Positions 1 through 58,905 of a stretch of DNA of 58,905 bases are shown one piece after another; position 1 is the stretch's first letter, and each line of letters begins with the position of its first letter. The stretch is from NCBI GenBank assembly GCA_027532555.1, contig JAPZTJ010000010.1:1-58905 (forward strand), read 5' to 3'. A program made the translations under genes and the position numbers. The notes beneath the pieces were generated by a model. That model did not search any database. It saw nothing but the letters and a program-made list of their open reading frames with translations, and was not told the origin of the DNA. Source of the DNA: Aquidulcibacter sp. GTDB lineage: Bacteria > Pseudomonadota > Alphaproteobacteria > Caulobacterales > Aquidulcibacteraceae.

Positions 1-67
1 CTCGAATGCCGACCAAAAACGGCTCAAAGAACGTCCATTCCCCATCTTCCATCAACAAACGCGCCAA
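1..67 (-). CDS. IS5-family transposase, N-terminal fragment (runs off left edge)
   Basis: Only about 22 codons are inside the window. A TTG start at 67 is preceded by GGGGAGG (74-80), and the translation includes MEDGEWTFFEPFL. The pattern of acidic residues followed by EW-FFEPF at the N terminus is typical of IS5/IS1031-group transposases that begin with a short DDE-transposase N-terminal domain. An internal ATG at 52 is the alternative start. Whether the full gene is intact cannot be seen. It would move the element by cut-and-paste DDE chemistry. Confidence 0.6.
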   Translation of the reverse strand, partial: MARLLMEDGEWTFFEPFLVGIR

Positions 68-131
68 GATAGCCTCCCCAAAAGCTACCTTGAATCAGAA
101 TTCAACTGATTTGGGAATCCAGTTTGTCAAC
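1..131 (-). mobile_element. End of an IS5-type insertion sequence (truncated by window edge)
   Basis: This stretch holds the 5' end of a transposase gene on the minus strand and about 60 bases of non-coding sequence before it. The 11-mer AGTTTGTCAAC at 121-131 (GTTGACAAACT reading into the element) recurs at 50549-50559, inside the decayed IS5 transposase of the island and also reading inward. It may therefore be part of the terminal inverted repeat. The outer boundary is not certain because the rest of the element lies off the left edge. Confidence 0.55.
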
Positions 132-310
132 AGGTCCTAGAGTTTTTCTTGCGTGCTCAAACTCGAGCACGGCCTTTGCCAAGGCACACTCTGCCGCAAA
201 GGCCGTCCGAGTAGAAATAACAATTGCCAAGACCGCAGCGACCAAGTTGGTGCAGTCCTGACGGACCGCACCCTACGGCGCGAACCTCATCGCTTGTCTT
301 GCAGGCAAAC

Positions 311-340
311 AAAAAAGGCCAGAGCGTAAGCTCTGGCCTT
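311..340 (-). terminator. Rho-independent terminator of the acyl-CoA dehydrogenase
   Basis: A perfect 8-bp stem, GGCCAGAG (317-324) with CTCTGGCC (331-338), encloses a 6-nt loop. On the minus strand it is followed by a run of six T (311-316). It lies 25 bases downstream of the stop of the minus-strand gene ending at 365. Confidence 0.85.
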
Positions 341-364
341 TGTTTCTCAACACGGAGTTAGAGC

Positions 365-1555
365 TTAAAGACCCAACACCATCTTCGCGATGATGTTGCG
401 CTGAATTTCGTTGGACCCGCCATAGATGGAGGTCTTGCGCATGTTGAAATAGTTGGGCGAGGTCCAGTGAGCATAATCAGGGCCGACGCCCATATTGTCA
501 CTTTCGTCGCGGAAGCCGCGCACGTAAGGGGCGGCGTAATTGCCAACCGCTTCCATGGCGAGCTCTGTCAAGCGCTGTTGGATTTCGGTGCCCTTGATCT
601 TCAGGATTGAGGATTCAGGACCGGGGCCCTTGCCAGCTTGCTCGCGGGCCAAGGTGCGCAGCTCGGTGATTTCCAAGGTGGTGAGATCAATTTCGAGCTC
701 TGCAATCTTGCGGGAGAATTCTGGATCCTCAATCAAGCTGGCGCCGTCCATGGTTTCCGCACGGGCCAGTTCTTTCAAGCGCTTTACACCAACCTTGGAA
801 CGCGCAACGCCGGCAATGCCCGAACGCTCGTGCGCCAGTAGGAATTTCGCACAGGTCCAGCCCATGTTTTCCTGACCAACCAGATTGGCGACAGGCACAC
901 GGACGTTTTCCAGCCAGACTTCATTGACTTCATGGCCGCCATCGATGGTGATGATCGGACGAACCGTGATGCCCGGTGTTTTCATGTCGATTAGCAGGAA
1001 GGAGATGCCCTCTTGTGGCTTGCAGTCGTGCTTGGTGCGAACCAAGAAGAAGCCCCAATCGGCATGCTGGGCCAAAGTGGTCCAAGTCTTTTGGCCGTTG
1101 ACAACATAGAAGTCGCCATCACGTTCTGCCTTGGTGTTCAAGCTGGCCAAATCCGAACCAGAGCCTGGCTCTGAATAGCCTTGGCACCACCATTCTTCAC
1201 CCTTCAGGATCGGTGGCAAGAAGCGGTCTTTTTGCTCTTGCGTGCCGAAGGTGTAGATTACAGGCGCAACCATGTTGATGCCAAATGGCAGGACGGGGAT
1301 GGTTTGGGCGCGGGCCAATTCTTCACCGAAGATATAGCGCTGGGTTGGACCCCAACCTGGACCGCCATATTGGGTTGGCCAAGCTGGAGCAGACCAGCCG
1401 CGCGCGCCCAAAATCCGGTGCCATTCTAGAAAGTCTTCTTTGCCCATGTCGTCACGGTCCGCAAAGGCCCGCAGACGTGCTGGGTAGTTTTCTTCGATGA
1501 AGGTGCGGATCTCATTGCGAAAGGCAATATCTTCATCGGTATAAGCTAGATTCAT
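365..1555 (-). CDS. Acyl-CoA dehydrogenase family protein
   Basis: This 396-residue flavoprotein has the standard length and three-part architecture of acyl-CoA dehydrogenases (alpha N-domain, beta middle domain, alpha C-domain). The middle domain carries CQGYSEPGSGSDLA and VNGQKTWTT, which bind FAD and substrate. The C terminus has SIYGGSNEIQRNI, where the usual YEGT glutamate is replaced by glycine, as in isovaleryl/long-chain types and the pimeloyl-CoA dehydrogenase large-subunit group, which place the base elsewhere. It introduces a trans-2 double bond into an unidentified acyl-CoA and passes electrons to ETF in the cytoplasm. The ATG at 1555 follows GGGAGCG. The gene stands alone, with a hairpin terminator downstream. 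It might supply the missing dehydrogenase of the liu set near 14-20 kb, but that is a guess. Confidence 0.9.
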   Translation of the reverse strand: MNLAYTDEDIAFRNEIRTFIEENYPARLRAFADRDDMGKEDFLEWHRILGARGWSAPAWPTQYGGPGWGPTQRYIFGEELARAQTIPVLPFGINMVAPVIYTFGTQEQKDRFLPPILKGEEWWCQGYSEPGSGSDLASLNTKAERDGDFYVVNGQKTWTTLAQHADWGFFLVRTKHDCKPQEGISFLLIDMKTPGITVRPIITIDGGHEVNEVWLENVRVPVANLVGQENMGWTCAKFLLAHERSGIAGVARSKVGVKRLKELARAETMDGASLIEDPEFSRKIAELEIDLTTLEITELRTLAREQAGKGPGPESSILKIKGTEIQQRLTELAMEAVGNYAAPYVRGFRDESDNMGVGPDYAHWTSPNYFNMRKTSIYGGSNEIQRNIIAKMVLGL

Positions 1556-1842
1556 AGGACGCTCCCGTTTAGCGCATCCTTCTCTTTGGATGCTGCCACT
1601 TGGAAAAGATCATAGTGCGAAGCGCGGAGGGATCAAGCACAATTCGCCATGATCCGCATTACCTTAACGCAAACGTCAGCTAGATGAGGCGCGTTCGACA
1701 AACTGCATCGCGGAAACGTGACCCCATCGACAGGCCGGAGCCTCCTGTGCAACCTTTCTGAGGTAAGCAATCTATGCGACTTAGGCTGACTTTCCGGGGT
1801 TGCGCTTCGTCGCTCAACCTGAATTTCTGGGTTCTGAACCTC

Positions 1843-2973
1843 ATGTCTTTACCGGCCAACCGCCTCATTTCACTCGATGTTTTCCGCGGCGCTACGATTG
1901 GTGCGATGGTACTGGTCAATAATCCAGGAACCTGGAGTGCGATCTATCCACCGTTAGGGCATGCGGTTTGGGATGGCTGGACCTTCACGGACACCATCTT
2001 CCCGTTCTTCATCTTCATCATGGGTATAGCCATCCCGATTGCGCTGGAGAGGCGACGGGCCGCCGGGCAAGCAGGCTTTGACCTTTACCTGCAATTAGCC
2101 CGTCGCACCGCGGCCCTGTTCGGCCTAGGTCTCTTTCTGGCGCTTTTCCCGTTCTATAATTGGATGAAGGGCGATTGGATCCATATTGGCGACATGCGAA
2201 TTATGGGCGTGCTGCAGCGTTTAGCACTTTGCTTCTTCTTTGCCTCCATCCTCTTTTTATGGCTCCGCCCACGTGGCTTATTGGTCGCTACCTTTGCGCT
2301 TCTTTTGGGCTATTGGGCCATCATGATCGTGGGTGGGCGTGGAGACCTTACGCCAGAAGGCAATTTTTCAGGTCTGATCGATCGCCTCGTCCTTGGTCCC
2401 CACATGTGGAAGGGCTCACCTCATTATGATCCTGAGGGCCTTCTCTCCACCCTGCCCTCGATAGCGACTTGTCTGTTCGGGGTTTTGACGGGCCAATTGA
2501 TCCAGTCGCCAAAATCTAACGATGCCAAAGTGGCGGAAATGTTGGTTTGGGGCTTTATCCTACTGACCCTTGGTTGGATGTGGGGCGGCATTTTCCCGAT
2601 CAACAAACCGATTTGGACATCATCCTATGCCGTCTTCATGTCTGGCTTGGCCATGTGTGTTCTGGGCGTCTGTTATTGGTTGATCGATATCAAAGGCAGC
2701 ACTTGGTGGACAAAGCCGTTTGTGATCTTTGGCGTCAATGCCTTAGCACTGTTTGTCGGGTCGGGCATGTTGGGGCGGGTCTTGAATATGGTACCGGGTA
2801 GCACCGCCCCGGACGGCAGCCTCATCTCGCTGAAGGTCACGATTTATGAGGGCGTGTTTGCACCCTTGGCGAGCCCGATGAATGCATCGCTCTTGTTTGC
2901 TATTTGCTTTATCGGATTGTGGCTGTTCTTGATGTGGCTTCTCTATCGCAAGAACATTTTCATCAAGGTGTGA
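1843..2973 (+). CDS. DUF5009/HGSNAT-like integral membrane acyltransferase
   Basis: The protein is about 376 residues and almost entirely hydrophobic, with roughly ten predicted membrane segments. The N-terminal stretch RLISLDVFRGATIGAMVLV followed by an aromatic-rich TDTIFPFFIFIMG is the signature of the DUF5009 / heparan-alpha-glucosaminide N-acetyltransferase-like (YeiB-related) family. Members are thought to move acetyl groups across the inner membrane onto sugars of the envelope. An upstream ATG at 1774 would add 23 residues with no family similarity; the ATG at 1843 starts MSLPANRLISLDVFRG and matches family N termini. It is convergent with dxs. The substrate is unknown. Confidence 0.8.
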   Translation: MSLPANRLISLDVFRGATIGAMVLVNNPGTWSAIYPPLGHAVWDGWTFTDTIFPFFIFIMGIAIPIALERRRAAGQAGFDLYLQLARRTAALFGLGLFLALFPFYNWMKGDWIHIGDMRIMGVLQRLALCFFFASILFLWLRPRGLLVATFALLLGYWAIMIVGGRGDLTPEGNFSGLIDRLVLGPHMWKGSPHYDPEGLLSTLPSIATCLFGVLTGQLIQSPKSNDAKVAEMLVWGFILLTLGWMWGGIFPINKPIWTSSYAVFMSGLAMCVLGVCYWLIDIKGSTWWTKPFVIFGVNALALFVGSGMLGRVLNMVPGSTAPDGSLISLKVTIYEGVFAPLASPMNASLLFAICFIGLWLFLMWLLYRKNIFIKV

Positions 2974-2985
2974 GCTGCGAGGAGC

Positions 2986-4905
2986 CTAGGCCCGCAAGCC
3001 ACCATCGCTAATCTTAGCGTCGCGGCCCAAAGCCTGCAGCACGGTCTGCACGATCCCCTCAGCATCTAAACCAGCGAGGCGATATTGTAGCTCTGGCTTA
3101 TCATGCTCTTGGAACAGATCGGGTAGGGTCAAAGTCCGCACTTTCAGGCCGAGATCCAATAAGCCATCACTGGCGAGGAAGTGCAGCACAAAGGCACCAA
3201 AGCCCCCTACGGCACCTTCTTCGATTGTGATCAAAACTTCGTGATGGCGCGCCAATTGGCGGATGAGGTCATGGTCCAAAGGCTTTGCAAAACGCGCATC
3301 GGCGACCGTGGTGGGCAGTCCCAAGGCTGCGAGTTGCTCTGCTGCCATCAGGCTTTCGGTCAAGCGGGTACCAAACGACAAGATGGCCACCGTGCCACCT
3401 TCGCGCACAATGCGGCCTTTGCCGATTTCTAAAGGCGCCAGAACTTGCGGAATTTCAACGCCACTGCCCTCGCCCCGTGGATAGCGGAAGGCGCTGGGCC
3501 GATCGTCAATGGCGGCGGCCGTCGCCGTCATCAAGGCCAACTCTGCCTCGTCAGCGGCGGCCATCAAAACCATACCGGGCAAGGCACCCATAAAGCCAAT
3601 ATCAAAACTACCCGCATGGGTCTGACCATCAGCACCGACCAGGCCTGCCCGATCCATCGCAAAACGCACAGGCAAGGATTGGATTGCCACATCATGGACG
3701 ACTTGGTCATAGCCGCGCTGCAGGAAGGTCGAATAGATTGCCGCAAAGGGCTTCATGCCATCAGCGGCAAGACCCGCTGCAAAGGTCACCGCATGTTGTT
3801 CGGCAATACCAACATCATAGGTGCGGCCTGGAAACGCTTTGCCAAACACATCCAAGCCAGTGCCCGATGGCATCGCTGCTGTGATGGCGACGATCTTGTC
3901 ATCGGCCTCCGCCAGCTTCACCAAGGCATCGGCAAAAACGCGGGTATAGCTAGGCGCATTGGGTTTTGCTTTAGCCTGTTCACCAGTGACGACATTGAAC
4001 TTGACCACGCCATGATATTTGTCATCGGCGGCCTCAGCGGGCAGATAGCCTTTGCCCTTTTGTGTCACCACGTGTACCAGTACGGGGCGGTCTTCAATTT
4101 TCTTGGCGTTTTCAAGTACGTGCACCAAGGCTTCTAGATCATGGCCATCAATCGGGCCGACATAATAAAAGCCCAGCTCTTCAAAGAAAGTACCCCCTGT
4201 GGCCATGCCACGGGCGAACTCTTCCACTTTGCGGGCCGCTTCTTGCAAGGGCTTTGGGAAGACGGACGCCGCTTGCTTGCCGACCTTGCGCAAAGTGCGA
4301 TAGCCCGTACCCGATACAAGGCGCGCAAGATAATGGCTCATGCCGCCGACGGGCGGGGCAATGGACATATCATTGTCGTTCAAGATCACGATCAGGCGCT
4401 TACTGGTCTCAGCTGCCTTATTCATGGCTTCATAAGCCATCCCAGCGGTTATCGAGCCGTCACCGATAACGGCGACCACAACATTGTCATTGCCCTGCAA
4501 GTCCCGGCTCGCACAAAAGCCTAATGCCGCCGAGATTGAGGTTGCCGCATGGGCCGCGCCAAACGGGTCATAGTCACTCTCGGTCCGTTTGGTGAAGCCA
4601 GACAGGCCGCCGCCCTGGCGTAGTGTGCGAATTCGATCGCGCCGCCCCGTCAGAATCTTATGCGGATAGGCTTGATGGCCGACATCCCAAATCAGAATAT
4701 CCTTTGGCGTGTCCAACACATGATGCAGAGCGACGGTAAGCTCCACAACGCCTAAGCCGGCCCCCAAATGTCCGCCGGTAACCGATACGGCGTCAATGGT
4801 TTCAAGACGCAGGTCGTCGGCTACTTCGCGCAATTCACCAATATTGAGACCTTTGAGGTCTTTGGGGGATTTGATTTTGTCGAGAGCAGGCGTGAGAGGT
4901 GGCAT
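2986..4905 (-). CDS. dxs: 1-deoxy-D-xylulose-5-phosphate synthase
   Basis: This 639-residue transketolase-type enzyme condenses pyruvate with glyceraldehyde 3-phosphate, the first step of the MEP isoprenoid pathway. Visible features are [17 protein letters not shown] near residue 75-90, the thiamine-diphosphate site GDGSITAGM at 148-156, GPIDGHD in the middle, and the pyrimidine-domain [12 protein letters not shown] in the second half. Length and domain order are normal. It is the last gene of a minus-strand run after ispA (64-bp gap), so an FPP synthase and the pathway entry enzyme are likely co-transcribed. Confidence 0.97.
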
Positions 4906-4969
4906 CTGTTTCTATTCTTTTATGTTCAAACAGAGCGATCTAGCTCTATTCTATTCTGGACTGACAGGC

Positions 4970-5866
4970 CTATGCCCGACGTTGTGTAATCGTGTCGATG
5001 ATTTGGTTCAGATATTGAGCCCGTGCGCCAAACATGGATAGGTGCGCACGCGCTTGGTCGGCCAACAAAATAACCCGCTGTTTGGCACCATCAAGGCCTA
5101 AAAGGCTCACAAATGTGGCTTTTCCTTTATTCACATCCTTACCTACAGCCTTTCCCACTTCTTCAGTGCTGCCTTCGGCATCCAAAATGTCATCCGTGAT
5201 CTGGAACGCTAGCCCCAAATCATGCGCATAGGCCGACAAGGCATGCTTGGCTTCATCGCTTGCGCGGCCCATCAGCGCACCCACTTCAACCGCATAAGTG
5301 ATCAGCATTCCGGTCTTGAGGCGCTGCATCCGGGTTACGGCTGCAATATCATCGCCCAATTCTTCGGCGATCATATCCATCATTTGTCCGCCAACCATGC
5401 CACGAGCACCCGAAGCTTCAGCCAAACGACCAACCAAGGCAATCCGAATATTGGGATCAGCGTGGGTTTGGGGGTCCGCCAAGATTTCAAATGCGATTGT
5501 CAAAAGTGCATCGCCAGCCAACACGGCCGTCGCTTCGTCATACGCAATGTGGACCGTGGGCCGGCCACGACGCAAATCGTCGTCGTCCATGCACGGTAAA
5601 TCATCATGGATGAGGGAATAGGAATGGATGCACTCAAGCGCCGCTGCGACGCGTAACAAGCACCGCTCATCGACGCCAAAAAGCCTGCCGGTTTCCAGCA
5701 CAAGGAACGGCCGCAAACGCTTACCGCCTCCTAATGCGGCATAGCGCATCGCGCTCATCAATCTGGCTTCAGGGCCCTGCACGCGCGGAATCAGCGTGTC
5801 GAGGGCGACTGTGATCCGGTCGGCAGTTTCTTCAAGTCGCTTTTCAAGATCGACCGATAGGTCCAT
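4970..5866 (-). CDS. ispA: Farnesyl diphosphate synthase (polyprenyl synthetase family)
   Basis: This 298-residue prenyltransferase elongates DMAPP with IPP to geranyl and farnesyl diphosphate. The first aspartate-rich motif is DDLPCMDDDD (88-97), with the two-residue insertion typical of bacterial FPP synthases. The second is FQITDDILD near residue 230. GGGKRLRPFLVLETG near residue 46 is the IPP-binding region. It sits 11 bp after xseB and before dxs, a standard alphaproteobacterial arrangement. A GGPP product cannot be excluded from sequence alone. Confidence 0.95.
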   Translation of the reverse strand: MDLSVDLEKRLEETADRITVALDTLIPRVQGPEARLMSAMRYAALGGGKRLRPFLVLETGRLFGVDERCLLRVAAALECIHSYSLIHDDLPCMDDDDLRRGRPTVHIAYDEATAVLAGDALLTIAFEILADPQTHADPNIRIALVGRLAEASGARGMVGGQMMDMIAEELGDDIAAVTRMQRLKTGMLITYAVEVGALMGRASDEAKHALSAYAHDLGLAFQITDDILDAEGSTEEVGKAVGKDVNKGKATFVSLLGLDGAKQRVILLADQARAHLSMFGARAQYLNQIIDTITQRRA

Positions 5867-5877
5867 GTCCTCAGACC

Positions 5878-6132
5878 CTATCCAATTCGCGCAGTTTCAA
5901 GGCTAACGCCTTGTGGGCTCTCAACAATCTGATCAACGCGCATCTGCGCGCGCTTCAATCGATCCTCGCAGTGTGCTTTGAGAAGTGCCCCACGTTCGTA
6001 GAGGCTAATGGAGTCTTCCAAGCTTGCCTGACCAGACTCTAACTTGGCGACCAATGCCTCAAGTTCCTCTAAGGCAGCCTCGAAACTTAACTCTGCAAGT
6101 GCTGCCTGTATGGTTTCTGGTTCAACCGACAT
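5878..6132 (-). CDS. xseB: Exodeoxyribonuclease VII small subunit
   Basis: The protein has 84 residues with the family core FEAALEELEALVAKLESG followed by SLEDSISLYERGALLKAHCE. XseB forms coiled-coil helices that bind the large subunit XseA, together degrading single-stranded DNA to oligonucleotides. xseA is not in the window. Placement directly upstream of ispA (11-bp gap) is conserved widely in proteobacteria and supports the call. Confidence 0.95.
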   Translation of the reverse strand: MSVEPETIQAALAELSFEAALEELEALVAKLESGQASLEDSISLYERGALLKAHCEDRLKRAQMRVDQIVESPQGVSLETARIG

Positions 6133-6235
6133 TACAACATCCCTCTAACGTTTTCTTCCTAGACTGTGCAGCGTCCGTGGGCAACGAGCCAAGAGGATTA
6201 AATGCGGCAAGCCAGCTTGTGAAAGCCGTGTCACA

Positions 6236-6802
6236 TCAATTCGGCTTAGGCCGATAAACCCGGTGGGACCAATGCGAATCGCGCCCGTCATAAACACACA
6301 CCCAGCCATTGGCCAATAAATGGGGGCGCATCATGCGGTTAAACCAACCGTGCGCCAACAACCCGACACTGCCGGACCGTTGCGCCTCTAGGATCAGCCA
6401 CTCGGCAGCCTTTTTGGCTCGAATTTCAGCGTCTTCCCGGCTCTCTTGGCCACGATGGTTACCAAAAAACCAAGTGATACGGGAAACGACGCCCCAGAAG
6501 CGTGGACGGAACAAGATAAAGTCTGGCAGATCTGGCGGCGGCAGTGGCGCTTCTACAAAGAGCGGATCGACAATCAACTCGCGCTCAGGGGCCGCCAGCT
6601 CAGCGGTCTCCAACGCACGACGGAGGGTGGATGACACGACAGTCTTGCACGCCTGCAAGGCCTGAATCAGTCCATTGGGGACCACTTGGTTCGCGGCAAG
6701 GCCACCGGCATCATATTGCGCCCACCAATCAAGATATTGCGTCGCGTTGATCCAAATATGCCGATTCAAAGCTGGTTTGCCGTGACGCGCAATGACGATC
6801 AT
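6236..6802 (-). CDS. Histidine phosphatase family protein
   Basis: The protein has about 188 residues. It begins MIVIARHGKPAL, the RHG phosphatase motif whose histidine is phosphorylated during catalysis. It also has SSTLRRALETAE (the second arginine motif) and a C-terminal LLAHGWFNRM, in which the second catalytic His appears as AHG. The ATG at 6802 places RHG at the usual distance from the N terminus but has no clear ribosome site. A GTG at 6895, in frame, overlaps the upstream stop by 8 bp and is preceded by a G-rich tract, so a 31-residue longer form by translational coupling is possible. The substrate is unknown. Confidence 0.8.
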   Translation of the reverse strand: MIVIARHGKPALNRHIWINATQYLDWWAQYDAGGLAANQVVPNGLIQALQACKTVVSSTLRRALETAELAAPERELIVDPLFVEAPLPPPDLPDFILFRPRFWGVVSRITWFFGNHRGQESREDAEIRAKKAAEWLILEAQRSGSVGLLAHGWFNRMMRPHLLANGWVCVYDGRDSHWSHRVYRPKPN

Positions 6803-6887
6803 TGGCGTATCACTTGAGGTAATAGGCGGCGCTGGCCGTGGCGTGACACGGGGATCAGACTGTGACCCTAGTTCATCTAATTTAGTT

Positions 6888-7844
6888 TCAAACACCCGCT
6901 GATACGCCCCCAGAGCGTGATTTGTAGTTTTGTAATGTCTGTACATGTGCCAAGACACATGCTGCCAATGCCTGCAAGTGGTAGCCGCCCTCAAGCGTCG
7001 ATACAAGTTTTCCCTGCGAGACGTCCAGTAATCGTTCAGTGATCCAACGATAATCATCAACTTCGAGGTTGAGGCCCGCCAAGGGATCCAACCGATGGCC
7101 GTCAAAACCGGCGGACACAATCACAACTTCAGGCTTAAAGGCGAGCAAGGCAGGCAGGATTTTGCTTTCAACTTCTGCCCGCCAAGCCGGGCCTGTTGTT
7201 GCCGCCGGAACGGGCGCATTCACCAAATTGCCAGCTGCGGTTTCCTCCGACAGACCAGAGCCCGGATAAATGCCGCCCTGATGAATTGAGGCATAGAAGA
7301 AATCAGCGTCACGCTCGGCCATCTCTTGGCTGCCATTGCCATGATGAACGTCAAAATCCACGACCGCCACGCGCTTGAGGCCATAGGCTTCCCGTGCATA
7401 AAGAGCTGCAATGGCGGCAGAATTCCAGATACAGAAGCCCATTGGCGTGTTGGCTTCAGCATGATGGCCAGGGGGTCTGGTGGCACAAAACGCCCGCTCA
7501 AACGCGCCCTTCATAATCCCGTCAACGCCGGCAATAACGGCACCAACACCACGCCTCGCTGCCTCAATGGAGCCGGCAGACAAATAAGTATCGGGATCCA
7601 GTTGACGGCTGCGACCGCCAACATCTGGCTCAAGGCGAATAATTTGTTCAATCAAAGCAGCCGGATGCACCCGGGCAATATCATCAAGCTGGCCCAATGG
7701 GGCTTCGACACGGAGTAAATCGGGGCAAGCCGCCTCGGTCAGCGCTTCTAAGACCACACGCAAGCGCTCGGGCGATTCCGGATGTCCTGCAGGGGGGCGG
7801 TGTTCAAAGCAGGCCGCGTGGGTAATGAGAGCTGTTTTTCCCAT
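6888..7844 (-). CDS. Histone-deacetylase-superfamily amidohydrolase
   Basis: This 318-residue zinc enzyme has the class II HDAC/acetylpolyamine amidohydrolase layout. RPPGHHAE (tandem catalytic histidines) is followed by FCIWNSAA, then VDFDVHHGNGSQE with the Asp/His zinc ligands, then the second Asp in VSAGFDGHRLDPLAG, and LEGGYHL near the C terminus. Bacterial members remove acetyl groups from polyamines, small amides or proteins; the substrate here is not evident. It lies between the GDPD gene and the histidine phosphatase in a minus-strand run leading to xseB-ispA-dxs. Confidence 0.9.
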   Translation of the reverse strand: MGKTALITHAACFEHRPPAGHPESPERLRVVLEALTEAACPDLLRVEAPLGQLDDIARVHPAALIEQIIRLEPDVGGRSRQLDPDTYLSAGSIEAARRGVGAVIAGVDGIMKGAFERAFCATRPPGHHAEANTPMGFCIWNSAAIAALYAREAYGLKRVAVVDFDVHHGNGSQEMAERDADFFYASIHQGGIYPGSGLSEETAAGNLVNAPVPAATTGPAWRAEVESKILPALLAFKPEVVIVSAGFDGHRLDPLAGLNLEVDDYRWITERLLDVSQGKLVSTLEGGYHLQALAACVLAHVQTLQNYKSRSGGVSAGV

Positions 7845-7904
7845 AAGCTTATCGTTCCTAACTCACGCGCCAAAAACTTTCTGTAGCCTATCCTGCATCA
7901 ACCT

Positions 7905-8783
7905 CTAAGGGCGGACGGAAGGCATAACCTGTTTAACGCGATCCACATAATCAGTCATGATTCCATCGGCCTTGCGTTCTATCAGATGGCGCATCTCTTT
8001 GGGATCATTAATGGTCCAATACTGCACTTTAAGGCCGCGCGATTGGGCTGTGCTGACGAAGTGCGGATCCGTCAAATCAAAGCCCGCGGCAAAGGTTGGT
8101 ATCTGTAGCGCTACCCCCGGCGATTGCACAAACCGAGACAGGCGTAAATGTGAGGCGATTAGAAAGACACGCACTTCATCACCGGAATAGGCGGTAGCAA
8201 CCTTGGGGCACGCCTTACGGAATGTTTTCATCGCGGCATCATGAAACGACGCAACAATCACCCGATTGGATTGGTTAAACTGACTGATCAGCGCGCATAA
8301 GCGGTTACTCGCATCTTCCTTGTCATTCTTAATCTCTATGACCCAACGCTTGGAGGGGAAGCGCGTAAAGGCTTCTTCCAGTCGGGCGATCTTGATCCCT
8401 TTGCCCCGAAACGACTGGCCATCAATGACGGTGTGATAGCCGGAATCAGCCTTTTGCAACTCAGCCCAGGTCTTGCCAGCAATTGGGCCTTTCATGTCGG
8501 TGATCCGGTCCGAGGTGTCATCATGGTGCAGAACCAAAACGCCGTCTTTGGTAAGTTGTAGATCAATTTCCAAAACATCCGCCCCCATTTCGTCCGCCAA
8601 CTGAAGGGCTTCCAAAGTGTTGGGTGGTGCATGACCCTGCCCGCCGCCATGGGCTATGTTTTCAACAAATGCTGGCTGCAACCCGGCAAAATACGGATGG
8701 CTGATGGGGGCAGGAGCCGGCCAAGCAGCCACCACCGTCAAAGCAATCCCTGATAGTGCCAAGAACATCCAACGACGGCGCAT
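7905..8783 (-). CDS. Glycerophosphodiester phosphodiesterase family protein
   Basis: The protein has about 292 residues with an N-terminal membrane/signal segment (RRRWMFLALSGIALTVVAAW) and a GDPD TIM barrel. Catalytic region: IAHGGGQGHAPPNTLEAL, then VLEIDLQLTKDGVLVLHHDD. The final metal-site strand is WVIEIKN, with QYWTINDP near the C terminus. Compared with the usual HRG...PENT signature, Arg is Gly and the Glu ligand position reads Pro. The active site is therefore variant, although E and D of EIDLQLT and the HHDD are present. The ATG at 8783 is preceded by GAGAGGTAG; the longer frame to 8951 lacks sense. Likely periplasmic, splitting glycerophosphodiesters. Confidence 0.82.
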   Translation of the reverse strand: MRRRWMFLALSGIALTVVAAWPAPAPISHPYFAGLQPAFVENIAHGGGQGHAPPNTLEALQLADEMGADVLEIDLQLTKDGVLVLHHDDTSDRITDMKGPIAGKTWAELQKADSGYHTVIDGQSFRGKGIKIARLEEAFTRFPSKRWVIEIKNDKEDASNRLCALISQFNQSNRVIVASFHDAAMKTFRKACPKVATAYSGDEVRVFLIASHLRLSRFVQSPGVALQIPTFAAGFDLTDPHFVSTAQSRGLKVQYWTINDPKEMRHLIERKADGIMTDYVDRVKQVMPSVRP

Positions 8784-8923
8784 CACTCTACCTCTCACTA
8801 ACCCCTCTCGCCTTAAGAAGGGTCTGACCTTATGCAGCCTGTGACATGGCATGGCTAGCGAGGCTGTTGCAAGTTGGGCTAGAATACAGACCTTGAAGTT
8901 CTTCGCCACCCCAGAAAGAAAAA

Positions 8924-9841
8924 GTGCCAATGTCTTCCATGGAACCGACAAACCTGCGCCGTCTTGGCAAAAGCGACTTGATGATTACGAGCCTCGGCTG
9001 GGGCATGTGGCGTTTTGCTGGCATTGAGGTGAAAGCAGCGCAGAAACTGGTGGAATCAGTTTTTGAAGCTGGCATCAATTTCTTCGACACAGCCGATATT
9101 TATGGCTTTCAAAACCCACAAGTTGGCTTTGGCGATGCCGAGGCCTTACTGGGCGAAGTGTTCAAGCAAGCACCAAGTCTGCGTGCCAAGATGGTCTTGG
9201 CCAGCAAGGGCGGCATCATTCCGCCAACGCCTTACAATTCCAGCTATGATTATCTGGTCAATGCCTGCGAAGCATCGCTGCGCCGCCTCAACACCGACGT
9301 ATTGGACCTTTGGCAGATCCATCGCCCTGACCTTTTGACTCATCCCGCAGAAATTGCGCGTGCGGTCGATCATTTGATCCAAGCGGGCAAGATTCGCACC
9401 TTCGGGATATCCAACTACACCGTGGCACAAGCGCGCGCGCTATCTGCCCACCTCAACACCGACATTGTCTCTTTCCAGCCAGAGTTTTCGCCGCTCGCGC
9501 TCGACGCCATGACGGATGGGACCTTGGACCTGGCGATGGAGATCGGTGCCTCTGTTTTGGCTTGGTCGCCTTTGGGTGGTGGTCGCTTGGCAAAAGATGG
9601 CGACGATACCCGCACGAAGGCGGTGATCGCAGCATTAGATAAGGTCGCTGCAACACATGGTGTCTCGCGCACATCAATTGCCTATGCGTGGGTCGCGTCG
9701 CATCCAAGCCAGCCAATCGCTTTGGTGGGCACACAAAATCCGCAACGCATTTTGGAAACCCGCGAAGTGTCCAAGATCCAGTTGAGCCCTGATGAATGGT
9801 ATCAAATTCTGGTGGCATCGCGCGGCGCGCCCATGCCCTAA
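8924..9841 (+). CDS. Aldo/keto reductase family oxidoreductase
   Basis: This 305-residue TIM-barrel NADPH-dependent reductase has LGWGMWRF near the N terminus, INFFDTADIYG (catalytic Asp and Tyr), KMVLASKGG (catalytic Lys), DLWQIHRPD (catalytic His), FGISNYT and AWSPLGGGRLA. This set is closest to the YdhF-type oxidoreductases. The start could be GTG 8924, ATG 8930 or ATG 8939. All three lie within 15 bases, and the A-rich AGAAAGAAAA upstream is the only ribosome-site candidate. It is divergent from the GDPD gene. The physiological substrate is unknown. Confidence 0.9.
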   Translation: MPMSSMEPTNLRRLGKSDLMITSLGWGMWRFAGIEVKAAQKLVESVFEAGINFFDTADIYGFQNPQVGFGDAEALLGEVFKQAPSLRAKMVLASKGGIIPPTPYNSSYDYLVNACEASLRRLNTDVLDLWQIHRPDLLTHPAEIARAVDHLIQAGKIRTFGISNYTVAQARALSAHLNTDIVSFQPEFSPLALDAMTDGTLDLAMEIGASVLAWSPLGGGRLAKDGDDTRTKAVIAALDKVAATHGVSRTSIAYAWVASHPSQPIALVGTQNPQRILETREVSKIQLSPDEWYQILVASRGAPMP

Positions 9842-9865
9842 GGGCGGCTAGCTTCGTAATAGCCC

Positions 9866-10690
9866 CTAGAAACCGACTGCGGCTGTGCCCTTTATCTTTG
9901 GCAGTTTGAGGGCCAGCATCAAATCGCGCAGCTCTTGTCGGGCAGCGACGTGGCTTAAGGTGAAAGAAGCTGAAGCCCCTTCATCGGTTAGATCCAGCAG
10001 GGTAAGGCCTGCCGTGAACATTTCGCGATAAATCACGCGCTCAGACAGGCCGGGCGCGACGCGAAAGCCGATGCGCTGGGCCAATGCGGCTAAGGCATCG
10101 CCGACACGGCGCTTATTCTTGGCATCGAGTGGCGAAAGGCGGTTGCGCATCAACACCCAATCTATCGGTTTACCTTTGGCCGCCGCCTTCAGCTTGCGTG
10201 CTTCCCAAACCATTTCTGCATAGACACTGGGCTTTCCAACATCGCCTGTCACTGGATCAATTTCTGCCAAAAGGTCGAAGTCGATAAAGCTGTCGTTTAA
10301 TGGGGTAACCAATGTATCGGCACAGGCGTGCGCGGCGCGCGATGCGGGCGTATCCGCACCTGGGGCATCGATGATCACAATATCGTGGCTGTCCCGCATT
10401 TGGGAAATCAGCGCTTGTGTCGCAGCCGTTTCCTCAGCCTCTGCCTCAACCCGACGCTCGGCGGCCGGTTTACCCAAGAAAAAGAAATCTGGCATGGGTA
10501 AGTCTGCGTCGTTAGAATTGGACCAACGTGCCCGATTTTCAAAATATCGCTCAAAGGTACGCTGACGCCGATCAAGATCCAAAGCCGCCACTTTCAGCCC
10601 AGAAATTGCGCAAGCAACGGCGATGTGCACCGACAAGGTCGATTTACCAGCGCCACCCTTTTCATTTCCCACGACAATGACGTGACCCAA
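9866..10690 (-). CDS. mipZ: MipZ, ParA-type division-plane positioning ATPase
   Basis: This 274-residue ATPase has a deviant Walker A KGGAGKST at residues 11-18, the Walker B region IVIIDAPG, and the MipZ-typical insert around ERYFENRARW and MPDFFFLGKP. Known MipZ binds ParB at the poles, forms a bipolar gradient on DNA and inhibits FtsZ polymerisation, placing the division septum at midcell. It is restricted to alphaproteobacteria, which supports the taxonomic call. The start is TTG at 10690, preceded by GGAGGG with 7-nt spacing. The exported Pro/Ala-rich gene lies upstream on the same strand. Confidence 0.93.
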   Translation of the reverse strand: MGHVIVVGNEKGGAGKSTLSVHIAVACAISGLKVAALDLDRRQRTFERYFENRARWSNSNDADLPMPDFFFLGKPAAERRVEAEAEETAATQALISQMRDSHDIVIIDAPGADTPASRAAHACADTLVTPLNDSFIDFDLLAEIDPVTGDVGKPSVYAEMVWEARKLKAAAKGKPIDWVLMRNRLSPLDAKNKRRVGDALAALAQRIGFRVAPGLSERVIYREMFTAGLTLLDLTDEGASASFTLSHVAARQELRDLMLALKLPKIKGTAAVGF

Positions 10691-10812
10691 GATCGCACCC
10701 TCCGTGCCTTCTTGCCCAATTGCTTAGGGCCAAGACCTGAAGGTTGTTTTCGTCAGTTTCGCCTGTCTTGCCAATTGGCAAGCGCAGCAGCCATGTGCCC
10801 CAAAATTACAGA

Positions 10813-11739
10813 CTATTTTGAAGGCCGCTTCGACCGCTTGCCGGCGACTTGCTGCGCCGGGGGCTTGGGGGCCATTTCTTCTTCCTCAACCCAGTCCGTT
10901 GGCGGCGGCAAGCGCTGTCCGATCGCTTCAGGGCCTTGCTGGATAGTACTGCCAGTTATGAGGGCGGTCGGTCGGGACTGCGTTTCAGGACGGCCAGAAG
11001 CACCTGGCCAAATCGGTCTGGGACGAAATGGCCGATTGGCGGAATCTTGCTCTGGCATAGACACACGTGTCGGCGCTGTCTCGGTATCAGTTGGCGGCTC
11101 AGCCAAAGTAGCTAAGCGCTTTGATAATTCGCGTAATTCACTCTCAGCGGGATTGACCCACTCAGGGTCTTTTGCAGACGCGCGGCTGAGGTCAGAGGAG
11201 ACCCGCGCTAACACCTGTTCAATCGGCTCATCCTTGGTGCCACGATCCACCCAAGGCAAAGCATCGGCCAAAGCTTCTGGAATGTCTTGCACAACCGATT
11301 TTTTGGTGTCGCGCCAAATACGTTTGAACGGACCGGGCGGCTTAGCTGCTTTTGCCTTTCCTGCGGGCTGGCTTGCAACGCGAAGGACAGCTGCCTCGAC
11401 TGGGGCAGGCTTCGGGGTTTCGGCAGGCAAGGCAATTGCCACAGGGGCCATCGAAACAACAGCAGGCTTTGGCAACGGCGTAGGCGGCTTACCGCGGAAC
11501 ATTACAATCGGCAGAACCTGGCCAGTGCTGCTAGCCGTTTGGACTTCTGGTTTCATCGGTTCGGCACGAATAGCAGGCACGGCCGCAGGCTTTGCAGATG
11601 GGAGAAACGGAACATAAGGGCTGGTCGCAAAGGCACCTGCAGACTGCGCCATGGCGCTTGTGCTAAGGCATAGCGCACCCAGTGCCCCCCAAAGTCGGGC
11701 GGCAGAAGATGATATAAAGGCTCGGCTTAACTGGTTCAT
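10813..11739 (-). CDS. Exported Pro/Ala-rich protein of unknown function
   Basis: The protein has about 308 residues from the ATG at 11739, which gives a clean signal peptide (hydrophobic LWGALGALCLSTSAMAQ, cleavage likely after AMA). The longer frame to 11802 adds an unlikely N-terminal tail. The mature part is low-complexity and rich in Pro, Ala and Lys, with a basic patch (FKRIWRDTKKS) near the middle and a basic C terminus. No domain is recognised. It is directly upstream of mipZ on the same strand and divergent from panC. An envelope or periplasmic role is inferred only from the signal peptide. Confidence 0.65.
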   Translation of the reverse strand: MNQLSRAFISSSAARLWGALGALCLSTSAMAQSAGAFATSPYVPFLPSAKPAAVPAIRAEPMKPEVQTASSTGQVLPIVMFRGKPPTPLPKPAVVSMAPVAIALPAETPKPAPVEAAVLRVASQPAGKAKAAKPPGPFKRIWRDTKKSVVQDIPEALADALPWVDRGTKDEPIEQVLARVSSDLSRASAKDPEWVNPAESELRELSKRLATLAEPPTDTETAPTRVSMPEQDSANRPFRPRPIWPGASGRPETQSRPTALITGSTIQQGPEAIGQRLPPPTDWVEEEEMAPKPPAQQVAGKRSKRPSK

Positions 11740-11848
11740 GTCAAAAACCCTAGCGCGACGTGGTAAAGAGGGGTTTAAGGCGGCGTCATTTTGGTCCTGC
11801 ACCCAAAAGACCAGAAATCTGCGTTAAGTCGTTGTTTTGGAGAGTGTC

Positions 11849-12697
11849 ATGTCGTCCTTATCGATTGTGCGTACCAGAGCAGACTTGCGCACTTTGGTCT
11901 CCAACTGGCGGCGCGACGGTAAAAAGATCGCGCTAGTCCCTACGATGGGTGCGCTGCACGCCGGGCACTTGGCCTTGATTGAGCAGGCAAAGGCATCTGC
12001 GGACGTCGTGATCGCGTCAATCTTCGTGAATCCGACCCAATTCGCGCCTCATGAGGATTTGGCGCGCTATCCTCGACAAGAAGCCGCTGACATCGAGAGC
12101 CTCAAAGCCATCGGCTGTGACGCGCTATATGCTCCACATGTCGCAGAGCTTTATCCAGAAGGCTTTCAAACCCGCATCGTTCCAGGTGCGGTTGCAGCCC
12201 GGCTTGAAGGCGCGTTTCGCCCGCATTTTTTCGGCGGAGTCGCAACTGTGGTGGCAAAACTATTCTTGCAAGTCGATCCTGACATCGCGATCTTTGGCGA
12301 GAAAGATTGGCAGCAATTACAAGTCATCTGCACCATGGTGCGTGACTTGGATTTGACGGTCGAGATCGCGCCAGCGCCAACCCATCGCGAAGCCGATGGC
12401 CTCGCGCTTTCGTCGCGCAATGCGTATTTGTCTGCGGCTGAACGTGAGATCGCACCAAATCTAAAGCAAGCGCTCGACCAAATTGCTAATGCACTCATCC
12501 AAGCTCCTGAAACCCTACCGGGCGTGCTGGAGCAAACCAAGGCGGACCTCGTTGCTGCTGGTTTTGGACCCATCGACTATCTGGAAGTGTGTCACAGCCA
12601 GACCCTAGAGCCTTGGCACCCCGGTGACCCTGCCCGCATTTTAGTTGCGGCGTGGCTTGGCAAGACCCGTTTGATTGATAATCGCGGCCTAGATTGA
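11849..12697 (+). CDS. panC: Pantothenate synthetase
   Basis: This 282-residue class-I tRNA-synthetase-like enzyme joins pantoate and beta-alanine with ATP, the last step of pantothenate (coenzyme A precursor) synthesis. Visible motifs are VPTMGALHAGHLALI (HxGH at 37-40), SIFVNPTQF, IFGEKDWQQL and LALSSRNAYL. The ATG at 11849 is preceded by GGAGAG with 5-nt spacing; the upstream TTG at 11837 is less likely. panB is not nearby. It is convergent with the DUF1489 gene, with only two bases between them. Confidence 0.96.
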   Translation: MSSLSIVRTRADLRTLVSNWRRDGKKIALVPTMGALHAGHLALIEQAKASADVVIASIFVNPTQFAPHEDLARYPRQEAADIESLKAIGCDALYAPHVAELYPEGFQTRIVPGAVAARLEGAFRPHFFGGVATVVAKLFLQVDPDIAIFGEKDWQQLQVICTMVRDLDLTVEIAPAPTHREADGLALSSRNAYLSAAEREIAPNLKQALDQIANALIQAPETLPGVLEQTKADLVAAGFGPIDYLEVCHSQTLEPWHPGDPARILVAAWLGKTRLIDNRGLD

Positions 12698-12699
12698 GT

Positions 12700-13134
12700 T
12701 TACCACGCCCCAATATCCAATAATTCCTTGCGGAGGGGTTCGGGTAAGTCCTCGCCACCCGAAACATGGGTCAAGTCGGCGGGCGCATCCTTTGGCGCTA
12801 GATACCGCCATCCTTGAAAGGCTGCCCGACGCTGGGGGGCGGTTTGCACATGAAAATGCTTGAGGACGATTTCGCAGCGCGAGCGTCCATCCACATCATC
12901 GAGAGTGATGATATCCTCTATCTCTTGGCGGACCAGGATTTGGCCCTTTATAACCCAATAGAGTGAGCCGCCTTTTAGAACCTCATCGCGCCGCTTTGGC
13001 GACATGCGTGTATCGCAGACTGGGCGTGGATCAAGACCAAGGCTTAAGCGGGTGAAAGCCTGATGATCATGCCAATCTAGCAAATCTTGAATAGACTGCG
13101 CACCGACGCAAAGTTTGATGATGTGAAGGGCCAT
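12700..13134 (-). CDS. DUF1489 family protein
   Basis: This 144-residue protein starts MALHIIKLCVGAQSIQDL, the characteristic N terminus of the alphaproteobacterial DUF1489 family. It ends with the family pattern FQGWRYLAPKDAPADL. Length is normal. The function is unknown and there is no membrane segment or signal. It follows the sterol-desaturase gene by 45 bp on the same strand and may be the last gene of the mccA-led run. Confidence 0.85.
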   Translation of the reverse strand: MALHIIKLCVGAQSIQDLLDWHDHQAFTRLSLGLDPRPVCDTRMSPKRRDEVLKGGSLYWVIKGQILVRQEIEDIITLDDVDGRSRCEIVLKHFHVQTAPQRRAAFQGWRYLAPKDAPADLTHVSGGEDLPEPLRKELLDIGAW

Positions 13135-13179
13135 GGAGCAGGAACTATACCAAATTACACGAACGAACAGGGTCTGCGA

Positions 13180-14073
13180 TCAGTGCAATTCTTGCTGTTG
13201 TTTAGCGCGCCAAGCCGCCTTCAGGCTGGCACTGGTTGGGCGTGATCCATCCGGGCTCCAGCCCGGCGGTCCAAAGGCGAAATTGAGCCGCTCCCGCCAA
13301 GTTTTGGCCTGCCCTACGTCGCGCACCATACCGATCCACTCATGAAACGCGATCCGGAACGGATTGAAGGTATGGATGTTCGAAACTACGCCATAAATGG
13401 GCTTATCTTCTTTTGTTTCTTCAACAAATGTCCCAAACATCCGGTCCCAAATGATCAAGACGCCAGCATAATTGGAGTCAAGATAACGCGGATTGGTGGC
13501 GTGATGGACCCGGTGATGGCTCGGTGTATTCAAAACCCATTCTAGTGGTCCCATACGATCAATCGCCTCAGTGTGAATCCAGAACTGATAAACAAGGCTT
13601 AGCCCTGAGAAGAAAGCAATCATCAAGGGCGGAAAGCCGATCCAAGCCATCGGCAGCCAAAAGATAAAGGTGCCACCAATCGACCCTGTCCAAGTCTGCC
13701 GTAAGGCAGTCGACAAATTGTAATGTTGAGACGTGTGATGGACCACATGGCTTGCCCAAAACCAACGCCGTTCATGGCTTATCCGATGAAACCAGTAGTA
13801 GGAAAGGTCTTCTAAAAAAAAGCAAACAACAAAGGCCCAAGCAGCATAACCAATGTCGAACAAGCGAAACTGATGCACATAAGCAATCAGAGCAACCGCC
13901 AGACCCCCGGTCAGTAATTTGGCGACGGTGTTGCCAAAGCCCATAGTCATGCTGGCCGCGGCATCCTTGGCTTCATACGTCACATCGCCGACGTGACGGG
14001 CGCGCAGCATTTCTGCGACAACAAAAACGCCAAACAATGGAATCGCCCAAGTAACCGGATCAGGTAGGTTCAT
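13180..14073 (-). CDS. Sterol desaturase / fatty-acid hydroxylase family membrane protein
   Basis: This 297-residue integral membrane protein has three histidine clusters for a di-iron centre: WFHRISHERRWFWASHVVHH in the first half and HHRVHHATN in the second, plus the intervening membrane helices. The family hydroxylates or desaturates lipids such as sterols, carotenoids or fatty acids using O2. The substrate is not evident. The start overlaps the stop of the upstream 135-residue gene by 4 bp, indicating coupled translation. Confidence 0.88.
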   Translation of the reverse strand: MNLPDPVTWAIPLFGVFVVAEMLRARHVGDVTYEAKDAAASMTMGFGNTVAKLLTGGLAVALIAYVHQFRLFDIGYAAWAFVVCFFLEDLSYYWFHRISHERRWFWASHVVHHTSQHYNLSTALRQTWTGSIGGTFIFWLPMAWIGFPPLMIAFFSGLSLVYQFWIHTEAIDRMGPLEWVLNTPSHHRVHHATNPRYLDSNYAGVLIIWDRMFGTFVEETKEDKPIYGVVSNIHTFNPFRIAFHEWIGMVRDVGQAKTWRERLNFAFGPPGWSPDGSRPTSASLKAAWRAKQQQELH

Positions 14074-14477
14074 ACGGGTGGACCTCTTCCTAGATTAGCT
14101 AACGCTTGCCGCACTTCATCGGCATTTGCCTTAATATACACGGGCTCAAAGCCAAAATCAGGAAAAGAGATATGCAGACGATCTTCTGCGATTACCATGA
14201 TTTTCGCCTGATCTAGACTGCGAACTAAGAGCTTATCCCCTAAAATCGTAACAACATAGCCTGATTTGTCAGCGCTATAGGCCACAGCGGCCTTTTGGTT
14301 GTGTGAAATTAGCGCCTCAAACTCTGACTGAAGACCAGAGTATGCCTGAACAGCCTTTACCACTTCGACTTTATCTTTGAACCTTCGATCAACGCTCAGT
14401 CCAAGCCGGAACCCAACAAAGGCCAATAGCGCCGTGCCAGCAGCGGCCATCAGGACGGTGAGTAAGGCCGCGTTCAC
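14070..14477 (-). CDS. Small membrane-anchored hypothetical protein
   Basis: The protein has 135 residues. The first 25 form one membrane helix (LLTVLMAAAGTALLAFVGF); the rest is a soluble alpha/beta domain with no family I recognise. It is wedged between mccA and the sterol-desaturase gene with 4-bp overlaps on both sides. All three are therefore translationally coupled, and a role with the hydroxylase is plausible but only inferred. Confidence 0.7.
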   Translation of the reverse strand: MNAALLTVLMAAAGTALLAFVGFRLGLSVDRRFKDKVEVVKAVQAYSGLQSEFEALISHNQKAAVAYSADKSGYVVTILGDKLLVRSLDQAKIMVIAEDRLHISFPDFGFEPVYIKANADEVRQALANLGRGPPV

Positions 14478-16501
14478 GCCACAACCTCTTGTGAGACAAG
14501 GCGGATCAAGACGTCGGCCGCTTTGACTTGCCGACCCTCTTGAACATAGGTTTCAGCAATCACGCCGTCGCGGCTTGCAGTCAAGGCATGCTCCATCTTC
14601 ATCGCTTCCAGCACGACCAAGACCTGGCCTTTTGTGACTTTCTGTCCGGCTTCAGCTTGAACCATCGCGATTTTGCCAGGTAGTGGGGCCTTAATCTCGT
14701 CGCTGGCTTCTAAGCTGTCCGCGCTCGCGTCCGCAGATGGGAATGGATAGCGCCATACCTCGCCGCGCTCGGCCAAACTGGCACCGGAATCATCCACGAA
14801 TAAGGTAGCGGCAATATCCCCTCGCCCATCGCCTTGATTGCCCCTGCTCTCAGCAATCAAAATCGTCCAATCGCGGGGCTCGCCATAAGCATGGATCAGG
14901 CGGCGCGGCACGACCGCGTGATCGCCGCCAAAGCCTGCACTGACCTGCACCTCATCGCTATGAAGTTCCACTCTCACGCGCCGCTCATCAAGGGTGAACC
15001 CAACCGACAAATGCGCTGGGGCATTAAGACGCCAGCCATCCGGCCTATCAAAAGGCGAAGCATCGTCTGGCATTTCAAGCTCGCGGGCGACTTGCACACC
15101 AATGGCTGCCAGTCCTAAGCGGCGCGCTGCAAGGGCATCTGGCTTAACAAGCTCTCCCGCCTCATCTTCCAACAGCCCCGTATGGACACCACCTTGAGCA
15201 AAGCTGGGCAGAGCACAGAGGCGGGCCAAGTAACCGTTATTGGTGGTGATGCCCGTGATCACGCGGCTTTCTAGGTGGGCCTGCAAACGCGCCAGCGCTT
15301 CGCGACGGTCTGCGCCATGCGCGATCGCCTTTTCGACAAGGGAATCATAGGCGTCAGGGAATGTGTCGCCGACTTCGAAGCCAGAATCGACACGGATCGT
15401 TCCGTCGTTTGGTAAGCCAGCGATGACGCCCGACGATGGTAGGAATCCTTGTGCTGGATCTTCGGCGACAATCCGCGCCTCAATAGCAGCACCGTTCAAC
15501 ATGATCTTGTCTTGGCTGAGGGGAAGAGCCTCCCCCGCAGCGACCCGCAACTGCCACTCGACCAAATCGAGGCCTAGGACTGCCTCGGTCACCGGATGCT
15601 CAACCTGCAAACGGGTGTTCATCTCCAAGAACCAAAAGCCATCCGGTCGCAAGGGGCCGTTGCCGTCTGCAACAAACTCTACCGTGCCGGCATTGGAGTA
15701 ATTCACCGCTTTTGCGATCTTAAGCGCGGCAGCGGTTAAGCTGGCGCGCACATCGTCGGTCATCCCGGGTGCGGGGGCCTCTTCAATCAGCTTTTGCCGG
15801 CGGCGTTGGATGGAGCAGTCGCGCTCAAACAAATGGACAAGGTTGCCGTGCTGATCGCCAAACACTTGCACTTCGATGTGACGTGGACGCAAGACCAAGC
15901 GCTCTAGCATCACGCGGTCATCGCCAAAAGCTGCAGCCGCCTCGCGACGCGCTGACTCGAGGGCTGGCATGAAGGCAGCAGCCTCTTCAACGACGCGAAT
16001 ACCGCGACCGCCGCCACCGGCAACCGCTTTGATCAAGATCGGAAAGCCAATCTTTTCAGCTTCTGCCTGCAGCCTCAACGGGTCTTGGTCCACGTCCCAA
16101 TAGCCAGGCAAAACCGGAGCACCAACCTCAACCGCAATTGCCTTGGCGCGATCTTTCAAGCCCATGTCACGAATAGCTTCTGGGCGCGGCCCAACAAAGA
16201 CGATCCCAGCCGCAGCACAGCTCTCAGCAAACTCTGCATTTTCGGATAAAAAACCGTAGCCTGGATGAATAGCTTCAGCGCCAAAATCCAGGGCGGCCTG
16301 CAAAATGAGATCACCCCGAAGATAGGAGTCCTTTGCAGCAGCAGGGCCCAAACGCACCGCATGATCTGCTTCGCGGACGTGCTTGGAGCACTTATCCGCA
16401 TCGGAATAGACGGCAATGGTCTTCATGCCCAAACGACGCGCCGTGCGGATGACGCGGCAAGCGATTTCGCCCCGATTGGCAATCAACAAAGCTTTGAACA
16501 C
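14474..16501 (-). CDS. mccA: Methylcrotonyl-CoA carboxylase biotin-containing (alpha) subunit
   Basis: This 675-residue protein has a biotin carboxylase at the N terminus (MFKALLIANRGEIACRVIRT; ATP-grasp GGGGRGIRVV; the FLEMNTRLQVEHPVTE active site). A linker domain follows, then a C-terminal biotinyl domain with EAMKMEH near residue 640. With MccB it carboxylates 3-methylcrotonyl-CoA in leucine breakdown. Length and the nearby liuB/liuC homologues favour MCC over propionyl-CoA or geranyl-CoA carboxylase. The start is GTG at 16501 after a G-rich ribosome site. Confidence 0.9.
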   Translation of the reverse strand: MFKALLIANRGEIACRVIRTARRLGMKTIAVYSDADKCSKHVREADHAVRLGPAAAKDSYLRGDLILQAALDFGAEAIHPGYGFLSENAEFAESCAAAGIVFVGPRPEAIRDMGLKDRAKAIAVEVGAPVLPGYWDVDQDPLRLQAEAEKIGFPILIKAVAGGGGRGIRVVEEAAAFMPALESARREAAAAFGDDRVMLERLVLRPRHIEVQVFGDQHGNLVHLFERDCSIQRRRQKLIEEAPAPGMTDDVRASLTAAALKIAKAVNYSNAGTVEFVADGNGPLRPDGFWFLEMNTRLQVEHPVTEAVLGLDLVEWQLRVAAGEALPLSQDKIMLNGAAIEARIVAEDPAQGFLPSSGVIAGLPNDGTIRVDSGFEVGDTFPDAYDSLVEKAIAHGADRREALARLQAHLESRVITGITTNNGYLARLCALPSFAQGGVHTGLLEDEAGELVKPDALAARRLGLAAIGVQVARELEMPDDASPFDRPDGWRLNAPAHLSVGFTLDERRVRVELHSDEVQVSAGFGGDHAVVPRRLIHAYGEPRDWTILIAESRGNQGDGRGDIAATLFVDDSGASLAERGEVWRYPFPSADASADSLEASDEIKAPLPGKIAMVQAEAGQKVTKGQVLVVLEAMKMEHALTASRDGVIAETYVQEGRQVKAADVLIRLVSQEVVA

Positions 16502-16611
16502 GTCTCGCCCCCAGACATTTTGTTGGCCCGTAAAACAAGTATCCCAAACTCACTCTCGGACCGATTGGGTGCATCCTTCGGCCACCCATTAACCTTGGTC
16601 AAGACTTGTGG

Positions 16612-17952
16612 TCAGCCGACCGCTCCCAAGACGATTATGGATGTGAAGAAAAGGCCCAAAGTTATGGGTGCAAATACGAAAACGAAGATTGTCGTTCGCC
16701 AAAAGGCTGAAAACCAGCCAAGCGCATAAGCGCCCTTGAACTGGAAAAAAGTGTGGCAGAGCACGGCTAAGAAGATCCATCCGGAATACTGAGACCAATC
16801 AACCCAATGCGATGTCAAAGCAAGTGCCAGAAACAAAAATGACATAAAAGACACAGAGTAAAGTGCAAAAACGGCGTGGTCGTATAAGGTTACACCGCGC
16901 TTCCAAAACAAAAGCAACCAAATGAATGGAAGACTTATCGGGATTAAGAGGAATGAGAACTTGTAGACAGTATTCTGAAGTTTATACAAAAACAGCTCAG
17001 GATTTTCGAACTTATGTTTGAGTTTTTTGTTGAACGTCGGCCAAGGCGTATCGACTTCAACGTCTTCCTTCAAGAACTTTGCGAAAGCGGCCTGAAAGTC
17101 CTCTCCTTCACTTGTAATATTCTTGGCTTCGCCTTTGGGCGTCTCAGTGGGGCTAGCCTTTACCAAAGCTGTGGCGGCATCCACAGCTGCAACGGCAACC
17201 TTATCACCCGATGCCACCGCAGCCTTGCGTTCGGCCTGCGGTTCGGAAAGTCGTTTTTCCTTGATCTCTCCCGCGATAACATCGGGCGTCGCAGTCGAGG
17301 CCTTGGCTACATCACGTTCAGCGTCGCGGTAATGCACAATCACTGCCTCAAGGGCGGTTGCAGCCGCTTTGACTTCTTCCTGTCCATTTCTAACAATGAC
17401 GGGGTTTTGTTCGGCGATAGGCTTGGCCTTTTCCGCCGCCAGTTGCTCTCGCGCCAACTTTAAGTCCGCACGCGCCTCTTTCAAATCCTCTAAAGCCGTC
17501 GTCATGCGGTCGCTTGAAGCGCTTATCCGGTCTGCGGTCGTTTCGGTATTCTGCTTTACAAAGCCTGGGCCGCCAACAAAGGCGAAGACCAAAAACATGG
17601 CAAAGATCGACCCTAGGAATACAGTCGCGGGCGGCACATAGCGGTTGCGGTGGCCCATAACATAATTGCGCGTCATCGTTCCGGGACGAAAAATCAGCAT
17701 CGGCAAAGAGCGCCATGTCTTGGAATCAACGTGCGTGATCCCATGCACCACCTCTTCCAACACATGCAGGAAGGAGCGGTGAACATGAGCAGTCTGGCCG
17801 CAGGCGTGGCAATAATCGCCTGCTAGCATGGTGCCACAATTTTTACATGCGGTTCCGATCAGGGCGTTGCGGTGCTTTCCGGCACTGCCGGAGGCTGCAT
17901 CAACCGCCAAGGGTCCTGAATTTTCAAGATTAAGTTCCGCCGCACCGTCCAT
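16612..17952 (-). CDS. DUF3667 family zinc-ribbon membrane protein
   Basis: This 446-residue protein has an N-terminal zinc ribbon, CKNCGTMLAGDYCHACGQ (CxxC...CxxC). It is followed by the DUF3667 block ending in RNRYVPPATVFLGSIFAMF, a long charged Ala/Lys/Glu-rich coiled-coil segment (roughly 130-260), and about four membrane helices at the C terminus. The function is unknown. It interrupts the leucine-catabolism genes (between liuC and mccA) on the same strand, though a functional link is not implied. Confidence 0.78.
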   Translation of the reverse strand: MDGAAELNLENSGPLAVDAASGSAGKHRNALIGTACKNCGTMLAGDYCHACGQTAHVHRSFLHVLEEVVHGITHVDSKTWRSLPMLIFRPGTMTRNYVMGHRNRYVPPATVFLGSIFAMFLVFAFVGGPGFVKQNTETTADRISASSDRMTTALEDLKEARADLKLAREQLAAEKAKPIAEQNPVIVRNGQEEVKAAATALEAVIVHYRDAERDVAKASTATPDVIAGEIKEKRLSEPQAERKAAVASGDKVAVAAVDAATALVKASPTETPKGEAKNITSEGEDFQAAFAKFLKEDVEVDTPWPTFNKKLKHKFENPELFLYKLQNTVYKFSFLLIPISLPFIWLLLFWKRGVTLYDHAVFALYSVSFMSFLFLALALTSHWVDWSQYSGWIFLAVLCHTFFQFKGAYALGWFSAFWRTTIFVFVFAPITLGLFFTSIIVLGAVG

Positions 17953-18012
17953 GATCGCCCCTCACCCGCCAGCCTAGCTTTGGCTGTGCGTGCGAAAGCG
18001 GTCAAGACCCTT

Positions 18013-18825
18013 TTACGCCCGATTTACCCAAGCGGGCGGCCTTTTCTCCAGAAAAGCGGCAAGCCCTTCCTGCCCCTCCGCGCTCGCCCGGCGCTTGGCG
18101 ATCCGTTTTGCCGTGTCGTGGGCAAGGTGCATATCAATGGGTCTATCTGCCACATCGCGGACCAATTGCTTGGCCTCGCGCACGGCTTCTGGCGCTGCGG
18201 TAAAGGCCAAATCTGCAAGTTTTTCTTCCCGCTTTGCCAAATCATCAAGGTCACTCGCGACTTCTTGAATCAAGCCCAAAGCCAAAGCGCGCTCAGCATC
18301 AAAGGGCATGGCAGTGGCAAACAAGGCGCGCGCTTGGCGGGCCCCGATAGCCTCAACCACATAGGGTGAGATCGTCGCTGGCGTGAGGCCTAGGCGAACT
18401 TCTGTAAAGCAGAAGCGCGTCCCGGATAGAGCGATGGCATAGTCGCACGCGGCGACAAGGCCAGCGCCGCCGCCAAAGGCGCCACCTTGAACCAAGGCAA
18501 CCGTCAATTGAGGTAGGCTGTGAAGAGCAAGCAGCATCTTGGCCAAGGCGACAGCATCCGCCTCATTATCTTCTTCATCGTGACGGGCTTGGCGTTGCAT
18601 CCACTCAAGGTCTGCGCCAGCACAGAACGTGGTTCCCGCCCCCTTGATCAGGACAATCCTGACCCCTTCAGACACACGCAGCGTCTCAAAAATGTCGGTC
18701 AGAGAAGAAATCGTTTCTTCGTCAAAAGCATTCTTCTTATCCGGACGGTTCAGCGTAACCATGGCTGCACCATCAGGCGAAATCTGCAAGAGAACGGGGT
18801 CGGCGCTTTGGTCTGCTTCTGCCAT
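18013..18825 (-). CDS. liuC: Enoyl-CoA hydratase/isomerase, probable methylglutaconyl-CoA hydratase
   Basis: This crotonase-fold protein has about 270 residues. VTLNRPDKKNAFDEETI at the start is followed by the oxyanion-hole segments FCAGADLEWM and GGAFGGGAGLVAACD. The ATG at 18825 follows AGGAGAG; the frame extends to 19200 but only as overlap with mccB. It lies just after mccB with a 16-bp gap, the order of liu operons, so it most likely hydrates 3-methylglutaconyl-CoA to HMG-CoA. The family alone would not fix the substrate. Confidence 0.87.
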   Translation of the reverse strand: MAEADQSADPVLLQISPDGAAMVTLNRPDKKNAFDEETISSLTDIFETLRVSEGVRIVLIKGAGTTFCAGADLEWMQRQARHDEEDNEADAVALAKMLLALHSLPQLTVALVQGGAFGGGAGLVAACDYAIALSGTRFCFTEVRLGLTPATISPYVVEAIGARQARALFATAMPFDAERALALGLIQEVASDLDDLAKREEKLADLAFTAAPEAVREAKQLVRDVADRPIDMHLAHDTAKRIAKRRASAEGQEGLAAFLEKRPPAWVNRA

Positions 18826-18841
18826 CTGAGTTTCTCTCCTA

Positions 18842-20446
18842 TTACATCCGGAAAACACCGAAACGGGGTGGGCCAATGGGGGCACCTGCGACACTTGCCA
18901 AAGACATGGAAACCACGCGCCTTGTTTGCGCGGGATCAATGATGCCATCGTCCCACAAACGCGCTGTGGAATAATAAGGATCGCCCTCTTCCTCATACTT
19001 CTGCCGAATGGGGCTTTTGAAAGCCTCTTCCTCATCAGCAGACCAAGCACCGCCTTTGGATTCGATACCGTCCCGACGCAACGTCGCCAGCACGCTTGCA
19101 GCCTGTTCGCCGCCCATGACACTGGTGCGGGCATTAGGCCAAGTCCATAGAAAGCGCGGCGAATAGGAACGGCCACACATGGCGTAGTTGCCTGCCCCAT
19201 AAGAGCCGCCGATCACGACGGTAAGCTTAGGTACATTGGCGCACGCCACAGCCGTCACCATTTTTGCGCCATCCTTGGCGATGCCGCCTGCCTCATAATC
19301 CTTGCCAACCATAAAGCCCGAGATGTTCTGCAAGAACAGCAGCGGAATCTTGCGTTGGCAGGCTAGCTCGATGAAATGCGCGCCCTTCTGGGCACTTTCA
19401 GAAAACAATACGCCGTTATTGGCTATAATCGCCACAGGCCAGCCATCAATATGGGCAAAACCGGTGACGAGGGTTTCGCCATAAAGCTTTTTGAATTCAT
19501 GGAATTCAGAGCCATCGACAAGCCGCGCGATGATTTCGCGCACATCATAGGGGGTCCGCACATCGTCTGGAATGATGCCGTATAGCTCAGCCTCAGACTC
19601 CAAGGGGGAGCGTGGTGTTATGCGACGAATATGGCCTTCTGGATCGTCCAACGTTGCCACACATTGGCGGGCCAACTCCAAAGCATGGGCGTCTGACACC
19701 GCATAATGGTCTGCCACACCGGATTTGCGGGCATGGACATCTGCTCCACCTAGCTCTTCTGCAGTAACTGTCTCGCCCGTGGCCGCTTTCACCAAAGGCG
19801 GCCCGCCCAGGAAGATCGTACCTTGTTTGCGTACAATGATGGTCTCATCGCTCATCGCAGGAACATAAGCACCCCCCGCCGTACAGGAGCCCATGACGAC
19901 AGCAATCTGGGCCAAACCCATCGCACTCATATTGGCTTGATTATAAAAAATGCGGCCAAAATTATCGCGGTCTGGAAAGACCTCTGCTTGGTGGGGCAAG
20001 TTTGCTCCGCCTGAATCGACCAGATAAATGCAGGGCAGACGGTTTTCCATCGCCACTTCTTGCGCCCGCACATGCTTCTTGACGGTCATTGGGTAATAAG
20101 TGCCACCTTTAACGGTCGGATCATTACACACGATCATCACCGGACGACCGCAGACATGGCCAATACCCGTGATCAGGCCAGCACCGGGAATATCTTCGCC
20201 ATAGAGCCCATTGGCAGCTAAAGCCGATAACTCCAGAAACGGACTACCAGGATCAAGGAGTGCCTCAACGCGAGCTCGGGGCAGTAATTTACCACGGCTT
20301 TCATGGCGGTGTCGGGATTCCTCTGACCCGCCTAAAGCAGAGCGGCTGGTATGGTGGCGTAATTGCTCCACAAGGCCCGCCATCTTTTCCTGATTGCGGA
20401 CGAATGCAGGCGAGGCAGAATCGATTCGACTGGTCAAACGGCTCAA
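18842..20446 (-). CDS. mccB: Methylcrotonyl-CoA carboxylase carboxyltransferase (beta) subunit
   Basis: This protein has about 534 residues with two crotonase-like carboxyltransferase halves. Typical MCC-beta segments are [56 protein letters not shown] and [14 protein letters not shown]. It transfers carboxylate from biotin on MccA to 3-methylcrotonyl-CoA. The open frame reaches a GTG at 20458. However, TTG 20446 is preceded by GGAG at good spacing and gives [14 protein letters not shown], the usual N terminus. This is the first gene of the minus-strand liu set; isovaleryl-CoA dehydrogenase and HMG-CoA lyase are not adjacent. Confidence 0.93.
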
Positions 20447-20628
20447 GTGACACTCCACAGGCAGGTTTTATCGCACGTATCGGGCGTTGACACTCGTTTA
20501 ACAGGCTTCTGCCACAATGTCATAGTCATAGGCTCACTTTGGGCCCGTGCATTCTGCCCCTTGCGAGGCCTTTGGTGCAATTAGCTTGGTTCAGACTGCC
20601 AGTGGTTAGAATAAATGAGGACAGCCCT

Positions 20629-21288
20629 TTGAAGATCATCACAACAGCCATTTCTGCCCTCGCCCTGATGGGTACTCTTTCCCCAGTCGCCGCTTTTGCG
20701 ATTGAACCCGCTTGGGTTGGTGTTCGCGCTGGTACTAACGGTGTCGGGGGCGAAGTCGGTGTACGTATCTTGCCGACCGTGGTGTTGCGTGGCGTCGTCC
20801 AAAGCTACGACTATGGCTATGATCAATCGATTGACGGCATTGCCTATGATGGCACACTGAAGCTCGGTTCTTATGGTTTGCAGGCTGACTTTCGTCCGCC
20901 AATTGTACCTTTCTATTTGACAGCTGGTATCTTCACCAATGACAATCAGTTTGACTTGGTCGCGACCCCTGCAACCAATGTGATGATTGGCAACACGACC
21001 TATACCCCAGCCCAAGTCGGCACATTGAACACCAAAGCGACGTTTGATGATGTCGCTTATTTCCTTGGTGCAGGCGTAAAACTGGAACTGGGCCCAATCG
21101 AAACAGCACTTGAAGCAGGTGTCTATTACCAAGGCGATCTGAAAGTGGTGTACACTTCGACAGGTCTTCTGGCATCAAATCCATCGTTCCAAACGGATTT
21201 GGCACTTGAATCTGCGAAAATCGTGGATGAATTAGACGCAGCGCGTTATTGGCCGATGGTAACCCTCCACGGCCGCTACAAATTCTAA
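20629..21288 (+). CDS. Outer-membrane beta-barrel-like protein
   Basis: The protein has about 219 residues from a TTG at 20629 (GAGGA at 20616-20621, spacing about 8), which gives the signal peptide KIITTAISALALMGTLSPVAAFA. The mature part alternates hydrophobic and polar residues, is Gly/Tyr-rich and ends in a phenylalanine (GRYKF), as outer-membrane barrels do. It is similar in size to small porin or YfaZ-like barrels, but I do not recognise the exact family. An ATG at 20539 is in frame but would bury the signal peptide. It is followed by the patatin gene and its leader. Confidence 0.7.
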   Translation: MKIITTAISALALMGTLSPVAAFAIEPAWVGVRAGTNGVGGEVGVRILPTVVLRGVVQSYDYGYDQSIDGIAYDGTLKLGSYGLQADFRPPIVPFYLTAGIFTNDNQFDLVATPATNVMIGNTTYTPAQVGTLNTKATFDDVAYFLGAGVKLELGPIETALEAGVYYQGDLKVVYTSTGLLASNPSFQTDLALESAKIVDELDAARYWPMVTLHGRYKF

Positions 21289-21294
21289 GTCACG

Positions 21295-21352
21295 AAGGAG
21301 ATCCACCATGAAGCACAGCTGGACTTTGTTTCATGGTGGTTACTTCCAATGA
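21295..21352 (+). promoter_or_regulatory. 14-codon leader ORF and hairpin ahead of the patatin gene
   Basis: AAGGAG (21295-21300) precedes ATG 21308, which opens a 14-residue frame, MKHSWTLFHGGYFQ. Its TGA (21350-21352) overlaps the ATG (21349) of the phospholipase as ATGA. The main start codon has no ribosome site of its own. A perfect 10-bp inverted repeat, CCACCATGAA (21303-21312) with TTCATGGTGG (21330-21339), would hide the leader start codon in a hairpin. The arrangement suggests that translation of the enzyme depends on translation of the leader. Confidence 0.55.
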
Positions 21353-23088
21353 TACCCTTTGACTTTGCGGCCATTCCCTTTTTGCGAGATGTTGGCCCGG
21401 CAGCGATCAAAGACGTTGAAAAATCCGCGATTTGGTACTCATTACCGGGCGGCTGGCCATTATTTTTAGAGAGCGAGCCAGCTGACACCCTATGGTTTGT
21501 CCGCTCTGGGTCGTTGGGTGCTTTTCGGCGCGGCAGCGATGGGTCAAACGAGTTCATTGGTCATATCCGACAAGGCGAACCTGTCGGCGAAATGGCTCTG
21601 GTTGCGGGCGAGCCTCATAGTGCGTCTGTGTTTGCGCTACGGGACACCGAACTTCTCGCATTAGACCGGGCTGCGTTTAATCGCTTGATCCGCCGACATC
21701 CCCAATTGATGCAAAATCTTGCGCGAACCATGCTGTTTCGGTCGCGCCAAAACCGCCGACGTAATCCCCGCTCTGATCCGCGTGTATTTGGACTATTGGC
21801 CGCTTCGCCCTCCATCGACATCCTGAAACGCGCCCATATGCTGAAGGATGCCCTCGCTAAGCTCGGCAAGAGAGCCGTCGTGGTTGGCCCTGAAGCTGTG
21901 ACCCAGACAACCTCATGGTTTGATGAAATCGAGACTTGGAACGATATCGTCCTTCTCGCCGCTGACCTAGGGGATGGCGGCTGGACGAAGCTTTGTTTGC
22001 GACAGGCGGATCGGCTTTGGGTTTTTGGACGCGCCGATACACCTCCACCAGAAGTGATCCTGCCGGACGGATCTTCCCCTGCCCGCCAGTTTCAATTGGT
22101 CGATACCATTTTGGTTGCCCCCCAAGATCGTTCCGTCGTGGAGGTCAAAGGCTCCTATGCCAAAGCTTGGAGTAGCGCGACGCAGGGTCAGCGCTTGTTT
22201 CATTGGCGGCAGGATCAGCATCAAGATGTGATGATGCTGGCCCGGATCCTGTCGGGCACATCGATTGGTCTGGTGCTAGGCGGAGGCGGTGCCCGCGCCT
22301 ATGCCCATATTGGGGTTGTGCGGGCCCTGCGTGAGACCGGCATCTCGTTTGACTTTGTCGGCGGCACCTCAATGGGTGGGGTGATTGCGGCTTGTGTTGC
22401 CTTGGGCTGGGATGATGGCGAAATTGAACGGCGGATCTGGGACAGTTTCGTGCGCGACAATCCGTTGAATGACTATGTTCTGCCGGTTGTCGCCATGACT
22501 TCTGGGGTAAAGGTCGATCAAAGGCTTTTGAACAATTTCGGCGATATTCTGATCGAGGACATGCCACGCTCCTTCTATTGCCTCTCGACCAATTTAACAT
22601 TGGGCGTGCCTAAGCTTCATCGGAGCGGCGTCCTGCGCGAAGCCCTGCGGGCTTCCATCGCGCTACCGGGCATTCTGCCCCCTGTGGTGTCGGGTGACGA
22701 CATATTGGTCGATGGGGCCGTGCTCGATAATTTCCCGATCAACTCCATGATCGACCTCCACCGCGGACCCAATATTGGGGTGGACGTGACCCGTCAGCGC
22801 GCCTTGAATCCAGATGAATTTCGTAAGCCTGAGGGGTTCTTTAGTTGGATTACCCGCCATGGACTGCACGCCGCTCCGCCCATTGCTGAACTGCTGATGC
22901 GGTCGGCAACCGCGACGCTAGACCCTGCGAAATCACGCGATAAAACCGATTTGTTGATCGTGCCAGATATGGCGGGGATCCAGCTGCGCGATTGGAAGGC
23001 CTTTGATGCGGCAGTTGAGACCGGTTATCGCGCCGCAACCCGTGCCATCCAAAGCGCACCCAATGTGCTCAAACCCCTTCTCGGTTAA
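21349..23088 (+). CDS. Cyclic-nucleotide-binding-domain patatin-like phospholipase
   Basis: This 579-residue protein resembles the NTE/RssA group. Residues about 20-130 form a cNMP-binding fold (PLFLESEPADTLWFVRSGSL; GEPVGEMALVAGEPHSASV). A variable middle domain follows. The patatin domain has the oxyanion loop GGGGARAYAHIG (311-322), nucleophile elbow GTSMGG with Ser341, and the dyad Asp in DGAVLDNFP near residue 455. It probably hydrolyses lysophospholipids at the membrane, gated by a nucleotide or by the degenerate CNB domain. The start overlaps a leader ORF by ATGA. Confidence 0.9.
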   Translation: MIPFDFAAIPFLRDVGPAAIKDVEKSAIWYSLPGGWPLFLESEPADTLWFVRSGSLGAFRRGSDGSNEFIGHIRQGEPVGEMALVAGEPHSASVFALRDTELLALDRAAFNRLIRRHPQLMQNLARTMLFRSRQNRRRNPRSDPRVFGLLAASPSIDILKRAHMLKDALAKLGKRAVVVGPEAVTQTTSWFDEIETWNDIVLLAADLGDGGWTKLCLRQADRLWVFGRADTPPPEVILPDGSSPARQFQLVDTILVAPQDRSVVEVKGSYAKAWSSATQGQRLFHWRQDQHQDVMMLARILSGTSIGLVLGGGGARAYAHIGVVRALRETGISFDFVGGTSMGGVIAACVALGWDDGEIERRIWDSFVRDNPLNDYVLPVVAMTSGVKVDQRLLNNFGDILIEDMPRSFYCLSTNLTLGVPKLHRSGVLREALRASIALPGILPPVVSGDDILVDGAVLDNFPINSMIDLHRGPNIGVDVTRQRALNPDEFRKPEGFFSWITRHGLHAAPPIAELLMRSATATLDPAKSRDKTDLLIVPDMAGIQLRDWKAFDAAVETGYRAATRAIQSAPNVLKPLLG

Positions 23089-23212
23089 CATCTTGGGCGC
23101 GTGTGCGGCACTTATTGTGGAAACGCGCCTGATTTTATCCCGCTCTTGCCCATTTTCTGCCGCAACCAGCCGCTAGAGCGATTAACTAAGCTTCGAATAA
23201 AAGGGATTTGAT

Positions 23213-23986
23213 GTGCGATTGATTGTGGCCTCAAGTGTGGCGTTGGCAGTTGTTGCGTCGTTTGGACTAGGCGTTGTGGTGGGCAAGTTTGTTTTGTCCC
23301 AAGATCAACCCCTCGCCAGTGCACCCACCAATGCGATCATGGGGCCAGTCGGCTTGGACAATCCCTTGGCCGATCCCGATGCACTTTTGTCCAACGACCC
23401 CAGCATCACAGCACCTGCTCCGCCCGCTGTGCCGGCACAGCCGCTAGCCGGCCCAAATGAAGTGGTGATCCCAACCCATGGGCCACTGGTCGCTGGCGAC
23501 GGGCCGCGCGCCGAATCCGACGCCGCAATGGCTGCTGGCAGCCCGGTTTCCCAATGTGATGTAAAAGTAAGCCAAGCGACCGCCATCCGGTCTTGGAAGG
23601 CAGCCGACCGGGTAACCATCATGGCGACCGGTAATGACTGTGTGTCTGGCAGCATAAGGGTGACCTTGGAAACCAACGAAGGGCGCGCGCTTTACACATT
23701 ACAGGCCCCAGCCCGCGACTTTGGCATCCCAGCAACCGCAAGCCCCGATCAAGTTCGCGATCGCTTAACGACGCTGTTACCAGCTCAAGCAGTAAAGTCA
23801 TCCGCATACCCCGCTTGGGCGGAGGGCAGCGAAAGCCCAACCCGCAGTGAGTTCACGCGCGAGACCTATGAAGCCATTCGCCAAGCCGATGCGCCAGTGG
23901 TCTGCCTTAAGTTACCAACGTCGGCCCTACGCTGCGTCGCCCAAGACCCTAAATCCGGCCAATTACGCGTGTTTGCCCGCGGCTGA
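23213..23986 (+). CDS. Membrane-anchored hypothetical protein
   Basis: This 257-residue protein has a GTG start preceded by AAAAGGGA. Residues 1-25 form one hydrophobic helix (LIVASSVALAVVASFGLGVV). A Pro/Ala-rich linker (about 40-90) follows, then a C-terminal domain of about 150 residues containing four cysteines (in SQCDVKVS, NDCVSGS, VVCLKLP, ALRCVAQ), which could form disulfides in the periplasm. The family is not recognised. It sits between the patatin gene and the M3 peptidase, apparently as its own transcription unit. Confidence 0.65.
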   Translation: MRLIVASSVALAVVASFGLGVVVGKFVLSQDQPLASAPTNAIMGPVGLDNPLADPDALLSNDPSITAPAPPAVPAQPLAGPNEVVIPTHGPLVAGDGPRAESDAAMAAGSPVSQCDVKVSQATAIRSWKAADRVTIMATGNDCVSGSIRVTLETNEGRALYTLQAPARDFGIPATASPDQVRDRLTTLLPAQAVKSSAYPAWAEGSESPTRSEFTRETYEAIRQADAPVVCLKLPTSALRCVAQDPKSGQLRVFARG

Positions 23987-24116
23987 GGCTTGATCACATT
24001 TCCGTGATTAAATTGCAGTCATAATTGCGTTCTGGGGGTGCATCCGCGCACAATTTGGCTCATCCATATACCCAACGAAAGATGTGGTTTCTTGTTTCGT
24101 GAGGGGTATACAAACG

Positions 24117-26255
24117 ATGGAACGTAGAGATTTCTTGGCGGGGAGTGTCGCAACTTTGACTTTGACTAATGGTTCGGCCGCATTGGCCGCAAAAGCGAAA
24201 GCAAAAGCCCCTGCGCGGCTAAACCCACTTTTGGCGAAATGGGACACACCGTGGGGCGTACCGCCCTTTGCCGAAATCAAGACGAGCGATTTTGAACCCG
24301 CGATCGACATTGGCATGGCACGCGGCCGCGCCGACATTGACGTCATCTCGGCTGCAAAGACCCCTGCCACCTTCGAGACTGTCATCGTCCCAATGGAAAA
24401 GGCCGGGCAAGATCTCAACCGCGCCACCACGGTATTCTATAATCTGACAGGCATGCTCAGCACACCGGCAATACAAAAGATTGAAGGCAGTCTGTCTTCG
24501 AAGCTTTCCGCCCATGCCAGCGCGATCAATCAAGACCCAAAGATTTTTGCGCGCGTAAAAGCAGCCTATGACAGTCGCGCCGCGCAAAATCTCACCGGAC
24601 CTCAGACCAAGCTGTTGGAAGAAACCTATGCTGGATTTGTCCGCAGTGGTGCCCTTCTGAACGCAGCCCAGAAAAAGCGCGTGGCAGAGATTGATGCTCG
24701 CCTATCCACGCTACAGGTTGAGTTTGGTCAGAATGTGCTGGCAGACCAGTCGAGCTTTGCTTTACCCTTGAAAACCAAAGAAGATTTGGCGGGTCTTTCG
24801 GAAAGCTTTATCGCCTCCGCCGCTGCAGAAGCCAAAGAGCGCAAGATAGATGCTTTGGGCGTCGTGACCTTGTCGCGCTCCAGCTTTGAGCCTTTCTTGA
24901 CCATGTCGACCCGGCGCGATCTGCGCGAAGCCGTCCAAAAGGGCTGGATGGCCGTTAGTGGCACACAAGGCAAAAGCGACAATCGGCCTTTGATCCCAGA
25001 GATCGTTAATCTGCGCAATGAAAAGGCCAAGCTGTTAGGCTTTAAGTCGTTTGCCCATTTCCAGCTCGATAACAAAATGGCCAAAACGCCGGAAGCGGCG
25101 ATGGACATGATGATGGGCGTCTGGAAGGCTTCGTTGGCGACGGCCAAGCGTGAACGCGCCATGTTGCAAGAATTGGCCGCTGCCGATGGTCTCGAAGGCC
25201 CTCTGAAGTCCTGGGATTGGTGGCATTATGCGGAGAAAGTCCGCAAAGCCAAATTCGATGTCGATGAGTCCGAGACCAAGCCCTATTTCGAATTGGGCAA
25301 TATGATCGATGCCATCCATTGGCATGCCACTCGTTTGTTTGGCATCTCGTTCAAGAAAATCACCGGCGTGCCGACGTGGCATCCCGATGTCGTTGTCTAT
25401 GAAGTTTCAGACGCCAAAGGCAAGCCAATGGCCTTGTGGTATGGCGATTTCTTCGCCCGCCAAACCAAGCAATCGGGCGCGTGGATGAGCAGTTTCCGCG
25501 ATCAACAGCGCTTGATCGGCGATATCAAGCCTGTTGTGTACAATGTGTGTAATTACACCAAGGCACCAGCGGGTCAGCCCAATCTGCTCAGCCTCGATGA
25601 TGTCACCACCTTATTCCATGAATTTGGCCATGCGCTGCACGGCATGCTGTCGGATGTGACCTATCCCAGCCAATCAGGCACCAACGTCAAGCGAGACTTT
25701 GTCGAATTCCCAAGCCAACTGATGGAACATTGGGTAACAACGCCCGAAATCCTCACCCGTTTTGCCAAGCACTATGCCACGGGAGAAGTCATCCCCCGCC
25801 CCTTGGTGGATAAAATTATTGCGGCCAAGAATTTCAACCAAGGCTGGGCAACCAGCGAATTCATGATGGCCGCCATCATGGACATGAAGATGCACATGAT
25901 CGAAGGCTCAGCGCCCACCAATGTGGATGTTTGGGAAGACGAGATTTTGTCAGGCATCGGTGCCATTCCTGAAATCGTTGTGCGCTATCGCCCCGGCTAT
26001 TTCAAACATACGTTTGAGGGTGGTTATGCGGCTGGCTATTACAGCTACATCTGGGCCGCTGTGCTCGAATGCGACGCGTTCCAAGCCTTTGTCGAAGCGG
26101 GCAACGTCTATGATCCTGCGACGTCAAAGAAGCTACAGGACTTCATCTTTGCCAGCGGCGGTCAAGCCGATCCGATGGATAATTATGTCGCTTTCCGTGG
26201 CCGTGCGCCGGGCGTCGAGGCCCTGCTGCAAGATCGCGATTTGACAGTAAGCTAA
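24117..26255 (+). CDS. M3 family metallopeptidase (peptidyl-dipeptidase Dcp / oligopeptidase A type)
   Basis: This 712-residue zinc peptidase has FHEFGHALHGML near residue 500 (HEXXH with following zinc-ligand region). The family block MEHWVTTPEILTRFAKHY and the C-terminal FKHTFEGGYAAGYYSYIWA are also present. The ATG at 24117 begins MERRDFLAGSVATLTLT, a Tat-like RR signal, so the enzyme is probably periplasmic and cuts oligopeptides. The in-frame ATG at 24084 adds 11 residues that would mask the signal. Length is normal for the family. Confidence 0.92.
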   Translation: MERRDFLAGSVATLTLTNGSAALAAKAKAKAPARLNPLLAKWDTPWGVPPFAEIKTSDFEPAIDIGMARGRADIDVISAAKTPATFETVIVPMEKAGQDLNRATTVFYNLTGMLSTPAIQKIEGSLSSKLSAHASAINQDPKIFARVKAAYDSRAAQNLTGPQTKLLEETYAGFVRSGALLNAAQKKRVAEIDARLSTLQVEFGQNVLADQSSFALPLKTKEDLAGLSESFIASAAAEAKERKIDALGVVTLSRSSFEPFLTMSTRRDLREAVQKGWMAVSGTQGKSDNRPLIPEIVNLRNEKAKLLGFKSFAHFQLDNKMAKTPEAAMDMMMGVWKASLATAKRERAMLQELAAADGLEGPLKSWDWWHYAEKVRKAKFDVDESETKPYFELGNMIDAIHWHATRLFGISFKKITGVPTWHPDVVVYEVSDAKGKPMALWYGDFFARQTKQSGAWMSSFRDQQRLIGDIKPVVYNVCNYTKAPAGQPNLLSLDDVTTLFHEFGHALHGMLSDVTYPSQSGTNVKRDFVEFPSQLMEHWVTTPEILTRFAKHYATGEVIPRPLVDKIIAAKNFNQGWATSEFMMAAIMDMKMHMIEGSAPTNVDVWEDEILSGIGAIPEIVVRYRPGYFKHTFEGGYAAGYYSYIWAAVLECDAFQAFVEAGNVYDPATSKKLQDFIFASGGQADPMDNYVAFRGRAPGVEALLQDRDLTVS

Positions 26256-26269
26256 GGTTTTAGGTTGCT

Positions 26270-26371
26270 ACCACCAAGGTGTCATCCCGGACGGCGTAAG
26301 CCGATCCGGGACCCTGTGCCGTTTACACCACCAAGGTCCCCGCTCTCCGCTTGCGCTTCGGCGGGGATGAC
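26270..26371. repeat. REP-like palindromic intergenic element
   Basis: The 91-bp core 26281-26371 is bounded by GTCATCCC and GGGATGAC. The left half folds as TCCCGGA-CGGC / GCCG-A-TCCGGGA around GTAA, and the right half as CCCCGC / GCGGGG. The direct repeat ACCACCAAGGT occurs at 26270-26280 and 26327-26337. Sequences with GTCATCCCGG/CGGGGATGAC ends are common dispersed repeats in alphaproteobacteria. It lies between the M3 peptidase and a small acidic ORF and could act as a transcript end. Confidence 0.7.
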
Positions 26372-26392
26372 ATTTTCGGTTAGCCCTTAGTT

Positions 26393-26536
26393 TTAGTCTT
26401 CGTCTTCGTCGTCTTCCTCGTCTTCGAAGTCTTCTTCTTCGGCCTCTGGCTCGTCTTCCATCACGACATGCTCGTCGCCGTGGGCTGCAGCAATTTCTTC
26501 GAATTCCGCTACGATCTCTTCGTCTTGAACGCTCAT
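26393..26536 (-). CDS. 47-residue highly acidic small protein
   Basis: The ATG at 26536 is preceded by AGGGAGA at about 7 nt. The frame encodes 47 residues and stops with TAA at 26393. The N-terminal half is a mixed helix (IVAEFEEIAAAHGDEHVV). The C-terminal 20 residues are nearly all Asp and Glu with one Phe. This composition, the good ribosome site and the clean stop support a real gene rather than a chance frame. The function is unknown; poly-acidic tails can bind basic proteins, metals or mimic nucleic acid. Confidence 0.6.
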   Translation of the reverse strand: MSVQDEEIVAEFEEIAAAHGDEHVVMEDEPEAEEEDFEDEEDDEDED

Positions 26537-26657
26537 GACATGTCTCCCTTTGGTTGACAGAAGGGAGGCTCGCTCGCTTTCTTGTCGGGCGTGTGATGGC
26601 TAGGCGAAGCTTGCGTGAAGATTGGCTTTGAAGCGCATTCGTTTCGCGCTCTTCGTC

Positions 26658-26781
26658 AAAACCCCTTCAGTCCCTTCGGGACAGCTTCCCCACGAGTGGG
26701 GAAGCGGCATGCCCCAACTGCTGCCACGTGCCGCTTCCCCGTTTACGGGGAAGCTCTGCCGAAGGCAGTGAAGGGGTGTTT
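26658..26781. repeat. Palindromic, MITE-like intergenic element
   Basis: This element of about 124 bp has imperfect terminal inverted repeats (AAACCCCTTCA at the left, TGAAGGGGTGTTT at 26769-26781). Two internal hairpins are built from the same arms: GCTTCCCCA/TGGGGAAGC on the left and GCTTCCCC/GGGGAAGC on the right. It contains no gene. Its shape suggests a small non-autonomous mobile element or a dispersed extragenic repeat. Confidence 0.55.
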
Positions 26782-27041
26782 AAGCAAGGACAAAACAAAA
26801 CTTATCCCCCTATCTCCAAGCCCGCATAACCTAGTCCCATCTCCGACGAGAGAGCGTTGTTGCTGCAGCGGCGACACCGGTTGGGGATGGGTAAGCGGGG
26901 TTAATCGGGGCAGACGTGGCTGCTTCGTGTTTTCATGAGGATTAGCTGTCCTTATGCCCGGTGTGCTCAAGACCGACTGCCGTGTGAAGCCGGAGGTCAG
27001 GTCTTTCAATAGGCTTGAAACAAAACTCGCGGGATCTCCTT

Positions 27042-27062
27042 GAGTGGGTTCTAAACCCACTC
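27042..27062. terminator. Perfect 9-bp hairpin in gene-free stretch
   Basis: GAGTGGGTT (27042-27050) pairs with AACCCACTC (27054-27062) around a 3-nt loop, with TTT following on the plus strand. It could end a plus-strand transcript, but the T run is short and no plus-strand gene ends here. Confidence 0.35.
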
Positions 27063-27104
27063 TTTAAAAGGTCTTCATGTACAGGCGGGGGAAATGAAAC
27101 CACA

Positions 27105-27310
27105 GAGGAGGGCTCATGATCTTCCCTTGGCACACAGACTTATTTCAGCCGGGGCGCACGGCATGCGTCCTATTCCGGGCCAGTCCGTTAATCTGGCCCA
27201 CCTCATCTGGCGCACACCACGCGCCCCGGCCCCTCTGCCTTCGGGCAACAAGGTGCACCCCCGGTGGCTTTCCGCGCGGGGCTACAGGTGTTGGCGCGTT
27301 TACCTGTATT
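27105..27310. other. Structured gene-free region, candidate non-coding RNA
   Basis: Between the palindromic repeats and the phosphatase gene I see no convincing protein gene but several nested stems. These are GCCGGGGCGC (27148-27157) with GCGCCCCGGC (27221-27230) enclosing GGGCCAG/CTGGCCC (27177-27183/27193-27199); TGCC-TTCG-GGCA with a stable tetraloop (27236-27247); and ACAGGT/ACCTGT (27284-27289/27302-27307). GAGGAGGG at 27105-27112 lies just before an ATG, but the downstream frame has non-coding-like composition. No known RNA family (RNase P, SRP, 6S, tmRNA) was recognised. Confidence 0.4.
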
Positions 27311-27317
27311 GCCCCCG

Positions 27318-27761
27318 TTAAATCTTCAGCATCGCGAAGCGTTTAGCAATTTGCCGATCCAAGGCGTCGCGGACATCGCGGTAGGTGTCCATGCGGCTAT
27401 CGCGGCTGCCTTCCACGGCCGAGGGGTCCATGGTCGGCCAATATTCGACTTCGACCGCTAAATGCCGGGTATATTCCAAGGCGCGGTGGTGGGCTTGGGG
27501 GGCGAGTGAGATGATGAGGTCGAAGCTATCATCTTCCAGATCAGCAAAGGTCTTGGGGCGATGCTTGATGATATCGACGCCCAATTCATCCATGACCATC
27601 ACCGCCATGGGGTCGACCTGATCGGCTTTGCGGAGGCCACAGGAATCAACAAACACGCGGGTGCCAAACCTACGCTTCATGAGGCCTTCTGCCATAGGGG
27701 AGCGAATGGCATTCATGGTGCAGCAAAACAAAACAGATTGAGGCGGGCGCACCAGATCCAA
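27318..27761 (-). CDS. Low-molecular-weight protein-tyrosine-phosphatase family protein
   Basis: This 147-residue protein has the P-loop CTMNAIRS (C-x5-R-S) near residue 15 and the general-acid Asp in MDPSAVEG near residue 115. The fold length is normal for low-Mr tyrosine phosphatase/arsenate reductase-like proteins. In alphaproteobacteria this gene sits at the end of the hisD-UPF0262 set, as here (5-bp gap). The start is TTG at 27761 or GTG at 27752; both precede the phosphate loop. The phosphoprotein target is unknown; arsenate reductase activity is a less likely alternative. Confidence 0.85.
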   Translation of the reverse strand: MDLVRPPQSVLFCCTMNAIRSPMAEGLMKRRFGTRVFVDSCGLRKADQVDPMAVMVMDELGVDIIKHRPKTFADLEDDSFDLIISLAPQAHHRALEYTRHLAVEVEYWPTMDPSAVEGSRDSRMDTYRDVRDALDRQIAKRFAMLKI

Positions 27762-27766
27762 TGGTG

Positions 27767-28240
27767 TCAGAGCCTAACATGCAAGGCGCAGATCAGCGTA
27801 AACAGCCGCCGTGCGGTATCAAAATCAAGCGCGACTTTACCTTCAAGCCGCGTTTCCAGCAGGCGGGAGCCTTCATTATGCAGGCCGCGTCGGCCCATAT
27901 CGATCGCTTCAATCTGGGTGGGAGTCGCTTGACGGATTGCCTGATGATAGCTCTCGCAGATCATGAAATAGTCGCGGACCACCCTTTTAAAGGGCGAGAG
28001 CGAGAGGACAAAAATCCGCACATCACCGCCGTCGAGCAGTTTGACGTCAAACACCAGTTTCTGATCTACCACCGACAAGGTCAGTGCATAGGGCCCATCT
28101 GGGCCATCAATCACATCAAAGTGGTTGGCTTCAAGCAAGTCAAAGATAGCGACGCGGCGCTCATGCTCCCCATCTGCGGTTTGGGCAGCCAGCGATTCCT
28201 CGTCAAGGCGGACATCGGCGATACGGCGGTTGTTGGACAT
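27767..28240 (-). CDS. UPF0262 family protein
   Basis: This 157-residue protein begins [18 protein letters not shown] and includes [19 protein letters not shown] and the C-terminal [20 protein letters not shown]. These are hallmarks of UPF0262, an alphaproteobacterial family found between hisD and a phosphatase gene. It is soluble and its function is unknown. The conserved neighbourhood is complete here (murA, DUF2948, hisD, UPF0262, phosphatase). Confidence 0.92.
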
Positions 28241-28279
28241 GGCCTATCCTTGCAAGAGGCAGCCCAAGGGTTCAAGCCC

Positions 28280-29584
28280 TCAAGCCTGATTTGCTGCCTT
28301 TAGCCGAAGAGCGATGCTGGCAGCATGGGCGGGCAGGCCTTCGGCGGTCGCAAGGCTAACCCCTGCCGGGCCAATCGCGGCCAGCCCTTCAAGGCCTGTG
28401 CCCATCAATGTTGTGCGCTTCATGAACATGTGGGTAGACAGCCCCGACGCCCAGCGGGCGCGACCACCGGTTGGGAGCACATGGTTAGGACCCGCCAAAT
28501 AATCACCCAAGGCTTCTGGGGCATGCCGACCCAGGAAGATCGCGCCTGCATGGCGCACCAGATTCGCCAGCTCATCGGGATCATCGGTTGCAATTTGCAA
28601 ATGCTCCGGCGCGCCCTGATCGCTTAAAGCCACCGCATCTTCCAGGCGCTCTACCACGATGACTGCGCCATAGGCCGGCCAAGACACCGCAGCTTCCGGC
28701 CCGGCCTCACCGCGCGCAATCATACCCGCAACCGCATCCAGCACGCGCTGACCAAAGGCCGCGTCATCGGTAAACAGAATGGATTGGGCCACCCCGTCAT
28801 GCTCGGCCTGTGCCAATAAATCAGCGGCAATAATGTCTGGATCATTGGCACCATCGGCAATGATGAAGACTTCAGAAGGGCCCGCGACGGAATCTATCCC
28901 AACGGTGCCAAAGACCAATTTCTTGGCGGTGGACACCCACGCATTGCCCGGCCCAGCAATCACATCCACCTTAGCAATCGGGTCTGCGCCATAGGCCATG
29001 GCGGCAATCGCTTGCGCGCCGCCGAGGCCATAAATCTCATCTATCCCCGCGATCTTGGCTGCTGCTAGAATGGCTGGGTTCTCGGCAAGGCGTGTCGGAG
29101 GCGTCATCATAACAAGACGCGGCACACCAGCAGCCTTGGCGGGCAGCGCATTCATCAGGACGGAAGAGGGGTAAGCAGCAAGACCGCCTGGCGCATATAG
29201 CCCAGCCGCATCCACCGGTGTCCAGCGCCAGCCCAATGTAACACCTTGCGGGTCAACCCAGCGCGCATCTTCAGGCTTAGAGCGCACATGGTAATCAGTG
29301 ATGCGCTGGGCGGCGAGCTCAAGCGCCTTCACCACGGCCGGATCGCAAGCTTTAATGGCTGCATCGACTTGAGTGGCAGTCACGCGGACGGTCTCTGGGG
29401 TCAACGCAAAGTCATCAAACTTTTGGCTAAGTTCTGCCAGAGCGGTAAAGCCTCGCGCCTTCACATCAGCCAAGATCGCAGCCACGCGGCCTTCCACGCC
29501 GTCCACCGCATCGCCACGGCTTTGCAGGAGGGCTTGGTACTGGGATTGGAAATCAGGTGCGCTGGCTGAAAGGAGACGGGTCAT
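28280..29584 (-). CDS. hisD: Histidinol dehydrogenase
   Basis: This 434-residue zinc enzyme performs the last two steps of histidine synthesis, oxidising L-histidinol to L-histidine with two NAD+. Visible segments are GLYAPGGLAAYPSSVLMN, IYGLGGAQAIAAMAYG, AGPGNAWVSTAKK, LLAQAEHDGVAQSILFT and GPNHVLPTGGRARWASGLS, covering the NAD and zinc (Gln/His/Asp/His) sites. Length is normal. It lies 70 bp after DUF2948 in the minus-strand murA-led run. Confidence 0.97.
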   Translation of the reverse strand: MTRLLSASAPDFQSQYQALLQSRGDAVDGVEGRVAAILADVKARGFTALAELSQKFDDFALTPETVRVTATQVDAAIKACDPAVVKALELAAQRITDYHVRSKPEDARWVDPQGVTLGWRWTPVDAAGLYAPGGLAAYPSSVLMNALPAKAAGVPRLVMMTPPTRLAENPAILAAAKIAGIDEIYGLGGAQAIAAMAYGADPIAKVDVIAGPGNAWVSTAKKLVFGTVGIDSVAGPSEVFIIADGANDPDIIAADLLAQAEHDGVAQSILFTDDAAFGQRVLDAVAGMIARGEAGPEAAVSWPAYGAVIVVERLEDAVALSDQGAPEHLQIATDDPDELANLVRHAGAIFLGRHAPEALGDYLAGPNHVLPTGGRARWASGLSTHMFMKRTTLMGTGLEGLAAIGPAGVSLATAEGLPAHAASIALRLKAANQA

Positions 29585-29654
29585 GGACCTAACTTAGCGC
29601 GCACGGAGACCTTTGGGGAGGGTAAGCGTGCAGACCCCGACTGAAAGCCTCAGT

Positions 29655-30089
29655 TCAGATGTCGTGCTTGGGCCTTGCCACCGCTTCGCGCGGCTCACTT
29701 AAGTCCGCCAAAGTCGCGTCGATACATTCGACTTGCAGCAAAATTTCGCCGCCATCAGCCAGACCCAAGCGCACCTTACCACCCGGGGCTTCCTCGGGCT
29801 CGAAAGTAATGGCTAATAGGCTTGCAAAAGCATCGCGACGCGATTGCGCAACTTTTTTGGATTGGACGCTTAGGACGCTATCAAATGCTACGGCCGCCCA
29901 AACACGTTGGCCCGCCCCCTTCTCCACACCGGCTTCCCAGACAAACCGCTGAAGGCGTAAGGTAAAGCGGCGCTTGGCGGGGGACCAAACGGCGTCAGAA
30001 ACCTTAAAGATCGCATCTTGAACAGCAGCCGAGATGATCGACAAATCGGCCTCATCTTCAGCAAGCAACCGCAGCGACGAATGAGCCAC
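29655..30089 (-). CDS. DUF2948 family protein
   Basis: This 144-residue protein has the N-terminal LRLLAEDEADLSIISAAVQD and the central RRFTLRLQRFVWE typical of DUF2948. The family is confined to alphaproteobacteria and sits between murA and hisD. The GTG start at 30089 abuts the murA TAA with no gap, so it is translationally coupled to murA. The function is unknown. Confidence 0.9.
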   Translation of the reverse strand: MAHSSLRLLAEDEADLSIISAAVQDAIFKVSDAVWSPAKRRFTLRLQRFVWEAGVEKGAGQRVWAAVAFDSVLSVQSKKVAQSRRDAFASLLAITFEPEEAPGGKVRLGLADGGEILLQVECIDATLADLSEPREAVARPKHDI

Positions 30090-31367
30090 TTATTCCTCCG
30101 AACCGGACAAACGACGAATGTCTGCACCACAGCCTGACAATTTTGCCTCTAACCGCTCAAAGCCACGGTCCAAATGATAAACGCGCGAGATGACAGTTTC
30201 GCCTTCAGCCATCAGGCCTGCAATAATCAAGGAAACCGAGGCACGCAGATCGGTGGCCATGACAGGCGCACCGCGCAAGGTCTCAACCCCGCGCACAACC
30301 GCTTCAGACCCGCGTACCGAGATATCTGCTCCCAAGCGGCGCAATTCCGGCGCATGCATGTAGCGATTTTCAAAAATGTTCTCACGGAAGATCGAGGCAC
30401 CATTAGCCCGTGTCATCAAGGCCATTACTTGGGCTTGGGTATCGGTCGGGAAGCCCGGATAAGGCTGAGTATCAATATCAACTGGCTTGATGGGGGTCGA
30501 TGGATCACGCGTGATCTTCACCCAATCCGGCCCAACATCGACTTGAATACCGGCGCGCTGCAGCACGTCGATCAGGGACGAAATCGTCTCGGGTACCACA
30601 TGGGTCAAGGTTACTTCACCACCAGCGGCCGCAACACAACAAGCATATGAGCCTGCTTCAATCCGGTCTGGGATCACACTCCACGTCGTGCCTTTCAGCT
30701 CATCTACACCTTGAATGCGCAAGGTGGAGGTGCCGATCCCTTCGATCTTGGCACCCATGGCGACCAAGCAATGGGCGATATCGCCAATTTCAGGCTCACG
30801 CGCGGCATTCTCAAGGACGGTCTCGCCCTTGGCCAAGGTGGCGGCCAGCATTGCATGTTCGGTCGCCCCAACAGACACGAACGGAAATACAATCTTGGCA
30901 CCTTTGAGACCGCGCAAGGCAGCGGCTTTCACATAGCCACCTTCGATCACGATATCGGCCCCCATGGCCTCAAACGCCTTAAGATGGAGGTCGACCGGTC
31001 GAGCCCCGATGGCGCAGCCACCCGGCAAAGACACTGTCGCATGGCCAACGCGCGCCAAAAGTGGACCCAACACATTAAAGGTCGCCCGCATTTTCCGCAC
31101 CAAATCATAGGGTGCGATGGTGCTGGTCAGATCTTCGGCATGCATGGACAACCGACCGCTGCCCTTCGGCCAAAAGCAGGTCACGCCCAATTGCTCCAGC
31201 AGCTCGATCATAAAGCGCGTATCGGCCAGCTCTGGCATGTTGTTCAAAACCAGCGGCTCACGGGTCAAAAGGCTGGCGGCCTGCAACTTCAGGGCAGAGT
31301 TCTTAGCGCCGGAGATGGGGATAGAGCCTTTCAGCTGTGTCCCGCCGACAAGGGCGATACGGTCCAT
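30090..31367 (-). CDS. murA: UDP-N-acetylglucosamine 1-carboxyvinyltransferase
   Basis: This 425-residue EPSP-synthase-fold enzyme transfers enolpyruvate from PEP to UDP-GlcNAc, the committed step of peptidoglycan synthesis. SGAKNSALK places the catalytic Lys at 22, and [16 protein letters not shown] contains Cys118, the fosfomycin target. RNGAS-like ([18 protein letters not shown]) and [12 protein letters not shown] follow near the C terminus. The ATG at 31367 fits the family N terminus ([14 protein letters not shown]); the open frame to 31463 is upstream noise. It leads the murA - DUF2948 - hisD - UPF0262 - phosphatase run. Confidence 0.97.
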
Positions 31368-31516
31368 AATACTTCTTTTCTGACACGTGAAAGAGTGACA
31401 TCCGCTTATGACAAGCTCACGGCTTTTTTCAAGGCAATGGGATGTATCGCATAAATCCAACACCGCAAAACTCAGGATATACTGAGGGTAACGGAGGGAT
31501 CAAAAAGCCTGGCTCT

Positions 31517-31556
31517 TTGTGACAGGGCTGTTACCGAAGATTTTTGGAATTGTAAC
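31517..31556 (+). promoter_or_regulatory. Pho-box-like heptamer repeats upstream of TonB receptor
   Basis: TTGTGAC (31517-31523) and CTGTTAC (31528-31534) are spaced exactly 11 bp, and TTGTAAC (31550-31556) lies a further 22 bp on. The consensus for alphaproteobacterial PhoB sites is tandem CTGTCAT with 11-bp period; these copies match partly. The downstream genes encode a TonB receptor and a PhoD-type phosphatase, which fits phosphate-starvation control. This is an inference from pattern and context. Confidence 0.4.
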
Positions 31557-31635
31557 TAATGCGTTGCGCATTCGTCACGTTGCGCTCCTAAGCCCCCCCC
31601 ACTGATAGGCCTGTTCGATTCTCAAGGGGAAAAAC

Positions 31636-34002
31636 ATGAAACTTAAATCTATGATGTTCGCATCGGTCAGCTTGGCCGTTCTGTGCGCCGCACCAGTGGC
31701 CTTCGCACAAACAGCGCCAGCAACCACCGAACCAGCAGCCGACCAAGAAGTCGAAACCATCGTGGTTTATGGCGCGGCAAGCTCACGTCAAACCCAAGCT
31801 GTCACCGCTTCTGCCATCTCCCTTTCAGCGCCAGGCGTTAGCCCATTGAAAGCGATTGAGCGTCTGCCAGGCGTGAACTTCCAGTCCGCCGATGCGCTGG
31901 GCAATTATGAGTGGTCGACCCGTATCTCTGTGCGTGGCTTCAATCAGAACCAAATGGGCTTTACGCTGGACGGCGTTCCTTTGGGCGACATGAGCTATGG
32001 CAACCACAATGGTTTGCACATTTCGCGCGCCACCATTTCAGAAAACCTCGCTCGCGTTGAATTGAGCCAAGGTGCAGGCGCATTGGGCACCGCTTCTTCT
32101 TCCAATTTGGGCGGCACGCTGCAATTCATCTCGCGCAAACCAAGCGATGATTTTGGAGGTCAATTGAACCTCTCAACTGGCAGCGACTCCCTGCAGCGCA
32201 TCTTTGCCCGCGTTGAAACCGGCACTCTTGACGCTTTGGGCGGTGGCAAAGGCTATGTGTCCGTCGCCAGCACCCAGCAGGACAAGTGGAAGGGCGTGGG
32301 CGAACAGAACCACGACCAAGTCAATGTCAAATACGTCCAGCCGGTTGGCGCTGCGACCGTGACTGCTGTTTATAATTGGTCCGACCGGGCCGAGAACGAC
32401 TATCAGGATCTAAGCCTGGAGATGATCCGTCGTCTGGGCTATAAGTGGGACAACATCTCCGGCAGCTTCGCCTTGGCCAATCTGATAGCAGACATTGCTA
32501 ACAACCGCGGCGATACAGGCGCAGCTGTTTCTAACGCAGCAGCTGGTCGCGTTTACCCAAGCCCAATTACATCTGTTGACGACGCCTATTTTGATGCAGC
32601 AGGCCTGCGCAAAGATAATCTGGCTTATGTTACACTCGATATGCCGGTCACCGACAAAGTCGTTTTGACTGCCACGGCCTACAACCATACCAATGAAGGC
32701 CAAGGCATTTGGTTCACCCCCTATGTGGCAACCCCAGTTGGCGCGCCTGATCAAAGCGGCAGCCCAATTACAGCCCCATCGCCGATCTCTGTTCGCACGA
32801 CCGAATATGAGATTGCTCGTACTGGCGCTTTTGGCTCGCTCACGATTGACGCAGGTGCGCACCAAGTCTCGACCGGTCTGTGGGTCGAAAACAACCAATT
32901 CGATCAAGCCCGTCGCTTCTACGGCTTGGCACGTGCAGCCAATACCCGCCCCTCGCTGGAGTTCATGGCGAACCCGTTCTTCACACAATGGGCTTACCGC
33001 TTTGATACCTCGACCCTGCAATTCTTCGTGCAGGACAATTGGAGCGTAAGCGACGCTTTGACCGTCAATCTCGGTTTCAAGTCGGTTCGTGTGACCAATG
33101 AAGTGACAACCACCACCATCAACAATGGTGTTCCAACTGCAGCCAACGGCATCAGCGGCAAACTGCGCACCAGCGAAGCCTTCTTGCCGCAAGTAGGCTT
33201 CAAATATGAGTTGAGCCCAACCAGCAATGTGTTCGGCACCTTCTCGCGCAATGTGGCGGCTTATGTGTCGGCGGCAACTGCTGGCCCATTTGCTTCACGC
33301 AACCAAGCCAATGTGAATGAAGTTTCCCGCACTCTGGACCCAGAAAAGTCAACCACTGGCGAATTGGGCTGGCGGGTTCGCGGCGATCGTTTCGAAGCAT
33401 CTGTCGCAGGCTATGTCGTCCGCTTCGAAAACCGTTTGCTGGGTATCTCGCAGGGCGCTGGCATCGTGGGCAATGCGCCTATCCTGTCGAACGTCGGCGC
33501 GGTCAATTCTTACGGGACTGAGCTTGTCGGCATCTATAAGCTGACGGATGAGTTTAACGTGTTTGGCTCTTTGACCTATAACAAGTCCGAATATGCCGAC
33601 AATGTTGTCAATCGTGCGGGTGTTGTGGTTACGGCTACAAAGGGCAAGCAAGTGGTCAACACGCCAGAAGTGTTGTTCAAGGGCGAGCTCTCCTATGACA
33701 ATGGCAGCTTGTTCGCAAAATTGGGCGCGTCTTACACCGGCGAACGCTACTTCACCTATCTGAATGACGATGTGAATGGCAAAGTTGATGCGTACACCTT
33801 GGCCGAAATCACATTGGGCTATCGTTTCAGTGGCAATGACTTGCTGGAAGGTCTTGAAGCACAGCTGAACGTCACCAATGCGAGCGACGAGCAATATGTC
33901 TCGACCATCGGCTCGAACGGCTTTGGCAACACGGGTGACAACCAAACGCTGTTGGCTGGTGCGCCTCAACAAGTGGTCTTCACCTTGAAGAAGGCATTCT
34001 AA
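31636..34002 (+). CDS. TonB-dependent outer-membrane receptor
   Basis: This 788-residue protein has a signal peptide (residues 1-25, ending PVAFAQ), a TonB-box-like VETIVVYGAA, a plug domain with SPLKAIERLPGVNFQS, ISVRGFNQNQMGFTLDGVP and GGTLQFISRKP, and a long 22-strand-type barrel ending in LKKAF. It imports an unidentified ligand using the proton-motive force. It is followed by a terminator and the PhoD phosphatase 73 bp later, and preceded by Pho-box-like repeats. A phosphorylated substrate is thus a reasonable guess. Confidence 0.93.
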   Translation: MKLKSMMFASVSLAVLCAAPVAFAQTAPATTEPAADQEVETIVVYGAASSRQTQAVTASAISLSAPGVSPLKAIERLPGVNFQSADALGNYEWSTRISVRGFNQNQMGFTLDGVPLGDMSYGNHNGLHISRATISENLARVELSQGAGALGTASSSNLGGTLQFISRKPSDDFGGQLNLSTGSDSLQRIFARVETGTLDALGGGKGYVSVASTQQDKWKGVGEQNHDQVNVKYVQPVGAATVTAVYNWSDRAENDYQDLSLEMIRRLGYKWDNISGSFALANLIADIANNRGDTGAAVSNAAAGRVYPSPITSVDDAYFDAAGLRKDNLAYVTLDMPVTDKVVLTATAYNHTNEGQGIWFTPYVATPVGAPDQSGSPITAPSPISVRTTEYEIARTGAFGSLTIDAGAHQVSTGLWVENNQFDQARRFYGLARAANTRPSLEFMANPFFTQWAYRFDTSTLQFFVQDNWSVSDALTVNLGFKSVRVTNEVTTTTINNGVPTAANGISGKLRTSEAFLPQVGFKYELSPTSNVFGTFSRNVAAYVSAATAGPFASRNQANVNEVSRTLDPEKSTTGELGWRVRGDRFEASVAGYVVRFENRLLGISQGAGIVGNAPILSNVGAVNSYGTELVGIYKLTDEFNVFGSLTYNKSEYADNVVNRAGVVVTATKGKQVVNTPEVLFKGELSYDNGSLFAKLGASYTGERYFTYLNDDVNGKVDAYTLAEITLGYRFSGNDLLEGLEAQLNVTNASDEQYVSTIGSNGFGNTGDNQTLLAGAPQQVVFTLKKAF

Positions 34003-34027
34003 TCACCAATCCCCCCCGGGTACTTGA

Positions 34028-34060
34028 GGGGCTCAAAGCACAGGCTTTGGGCCCCTTTTT
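34028..34060 (+). terminator. Rho-independent terminator/attenuator after TonB receptor
   Basis: An 11-bp stem, GGGGCTCAAAG (34028-34038) with CTTTGGGCCCC (34045-34055, one T-G pair), surrounds a 6-nt loop and is followed by TTTTT. It lies between the receptor and the phosphatase gene, so it would lower expression of the latter or end the receptor transcript. Confidence 0.85.
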
Positions 34061-34075
34061 CTAAGGAGCTTTACT

Positions 34076-35206
34076 ATGGCAACCAGCAGACGTGATGCCC
34101 TAACCCTTGCTGCAGGCTTAGCCGCAGCGCCCAGCCTTGCAGCCGCAGCGCCAGACCTTTTGCCCAGCGGTGCGCAAGCAATCGCAGGTAAAGCCCTAAC
34201 CCGTATTGCCTTTGGCTCTTGCGCGAAGGAATCCAAGGATCAACCGATCTGGGAAGCCGTTTTGGCAGCCAAGCCGGACCTCTTCATCTTCCTCGGCGAC
34301 AATGTCTATCTCGATACCCGCGACCCCAATGAGATGCGCGCCAAATATGCTCAATTGGCTGCGAAGCCGGGCTTTCAAAAGCTTCGTGCAACCACCCCTA
34401 TTCTGGCTGTTTGGGACGATCATGATTATGGTGAAAACGATGCGGGCAGCGAATATCCAATAAAAGAAGAGGCTCGCAAAATCTTCTGCGACTTCTGGGG
34501 CGAGGCCGCTGCCAGCCCACGGCGCAGCCGGGATGGGATTTATAGTGCCTATCTGTTTGGACCCGCGGACAAGCGCATTCAGATCATCTTGCCAGATCTA
34601 CGCTTTAATCGGTCTGAGATCTTGCCGCTTGATCTTGGTGGCAAAAGCTATGCCGTTTGGGAAAAAGAGCTTGCCGCCGCAGGCAAGCCCGTGCCCGGCC
34701 CCTATGCCCGCAATCCAGAACTCAAGGCTTCGATGCTGGGTGAAGAGCAATGGCGCTGGCTGGAGGCCCAATTGCGCCTGCCGGCCGACATCCGCATCCT
34801 GGCCAGCTCACTCCAAGTTATTGCGGATTTTCCAGGCTGGGAGGCTTGGATCAATTACGCGCAAGACCACCAGCGCCTGATTGAGACGATCCGCAAGACC
34901 AAAGCGAATGGCCTAATCTGTTTGTCGGGAGACACCCATTATGGTGAAATTTCGCGTCTAGACGCCAATGTCCCCTATCCTTTGTGGGATTTCACGTCTT
35001 CGGGTCTCACCGAAGTCTGGCATGTACTGCCGCCAAATGCCTTACGGGTTGGGGAAGCCTATCGTGCCCGCAACTTTGGCCTCCTTGAGGTCTCGTGGAA
35101 CAAAATGGGCGGGCCAAAGCTCAAGGTCGATATTCGCGGTGAGCAAGGCCAAGTCGCGTTGAGCCAAAGCATTGATGCTGCCAGCTTGCGCATGGGGTCT
35201 CAGTGA
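34076..35206 (+). CDS. PhoD-like alkaline phosphatase family protein
   Basis: This 376-residue metallophosphoesterase has a Tat-like signal (TSRRDALTLAAGLAAAPSL). Metal-site motifs occur in order: FGSCAKE, LFIFLGDNVYLDT, AVWDDHDYGENDAG, and CLSGDTHYGE near the C terminus. PhoD-type enzymes use Fe/Ca to hydrolyse phosphomonoesters and diesters in the periplasm. The start ATG follows AAGGAGC. It pairs with the upstream TonB receptor, so the receptor may import the product or parent compound. Confidence 0.9.
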   Translation: MATSRRDALTLAAGLAAAPSLAAAAPDLLPSGAQAIAGKALTRIAFGSCAKESKDQPIWEAVLAAKPDLFIFLGDNVYLDTRDPNEMRAKYAQLAAKPGFQKLRATTPILAVWDDHDYGENDAGSEYPIKEEARKIFCDFWGEAAASPRRSRDGIYSAYLFGPADKRIQIILPDLRFNRSEILPLDLGGKSYAVWEKELAAAGKPVPGPYARNPELKASMLGEEQWRWLEAQLRLPADIRILASSLQVIADFPGWEAWINYAQDHQRLIETIRKTKANGLICLSGDTHYGEISRLDANVPYPLWDFTSSGLTEVWHVLPPNALRVGEAYRARNFGLLEVSWNKMGGPKLKVDIRGEQGQVALSQSIDAASLRMGSQ

Positions 35207-35209
35207 GCG

Positions 35210-35362
35210 TTAGGCCGGATCAGTCTTGCGAGCCGCCTCTTTGCGCCGCTTTAGATTATCACGCAGAGCGGCCTTCAACCGCTCTTCTTTGGAGGGTTTC
35301 TTCGCAACTGGTGACCTAGTCAGCGCATTAACTGCGATTTTTGGGGGTGGCGATTCGTTCAT
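35210..35362 (-). CDS. 50-residue basic small protein
   Basis: From the ATG at 35362 the product is 50 residues: a short Pro-rich N terminus, then SKEERLKAALRDNLKRRKEA, a strongly basic amphipathic helix. Short alphaproteobacterial proteins with this KEERLKAALRENLKRRK pattern are common, but the function is unknown. The frame extends to 35455 without a sensible start. A perfect inverted repeat ACCCCTTT/AAAGGGGT (35383-35390/35395-35402) lies 20-40 bp upstream. It is convergent with the phosphatase gene. Confidence 0.65.
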   Translation of the reverse strand: MNESPPPKIAVNALTRSPVAKKPSKEERLKAALRDNLKRRKEAARKTDPA

Positions 35363-35456
35363 GTGAAGATGATATGCGTCAGACCCCTTTTCAGAAAGGG
35401 GTAAGCGGGGTATCAGCGCGCCTTCAACGACAGACGTAGGTATTTCCGCGTCCAAT

Positions 35457-35531
35457 GCCGCAGTAGCTCAGTGGTAGAGCGCATCATTGGTAATGATGAG
35501 GTCGGGAGTTCAATCCTCCCCTGTGGCACCA
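35457..35531 (+). tRNA. tRNA-Thr (anticodon GGT)
   Basis: A full cloverleaf is visible. The acceptor stem GCCGCAG (35457-35463) pairs with CTGTGGC (35521-35527, one G-T). The D-arm is GCTC/GAGC, the anticodon stem CATCA/TGATG holds loop TTGGTAA (anticodon GGT), and the T-arm GGGAG-TTCAATC-CTCCC has one base-loop variation. The discriminator A and CCA are encoded. A short T run follows. This gene marks the switch from core genome to accessory island. Confidence 0.97.
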
Positions 35532-36032
35532 GTTTTTCCTTATAAATCAAATCGTTAAGAGATAATCCAAGCTTCAAAATAGGTTTATAAAGTTACCTAT
35601 TTTTTCTTTGCTACCAATTTGCTACCAAGTTTTGCCAAGTGTAGTCATGAAGAGATCTGTGGATAACTCTGCCAGTCCAACATATCGCGCGCATTCCATA
35701 TGCGACTAACAATGGCGATAGGCGGTTTGTTGCAACCTGCAAATGCAAGCCACGATGCCAGCAGGCTGTTTGGTAGTTTTCTTTTGTTGGCCAGCGCGTG
35801 GAAACTACAAGCCGATTTCAACGCAGTTGCAACCGATTTATCCAAGCTAAAATTGACGACAATTGGCCGAAAGCGGTTGGTCTGGTTTGGAGGACGTGGG
35901 GTCGGTAAGCAGACGTTCGGTGGAACAAGTTATCGCACGACGGTGCCTGCAGCATTGGTCGTAAGGATGGGCGCGCCGTGATGGTGGGTGTGTAGCCAGT
36001 TGAGCGTGCCAGCTTGGCCGCAGCGTGTAATT
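35532..36032. other. Gene-free junction downstream of tRNA-Thr (probable attachment-site region)
   Basis: These 500 bases are AT-rich at the tRNA end and contain two copies of TTGCTACCAA (35608-35617 and 35619-35628) at 11-bp spacing, the kind of direct repeat that integrases bind as arm sites. Short open frames on both strands (35645-35845 minus, 35700-35981 plus) have no recognisable similarity and no ribosome site. No integrase gene is present on this side. I read it as the left junction of an integrated island whose recombinase has been lost or lies elsewhere. Confidence 0.4.
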
Positions 36033-37664
36033 TCAGCTCACCTGACGTTCAGACGGGTCCCACCAAGCTGAGCGCAGCGCCTTCTTATCTATCTTTCCGA
36101 CGGAGGTTAGCGGTAACTGTCCAACAACTTCAAATGATTTGGGGACATGGGCCGGCCCCTTGCGCGAACGGACCCAGCTAGCGAGATCATCCTGGCTGAC
36201 TGAATAGCCCGGGCGAATCACGATGTAAGCCTTTACTGCCTCCCCCCACCTATTGTCAGGCACGCCGATAACAGCCGCTCCAGCAATCGCCGGGTGGGCG
36301 TTCAGAACGTTTTCCACTTCGCTTGGAAATACATTGAAGCCCCCAGAGATCACCATTTCTTTTTTTCGATCTACAATGAAAAGCCGCCCCTCTTCATCCT
36401 GCCAACCGATATCGCCTGTACAAATCCAACCATCCTTGATGGTTGCAGCAGTTAGGTCAGGTTGATTCCAGTAACCTTGCATCGCATAGGGAGCGCGTAC
36501 GCATATCTCTCCCTTTATACCCGCCTCTGTCATCAAACCGCTGTCATCAAGCACGCAGACTTCGCAGTCGAGCAAAGGATGTCCAGCAGAAGCTAGTAGC
36601 TCGGGGCGAGCTAGGCTGTGGTCTTCGGGTCGAAGCGAGGCTATCCCAAAGCATTCAGTCTGACCGTAAAGTTGGCAAAAAACTTGGCCAATGCGGTCAA
36701 GCCCTTCCTCAAGGCGAGATGGAGCAATGGGAGAGGCACCGTATAAAAGCAGCTCCAATGAGGTCAAATCAGCGCGGCTCCAAGTCGTATGGTCGAGAAG
36801 CGCGTATATCATCGATGGAACGAGCAATGACATATTGGCCTTAGAGTCAAGAAGACGTCGGATAAGTGCGTCCGGCTCAAATCCAGACATGAGATCGACG
36901 GTGCCCCCTCTAGCAAGTACCGGCGTAATGAACATACCCGCCGCATGACTAATAGGCGCGGCGGCCAAATAAACTGGCAATTTCGGAAGTGGGAAGTTTG
37001 CTAGAACAGCAATAGACCCTGCAGTAAGCTCCCTATGACTGCGTCTTACACCCTTTGGACGGCCAGTTGTCCCACCCGTGTAATTGATGATCGCTAGCTC
37101 ATTCGGTCGCGATAAATCTTTCGGACTAAATGACGCATCCATCGCCTCTGCAATTAGATCTTTTCCAAAGGACGCAGGGCCCAGAACTAAAGTGGTTGGG
37201 ACAGATGCGTCAACGCAAAGCTGGCCCGCTCGGTCGCCAAATGCAGGGTCTAAAATCAAGGCTGTGGCACCTGAGTCGGCAATCTGGTCAAGATGATCTT
37301 GGTGGGACCCAAGTGGATGAAGGGAAGTGGTTGCCGCACCCAACCCATTACAAGCCACGCTAGCGCACCAAGCTTCAAAATTGTTTGAGGAAAGACCAGC
37401 AATGACGTCCCCGCGCCCAATTCCGGCCCTAACCATCGCCGCTTGCATTCGGCCTATTAAGTCTCGCGCAGCCCTATAACTAATCGCCCTTTTGCCAGCC
37501 ATAAAGGCGGTACGTTCACCAAAGCGCGCCAAAGCATGTAATACGAAACTTGCATGGGTGGGCCCATCATGCCAGTCCAACCTCATTGCCAACCCTGCCA
37601 ATCGAGCTTCTGTGCTGGGTAAGTCGTTACAAAATACAAGAGATTCCCTCCCGAACGCATCCAT
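36033..37664 (-). CDS. AMP-forming acyl-CoA synthetase / carboxylate-CoA ligase
   Basis: This 543-residue ANL-superfamily enzyme activates a carboxylic acid as acyl-AMP and then as CoA thioester. Motifs in order: YTGGTTGRPKGVRRSH (P-loop), YGQTECFGIASL, GEICVRAPYAMQGYW, WICTGDIGWQDEEGRLFIVDRKKEM split across the hinge, and TSVGKIDKKALR with the catalytic Lys. An alternative ATG at 37586 would remove 26 residues. The acyl substrate is unknown. A GATAC-N6-GTATC palindrome lies at its promoter. With the two dehydrogenases and the hotdog protein it could start side-chain beta-oxidation. Confidence 0.9.
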   Translation of the reverse strand: MDAFGRESLVFCNDLPSTEARLAGLAMRLDWHDGPTHASFVLHALARFGERTAFMAGKRAISYRAARDLIGRMQAAMVRAGIGRGDVIAGLSSNNFEAWCASVACNGLGAATTSLHPLGSHQDHLDQIADSGATALILDPAFGDRAGQLCVDASVPTTLVLGPASFGKDLIAEAMDASFSPKDLSRPNELAIINYTGGTTGRPKGVRRSHRELTAGSIAVLANFPLPKLPVYLAAAPISHAAGMFITPVLARGGTVDLMSGFEPDALIRRLLDSKANMSLLVPSMIYALLDHTTWSRADLTSLELLLYGASPIAPSRLEEGLDRIGQVFCQLYGQTECFGIASLRPEDHSLARPELLASAGHPLLDCEVCVLDDSGLMTEAGIKGEICVRAPYAMQGYWNQPDLTAATIKDGWICTGDIGWQDEEGRLFIVDRKKEMVISGGFNVFPSEVENVLNAHPAIAGAAVIGVPDNRWGEAVKAYIVIRPGYSVSQDDLASWVRSRKGPAHVPKSFEVVGQLPLTSVGKIDKKALRSAWWDPSERQVS

Positions 37665-37698
37665 CGGTCATATCGAGTCTATTCGATCTGGCAGAAGT

Positions 37699-37714
37699 GA
37701 TACTAATTTGTATC
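37699..37714. promoter_or_regulatory. Operator candidate GATAC-N6-GTATC at ligase promoter
   Basis: GATAC (37699-37703) TAATTT GTATC (37710-37714) lies 35 bp before the ligase start. On the minus strand TTGACT (37731-37736) followed 18 nt later by TACAAA makes a plausible promoter whose -10 lies inside the palindrome. The inner 11-mer ACTAATTTGTA is repeated exactly at 46681-46691. Confidence 0.55.
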
Positions 37715-37878
37715 ATTTTAATCCAATGGCAGTCAACAAGCCTTGCTGCTTGGTTTAAGAGATTCGAAGCCGCGATCTGGGGAAACAGTTAGCGACATGG
37801 ACTGTGATGATCCTTTTGTACCCGTCGAGGCACAGAAATACGCTAACGACACTCAATTTCGGCTAATATAGCTAACTG

Positions 37879-38835
37879 CTAAAACTCGTATAACTCAGAA
37901 GAGGCCTTGAGGAAGGCTTGATTGAGCAGCATCTCGGCACACAGCCGCGAAGTTGCTTTTTCACGAACCATAGTCCGTATCCACATTGATTCAGTTTTGG
38001 GGGTTTCGCTCAAGTGGACGATTTTGCGCTCAAGTTCATAATTAACCCCCGGGTAGAGCGGCCCGTCGATGACAACAACCTCCTGATCGGCAAAAAGGCC
38101 TACAACAGGTTGGCGAATCGGAAATGGATCCTGATCCGCAACCGACTGGCAAAGGACGCTGATCATTTCAACAGGCAGAATGGCTCTGGTCCATGGTGTA
38201 TTTGTCTCCTCTGAGTACCATGGACTCGGCTCGGTTATGACATCCAACTTTTCAACAAGACTGAAGGGGTAAAGGCCACCTAAAGGTGTTTTAGCATCCA
38301 GCCGAATACAAACCTTTGGTGCAGCTAGCCCCGGATGGCAGCCAGCGAGAATACGTGGCTCGGCTAGTGCTCGTGAAGCGGTAAGCCGCTGACGTGCGAA
38401 GCTATTTTCTGGGGGGCTCCCAACTCCTGCATTCCCCATAAGTACAACTGTGCCATCACGCTTCACCATCGATAGATTGGCGGAGTCCGAGGCAACTTGA
38501 CTCATTCTGGCCTGAAGCTCCTCGCCTTCATAGCTAGCCTGTTTGTAGGTTACAGAAATACTACCGAAATCAAACCAAGAGGAGCCGAAGGCATGGTATA
38601 AAAGGGGCGCGAACTGGCTGAAATGCGTAGGCCCCTCGATTGTGCCGCCTTGAAAGCCCAAACCTTGGGCAGTCGCATCATCGTGTATTGAAGCGTGATT
38701 GGCGTAGCTCTGTCGCTTCAGCAAGTTGATTGGACGGCGCCAAGGCCCCACAAGGATAATTGATCCATCTTGCCCCCTTTCCTCGCGGATTGTTGCAGAA
38801 AAGGGATGTTGCAGCATTCCGTCACTCGGCGTCAT
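37879..38835 (-). CDS. Probable double-hotdog MaoC-like protein
   Basis: The protein has 318 residues. In the N-terminal half, SYANHASIHDDATAQGLGFQ followed by GTIEGPTHFSQF resembles the hydratase dyad region (N/D-x-x-x-H with a downstream G-F-x-x-x-I-x-x-G) of MaoC-type enoyl-CoA hydratases. The second half looks like another hotdog repeat without catalytic residues. Double-hotdog proteins hydrate bulky 2-enoyl-CoAs. The gene start overlaps the stop of the DUF1254 gene by 4 bp. A thioesterase role is the main alternative. The family match is by eye and moderate. Confidence 0.5.
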   Translation of the reverse strand: MTPSDGMLQHPFSATIREERGQDGSIILVGPWRRPINLLKRQSYANHASIHDDATAQGLGFQGGTIEGPTHFSQFAPLLYHAFGSSWFDFGSISVTYKQASYEGEELQARMSQVASDSANLSMVKRDGTVVLMGNAGVGSPPENSFARQRLTASRALAEPRILAGCHPGLAAPKVCIRLDAKTPLGGLYPFSLVEKLDVITEPSPWYSEETNTPWTRAILPVEMISVLCQSVADQDPFPIRQPVVGLFADQEVVVIDGPLYPGVNYELERKIVHLSETPKTESMWIRTMVREKATSRLCAEMLLNQAFLKASSELYEF

Positions 38836-40223
38836 GGCACTTCCTCAACTCGGGGCAGAAGATATCGGCCATTTAGTAGACTCGGGTCAGGATTGTAGGC
38901 TCGTAATACCAACGCAAACCGTGCTCCCGATGCAGGTAGCCAATTTGACCGCCTGCTTTCACCAGGGTCTCTGGCACCGATCCAAATCGTCAATGAACCA
39001 TCTGCTTCAGTACGTAGTCCCGGTGTCCGGTCGCCGACGGCATAGCGACCGAGCGGATTTTGCGCGAAAAAGAGTCGACCATCCCCTAGAGCTTCATAAA
39101 GGCTTAGTGACCAAAAGGCCCTGGCTGGTGGTAAACCTCCTGGCGGGAACCGAAGTACAAAGGATGTGTCTGCCGGAAAAGTGGTTTGTCCATCCCGGGC
39201 AATAGCCCTGAGATAAACCGCTTCCTTCAGGGGTAGCGCTCCAAGCCCCCAAGTAGCGATTGATGCGCGATAGATGTAGTCGGCACCGAAGTCTCCAAGG
39301 CTTACTTCGGGATATATCCATCCGGATCTGGCACCACTCAATGCTAGACGCTTGGCGATGCGGTTTCGTGCATCCTGTAACCCTCTATCAATCGCGCTAC
39401 GCCTGGAATGGGCCACTTCTGCAAGGCCCAGAGGGGTTAGCCCAGCCTGCTCCCAACGTTCCCGAAGCTGATGCTCGCCCGCAAGGGGCGGTGCTTCGGT
39501 AGCGAGCAATCCAACAATCGCTTGGAGCTCTTCGAAAGCGTCGGTAGTGGCCGGTACAGGACCAGGTGGCGGCGATTGAGCTCCCACGATCCGAAGGCCA
39601 TCTTGGAGTTGGTGCGCAACGCCAATATCTTCCGGCCCAGAGACCAAGGTCCGAACCTGCGCCCATACCCAATGTGTTGGAGCAACAATCTCATCGCCGC
39701 TGGCACGTTCTTTCGGCGCGACAAGTCGCACACGGCCGGAGTCACCAAGCGTTTGCCTTGGGCCTAAGACAACAAAATTGTTAGTGTACATATCGAGGAT
39801 GGCGATGGAGAGGTAACGCTCGGATGCCTTGGGATATGTGAGCTCCACCGGCCCCTTTCGCAAGTCCAGCCAAGCAGAAGAGTAAAGTGTGTCATTATTT
39901 GGCGTCGTGACTCGGCGAGACGAAGCGTCAGCCAGCCGACGGACATGCCTCCATTGATTGGCCGCACTCCCAATCGTACGCTGCCGCGCTCGTGCCATTT
40001 CGAGTACAGGCAGGCCATAGATGTATAGGTCACCGCAGGCCGCCTCAAAACTGGCTAGATCATTTGAAAATGTCGAAGTGCAGGCGCCCACACTCGCCAA
40101 CCCCATAACTGATGCCCAGCTTAATAGCATGCGCCTATTTGGAGATTGTTGAGGCCCCGATCCCTCGGGGCATTTGGCCAGATACTCCGCGCCGCCTAGA
40201 TCGCTGTTCATAAAGTACGACAT
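38832..40223 (-). CDS. DUF1254/DUF1214 domain lipoprotein
   Basis: This 463-residue protein has SPNRRMLLSWASVMGLASVG followed by Ala-Cys (Cys48), a Tat-like signal with a lipobox. Residues about 65-190 match DUF1254 (DLYIYGLPVLEMARAR; TTPNNDTLYSSAWLDLRKGP). The C-terminal 130 residues match DUF1214 (FPPGGLPPARAFWSLSLYE; NPLGRYAVGDRTPGL). Proteins with both domains are exported and common in catabolic clusters, but no activity is firmly assigned. The gene is 2 bp after the GntR gene and overlaps the hotdog gene, forming one operon. Confidence 0.82.
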   Translation of the reverse strand: MSYFMNSDLGGAEYLAKCPEGSGPQQSPNRRMLLSWASVMGLASVGACTSTFSNDLASFEAACGDLYIYGLPVLEMARARQRTIGSAANQWRHVRRLADASSRRVTTPNNDTLYSSAWLDLRKGPVELTYPKASERYLSIAILDMYTNNFVVLGPRQTLGDSGRVRLVAPKERASGDEIVAPTHWVWAQVRTLVSGPEDIGVAHQLQDGLRIVGAQSPPPGPVPATTDAFEELQAIVGLLATEAPPLAGEHQLRERWEQAGLTPLGLAEVAHSRRSAIDRGLQDARNRIAKRLALSGARSGWIYPEVSLGDFGADYIYRASIATWGLGALPLKEAVYLRAIARDGQTTFPADTSFVLRFPPGGLPPARAFWSLSLYEALGDGRLFFAQNPLGRYAVGDRTPGLRTEADGSLTIWIGARDPGESRRSNWLPASGARFALVLRAYNPDPSLLNGRYLLPRVEEVP

Positions 40224-40225
40224 GG

Positions 40226-40972
40226 CTAGGATTGCGTTGTCCTGCGCTTACGTTGAACGAAATCAATCGCGGGCGAACTTTGGCTCTGCCTCAATGCGCT
40301 TGCATTTAACTCAACCGCTCGCGCAACACCTTGAGAATGCATGGCGCGTGCTTGTGAAAACGCGGCAGCCCCAGCTCCAGCCGCTATTAGCTTGAAAAGC
40401 TTCTTATACCCGCTGAGGTCTTTCAGTCGCATATCGCGTGTTGCGATGGCCAAGTGGCCATATAACTCTGCAGCACCAATGCTAAGATCCCTTATTGATT
40501 GGGTCAGTCGAGCCGATCCAACAATGACATTCATTTGCGCAACATAACGATAGGTTGCGACCTGGAATGCACGGGCGGTAGATGCCGGGTTCCGGGCAAT
40601 TTGCTCCAATTGCTCTAATTCCCGCCGGAGGGCTTCAACTCCCTCAGGAGTGGCAGCCGACGCGCATCGCTCTGCGAGCAGCGCAAACAAAACCTCCCGA
40701 ACGGCCAGCAAATCCTGAACTTCGCGATCATCAAGCCTTATGACGAATGCACCACGCTGTGGCACAATCTTAACGAGGCCCGATGACTCCAGCAGTCGCA
40801 ACGCTTCCCTAAGTGGGCCACGGCTAACGCTGAATCGCTCAGCCAACTCAACCGTCCCAAGGTGAGAACCTGGCAGAACCTCCCCGGACTGGATCATCAA
40901 GCGAATCTGACGAGCCAAGGCGGGAGGGCTGCGATCATCACCTGAAGGAGAGATAAATCCATAGGCAGTCAT
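40226..40972 (-). CDS. GntR-family (FadR-type) transcriptional regulator
   Basis: The protein has about 248 residues. The winged helix-turn-helix at residues about 13-80 includes LARQIRLMIQSGEVLPGSHL, LAERFSVSRGPLREALRLLE and RGAFVIRLDDREV. An all-helical FCD effector domain follows. The ATG at 40972 is preceded by AAGGAT; the frame to 41053 is probably leader. FadR-type regulators usually repress catabolic genes until an acid or acyl-CoA effector binds. It is the first gene of the operon with DUF1254 and the hotdog gene, and a TGTTGACA motif lies upstream. Confidence 0.9.
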   Translation of the reverse strand: MTAYGFISPSGDDRSPPALARQIRLMIQSGEVLPGSHLGTVELAERFSVSRGPLREALRLLESSGLVKIVPQRGAFVIRLDDREVQDLLAVREVLFALLAERCASAATPEGVEALRRELEQLEQIARNPASTARAFQVATYRYVAQMNVIVGSARLTQSIRDLSIGAAELYGHLAIATRDMRLKDLSGYKKLFKLIAAGAGAAAFSQARAMHSQGVARAVELNASALRQSQSSPAIDFVQRKRRTTQS

Positions 40973-41113
40973 TAAGTTGCATCCTTTACTGAATGGCTGA
41001 CCAACGGCTATCTCAGCCAACCGAGGAGAGCAGCTACTTTGCACGAAGTGCAAAAGCTGATCCCTGTATAGGTCTTCAATTTACCTCATTATGGAGACGT
41101 TTTCAAGGAAATA

Positions 41114-41127
41114 TGTTGACAGATTAA
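41114..41127. promoter_or_regulatory. GntR operator candidate (TGTTGACAGATTAA)
   Basis: This motif differs at two positions from TGTCGACATATTAA at 43106-43119. It lies about 140 bp upstream of the GntR start and fits the T-GT-N-AC-A half-site logic of FadR-type regulators. Self-regulation is inferred. Confidence 0.35.
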
Positions 41128-41272
41128 AGCACGAAGCTGCTGATTCCGACCTTTGCGCGTATAGACCGAATTCAGGGGAGCACTTCAATCTGAATAATAG
41201 CCTCCCGTTCCCAATACACCGACCAAGGTTCAGTTCTTTAGTTGGCCATATTTTTAAGGTAAACTATCTGTA

Positions 41273-41288
41273 CTGATAGACCTATCAG
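41273..41288. promoter_or_regulatory. Perfect 7-bp inverted repeat CTGATAG-AC-CTATCAG
   Basis: The arms match exactly with a 2-bp spacer. It lies 50 bp after the 3' end of the DmdC-like gene, with no T tract, so a protein-binding site is more likely than a terminator. The binding protein is unknown. Confidence 0.3.
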
Positions 41289-41337
41289 GAACTCGAGCGG
41301 CTCAAGTTGCGGGGCCCAGAGTTTGCTGGTCTCGCTT

Positions 41338-43071
41338 TCAGCCGACCATAAAGCGGGGGTCTAGTTCACCATATGGTGCCGGCATTCCATCGAGAATGTT
41401 CTTAGAAACTGCTAATGATTGCTGTAAAATCAATTGGATGAAGCAGAGTGACGCCGCTCGTTTGGCAGGGGCGGCACCGCCTATTTTCCCTCGCAAAGCT
41501 TTTATCTGCCTAAGCCATAACCAAGCAACAATCGTGTCGCCAACAAAGATAGAAAATGGACTTGCCCAAGCACGTGCATCGACTTCGCGGCCAGTTACCA
41601 GCTTAGCCGTACACTCTTGAATATTACTCACACATGTCACCAAGGCTTCGAAAAGCGCTACCTCGTGCTGACCCTGGATTGAGCTAAGGTCGGAAACGAT
41701 TTCTTGCAGAAATTGCAGTAGGGTGGCTCCGCCATCGCTTCGTACGCCTCTGAGGACGAAGTCTATCGCTAAAATACCACTCGTGCCTTCATGAATCGTG
41801 TTGAGGCGCTGGTCCCGGAATAGTCTTTCTACTGGATGATCACGCGCATACCCGGCTCCTCCCATAACCTGGATCGCTAGCGAGTTTGCCTCAAGGCCGC
41901 GTTCTGAGCACCAATGTTTCACAAGTGGGGTTAAGAGACCAAGTCGGATCCTAGCCCGCGACGCCTCACTTATATCCGGGTGACTAAATGCGTCATCTAC
42001 CATTCGGGCCCCGTATAGACAAAGACATAGACCGCCTTCGCAAATGGCCCGCTGTAAAAGCAGCATTCGCTGGACGTCGGCGTGGCCGATAATGGCCATA
42101 GGCAATCCTGTTTCGCGGTCGCGCCCTTGAAACCGCGTCTGTGCATACTCTGTTGCATGCCGGAACCCTGCATACGCTGTCGCTGCAGCTGTCACCCCGA
42201 CACCGATTCGGGCTTCATTCATCATGTGGAACATATATGAGAGGCCTAAATGGGGTTTGCCGATCAGATACCCAATTGAAGGACCCTTTGCACCAAATTC
42301 CAACGCACAATTTGATGTGCCACGATGGCCAAGCTTGTGATTAAGGCCGATTGTGGCAACTCCATTTGATTCCCCGTCAAGGTTCATCTTTGGCACAATA
42401 AGGAGTGAGAGACCTGAAGCGTTTGTTGCACCCCCGTCAATCCGCGCCAACACAAGATGGATTATGTTGGCTGTGAAATCTTGGTCTCCCCCAGAGATCC
42501 ACATTTTGGTCCCGGTGACATCGTAGGAACCATCATCGCGCAATACGGCCCGGGTCCGAATCTCGCCGAGCGCCGATCCTGCTTGAGGCTCACTTAGGCA
42601 CATGGTCCCGGTCCAGATTCCATCGCGCATTGGATTTATAAATGTTGACTTCTGCCATGTATCGCCAAACGCTTGAATGACTCTGGCTGCAGCGGTGGTG
42701 AGGAATCCATATCCTGCTGCAGGGTTACATGCCGCTCCAAATATTGCCATAAGTGCCGTTGATATGCACGATGGTAATTGAAGCCCCCCATTTTCGAGGG
42801 TCAAACCAGCGCCTAGTAATCCAGCATCGGCATAAGCATGAAACGCCTGAGCCACATCATCGTGGACCAACACTCTGCCTTCAACGAATAACGGCTCTTC
42901 TGCGTCGATTCTAGCAGCGATCGGGGAAAACTTACGCTCAGCTAAGTCATCCGCGGCGGACAGAATGTTCGCTAAGTCAAGCCTGTCTAAGTGACCAAAA
43001 GTCGGCCAGGTTAACACGGCCTCAGCCCCCAGCACATCACCTAAAAGGAATCGCAATTCTTGTAGCAGCAA
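41338..43071 (-). CDS. Acyl-CoA dehydrogenase, large DmdC/FadE-like type
   Basis: The protein has 577 residues, about 180 longer than classic acyl-CoA dehydrogenases. It has an extra N-terminal helical region (LQELRFLLGDVLG) and a C-terminal extension, as in 3-methylmercaptopropionyl-CoA dehydrogenase (DmdC) and relatives. Motifs: GTMCLSEPQAGSALGEIRT (FAD), GTKMWISGGDQDF, HKLGHRGTSNCALEF, and NTIHEGTSGILA with the catalytic Glu. The start is TTG at 43071 with AGGTG upstream; family members often begin about 8 residues earlier. Many DmdC-like proteins act on other acyl-CoAs, so DMSP metabolism is not implied. A TGTCGACA palindrome lies 35 bp upstream. Confidence 0.88.
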   Translation of the reverse strand: MLLQELRFLLGDVLGAEAVLTWPTFGHLDRLDLANILSAADDLAERKFSPIAARIDAEEPLFVEGRVLVHDDVAQAFHAYADAGLLGAGLTLENGGLQLPSCISTALMAIFGAACNPAAGYGFLTTAAARVIQAFGDTWQKSTFINPMRDGIWTGTMCLSEPQAGSALGEIRTRAVLRDDGSYDVTGTKMWISGGDQDFTANIIHLVLARIDGGATNASGLSLLIVPKMNLDGESNGVATIGLNHKLGHRGTSNCALEFGAKGPSIGYLIGKPHLGLSYMFHMMNEARIGVGVTAAATAYAGFRHATEYAQTRFQGRDRETGLPMAIIGHADVQRMLLLQRAICEGGLCLCLYGARMVDDAFSHPDISEASRARIRLGLLTPLVKHWCSERGLEANSLAIQVMGGAGYARDHPVERLFRDQRLNTIHEGTSGILAIDFVLRGVRSDGGATLLQFLQEIVSDLSSIQGQHEVALFEALVTCVSNIQECTAKLVTGREVDARAWASPFSIFVGDTIVAWLWLRQIKALRGKIGGAAPAKRAASLCFIQLILQQSLAVSKNILDGMPAPYGELDPRFMVG

Positions 43072-43105
43072 ACGAGCACCTAATGTTTACATATTATAAG
43101 TTATG

Positions 43106-43119
43106 TGTCGACATATTAA
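43106..43119. promoter_or_regulatory. GntR operator candidate (TGTCGACATATTAA)
   Basis: The palindromic core TGTCGACA extends to TATGT-GTCG-ACATA (43102-43115). It lies 35-48 bp before the dehydrogenase start on the minus strand. Its 9-mer GTGTCGACA recurs upstream of the sulfatase gene at 55569-55577. Confidence 0.4.
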
Positions 43120-43289
43120 CAGAATGGTTTGACACAAAGCAAGTTATTTCTTGCAACTAAAGCTAAAAATTCGTGGTTGGCGGGTTTGCCTTCGACATTG
43201 TACGATTTTGTAGGTGCCCCATTCGACAGGTCGTGCAATGCCAATTGTCCTGAAAGCTTCTTGATCTTGAGAAAAATGCGTTGTTATAT

Positions 43290-43305
43290 GATACTTAAAA
43301 GTATC
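43290..43305. promoter_or_regulatory. Operator candidate GATAC-N6-GTATC at fusion-esterase promoter
   Basis: GATACTT-AA-AAGTATC is a perfect 7-bp palindrome with the same 16-bp GATAC/GTATC frame as the site at 37699-37714. A possible promoter, TTGATC (43261-43266) with 18-nt spacing to TATATG (43285-43290), runs into it, so a bound repressor would block transcription. Confidence 0.55.
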
Positions 43306-43367
43306 TATTTATCAGGAAGTGAAAGTCGAGAGAGAACTGCTGTCTTACGCAGGCCAGGAGGGACTAA

Positions 43368-45596
43368 ATGCTAATGTTATCCTTACACTTTTCGCGTCGG
43401 CTTCTACTCGCAGCTACCCTCGTCGGTGTCGCCGTATTGGGAGCATGTGGTGGAGGCGGAGGCAGTCCACAGGCCCCTACGGACGGTCCTCAGCCTTCGA
43501 TTTCAAGCTTTAGCGCTTCGCCAAATTCCATCAGCTCGGGACAAAGTGCCTTGCTGACATGGAGCGTCAAAGATGCAACCAATGTGTCCATAGATAATGG
43601 TATCGGCACTGTGCTCACGCAAACAAGTTTGACAGTAAATCCATTAATAACAACAACTTATACTTTGACAGCAAGCAATGCGCGCGGGTCGATCCTGGCA
43701 GCAACAACCTTGACGGTCTCGCCGAGCCCGCCTCCTTATCCGGTTGGTCTGACAGATGACTTTCTCCTCGTAAATGGCGTTCGGCGAGACTACAGGGTCC
43801 ATGTACCTGCCTCGCTTGGAGGGGCAACTCCGAAGGCAATCGTATTGGTGCTGCACGGCGGCGGAGGCGCGGGGCTCTCTGTTGCAAATACCGGGGCTCA
43901 TCCACTGGCGGTTTTTAGAACTGTTGCTGATCGTGAAGGTTTTGTTGTCGTGTATCCTGGGGGACTCCCCCAGCTTGATGGTGGTGCGGGTTGGAATGAC
44001 TGTCGAAACGACAACAGCCTTGCAGCTCCAACGGACGATATCGCATTCCTAGACGCCCTAATTGACAGAATACGATCTCAATACAAACTTCCCGGTGAAA
44101 AGGTGTTTATGGCGGGCGGGTCCAACGGTGCGCAAATGACCTTTTCCTATGCCTTGGCGCGAAGCGAGCGTGTCGCTGCAATTGCCACTTCGAATGGAAA
44201 CCTGCCTGTTGATCCGAAACCAGGGGCATGCCGAAACCTTCCTGCTCGTCCCATTCCCGTCTTAATGGCCCACGGTACAGCCGATCCGGCGATGCCTTAT
44301 GGTGGCGGATGTGTTGCAAATGTTGGGTCGGGTTGTGCACGTGGTCGTGTCATCAGTGCAGAGGCAACACGCAATTTCTGGCTTGAAGCAAATGGCTTGG
44401 CCAACAAGGTTCCATCGCAAACCATCTTTGAAGTCAATTCAGGTGATGGAGGACCCGCCAACCGATTTCAGTATCTGGGTGTCCCTGCCGTTGAATGGTG
44501 GCGCATGGATGGTGGGGGGCATCCGGTCTCGAGTCAAGCTGTCTTAATCCCGACCAACCCTACAAGTGGTATCCAGAACAGGGATGTTGAATTTGCCGAG
44601 ATAGCATGGTCCTTCTTCAATAAAGCTCTTGCTTCTGGTACTGTGCCGACGAGTACAGCAATCGCAGCAGCGCGGGATTATAGCTCCAGTGTTGGCGGGC
44701 AAACGTTCCTCATTATGCATAACGGAAAGATACTAGATGAGGCTTATGCCAATGGCGGCGCGCCTGAACGTGCGCAACTCTTGGCAAGCGCCACCAAAGG
44801 CTTCACAGGGATGGTGGGTGCTATTGCAGCCTCTGATGGTCTTTTTAACCTAGATGAGCCCGTGGCAAGTCGAGCAATTACAGAATGGAAGAGCGACCCG
44901 GTTCGGTCTAGAATCACTTTTCGGCATCTGCTGACCATGGCAAGTGGTCTTCAAGAGTTCAATGATTTACCTGGCTGGAGTAGCTATCTCAATGCCCAAG
45001 CGATTAATAACCCCGGCAACGTCTTTATCTACAGCGGGGATCCGAATATTCTTGGGCTTGCCATGCAGCGTTTGCTTCCAGCAGAAAAAGTAGAGGATTA
45101 CTTCAGTAGGAAATTATTCAGTCCGCTTGGAATGACCTCCGTGCGCTGGGCCAGCAATTTCTCAGATGGCAATCCCCAGTTATCGGGTGGCGCATATGCT
45201 ACCGCACGAGATTGGGCAAAGTTTGGCGAGTTCGTCCGGCTGACAACTAGCCGCGAATGGAATGGGAGCCCACTTTTGGAAACCTCATTATTCGATCAAG
45301 TATTTCAAGGTTCAAAGGCACATCCTGCTTATGGATTTTACTGGTGGCTAAAGGAGTCTGTTCCAGCCCAACTTGCTGCAACGATAGACTCAAATAACAA
45401 GGAGCAATTCTATCGGCAGATTAAACCCATCATTGATGATGGTCGCGTGCCCGATGATTTAGTCTGGGCCGCTGGTGCCTATGGCCAGCGCCTATACATT
45501 ATACCATCGCGCGGGTTGACGATTATTCGCAACGGGCCGGCGAATGACAATCGGTTTAAAGATGAAGAATTCTTGGGACGGCTCTTCGGGCCATAG
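43368..45596 (+). CDS. Lipoprotein fusion: Ig-like domain + LpqC/PHB-depolymerase-type esterase + beta-lactamase-type serine hydrolase
   Basis: This 742-residue protein has a lipobox VLGAC (Cys27) followed by a Gly tract. An Ig-like module spans about 45-118 (SFSASPNSISSGQSALLTWS). The esterase spans about 125-425: oxyanion VLHGGGGAG, nucleophile MAGGSNGAQM (Ser252), HGTADPAMPYGG (Asp306) and GGGHPVS (His385). The C-terminal domain, about 435-742, is of the class C beta-lactamase/6-aminohexanoate-dimer hydrolase type: LLASATKGF (SxxK, Ser474/Lys477) and YSGDPNILG (Tyr motif). The esterase family cleaves polyhydroxyalkanoate or feruloyl esters; the second domain cleaves esters or amides. AGGAGGG lies 5 nt before the ATG. 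It is probably exposed on the outer membrane. Confidence 0.85.
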   Translation: MLMLSLHFSRRLLLAATLVGVAVLGACGGGGGSPQAPTDGPQPSISSFSASPNSISSGQSALLTWSVKDATNVSIDNGIGTVLTQTSLTVNPLITTTYTLTASNARGSILAATTLTVSPSPPPYPVGLTDDFLLVNGVRRDYRVHVPASLGGATPKAIVLVLHGGGGAGLSVANTGAHPLAVFRTVADREGFVVVYPGGLPQLDGGAGWNDCRNDNSLAAPTDDIAFLDALIDRIRSQYKLPGEKVFMAGGSNGAQMTFSYALARSERVAAIATSNGNLPVDPKPGACRNLPARPIPVLMAHGTADPAMPYGGGCVANVGSGCARGRVISAEATRNFWLEANGLANKVPSQTIFEVNSGDGGPANRFQYLGVPAVEWWRMDGGGHPVSSQAVLIPTNPTSGIQNRDVEFAEIAWSFFNKALASGTVPTSTAIAAARDYSSSVGGQTFLIMHNGKILDEAYANGGAPERAQLLASATKGFTGMVGAIAASDGLFNLDEPVASRAITEWKSDPVRSRITFRHLLTMASGLQEFNDLPGWSSYLNAQAINNPGNVFIYSGDPNILGLAMQRLLPAEKVEDYFSRKLFSPLGMTSVRWASNFSDGNPQLSGGAYATARDWAKFGEFVRLTTSREWNGSPLLETSLFDQVFQGSKAHPAYGFYWWLKESVPAQLAATIDSNNKEQFYRQIKPIIDDGRVPDDLVWAAGAYGQRLYIIPSRGLTIIRNGPANDNRFKDEEFLGRLFGP

Positions 45597-45976
45597 CGGT
45601 CATGATCAGTTGAAGGAGATCAGCGGCGCGGAATGACCCCAACATAATGCCGCGCCGGGCTGCGTTTCCATTAAGCTCGAAATAACCTCGCAGCAATACC
45701 TGCACCATACCTCCTGATAGGGCAAATAAACATTTGCCCCTCTTTCGGGAAGCATCACATTGTCAAATAAATTGGGGGCCAAGAAATAGTAGGAACGACT
45801 TTAAAAGCTGGGGCAAGAAGATGTGCAATCAGGGATTGCTCTCGCGGCTATTTGATCAGGATGCAGCTGTTGTCTCTAGAAGATCAGCATACGCGAATGC
45901 CAACATGTTGATATGAGACTTTGGCTTTGGGTGGGCTTTTGACCACTTAACCGTATTTCTGGTTAACGGTTGGGTC
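45597..45976. other. Intergenic region between fusion esterase and TetR genes
   Basis: No convincing gene is present. CGGCGCGG (45624-45631) and CCGCGCCG (45650-45657) form an 8-bp inverted repeat shortly after the esterase stop, which may help end its transcript although no T run follows. A 31-codon frame starting at ATG 45821 after a purine-rich stretch has no recognised similarity. Confidence 0.4.
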
Positions 45977-46621
45977 TTATGCAATGATCATCCAGCGATC
46001 ATAAAGCGAAGCTAGCGACTGCTTAGCCCAGGCAAGAAAACTCTCGTCTCGTTCCGCTTCGCCGTGTTCAATCCACCAAACGACGCCATCGATCAGGAAA
46101 CCGGCTACCGCATGGGCGCATAAGCCGCGAAGCATAGTATCCTGAGCGAGCCGAGGGTTTGTCTCGGCCAACAAGTCGTCCGTTTTTTTGACAATTCCTG
46201 AATGCAAAGCATCAAAATAATGGCGCAACTCTGGGTCACTCGCGCAATGTCGCACAAGGATCTTAAGCTCATTTGGATTTGCTCGCGCCAACGCGATTAC
46301 CTCTCGCAAGTTTCGTCCAAGGCCTTTCCATGGTCTGCTCTGTAACTCACGCCAAAGCGCAGACAGACGTTGCAGGATCGTGTGAATAAGCTCGTCTTTG
46401 GACGAAAAGTGCCGGTAAAGCACTTGCTTGGGGATTCCCAGCGCTACAGCCAGCGTATCCATAGTCGTTCCACGCACGCCCTGTTGCGCCAGGACAATGG
46501 CTGCAGCTCGCGCAAGTTCATCAACCCGTGCTTGTCTGCGGGTAGCGGCTTCTTCGCGTGGCGGCCGACCCCTGCGTCTATGGGAGACGAGAGCTGTCGC
46601 GAAATCTGGAGCTTGGACCAC
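45977..46621 (-). CDS. TetR-family transcriptional regulator
   Basis: This 214-residue protein has an N-terminal basic arm (SHRRRGRPPREEAATRRQAR). The TetR helix-turn-helix follows: ARAAAIVLAQQGVRGTTMDT, then LAVALGIPKQVLYRHFSSKD. A helical ligand-binding domain follows with a C-terminal tail. The GTG at 46621 is preceded by AGGAGA. It is divergent from the TonB-receptor gene with a 101-bp shared intergenic containing a degenerate GATAC-type palindrome. It is therefore the best candidate for the regulator of those sites. Confidence 0.9.
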   Translation of the reverse strand: MVQAPDFATALVSHRRRGRPPREEAATRRQARVDELARAAAIVLAQQGVRGTTMDTLAVALGIPKQVLYRHFSSKDELIHTILQRLSALWRELQSRPWKGLGRNLREVIALARANPNELKILVRHCASDPELRHYFDALHSGIVKKTDDLLAETNPRLAQDTMLRGLCAHAVAGFLIDGVVWWIEHGEAERDESFLAWAKQSLASLYDRWMIIA

Positions 46622-46658
46622 TTTTTTCTCCTGTAAACTGACATTTTATACATTTCGC

Positions 46659-46688
46659 TTGACTGTTCAAGATATGTGAGACTAATTT
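46659..46688 (+). promoter_or_regulatory. Probable sigma-70 promoter of the TonB receptor
   Basis: TTGACT (46659-46664) and TAATTT (46683-46688) are separated by 18 bp. TTGACT with the same 18-nt spacing is also seen ahead of the ligase gene. The -35 is flanked by a CTTGA/TCAAG inverted repeat. Confidence 0.45.
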
Positions 46689-46693
46689 GTAAC
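46678..46693. promoter_or_regulatory. Degenerate GATAC-type operator in TetR/TonB-receptor intergenic
   Basis: GAGAC-TAATTT-GTAAC keeps the 16-bp frame and shares the exact 11-mer ACTAATTTGTA with the ligase-promoter site. It covers the predicted -10 of the receptor promoter and could serve both divergent genes. Confidence 0.45.
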
Positions 46694-46722
46694 AAATAAA
46701 AATCGAACTTAAGGAGGAGCGC

Positions 46723-49125
46723 ATGGCCGCCTATCGTCTCGGGCTTTTGGCATCAGTTTGTATTTCCGGATGGACTACTACTCCGGCTTTCGCACAGTCA
46801 GCGCCTCAGCAGGCAGCGCCAATAGCCGCAGCTCGTTCAGCCCAAGATCCCCAGTTACAGGTCGTGGAGGAGGTCATTGTGACCGCGCGGAAACGTGCTG
46901 AGCGTCGCGATGACGTGCCAGCCTCGCTGTCTGTCTTCGATCAGGCCTATATGAAGGCCATGGACGTTGCATCTGGCAAGGATCTGACCCGTATTACACC
47001 TGGAGCCTACGTGATCGATAACGGATCGGGGTTTAATGACGAATTTCTGATTCGTGGCGAAGGCGCCGCCCGACAGAATAATGCTGAAACTGGCGTTGGC
47101 CTTTATCGCAATGGAACCTTCATTGCTGGTGGCAATGCTGGCGGTCGCAATTTTGTGCCAATTGACTTCTTCGACGTCGGCTCAGTTACCGTACTTCGTG
47201 GACCACAAGGCTCCTTTTATGGACGCAATGCTCTCGGCGGCGCAGTGGAGATAGTTTCGCAGAGACCGAGCACTGACGCTGAGGGTGAAGTTCAGGTGAG
47301 TACTGGTTCAAATCAAAGCCATACGGCCGAGTTGATAGCTAATGTCCCTTTTGCCGAGACTTTCCTAGTGCGCGTGGGTGGCTTTGTGTCCGACCAACAA
47401 GAGGGTTTCTATAAGTCTTCGATCACGGGGCAGTTTCTCGATAAGGAAGAAACGACTGGATGGCGTGCACAAGCAAATTGGCGGATTTCCCAGAGTTTCG
47501 ACGTAAACTTGCTGCTGGAGCGTTCAGACGAATTTGGACCAAATGTAATCGCATTCGGGCAAGTGCTGCCTCAGAACGATCCCCCGATCAACCCTGTTGG
47601 GGCACCCACGGGATTCTCAGTTGGAAGATTTTTAAAGCCCGTAGACACGCCCAGCTTCTTTGACCGTTCAACGCAAATGAAGTCCTTGGAATGGAACTGG
47701 GACCTCGGATTTGCCGAGTTGAAGTCGACGACCGCTAATCGGAAGCGAATTGCAGCAACGCAATCTGATGTTGATGTCTTTGGCAATAACAATTTGGCAC
47801 GGGTGGTTCCGACTGTTGCGCTGGGTAGCGAGGAGTTCGAACGTTTGACCCAAGATATTCGCTTGGTGTCACGATCAGACTCAGCGCTCACTTGGGTCGT
47901 CGGCTTCGAATACAATAAAGTCGACTCAAGTTTTGACACTGTTAGGTTCTCTGATGCACAGCGCAATGACCGTTTTGATGGCGTTTCCGATGTGCCAACT
48001 ACCCTACCCTCCGCTTGCCTGGTTGCTCCGACTTGCACACTTGCTCAAGTTCAAACTACCGCCCGAAACGCTTATCGGCTTGAGGACTCAGGGGTTGATG
48101 ACACCTCTATCGCTGCCTATGCTGCAAGCACTTGGCGGGTACTTGATACACTTCAGATAAGTGCGGACATTAGATGGAGCCAAGACGAGAAAAACTTCAG
48201 CCTCGCCAACGTTTTCCGCCTCGACAACCCGGCAACACCGGTCAACGAGCAACTAACGCGGTCGATTTCTGCTTCTGAGACATTTAGCAAGTGGACACCC
48301 AGTGTTTCATTCAACTGGCGCTTTGCTGACAACCGCACTCTTTTTGGAAGGATTGGAACTGGCTTTCGGGCGGGCGGGTTCAACAACGATTTGGGCGAGA
48401 TAGGAGATGGGGTAAGCGCAATTGCAATACCATTAAGTTATGGTGAGGAGTTTGTAACGGCTTATGAAATCGGGACCCGCGGTCGCCTTGGGAGGGCTGT
48501 TCGATATGATGTTTCTGCGTATTTAAACCAAAAGCAGAATGTGCTGGTAAATTACTCGGTGTTCGCCGGGACCAGTGCCACCAACACATTGCGAAACGTT
48601 GGTGTCTTGGCGGCCGCTGGCGACTCTCAACAATATGGCATTGATGCCGAGGTCTCGGGTCGGATCCAATTGGGAGCAGGCGTGCTATCGCCTCGATTGA
48701 GTCTCTCCTGGGCTAATGGTGAATATGATGGAGGCTCGGTTTACTCAAATACCCAGACCAATCCTTCCGGTACGCTCGCACTCGTCTCGATCGATGGCAA
48801 AAAAATCCAGCGGCTCCGCGAATGGACCACGGCATCCACTCTCCAATATCGTCGCCCGCTTGTGGGGGAACTAGACCTTGTGTTGATGCTCAGCCAGCGC
48901 CTGGAGCTCGGTGGCTTCGAGGATCCCGCCAACAACAATTTAATGGATGATGTTACGCTCTACGACGGCTCAATTGGGATCGAAAGCAAGAATTGGCGCT
49001 TTACCTTTAGTGGGAAAAACATCACCGACGAGGAATATTTCAACATCTCCCCGGGAAATCTGAGCTTTCAAGCTCAACAGAACGAACCTCGAACTTGGCG
49101 CGCAACTCTGAGTGTCAAGTACTAA
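46723..49125 (+). CDS. TonB-dependent outer-membrane receptor
   Basis: This 800-residue protein has a signal peptide ending PAFAQ near residue 25 and the TonB box VEEVIVTARKRAERR. The plug has DVPASLSVFD, LTRITPGAYVIDNGSG, LIRGEGAARQNNAETGVGLY and VLRGPQGSFYGRNALGGAV. The barrel ends in LSVKY with a C-terminal aromatic. The IVTARKR...VPASLSV type is frequent in sphingomonad and caulobacter clusters for plant, lignin-derived or steroid compounds. AAGGAGGAG precedes the ATG. It lies between the TetR gene and a secreted esterase, so it probably imports that esterase's product. Confidence 0.93.
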   Translation: MAAYRLGLLASVCISGWTTTPAFAQSAPQQAAPIAAARSAQDPQLQVVEEVIVTARKRAERRDDVPASLSVFDQAYMKAMDVASGKDLTRITPGAYVIDNGSGFNDEFLIRGEGAARQNNAETGVGLYRNGTFIAGGNAGGRNFVPIDFFDVGSVTVLRGPQGSFYGRNALGGAVEIVSQRPSTDAEGEVQVSTGSNQSHTAELIANVPFAETFLVRVGGFVSDQQEGFYKSSITGQFLDKEETTGWRAQANWRISQSFDVNLLLERSDEFGPNVIAFGQVLPQNDPPINPVGAPTGFSVGRFLKPVDTPSFFDRSTQMKSLEWNWDLGFAELKSTTANRKRIAATQSDVDVFGNNNLARVVPTVALGSEEFERLTQDIRLVSRSDSALTWVVGFEYNKVDSSFDTVRFSDAQRNDRFDGVSDVPTTLPSACLVAPTCTLAQVQTTARNAYRLEDSGVDDTSIAAYAASTWRVLDTLQISADIRWSQDEKNFSLANVFRLDNPATPVNEQLTRSISASETFSKWTPSVSFNWRFADNRTLFGRIGTGFRAGGFNNDLGEIGDGVSAIAIPLSYGEEFVTAYEIGTRGRLGRAVRYDVSAYLNQKQNVLVNYSVFAGTSATNTLRNVGVLAAAGDSQQYGIDAEVSGRIQLGAGVLSPRLSLSWANGEYDGGSVYSNTQTNPSGTLALVSIDGKKIQRLREWTTASTLQYRRPLVGELDLVLMLSQRLELGGFEDPANNNLMDDVTLYDGSIGIESKNWRFTFSGKNITDEEYFNISPGNLSFQAQQNEPRTWRATLSVKY

Positions 49126-49296
49126 TTCCTAACCGGCAGCTGTACAACAGTTTTTGCTAAGCACTTATGGCACTCGGAAAAGCCGTCGTCAGCAATGCGG
49201 GTTTTTCAAAAGAAATCACTGATGAAACTCAATTCGACGGATTAGCCTGCCTTAATCGTTAAGCATGAGCGACCTTTTATTCCGGAGCACAGAACC

Positions 49297-50514
49297 ATGC
49301 GTCTTACCCTCATCCTGTCATTGATTGTGACCTTCATTGCGGCAGTCATTAACCCGGCTGCCGCGCAAACAATGGCCGCCATGGATATTTCATTCAAGGT
49401 AGGCGAAGCGGAGCGACGCGCCATTCTCGTCAATGAGGCACCAGCAGGCGAGATTCGACCAGTTGTAATTGTTTTGCATGGTGGAAACGGCAGCGCCGAA
49501 AATCAGCGTCTGCGTACCGGTTTCGATGATGTTGCGCGGTCAGAAGGCTTCACTGTTGTATATGCGGAGGGAACCCAATGGGCTCCTCGTCAACATGCAT
49601 GGAACACCGGATATCTGCTCCGTAAGCAGGTCGGTGGTGCCGATGATATTGCCTACCTTGATAAGTTGATTGACCTCTTGATAAGTCAGTATCGAGCAGA
49701 CCCAGCTCGAATTTATATGACTGGTGGCTCGAATGGAGCGATGATGACCTTGGTCTACGCAACACAGCGACCGCAGCGGCTCGCGGCCGTGGCTCCCATT
49801 GTTGGAGCTATGTTCTCCTTTGATAGCCGCCCAATCGTCCCCCTTCCAATTTTACTCATCAATGGCGGCTCAGACAATGAAGTTCCAATTGAAGGCGGCC
49901 TGAGTCGCAACGAACTTGTTAGAAGAAATCAGGCCGCCTCATATAAATCGCTTGAGGAGACGGTATCATTCTGGGTGGCCGCTAATCGGTCAAAGTCAGT
50001 ACCAGTCGTCGAGCAAGTCGGGACAGTTACCACTCGAGTTTTTTCTGCTGGCCCGGCAGGCGCTGAAACAGTTGTGGTTGTAGACTCAGCTGGTGGTCAC
50101 GGATGGCCAGGAAGCAAGTCAAATCGCCAAGAAAACACCCCAATTCAGGCCTTTAAAGGTGCTGACCGCGTGTGGACGTTCTTTAAGGATAAGCAGCGAG
50201 TGCCAGTGCCAGCGCACTCAGTGATTGGAGCAAATGAGAACAAAGGGATGTCCGTTCCGCACAACACGATGCCAGTTGCTTCGAAAATCCAAGGCGAGCA
50301 AAGCAACCGTGCCCGCGCTGCGGCTTCTGGCATTGATGCAAACCAAGATGGTATGATCTCCCGCGCTGAATGGCTTGCTGCTGGCTTTCGCGAGCAGGGA
50401 TTTGCAATCATGGATAGTGATCGAAACGGGAATCTTTCGCCCCAGGAACTGAAGCAGGCACGAACTCGCCTGGAGGATCGACGCACTCAGCCAGTAGGCA
50501 AGCGAAGCAACTAA
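49297..50514 (+). CDS. Secreted LpqC/PHB-depolymerase-type esterase with C-terminal EF-hands
   Basis: This 405-residue protein has a signal peptide ending at about residue 23 (INPAAAQ). The esterase domain has VIVLHGGNGSAENQR, nucleophile MTGGSNGAMM (Ser145), INGGSDNEVPIEGG (Asp193) and SAGGHGWPGS (His268). Residues 340-390 carry two canonical 12-residue EF-hand loops, DANQDGMISRAE (347-358) and DSDRNGNLSPQE (373-384), so calcium binding is likely. The family removes feruloyl/acetyl groups or cleaves short polyesters. It follows the TonB receptor by 171 bp. A second family member is the fusion protein at 43-45 kb. Confidence 0.88.
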   Translation: MRLTLILSLIVTFIAAVINPAAAQTMAAMDISFKVGEAERRAILVNEAPAGEIRPVVIVLHGGNGSAENQRLRTGFDDVARSEGFTVVYAEGTQWAPRQHAWNTGYLLRKQVGGADDIAYLDKLIDLLISQYRADPARIYMTGGSNGAMMTLVYATQRPQRLAAVAPIVGAMFSFDSRPIVPLPILLINGGSDNEVPIEGGLSRNELVRRNQAASYKSLEETVSFWVAANRSKSVPVVEQVGTVTTRVFSAGPAGAETVVVVDSAGGHGWPGSKSNRQENTPIQAFKGADRVWTFFKDKQRVPVPAHSVIGANENKGMSVPHNTMPVASKIQGEQSNRARAAASGIDANQDGMISRAEWLAAGFREQGFAIMDSDRNGNLSPQELKQARTRLEDRRTQPVGKRSN

Positions 50515-50531
50515 ACTCGCATGCTAGTTTG

Positions 50532-50790
50532 CTATGATGTTAGGCCAAGTTGACAAACTCTTGAACCAGCTTCTTGCGACGATGATATCAGTAAAGCCGA
50601 GGTAGCTTGCTGCGGTTTTGTCGTATCGTGTTGCAAAGCGGCGGGAGCATTTAAATTTATTGGCCCGAAGGGCCGCAAAGCGCACCAGCGCTTAAGGCGG
50701 TTTCGTAAAGCATAAGTTGACATAAGGCCGCAGGGTCCCACGTTCATTGTGAGAGTCCTATTTGTTGACGCCGCCGTGTTTGAAGTTAAC
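50532..50790 (-). pseudogene. IS5-family transposase, C-terminal remnant
   Basis: On the minus strand a frame ending at TAG 50532 reads KFKCSRRFATRYDKTAASYL and continues to a short tail. The RFATRYDKTAASYLGF block is the conserved C-terminal end (YREK-type region) of IS5 DDE transposases. Upstream coding sequence is scrambled: RNRLKRW, which should precede this block, appears in another frame, indicating a frameshift. The N-terminal two thirds are missing. GTTGACAAACT (50549-50559) matches the IS5 end at 121-131. Confidence 0.7.
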
Positions 50791-50828
50791 AAAACTTTGG
50801 CTGAAGTTTGAAAATGACCCGGTCACAG

Positions 50829-51083
50829 TCAACCCAGTCGGAGCTTCATGTACAGTGTCGCCATTGCAAACGGCATAACGATCAAGTTGGAAATCGTCAC
50901 AGGCCCGCTGCCAATTGCTACCCCGTATGCTGACCAGAGCACCGTTCCAACCGCTCCAAGTGCTACCGCAGTCAAAGACAGATCGTGCGTTTGGCGAGTT
51001 CGTAACGCGCGGATTGCTTGCGGCAAGAATGCACCGCCCGAGGCTGCCGACGCTGCGTAGCCTAGTATCTCTATTAATTGCAA
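50829..51083 (-). CDS. SemiSWEET-type small sugar transporter
   Basis: This 84-residue protein has three membrane helices and the PQ-loop signature SGGAFLPQAIRALRTRQTHD in the first helix pair, followed by a final helix around TISNLIVMPFAMATLYMKLR. SemiSWEETs form dimers that let sugars or similar small solutes cross the inner membrane without energy input. It sits between IS5 and IS66 remnants, suggesting that it came in with mobile DNA or survived deletion around it. Confidence 0.85.
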   Translation of the reverse strand: MQLIEILGYAASAASGGAFLPQAIRALRTRQTHDLSLTAVALGAVGTVLWSAYGVAIGSGPVTISNLIVMPFAMATLYMKLRLG

Positions 51084-51155
51084 CGTTTCACCTCGATGGC
51101 GTGCCTACCGGCAGCTTTATGACGGACCCCAATCGCGCACAAGTGGTCGATTAGG

Positions 51156-51350
51156 GTAAGCGTCCGGTCTGACACGCCTTGACCGATCAAGCGGGCTGTG
51201 GCGCGACGTCGGGCTTCCAGTTCCACGGCAACAGCTCGTGGAGGCGTTTGTTGGGGTAGTCATCGATGCGGGGAAGGTTGTCGGCAAGCCATGCTTCGGG
51301 ATTGATGGCGTTGAGCTTTGCGGTTTCGATGAGCGAGTAGATGGCAGCAT
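51156..51350 (-). mobile_element. IS66-family transposase (TnpC) C-terminal remnant with IS end
   Basis: On the minus strand LIETAKLNAINPEAW, DDYPNKRLHELLPW and a stop at 51187 form the IS66 transposase C-terminal element. GTAAGCGTCC beginning at 51156 matches the GTAAGCG end typical of IS66 inverted repeats, so the right boundary is visible. Similarity stops abruptly near 51350. The rest of the element, including tnpA and tnpB, is gone. Confidence 0.8.
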
Positions 51351-51467
51351 CATGCTGTGGTTGGAGCCGGAATTTTGGAGTCTAAAGCCGAAGCCGCGAA
51401 AAATTGCTTCGCTCGAGCAGTTCCATGGGATTAGTGGTCGGTGAATGTCGGGCTAGTCGAAAGGCGG

Positions 51468-52730
51468 CTATTTTGCCAAAGTTGGGATAAGAATTTTACT
51501 TGAAATTGCGTCTGCCAGTTTTGATACCAATTGGGAGTTTCCTTCCGTCAATGTTCCACCAACCATGAAGCCGGGCCAGTCCTTTATTTTAATCCACCCG
51601 TCAGCCTGACCGTCCAAATCCGTACCCGTCATGTTCGGGTTTCCGAAGAAGACTAGCAACTTACGGTTTTGGTCGATAACTTTTGGATCATCCCATTTAG
51701 CACGAAGCGCGTCATAGGTCCGGGGCATCTTCGTGGTCGAAGGATAGTCAGGATTTTTCAAGCTCACCGAGTAACTTGGCCTGTGTGCGGTTATATCTGT
51801 CCAGACCGCTATTACCGGATAGACAGCCTGTAGGGGCTTGCTGCCACCCTCGGGAAGGTCGCCTACCTTCGCCCAAGCCGAATCCATCGATTCATTAACA
51901 CACTCTAGCCCCGATTCGGGCAGATCCCAACCACCACTGGCCTTCTCGGGGTTCACATAATCGCTGAACTTCGTCCTGTCATTGGGAAGATTAAAGAATG
52001 CGGAGGATTTCATCGGTGGATTGTCGCCAACCGCCTTCCAGTAGTCAGGATGGGAAGAGTTAATCGTTATCCATTTAGTGCCATCAAACCATGATGCAGG
52101 GTTAGTTCCCGTTAAGTTTTGTCCGCCGAAATCTCGGAAATAGATGACTCGCACGCGCATGGCATCAAAGGCCTTAATGCCGCGCTTTTCCAATTCGGCA
52201 TTGAGGTTCGTCTCTAGATTAAGCGCATTGGTCTTGACGGCGTTCAATGTCGGCGTCATTGACCCTGTCGCGTCAATACACATCACGATGTCTAATTGCC
52301 GGATCTCCGGTCGCGCAATAGCTGCAGTAGCTTGCACGCGCGACGTAAAGTAGGATATTCCAACAAGTGAAGCAAAACGCGTCGGAATACTCAGATCTGC
52401 TTGGCCTTCCATATTTGCCTTATCAGCGGTCATCTTGAATTCTTTGCCTGTCACCATCGCACTCTCTTCAGGTGTTAGGTTCGCTGCAAAATGACGCTCT
52501 GCAATCTGCACCCGTTCGCCATCCGCATCGTCCAATCTGGCTGCAGCTAAAGTCGCCGCATCGACGGCCAATTGAAACTTGGTCTCCAACTTTGACTTTT
52601 CCGTATAATCCACTGTCATGCCTACTAGGAGCAAACCGCTGAGGGCAAAAAGAGCAAAAGCAATTGCTAGCGAACCCCGACTATCTGTTCTAAGCAGTCT
52701 CAAAAATCTTACAAATTTAAAGCTTTCCAT
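51468..52730 (-). CDS. TadG-like protein with von Willebrand factor A domain
   Basis: This 420-residue protein has DSRGSLAIAFALFALSGLLL (residues about 16-35), the TadE/TadG-type membrane anchor, then AVDAATLAAARL typical of TadG. A vWA domain begins at about residue 145 with the metal site DIVMCIDATGSM. TadG proteins assist Flp-pilus assembly or act as surface adhesins. No other tad gene is present, so it is an orphan. It follows the alpha/beta hydrolase on the same strand (46-bp gap) and may be co-transcribed with the sulfatase. Confidence 0.82.
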   Translation of the reverse strand: MESFKFVRFLRLLRTDSRGSLAIAFALFALSGLLLVGMTVDYTEKSKLETKFQLAVDAATLAAARLDDADGERVQIAERHFAANLTPEESAMVTGKEFKMTADKANMEGQADLSIPTRFASLVGISYFTSRVQATAAIARPEIRQLDIVMCIDATGSMTPTLNAVKTNALNLETNLNAELEKRGIKAFDAMRVRVIYFRDFGGQNLTGTNPASWFDGTKWITINSSHPDYWKAVGDNPPMKSSAFFNLPNDRTKFSDYVNPEKASGGWDLPESGLECVNESMDSAWAKVGDLPEGGSKPLQAVYPVIAVWTDITAHRPSYSVSLKNPDYPSTTKMPRTYDALRAKWDDPKVIDQNRKLLVFFGNPNMTGTDLDGQADGWIKIKDWPGFMVGGTLTEGNSQLVSKLADAISSKILIPTLAK

Positions 52731-52776
52731 TTCAAGATGCTCCGTTTTTGGCTGTCCTGATCCATCGCTTCAGACC

Positions 52777-53682
52777 TTAATGGTCCCGATCTAGCTTTGC
52801 TTTTGGTTGAGAAATCTGACTTGAGAATTCGATAACTGCACGTGCAACTGCAGCGGGTTGTTCGGGCAGGAGCGCGTGGCCCGCGCGATCGATTTGGACA
52901 ATCTGAACGCGTCCTGGTGCCGCTTCTCGCACTGCATCTGCGTTTTCTGGAGGTGCCAGGACGTCCTGTAACGGTTGCACGACGAGGATTGATGCCCGTC
53001 CTGCCCCCCACCATTTGTCCACGGACGTGCGTTGGCTCGCGTTTATTTGTGCCTCGGCCACGTCACGCCGCCAACCATCCCGCCAAGCGGTTGGCTCATT
53101 ACCAGGCGCGAAAAATGCTCGGGCAACATGACCCATGCGCTCTGCCTCGGGCAAGGAAAGATCGAATGACGCCAGCAGAGATTGCTCTATATGCGGGGCC
53201 ATCGCGACCTTCCCGCCGGCTGCCAGCAGGATGACAGCCTGCACCAGATCTGGCCTAAGGGCTGCGCTCATTCTTGCAACTCGATTGCCGAATGCGTGAC
53301 CAAGGACAATTACCGGTCGCTTGTCAGTGCTGCTCTCGATGACATCAGCAACATCATCTGCCAAATCGTTGAGCCGCACGTCTGCTGAGTAGGACGCGGA
53401 CCTCCCAAAGCCGCGGGGCTCGGGACATATCGCTCGAAATCCAGCATCTGCGACTGCGTTTGCAAGCAATCGGAAGTCACTGGCACCGCGGCCAAGGGAG
53501 GGAATCATGACAATTGCCGGAGCGTCACTGGGGCCAACGACAAGTACCTCAATGACGCCATTACGGCCATTGACGAGGGTTCTCTCTTCCAAGACTTGCC
53601 GCCGAATGGACCTGCATGCTCCAACCACAAGGAGCCCTCCAACGGCACTTCGACGGGAGAGGAGTTTCATATTCATCGCCAT
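52777..53682 (-). CDS. Alpha/beta-hydrolase-fold lipoprotein with Ala at the nucleophile position
   Basis: This 301-residue protein has an N-terminal Tat-like SRRSAVGG, then LLVVGAC, giving a lipobox at Cys23. The fold is clear: SLGRGASDFRLLANAV, CPEPRGFGRS, nucleophile elbow VLGHAFGNRVARM, QPLQDVLAPPENA (acid) and DRAGHALLPEQP (histidine). The elbow codon is GCA, so Ala130 replaces the usual Ser. It lies 3 bp after the sulfatase stop and is surely co-transcribed with it. It may be non-hydrolytic (binding protein) or use other chemistry; three closely spaced ATGs (53682, 53676, 53670) are possible starts. Confidence 0.8.
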   Translation of the reverse strand: MAMNMKLLSRRSAVGGLLVVGACRSIRRQVLEERTLVNGRNGVIEVLVVGPSDAPAIVMIPSLGRGASDFRLLANAVADAGFRAICPEPRGFGRSASYSADVRLNDLADDVADVIESSTDKRPVIVLGHAFGNRVARMSAALRPDLVQAVILLAAGGKVAMAPHIEQSLLASFDLSLPEAERMGHVARAFFAPGNEPTAWRDGWRRDVAEAQINASQRTSVDKWWGAGRASILVVQPLQDVLAPPENADAVREAAPGRVQIVQIDRAGHALLPEQPAAVARAVIEFSSQISQPKAKLDRDH

Positions 53683-53685
53683 CGC

Positions 53686-55299
53686 TCAATTGAACATCTC
53701 TACCCACATATTTTCGACTTCAGCGGCCACACCTCGTCGACTTGTCCATTGAGGCTCAATGTTCCCCGCATTCCACTGATCCCACTTTTGTAGAAGTTCC
53801 TTGACCTTTTCGGGATGACGTTCCGCCAGATTGAACTTTTCACCGGGGTCGACCTCCAGATCGTAGAGAAGCGTCCATTGTCCTAGCGCAGACACGACGG
53901 CCGGCACCCCGTCAGGCCTCATCGATCTGGAGAGATCGTCAGTCGCCCGATTGGCCGGTGCACCGCCAACCGGTGCCGAACGATTAACAACCACCAATTT
54001 CCAACGTCCTTCGCGGACGATTCGAGTGGGTCCCATGCGCCAGAATAGTGCCCGACTTGAATGCGCCGCAGGATCCAGAACCAGACTAACGAGGTTACGC
54101 CCCTCTGCGCCCGGATGGGCAACGCCGGCTGCAGCCGCAGCAGTTGCGGCAATATCCAATGCGCTGACAGGATTAGAGTAGACACCTGGAGCTATTGATC
54201 GTGGCCAGGATACAAGAAAAGGCACCCTAATGCCCCCATCCCAAGGGTAGCCCTTCCAAGCTTGGAGTGGCGCATTGGAGCAAGCACCGCCAATATAGCT
54301 TGGGCAACCGTTGTCACTCAAAAAGACAATCAATGTATTGTCATAGGTACCAGTTGTCTTCAGGTGCCGAACTAATTTCCCAATCCCATCATCCATTGCA
54401 GTAAGCATCGCTGCATACACCCGATGGTAATTTGTAGGCTTCTCGCCGACCCGCGATAAATAATGCGCCGGTGCCTGCAGCGGTGTATGCGGTGCAGTAT
54501 ATGCCAGATATAGGAAAAATGGCTTCTCGGAACGACGATCTACAAACTCAATGGCCTTGTCAGTGAAGACGTCCGTTACATAGGCATCGGGCTCCACACG
54601 GGTTCGGCCATCGAAAATTGGTAAGCGATCGCGTGTAATGAGTTTGTCTTCGGCTGTCTCAACATGGAGGTCGTTTGGCCCAATCGCGGTCAAATAAGGC
54701 GTTGCTCCCCCAAGAACCCCGTAAAAACTATCAAAGCCGCGATCGAGCGGGGTATAACCTTCTGTTTGGCCCAAGTGCCATTTTCCCACAATGCCTGTTC
54801 GGTAACCAGCGCCCTTTAGAGTTTGGGCGATCGTGGTTTCTTGAAGCGACATGCCACGCTGAGTATCGCGACCCGCTGGATTAAACTCAAAACCGAACCG
54901 GGTTTGCTGACGACCGATCATGAGTCCTGCCCGTGAAGGTGCGCAAACTGCTGCCGTGGCATAGCCATGTGTCATACGGACACCCGAAGTCGCGAGGGCA
55001 TCTATGTTTGGAGTTGGGATCCGACCCCCGTTTGCACCGATGTCGCCGTACCCAAGATCATCGGCGACGATAACAATTATATTGGGCTTGCCCGAGGACT
55101 TTGACATGGCCGCCGACATTGCCAAAGTCGTCTGTGGCAATTCATCACCAACCGCTTGAGACCGACAAGCCGATAGCGATAGCGTAATTCCAAATGTGCA
55201 TGCAATTCCCAATGCGACCCGTAAAGATTTGATCGTTTTCCTGGTCCACTCTCTTGCATATGCATGGTGCCGACGGGTTGAGTCGAAGTTAAAAATCAT
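53686..55299 (-). CDS. Sulfatase (arylsulfatase-type), lipoprotein
   Basis: This 537-residue protein has lipobox SLSAC with Cys45. NIIVIVADDLGYGDIGANGG supplies the metal-binding Asp pair. AAVCAPSRAGLMIGR contains C-x-P-S-R at 119-123, whose Cys is converted to formylglycine. GKWHLGQTEG, PHTPLQAP and LSDNGCPSYIGG complete the active site. It hydrolyses a sulfate ester, probably facing the periplasm or outer surface. The start ATG 55299 lies well before the hydrophobic core of the signal. It is divergent from a second sulfatase. No formylglycine-generating enzyme is encoded in the window. Confidence 0.93.
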   Translation of the reverse strand: MIFNFDSTRRHHAYAREWTRKTIKSLRVALGIACTFGITLSLSACRSQAVGDELPQTTLAMSAAMSKSSGKPNIIVIVADDLGYGDIGANGGRIPTPNIDALATSGVRMTHGYATAAVCAPSRAGLMIGRQQTRFGFEFNPAGRDTQRGMSLQETTIAQTLKGAGYRTGIVGKWHLGQTEGYTPLDRGFDSFYGVLGGATPYLTAIGPNDLHVETAEDKLITRDRLPIFDGRTRVEPDAYVTDVFTDKAIEFVDRRSEKPFFLYLAYTAPHTPLQAPAHYLSRVGEKPTNYHRVYAAMLTAMDDGIGKLVRHLKTTGTYDNTLIVFLSDNGCPSYIGGACSNAPLQAWKGYPWDGGIRVPFLVSWPRSIAPGVYSNPVSALDIAATAAAAAGVAHPGAEGRNLVSLVLDPAAHSSRALFWRMGPTRIVREGRWKLVVVNRSAPVGGAPANRATDDLSRSMRPDGVPAVVSALGQWTLLYDLEVDPGEKFNLAERHPEKVKELLQKWDQWNAGNIEPQWTSRRGVAAEVENMWVEMFN

Positions 55300-55636
55300 G
55301 ACGATTCATCCGGTTATGAGTTCAGGAGATATTCTTCGGTCGAAGGACAGTCTGCCGGCCGATGTGAACGGTTCCGATCGATGGGGCTCCGGCCAACCGC
55401 AAGTCAAACCGCCAGCGCCCCCGCGAAAACAAGGCCAGCCAAAAGGCTTCAAGAACGGCATAGTCTTCTTTCCACTAATTCCTTTGCGAAATTCCCAGCT
55501 GAGAACTGGGAGCTACGGCTGTTACCAATGCTGAATAACCTCGCCCCTAACGACAGCGTAACGGTAAAGTGTCGACAATCTATGTTGCATATGTCATCAT
55601 ATTATGTCAAGTGGATGGTCAAAGCTGGGGTACTTC
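55300..55636. other. Divergent promoter region between two sulfatase genes
   Basis: No gene is seen in these 337 bases. The plus-strand side has the palindrome TGTCGACA (55570-55577) followed by two direct copies of TATGTC inside CATATGTCATC and ATTATGTCAA (55589-55610), just ahead of the plus-strand sulfatase. A CCCAG/CTGGG inverted repeat lies near 55494-55510. Confidence 0.45.
55570..55577. promoter_or_regulatory. GntR operator candidate (TGTCGACA)
   Basis: This 8-bp palindrome, 9 bases with the preceding G, is identical to that upstream of the DmdC-like gene. It lies 60 bp before the sulfatase start, a typical operator distance. Confidence 0.35.
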
Positions 55637-57115
55637 ATGGGAATTCGAAAAACTATCGCCGCTATCGCTTGCATCCTCTTTGCTTCCGGTTGCGCAAGCC
55701 AACAAATCAAGCTTGGTGCCGCGCCGGAGACCCAATCATCTCGCAAGCCAAACATAATCCTCATAGTCGCTGATGATCTTTCGCAATTGGATTTGTCCAC
55801 TTATGGCCGGTCCCCAAAAAGCATTCCCACCCCTAATTTAGACCGGTTGGCCAAGCGTGGAGTCACATTCAAGCGCGGCTATTCAACAGCATCAGTTTGC
55901 AGCCCATCCCGCGCGGCTTTGATGACGGGGCAATATCAACAGCGCCACGGATTTGAGTTTCTGACACCGGAAGGACCCGATGGTGGGGGGCACGGACTTG
56001 CCGCTAGCCAACGGGTCTTCGCTCAAGATCTCCAAACTGGAGGCTATCGCACCGCAATGATCGGTAAGTGGCATTTGGGTTCAACGAAGGATCGCATTCC
56101 AACATCTCGTGGATTTGATCAATTCTTCGGATTTCTTTCTGGCGAGACCGCTTACGCCGATGAGAAATCGGAAGGCCTTATCAGTGTAACAGCGCCCTAT
56201 GTTGGCAAGCGAAGCTTCGCCAGAAATGCAGATTGGATCAAGCTCTTTTCCGACTTTGCGGATGACGCCAATCCTCCAAAGATCGAGAATGATGAGGCAA
56301 GTTACCTGACCGATCTGTTAACACACAAGGCGGTTGAGTTTATCCGATCTTCCGGAACAGAGCCCTACTTCCTGTACCTCGCGCATTTGGCACCCCACTC
56401 GCCATACCAGGCACTCGAAACGGACGTTTCCCGCTTCTCACACATCAAGGACCCACTTGAGCGCACCTATGCAGCGATGATTTCCTCTCTCGATCGCAGT
56501 GTAGGAATTGTACTTAATGCGGTGGAAGCTTCCGGCGCGGCCGAAGACACACTCATCATTTTCACAGCTGATAATGGAGCGGCAACCTACATGGGTGTCT
56601 CTGACTGTGAAACGCTTGCCGGGGGAAAACTGAGCTACTTTGAAGGCGGTGCAAGGGTCCCTCTAATTGTTAGCTGGCCGCGGCGTTGGCCAAGTGGAAC
56701 AAATGATAGCCGCAATGTCTCTCAGCTTGATCTTGCTCCAACGATATTGGCTGCCGCAAAAATCGAAGCAGCAAATGCTTTTGATGGAAGAGACCTCACA
56801 CCGCTTATGGTGCCCGCGCGGTTAGCTGAGGCAGTCCACGAGACACTTTTCTGGCGCACCGGGTCGGAATATGCGGTGCTTTCAGGGGACCTTAAGCTCC
56901 TCTCAAATACTCGCCAAGGTGCCTTTCCTTGGCTCTTCGACCTAGCCTCAGATCCTCGCGAAACCAGAAGCCTGACCTTTGAAAGGCGATCTGAGGTAGC
57001 AGACTTACAACAACGCTATCAAGACTGGGCCAAATCTATGAAGCCACCGGCTTGGCCGGCGAAACAGGTAGTGCAGGTGTTTCAATGTGGAAGGATTTCA
57101 TTTCATGAACAATGA
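55637..57115 (+). CDS. Sulfatase, lipoprotein
   Basis: This protein has about 492 residues from the ATG at 55637 (the frame opens at 55604). Its short signal ends in lipobox FASGC, Cys19. [19 protein letters not shown] gives the metal Asp pair, and [16 protein letters not shown] holds C-S-P-S-R at 88-92 (formylglycine site). [19 protein letters not shown] and [12 protein letters not shown] follow. It resembles the neighbouring sulfatase but is clearly diverged, so the pair may act on different positions or on successive intermediates. The downstream acyl-CoA dehydrogenase overlaps its end by 11 bp, tying desulfation to acyl-CoA metabolism. Confidence 0.93.
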
Positions 57116-58334
57116 TCAAGCCTCTAGCCTATTTCCATTCTCGAGCCATGGAATTGAGACGCTAGCAAAGGTGAAGACCTTCATGCGCAAACATGTCGTG
57201 CCTGCCGAAGCAATATTTGATGAGCAGGTAAAGGATGCTCGTACACCCTGGCTAACGCCACCGATTCTTGATGAGCTAAAGGCCAAAGCTCGCAAAATGG
57301 GGCTTTGGAATATGTTTTTGCCCGAACTCCACCCGGGACCGCCGCTGAGCAACCTAGATTATGCACCAATTGCTGAGGAAATGGGCCGGATTGTGTGGGC
57401 AAGCGAGGTCTTTAACTGCAACGCTCCAGATACGGGTAACATGGAGGTTCTTGAGAAGTACGGGACGCCCACCCAAAAGGATCGCTGGCTCCGCCCGCTC
57501 GCTGATGCTAAGATCAGATCCTGTTTTGCTATGACTGAACCACAAGTCGCTTCTTCAGATGCCACAAATATTGAGACTCAAATCAGTCGTGAAGACGACC
57601 ATTATGTCATTAACGGCCGAAAGTGGTGGATAACCGGCGCTCTCAATCCACGGTGTGAATTCGCGATCTTGATGGGGAAAACTGATCCCTTTGGACCAAA
57701 GCACCGACAGCAGTCTATGATTATCGTTTCTCTGAACACACCCGGTGTCAAGATTATGCGTCCTCTTAGAACCTTCGGGTTTGACGAACCATCACATGGA
57801 CATGCTGAATTGGTCTTTGATAATGTAAAGGTGCCTTTGGAAAACATCCTACTTGGCGAGGGGCGTGGGTTCGAGATTTCTCAAGGTCGTCTTGGACCTG
57901 GACGAATTCATCATTGCATGCGCCTAATTGGACTTGCGTCTCGAGCTCTGGAGGCTATGTGTGCCCGGGCTTCGTCTAGACGCACTTTTGATCGCGCTAT
58001 TGGTGATCACGGCGTGGTCCGTCGTTGGATCGCGCAATCACGTATCGAGATTGATCAGGCACGGTTGCTTGTTTTGCAAGCTGCACTGCGGATCGATCAG
58101 GTAGGGGCCAAGGGTGCACGCAAGGATATTGCTATGATCAAACTGGCCGTGCCACAAATGGCCCAGACTGTCATTGATCGGGCGATCCAAGTTTTCGGCG
58201 GTGCCGGCCTTTGCGATGATCACTTCCTCGCCTATGCCTTTACGGGCGCGCGGATTCTCCGAATTGCTGACGGCCCAGATGAAGTCCATGCGGAGACGAT
58301 TGCACGGTTGGAACTGAAGGCTCAGACCGGGTAA
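57105..58334 (+). CDS. Acyl-CoA dehydrogenase, ACAD10/11-like
   Basis: This protein has about 409 residues. The ATG at 57105 lies inside the end of the sulfatase gene (11-bp overlap) with GGAAGGA upstream. Motifs: [34 protein letters not shown] (FAD), [34 protein letters not shown], and [12 protein letters not shown]. The C-terminal [19 protein letters not shown] replaces the YEGT loop, as in the ACAD10/11-like group that prefers bulky, 4-hydroxy or branched acyl chains. It introduces the 2,3-double bond in an unknown acyl-CoA. Coupled translation with a sulfatase is unusual. Confidence 0.9.
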
Positions 58335-58475
58335 ACCGTTTGGGCGTGGCTCCCTGAAATCGTGCAACGGTGAGTTACGGCAAAGCTCTAATTCCCAATG
58401 GTCCAAATTTCAGGTGGCAGAGCAGCCTACGCGAACGGCTCCCCCTAACCCAGGGGCATGTTATGGATTGGTCGG

Positions 58476-58905
58476 TTAGAAGGTTTTCTCGATTTGAAGC
58501 GCGAAAATTGGGCTGCTGGTGCGATCGCGAAACTCGGCGCTACTGATTGGTGCAATGCCGCGCAGTCCCATATAGCGGGTCAGTTCGCGATCAACGCGGC
58601 GGCCGAACAACTCGTTGACCTCGATGCGCATCTTGCTCGCTGATCCTACGGCCCATTCGGCAAAGATCGAAAAGTCCGGCCCACTTTTGAACTCGCTTTT
58701 CGACTGGCTGCGGAAAAATCGATAGGGCGGGTCATATCTGACTGCCGCGCCATAGCTGACGCGTGGGTTGATGATTTGACGATAGTTGATCGTCGTACCG
58801 GCGAACTCGGCATTTTGTAATTGCCGCGTCGCGCCATTGAACGGATCTTGCACCGAGGTTTCTCGCCAAGCTGCATCCACTGTCAGTTCTGCACCATCTA
58901 GCAAA
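58476..58905 (-). CDS. Probable TonB-dependent receptor, C-terminal part (runs off right edge)
   Basis: About 143 residues are visible, open to the window end. The sequence alternates in beta-barrel fashion (TINYRQIINPRVSYGAAVRY; SKMRIEVNELFGRRVDREL) and ends LQIEKTF with the terminal Phe required for outer-membrane insertion. The segment resembles the barrel end of TonB receptors of the outer_membrane_beta-barrel type. The plug and signal peptide are outside the window. It is convergent with the acyl-CoA dehydrogenase. Confidence 0.55.
   Translation of the reverse strand, partial: LLDGAELTVDAAWRETSVQDPFNGATRQLQNAEFAGTTINYRQIINPRVSYGAAVRYDPPYRFFRSQSKSEFKSGPDFSIFAEWAVGSASKMRIEVNELFGRRVDRELTRYMGLRGIAPISSAEFRDRTSSPIFALQIEKTF

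Follow-up and report, generated by a model that had tools for sequence, protein, structure and literature searches.

A tRNA-Thr-bounded genomic island in Aquidulcibacter with a likely catabolic cargo of sulfatase, esterase and acyl-CoA genes

Genomic islands and integrative mobilizable elements that are inserted into tRNA genes by a tyrosine recombinase provide the closest described counterpart of the locus analyzed here. The shared features are an att core formed by the tRNA 3' half, which regenerates the tRNA, an integrase with arm-binding domain at one end, empty sites, a variable cargo and a relaxase-like gene. The islands used for this comparison have integrases of the P4 type. The Aquidulcibacter locus differs from them in an integrase family found at two tRNA-Thr isoacceptors, in a double 10-bp arm repeat and in a cargo that combines sulfatases with acyl-CoA genes. 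Judged from the sequence, namely the ends, the integrase, the empty sites, the contrast in identity between cargo and core, the gene set and the protein families, we are confident, with some reserve, that the locus is a site-specific tRNA-Thr island carrying a catabolic cargo for a sulfated ester substrate. The window, i.e., the whole stretch of DNA analyzed, is the complete contig C18 of genome G000 with a length of 58,905 nucleotides, and position 58905 is therefore the end of the contig, which cuts the island. Taking this position as the island end was rejected, as it is a contig end within a two-copy repeat.

On the left side, the tRNA-Thr(GGT) gene (35457-35531, plus strand), recognized by ARAGORN and Rfam, is the integration target and has been left intact. 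The attL core (35487-35533, plus strand) extends from the anticodon loop to the 3' end of the tRNA plus GT, and an exact copy (47/47 bp) on contig C53 (12967-13013) marks the far island end between a tyrosine recombinase and pyrC (TIGR00856, 9e-137). The recombinase gene (C53:13241-14539) adjoins this att site and encodes both a PF00589 (Phage_integrase) and a PF13356 (Arm-DNA-bind_3) domain. A phage search with this integrase returned less than 60% identity in all 755 records. The original prediction of an accessory island beginning at this tRNA, with a matching 3'-end repeat farther right, holds, but the repeat is located on another contig. The predicted presence/absence pattern in relatives was found as well: tRNA-Thr directly precedes pyrC in the sister genomes G003, G006 and G008, and a single gene lies in between in G005. 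In G004 both ends are present on one contig, with the tRNA and a 45-bp att copy about 91 kb apart, a different cargo and an integrase that is 95% identical. At the level of sequence, this confirms a tRNA-bounded accessory island with paired ends, integrase and empty sites.

A conserved left end (35534-35890) was defined by sequence identity with other islands; including the tRNA, positions 35400-35890 are 93-96% identical to the islands of G002 and G004, which carry other cargo, and to the left end in G007. Within this segment we found a putative arm-type site of the integrase, TTTGCTACCAATTTGCTACCA (35607-35627, plus strand), which is present as a direct repeat at both island ends. All five copies in G000 are located at island ends beside an att core, one of them with one mismatch, and the reversed pattern used as control is absent from all nine genomes. 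The empty-site genome G003 contains neither the arm repeat nor an integrase at E 1e-80. Near-identical integrases occur at two tRNA-Thr isoacceptors, GGT and CGT, and the double 10-bp repeat is common to the island ends that were read (13 of 28 places in total were read in context), except for one base at C45 2812 and an N that interrupts it at the right end in G007. The other tRNA-Thr site (C45) harbors the rhamnosidase of this genome. The left boundary also contains a short repeat of dispersed type (positions 35863-35918, approximately) that recurs 17 times elsewhere in the genome (E up to 0.1) and may have served as exchange point.

The island of G000 itself is spread over several contigs. 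Based on shared 141-bp contig tails and the identity of the att sites, it would run from C18 through a collapsed repeat to C15 and C53, which adds up to about 55 kb, and two repeats leave alternatives to this path. On C53, a partial protein matches RlxS (4e-39, 135 bits compared with a full-length cut-off of 850), the PF03432 match of the relaxase-like protein is weak (E 0.06) and the 620-aa protein beside the relaxase has no Pfam match. In contrast to integrative and conjugative elements, no VirB4 of its own was found on the assigned contigs C18, C15 and C53, the only matches being on C32 and C48. The island would be excised and probably moves by mobilization. The cargo shows about 98% nucleotide identity in two sister species (G001 and G007), whereas long core matches reach 77-85%, and therefore the cargo has moved recently; it is lacking in G002, which is the closest relative when core DNA is compared. 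The G001 copy diverges over about 600 bp that span the end of the fused esterase gene (window 45387-45982), and the G001 island appears to hold just the cargo set before the integrase end. Its junction at C53 14842 was rejected as a general cassette boundary because the sequence common to C53, C45 and G004 reaches farther inward; G001 may be a deletion derivative.

The cargo consists of 14 genes (36033-58334), and Pfam/NCBIfam searches bear out the predicted families of ligase, dehydrogenases, esterases, regulators, TonB receptor, hydrolase and PF00884 sulfatases right of the tRNA. On the minus strand, it starts with an AMP-binding acyl-CoA ligase (36033-37664; nearest solved relative FadD8), a double-hotdog protein (37879-38835), a DUF1254-DUF1214 protein with a lipobox-like N-terminus (38832-40223), a GntR/FCD regulator (40226-41053) and acyl-CoA dehydrogenase 1 (ACAD1, 41338-43071). 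ACAD1 belongs to a class of enzymes with about 590-610 aa (best solved match 8r1e, FadE5 among the matches). On the plus strand follows a fusion of an LpqC/feruloyl-esterase-like domain with a beta-lactamase-fold serine hydrolase domain, again with a lipobox-like N-terminus (43368-45596). A TetR regulator (45977-46621, minus strand), a TonB-dependent receptor (46723-49125, plus strand), which is a neighbor of sulfatase 1 elsewhere, and an LpqC-type esterase with C-terminal EF-hands (49297-50514, plus strand) come next. The solved matches of the esterases include feruloyl and acetylxylan esterases. The predicted IS remnants fit three adjoining IS-like stretches (50541-51352), with their multi-copy state as the basis. 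A TadE/G-like protein that was missing from the original list (51468-52730, minus strand) scores just below the PF13400 cut-off (21.4 compared with 22.3 bits). The right part comprises an alpha/beta hydrolase with a lipobox-like N-terminus (52777-53682, minus strand) in line with sulfatase 1 (53686-55299, minus strand), sulfatase 2 (55604-57115, plus strand) and acyl-CoA dehydrogenase 2 (ACAD2, 57087-58334, plus strand), which overlaps the end of the sulfatase 2 gene.

Only one of the two predicted TonB receptors is a cargo protein; the other is represented by its C-terminal 142 aa (58476-58904, minus strand), is cut by the contig end and belongs to a separate module of cytochrome b561, response regulator, histidine kinase and TonB receptor. 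Including it in the pathway was rejected: the G004 island has the module but not this cargo, and in G001 the cargo is followed by something else, although in G007 the module does come after it.

Like S1 formylglycine sulfatases, both sulfatases contain a PF00884 domain and a CxPSR motif (CAPSRAGLMIGR in sulfatase 1). Their best solved relatives are kappa/iota-carrageenan sulfatases of the S1_19/S1_16 type (for example 6prm, 6bia and 9fo1; E 4e-81 for sulfatase 1 and 8e-73 for sulfatase 2), a likeness at the level of best solved-structure matches. In contrast to carrageenan sulfatases, they are embedded with acyl-CoA genes and not accompanied by galactan-degrading enzymes. In ACAD11, an aminoglycoside-kinase-like domain is fused to the dehydrogenase. 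Almost all of ACAD2 can be aligned with ACAD11 and bacterial ACAD11-like dehydrogenases (2wbi, 8v3u and 4hr3; E 4e-141), but with 415 aa ACAD2 comprises the dehydrogenase domains only; solved chains of the ACAD11 type with 778 aa are N-terminally longer, and no kinase domain was detected by Pfam in the 14 cargo genes. The assignment of a hotdog protein is borne out by the predicted structure (mean pLDDT 82), which matches MaoC/hydratase-2 double-hotdog folds with MeaC mesaconyl-CoA hydratase (8hgn) as best match (E 7e-10, TM about 0.5), but not by a family match in Pfam or NCBIfam.

Taken together, we propose that positions 35487-58905 of the window are the left part of a site-specific island. 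Its integration would be due to the tyrosine recombinase from the far end, which would act on attP and the 3' half of tRNA-Thr(GGT), keep the tRNA intact and place a copy of its 3' part next to pyrC. Judged from lipobox-like patterns, some of the enzymes may be exported beyond the inner membrane. Two lipobox-bearing sulfatases together with the LpqC-type and alpha/beta esterases would attack a sulfated ester outside the inner membrane, the TonB receptor would bring in the substrate or its product, and GntR and TetR would regulate. In the cytoplasm, the ligase, the two acyl-CoA dehydrogenases and the hydratase-2-like double-hotdog protein would oxidize the acyl or acid part. Both the substrate and this order of steps are what we infer from the gene content. 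The sulfated phenolic or sterol ester or algal sulfated polyester of the original prediction may be the substrate, while by sequence the galactan (carrageenan) sulfatases come nearest.

Within the genus, the cargo is supported as a co-conserved set by sequence comparison. A second cluster in the same genome (C38) contains 10 of the 14 cargo genes at 70-85% protein identity, and the pairs are under purifying selection (dN/dS 0.05-0.14). The order is rearranged, yet sulfatase 2 with ACAD2, hotdog with ligase and ACAD1 are kept together, and an FGE-sulfatase (sulfatase-activating-type) protein sits between the two sulfatases. Outside the genus we compared 13 sulfatase 1 loci from three genera with 20 controls, a small sample. 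The neighbors enriched at these loci were a TonB receptor (11/13 compared with 2/20 controls, p = 3e-5), GntR and an LpqC-type esterase (each 5/13 compared with 0/20, p = 0.005) and DUF1254 (5/13 compared with 1/20, p = 0.02). This points to a recurring set of sulfatase, TonB receptor, GntR and esterase in Caulobacterales. No significant difference was seen for the ligase (3/13 and 2/20), the hotdog protein (2/13 and 1/20) and the alpha/beta hydrolase (2/13 and 0/20). Sulfatase 2 was present at three of the 13 loci, one of them with a 77-aa piece beside sulfatase 1 (L265); leaving out this piece gives 2/13 (p = 0.15). Neither ACAD1 nor ACAD2 was found at any of the 13 loci; an ACAD2-like protein occurred at three of the 20 controls. 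A sulfatase 1-like protein, ligase and GntR were lacking at 15 of 19 further hotdog loci, and a twentieth, the 4-kb locus L222, has the hotdog gene alone. The predicted co-conservation of sulfatase, ligase and dehydrogenase is seen within Aquidulcibacter but not at the 13 loci outside it, and the predicted single pathway matches the gene set of the genus, but loses its dehydrogenases outside and its second TonB receptor altogether.

The absence of both dehydrogenases next to the enriched neighbors, together with carrageenan sulfatases as best solved relatives, is also what would be expected if two independent functions travel together on a real island: scavenging of sulfur or a sulfated glycan by sulfatases, TonB receptor and esterases, and ordinary fatty-acid oxidation. 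We take this explanation seriously and still find it somewhat less than probable. The overlap of the sulfatase 2 and ACAD2 genes and the gene pairs kept together in C38 speak against it, as do the G001 island with its apparent restriction to the cargo set and two full clusters outside the genus (L245 and L246), in which sulfatases, hotdog protein, hydrolase and ligase are in line.

It seems rather unlikely that the cargo resembles a polysaccharide utilization locus that degrades a sulfated polysaccharide, with the acyl genes processing decorations freed by esterases. The carrageenan sulfatases of the S1_19/S1_16 type as top-scoring matches of both sulfatases, the feruloyl and acetylxylan esterases mentioned above and the origin of the carrier A. 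paucihalophilus TH1-2 from polysaccharide-rich cyanobacterial aggregates, as given in the isolate description (PMC5712168), would be in line with such a locus. In contrast to polysaccharide utilization loci, however, a glycoside hydrolase, a lyase and a SusCD-like pair are all missing from the 14 cargo genes according to Pfam/NCBIfam, and the rhamnosidase of the genome is found at the other tRNA-Thr site. That the window covers an ordinary accessory chromosomal region beside a tRNA by coincidence, as the slight difference in G+C (0.552 left of the tRNA and 0.523 in the cargo) and the lack of a visible integrase in the right part of the window might suggest, is ruled out for practical purposes by the exact att repeat, the integrase, the empty sites, the paired ends and the complete relative in which one contig spans the island.

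The most far-reaching version of the sulfated-ester island is one that we put forward tentatively and hold to be possible rather than probable: a mobile, self-contained pathway, new to science, for a sulfated acyl ester from cyanobacterial or algal exudates. After double desulfation and de-esterification in the periplasm and uptake through TonB, oxidation would be carried out by a ligase, two dehydrogenases (one ACAD11-like, one FadE5-like) and a double-hotdog hydratase of a new family. A single family of tRNA-Thr integrases would have carried the pathway from one Aquidulcibacter species to another. A plasmid search with sulfatase 1 gave less than 60% identity at the best places in all 756 records. 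The words “sulfatase” and “island” do not occur in the main text of the TH1-2 description (PMC5712168), and our literature search found no paper linking DUF1254 with a sulfatase, and none in which at least four of sulfatase, acyl-CoA dehydrogenase, TonB-dependent receptor, gene cluster and Phenylobacterium come together. For an island with tRNA-Thr, sulfatase and integrase, the only match was a paper on Cronobacter.

What began as a guess drawn from a single contig is now a bounded, testable element, for which the two ends, the integrase, empty sites and a candidate for the arm repeat are known. A double-hotdog family without Pfam or NCBIfam match lies within a recurring sulfatase set of Caulobacterales. 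The island is common to some freshwater Aquidulcibacter bacteria, and the substrate of its cargo could account for part of the recycling of organic sulfate in freshwater.

Sequence comparison virtually proves the presence of an accessory island at tRNA-Thr(GGT) (35457-35531), as proposed in the original prediction. An exact 47-bp copy of the att core (35487-35533, the 3' half of the tRNA plus GT) was found at 12967-13013 of contig C53 in the same genome (3.49 Mb in 74 contigs, one of which, C18, is the entire 58,905-bp window). ARAGORN detected no tRNA-Thr at this copy, which is flanked on one side by pyrC (TIGR00856, E 9e-137) and on the other by the gene of a tyrosine recombinase of 432 aa, in which Phage_integrase and Arm-DNA-bind_3 domains were recognised. 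Three of the eight sister genomes (G003, G006 and G008) have pyrC directly after tRNA-Thr and thus an empty site, G005 has one gene in between, and the contig of G001 stops 640 bp past the tRNA. The site is also filled in G002, G007 and the single-contig genome G004, where about 91 kb separate the tRNA from a 45-bp att copy and the integrase is 95% identical. The region 35400-35890 including the tRNA shares 93-96% identity among the islands of the window, G002, G004 and G007; the cargo of G004 differs from ours and includes one distant sulfatase (29% to sulfatase 1, S1, 53686-55299), and that of G002 is quite unlike ours too. One gene of the G002 island at the same tRNA (L112, 1501-1968) encodes a small protein whose leader, as judged by eye, resembles the double-glycine type. 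This kind of element is already known, and the literature available to us in part contained no description of this particular island.

The repeat TTTGCTACCAATTTGCTACCA is located on both sides of the att core in the same orientation, and we regard it as a putative arm-type site of the integrase. With at most one mismatch there are five copies in the genome, each adjoining an att core: one each on C18 and C53, and one on C70 and two on C45 for the tRNA-Thr(CGT) sister site. Across eight of the nine genomes it occurs at 28 places, 13 of which were examined for context, and a reversed-pattern control gave zero occurrences. G003, with its empty site, has neither a copy nor an integrase at E 1e-80; G006 and G008, with the GGT site empty, carry 4 and 1 copies at other places. 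A further pair (one with a mismatch) lies 24 kb apart in G004 (C1:529018-552880) beside a 46% identical integrase, and the repeat may also mark islands of more distant integrases. The sister islands at tRNA-Thr(CGT) (C70:110104 and C45:2770-4475; L119, L147) carry these arm repeats as well, and their integrase is 95% identical. On C45 an island right end is followed at once by left-end-like sequence and an alpha-L-rhamnosidase gene, and therefore islands seem to sit in tandem there. Two other repeats were observed. One at the inner margin of the conserved left-end sequence (35863-35918), a candidate point of cargo exchange, recurs on C53, C38 and in total at 17 other places in the genome at E up to 0.1. 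The other, 500-640 bp long (26658-27305), is dispersed over at least 24 places in G004 and, among the matches listed, many more in sister genomes, mostly at 75-97% identity and with several copies at contig ends; a 200-base piece has a raw folding energy of -88 kcal/mol, and no Rfam family scored above its gathering score.

Recent transfer of the 14-gene cargo (36033-58334) is indicated by the contrast between cargo and core DNA. The cargo DNA (35900-54900) is 98-99% identical in G001 and G007 (in a second comparison 97.6-98.5% for G001, apart from a divergent stretch at 45387-45982), whereas the core left of the tRNA (15000-34900) reaches only 77-85% in matches >1 kb. As a block it was not found in the other six sister genomes, and G002, the closest by core DNA (89-90%), lacks it. 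Protein searches with the hotdog protein (37879-38835; E 1e-20) and S1 (E 1e-100) hit the same three of nine genomes. Proteins of Aquidulcibacter paucihalophilus TH1-2 and a Hyphomonadaceae MAG share 95-96% identity with S1, which makes Aquidulcibacter (Caulobacterales) the most likely genus of the window. Both G001 and G007 have a break in the left end at about 35868-35870, probably caused by an insertion sequence. The cargo of G001 extends to window position 58426 and directly joins 499 bp matching the C53 integrase end at 92%, and therefore the 14 genes appear to make up the entire cargo there. For the same reason the second TonB receptor has to be removed from the proposed pathway; it is part of a module (cytochrome b561 - response regulator - histidine kinase - TonB) found in G004 without this cargo.

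Contig tails of 141 bp are common to C18/C40, C15/C42, C15/C70 and C53/C45, and the C15/C70 ends overlap C53/C45 by 118 bp. Using tRNA-isoacceptor pairing, we infer that the island runs from C18 through a collapsed TonB/kinase repeat, C15 and C53 to pyrC, which sums to about 55 kb. A partial protein at the far end of C53 matches the relaxase RlxS (4e-39; PF03432 weak, only 0.06), and VirB4 matches are confined to C32 and C48 in this genome, which suggests that the island is probably mobilizable rather than conjugative. The far part of the island (L118, C53 25935-35828) contains a further series of genes (GntR - TonB - DUF1254/DUF1214 - MmgE/PrpD - carboxylesterase) that varies the theme of the cargo.

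The predicted gene families right of the tRNA were recovered with Pfam and NCBIfam, and three multi-copy stretches at 50541-51352 fit the presumed IS remnants. The hotdog protein had no family match, but its predicted model (mean pLDDT 82, pTM 0.85, built with nine sequences) resembles double-hotdog hydratases of the MaoC/hydratase-2 kind (TM-scores about 0.5), in line with its assignment. A single lipoprotein-like chain (43368-45596) combines an esterase domain with a beta-lactamase-fold serine hydrolase domain. On contig C38 of the same genome, 10 of the 14 cargo genes have homologues inside 24 kb, in rearranged order and with 70-85% protein identity; the ten gene pairs gave dN/dS of 0.05-0.14 at a dS of 1.1-1.8, which is near saturation. 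Homologues of TetR and TonB, the latter in two pieces, are on C55, and no homologue of the two LpqC-type esterases was found there. C38 also carries a PhyH protein and, between sulfatase 2 (S2, 55604-57115 in the window) and S1, an FGE-sulfatase (formylglycine-generating-enzyme family) protein. An S1-like gene next to an FGE gene was also present in control locus L266, so this pairing is not unique to C38.

Outside the genus, S1 was found at 13 places (E <1e-100; 299 genomes of the order, at most four candidates scored per genome) in 11 genomes of three genera. These 15-20 kb stretches, which are mutually related and thus not independent, were compared with 20 hand-chosen 20-kb controls from the same or related genomes. 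Enriched beside S1 were TonB (11/13 versus 2/20, p=3e-5), GntR and LpqC-type esterases (each 5/13 versus 0/20, p=0.005), DUF1254 (5/13 versus 1/20, p=0.02) and, at p=0.05, TetR and S2 (each 3/13 versus 0/20); one S2 hit is a 77-aa piece beside S1 (L265), and with two hits p is 0.15. The ligase (3/13 versus 2/20), the hotdog protein (2/13 versus 1/20) and the alpha/beta hydrolase (2/13 versus 0/20) were not significant, and the acyl-CoA dehydrogenases ACAD1 (41338-43071; 0/20 controls) and ACAD2 (57087-58334; 3/20 controls) were at none of the 13 loci. Two loci (L245 in G616, L246 in G518) combine, in a span of about 13 kb, S1, S2, hotdog protein, hydrolase, ligase, GntR, TonB, an LpqC-type esterase and one more sulfatase; a nitronate-monooxygenase-like gene was additionally seen in L246. 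The hotdog family itself is common (71/299 genomes of the order and 10/385 of the class, own genus included); among 22 hotdog loci examined outside the genus (12 order hits and all 10 class hits), an S1-like sulfatase was present in 2 of the 19 tested besides L245 and L246, and in L222 there was none. The expectation of one co-conserved set holds within the genus for most of the genes (C38), but outside the genus not for the dehydrogenases, and for the ligase at 3 of 13 loci. The lack of a dehydrogenase beside S1 there speaks for modular assembly of the cargo.

Lipobox-like N-termini, by pattern match only, were seen in S1, S2 (with a better box, ASGC, read by eye), the alpha/beta hydrolase, the DUF1254 protein and the fused esterase, and both sulfatases contain the CxPSR motif, which marks formylglycine sites. 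The best solved relatives are kappa/iota-carrageenan sulfatases for S1 and S2, LC-Est1C and feruloyl esterases for the LpqC-type proteins, FadD8 for the ligase, the unnamed acyl-CoA dehydrogenase 8r1e for ACAD1 (with FadE5 among the matches) and ACAD11 for ACAD2. These features support a scheme in which the predicted sulfatases and esterases would desulfate and de-esterify a substrate outside the cytoplasm, followed by TonB-dependent uptake and acyl-CoA oxidation in the cytoplasm, possibly as consecutive steps. We consider a single pathway for the whole cargo plausible, with chances of about even.
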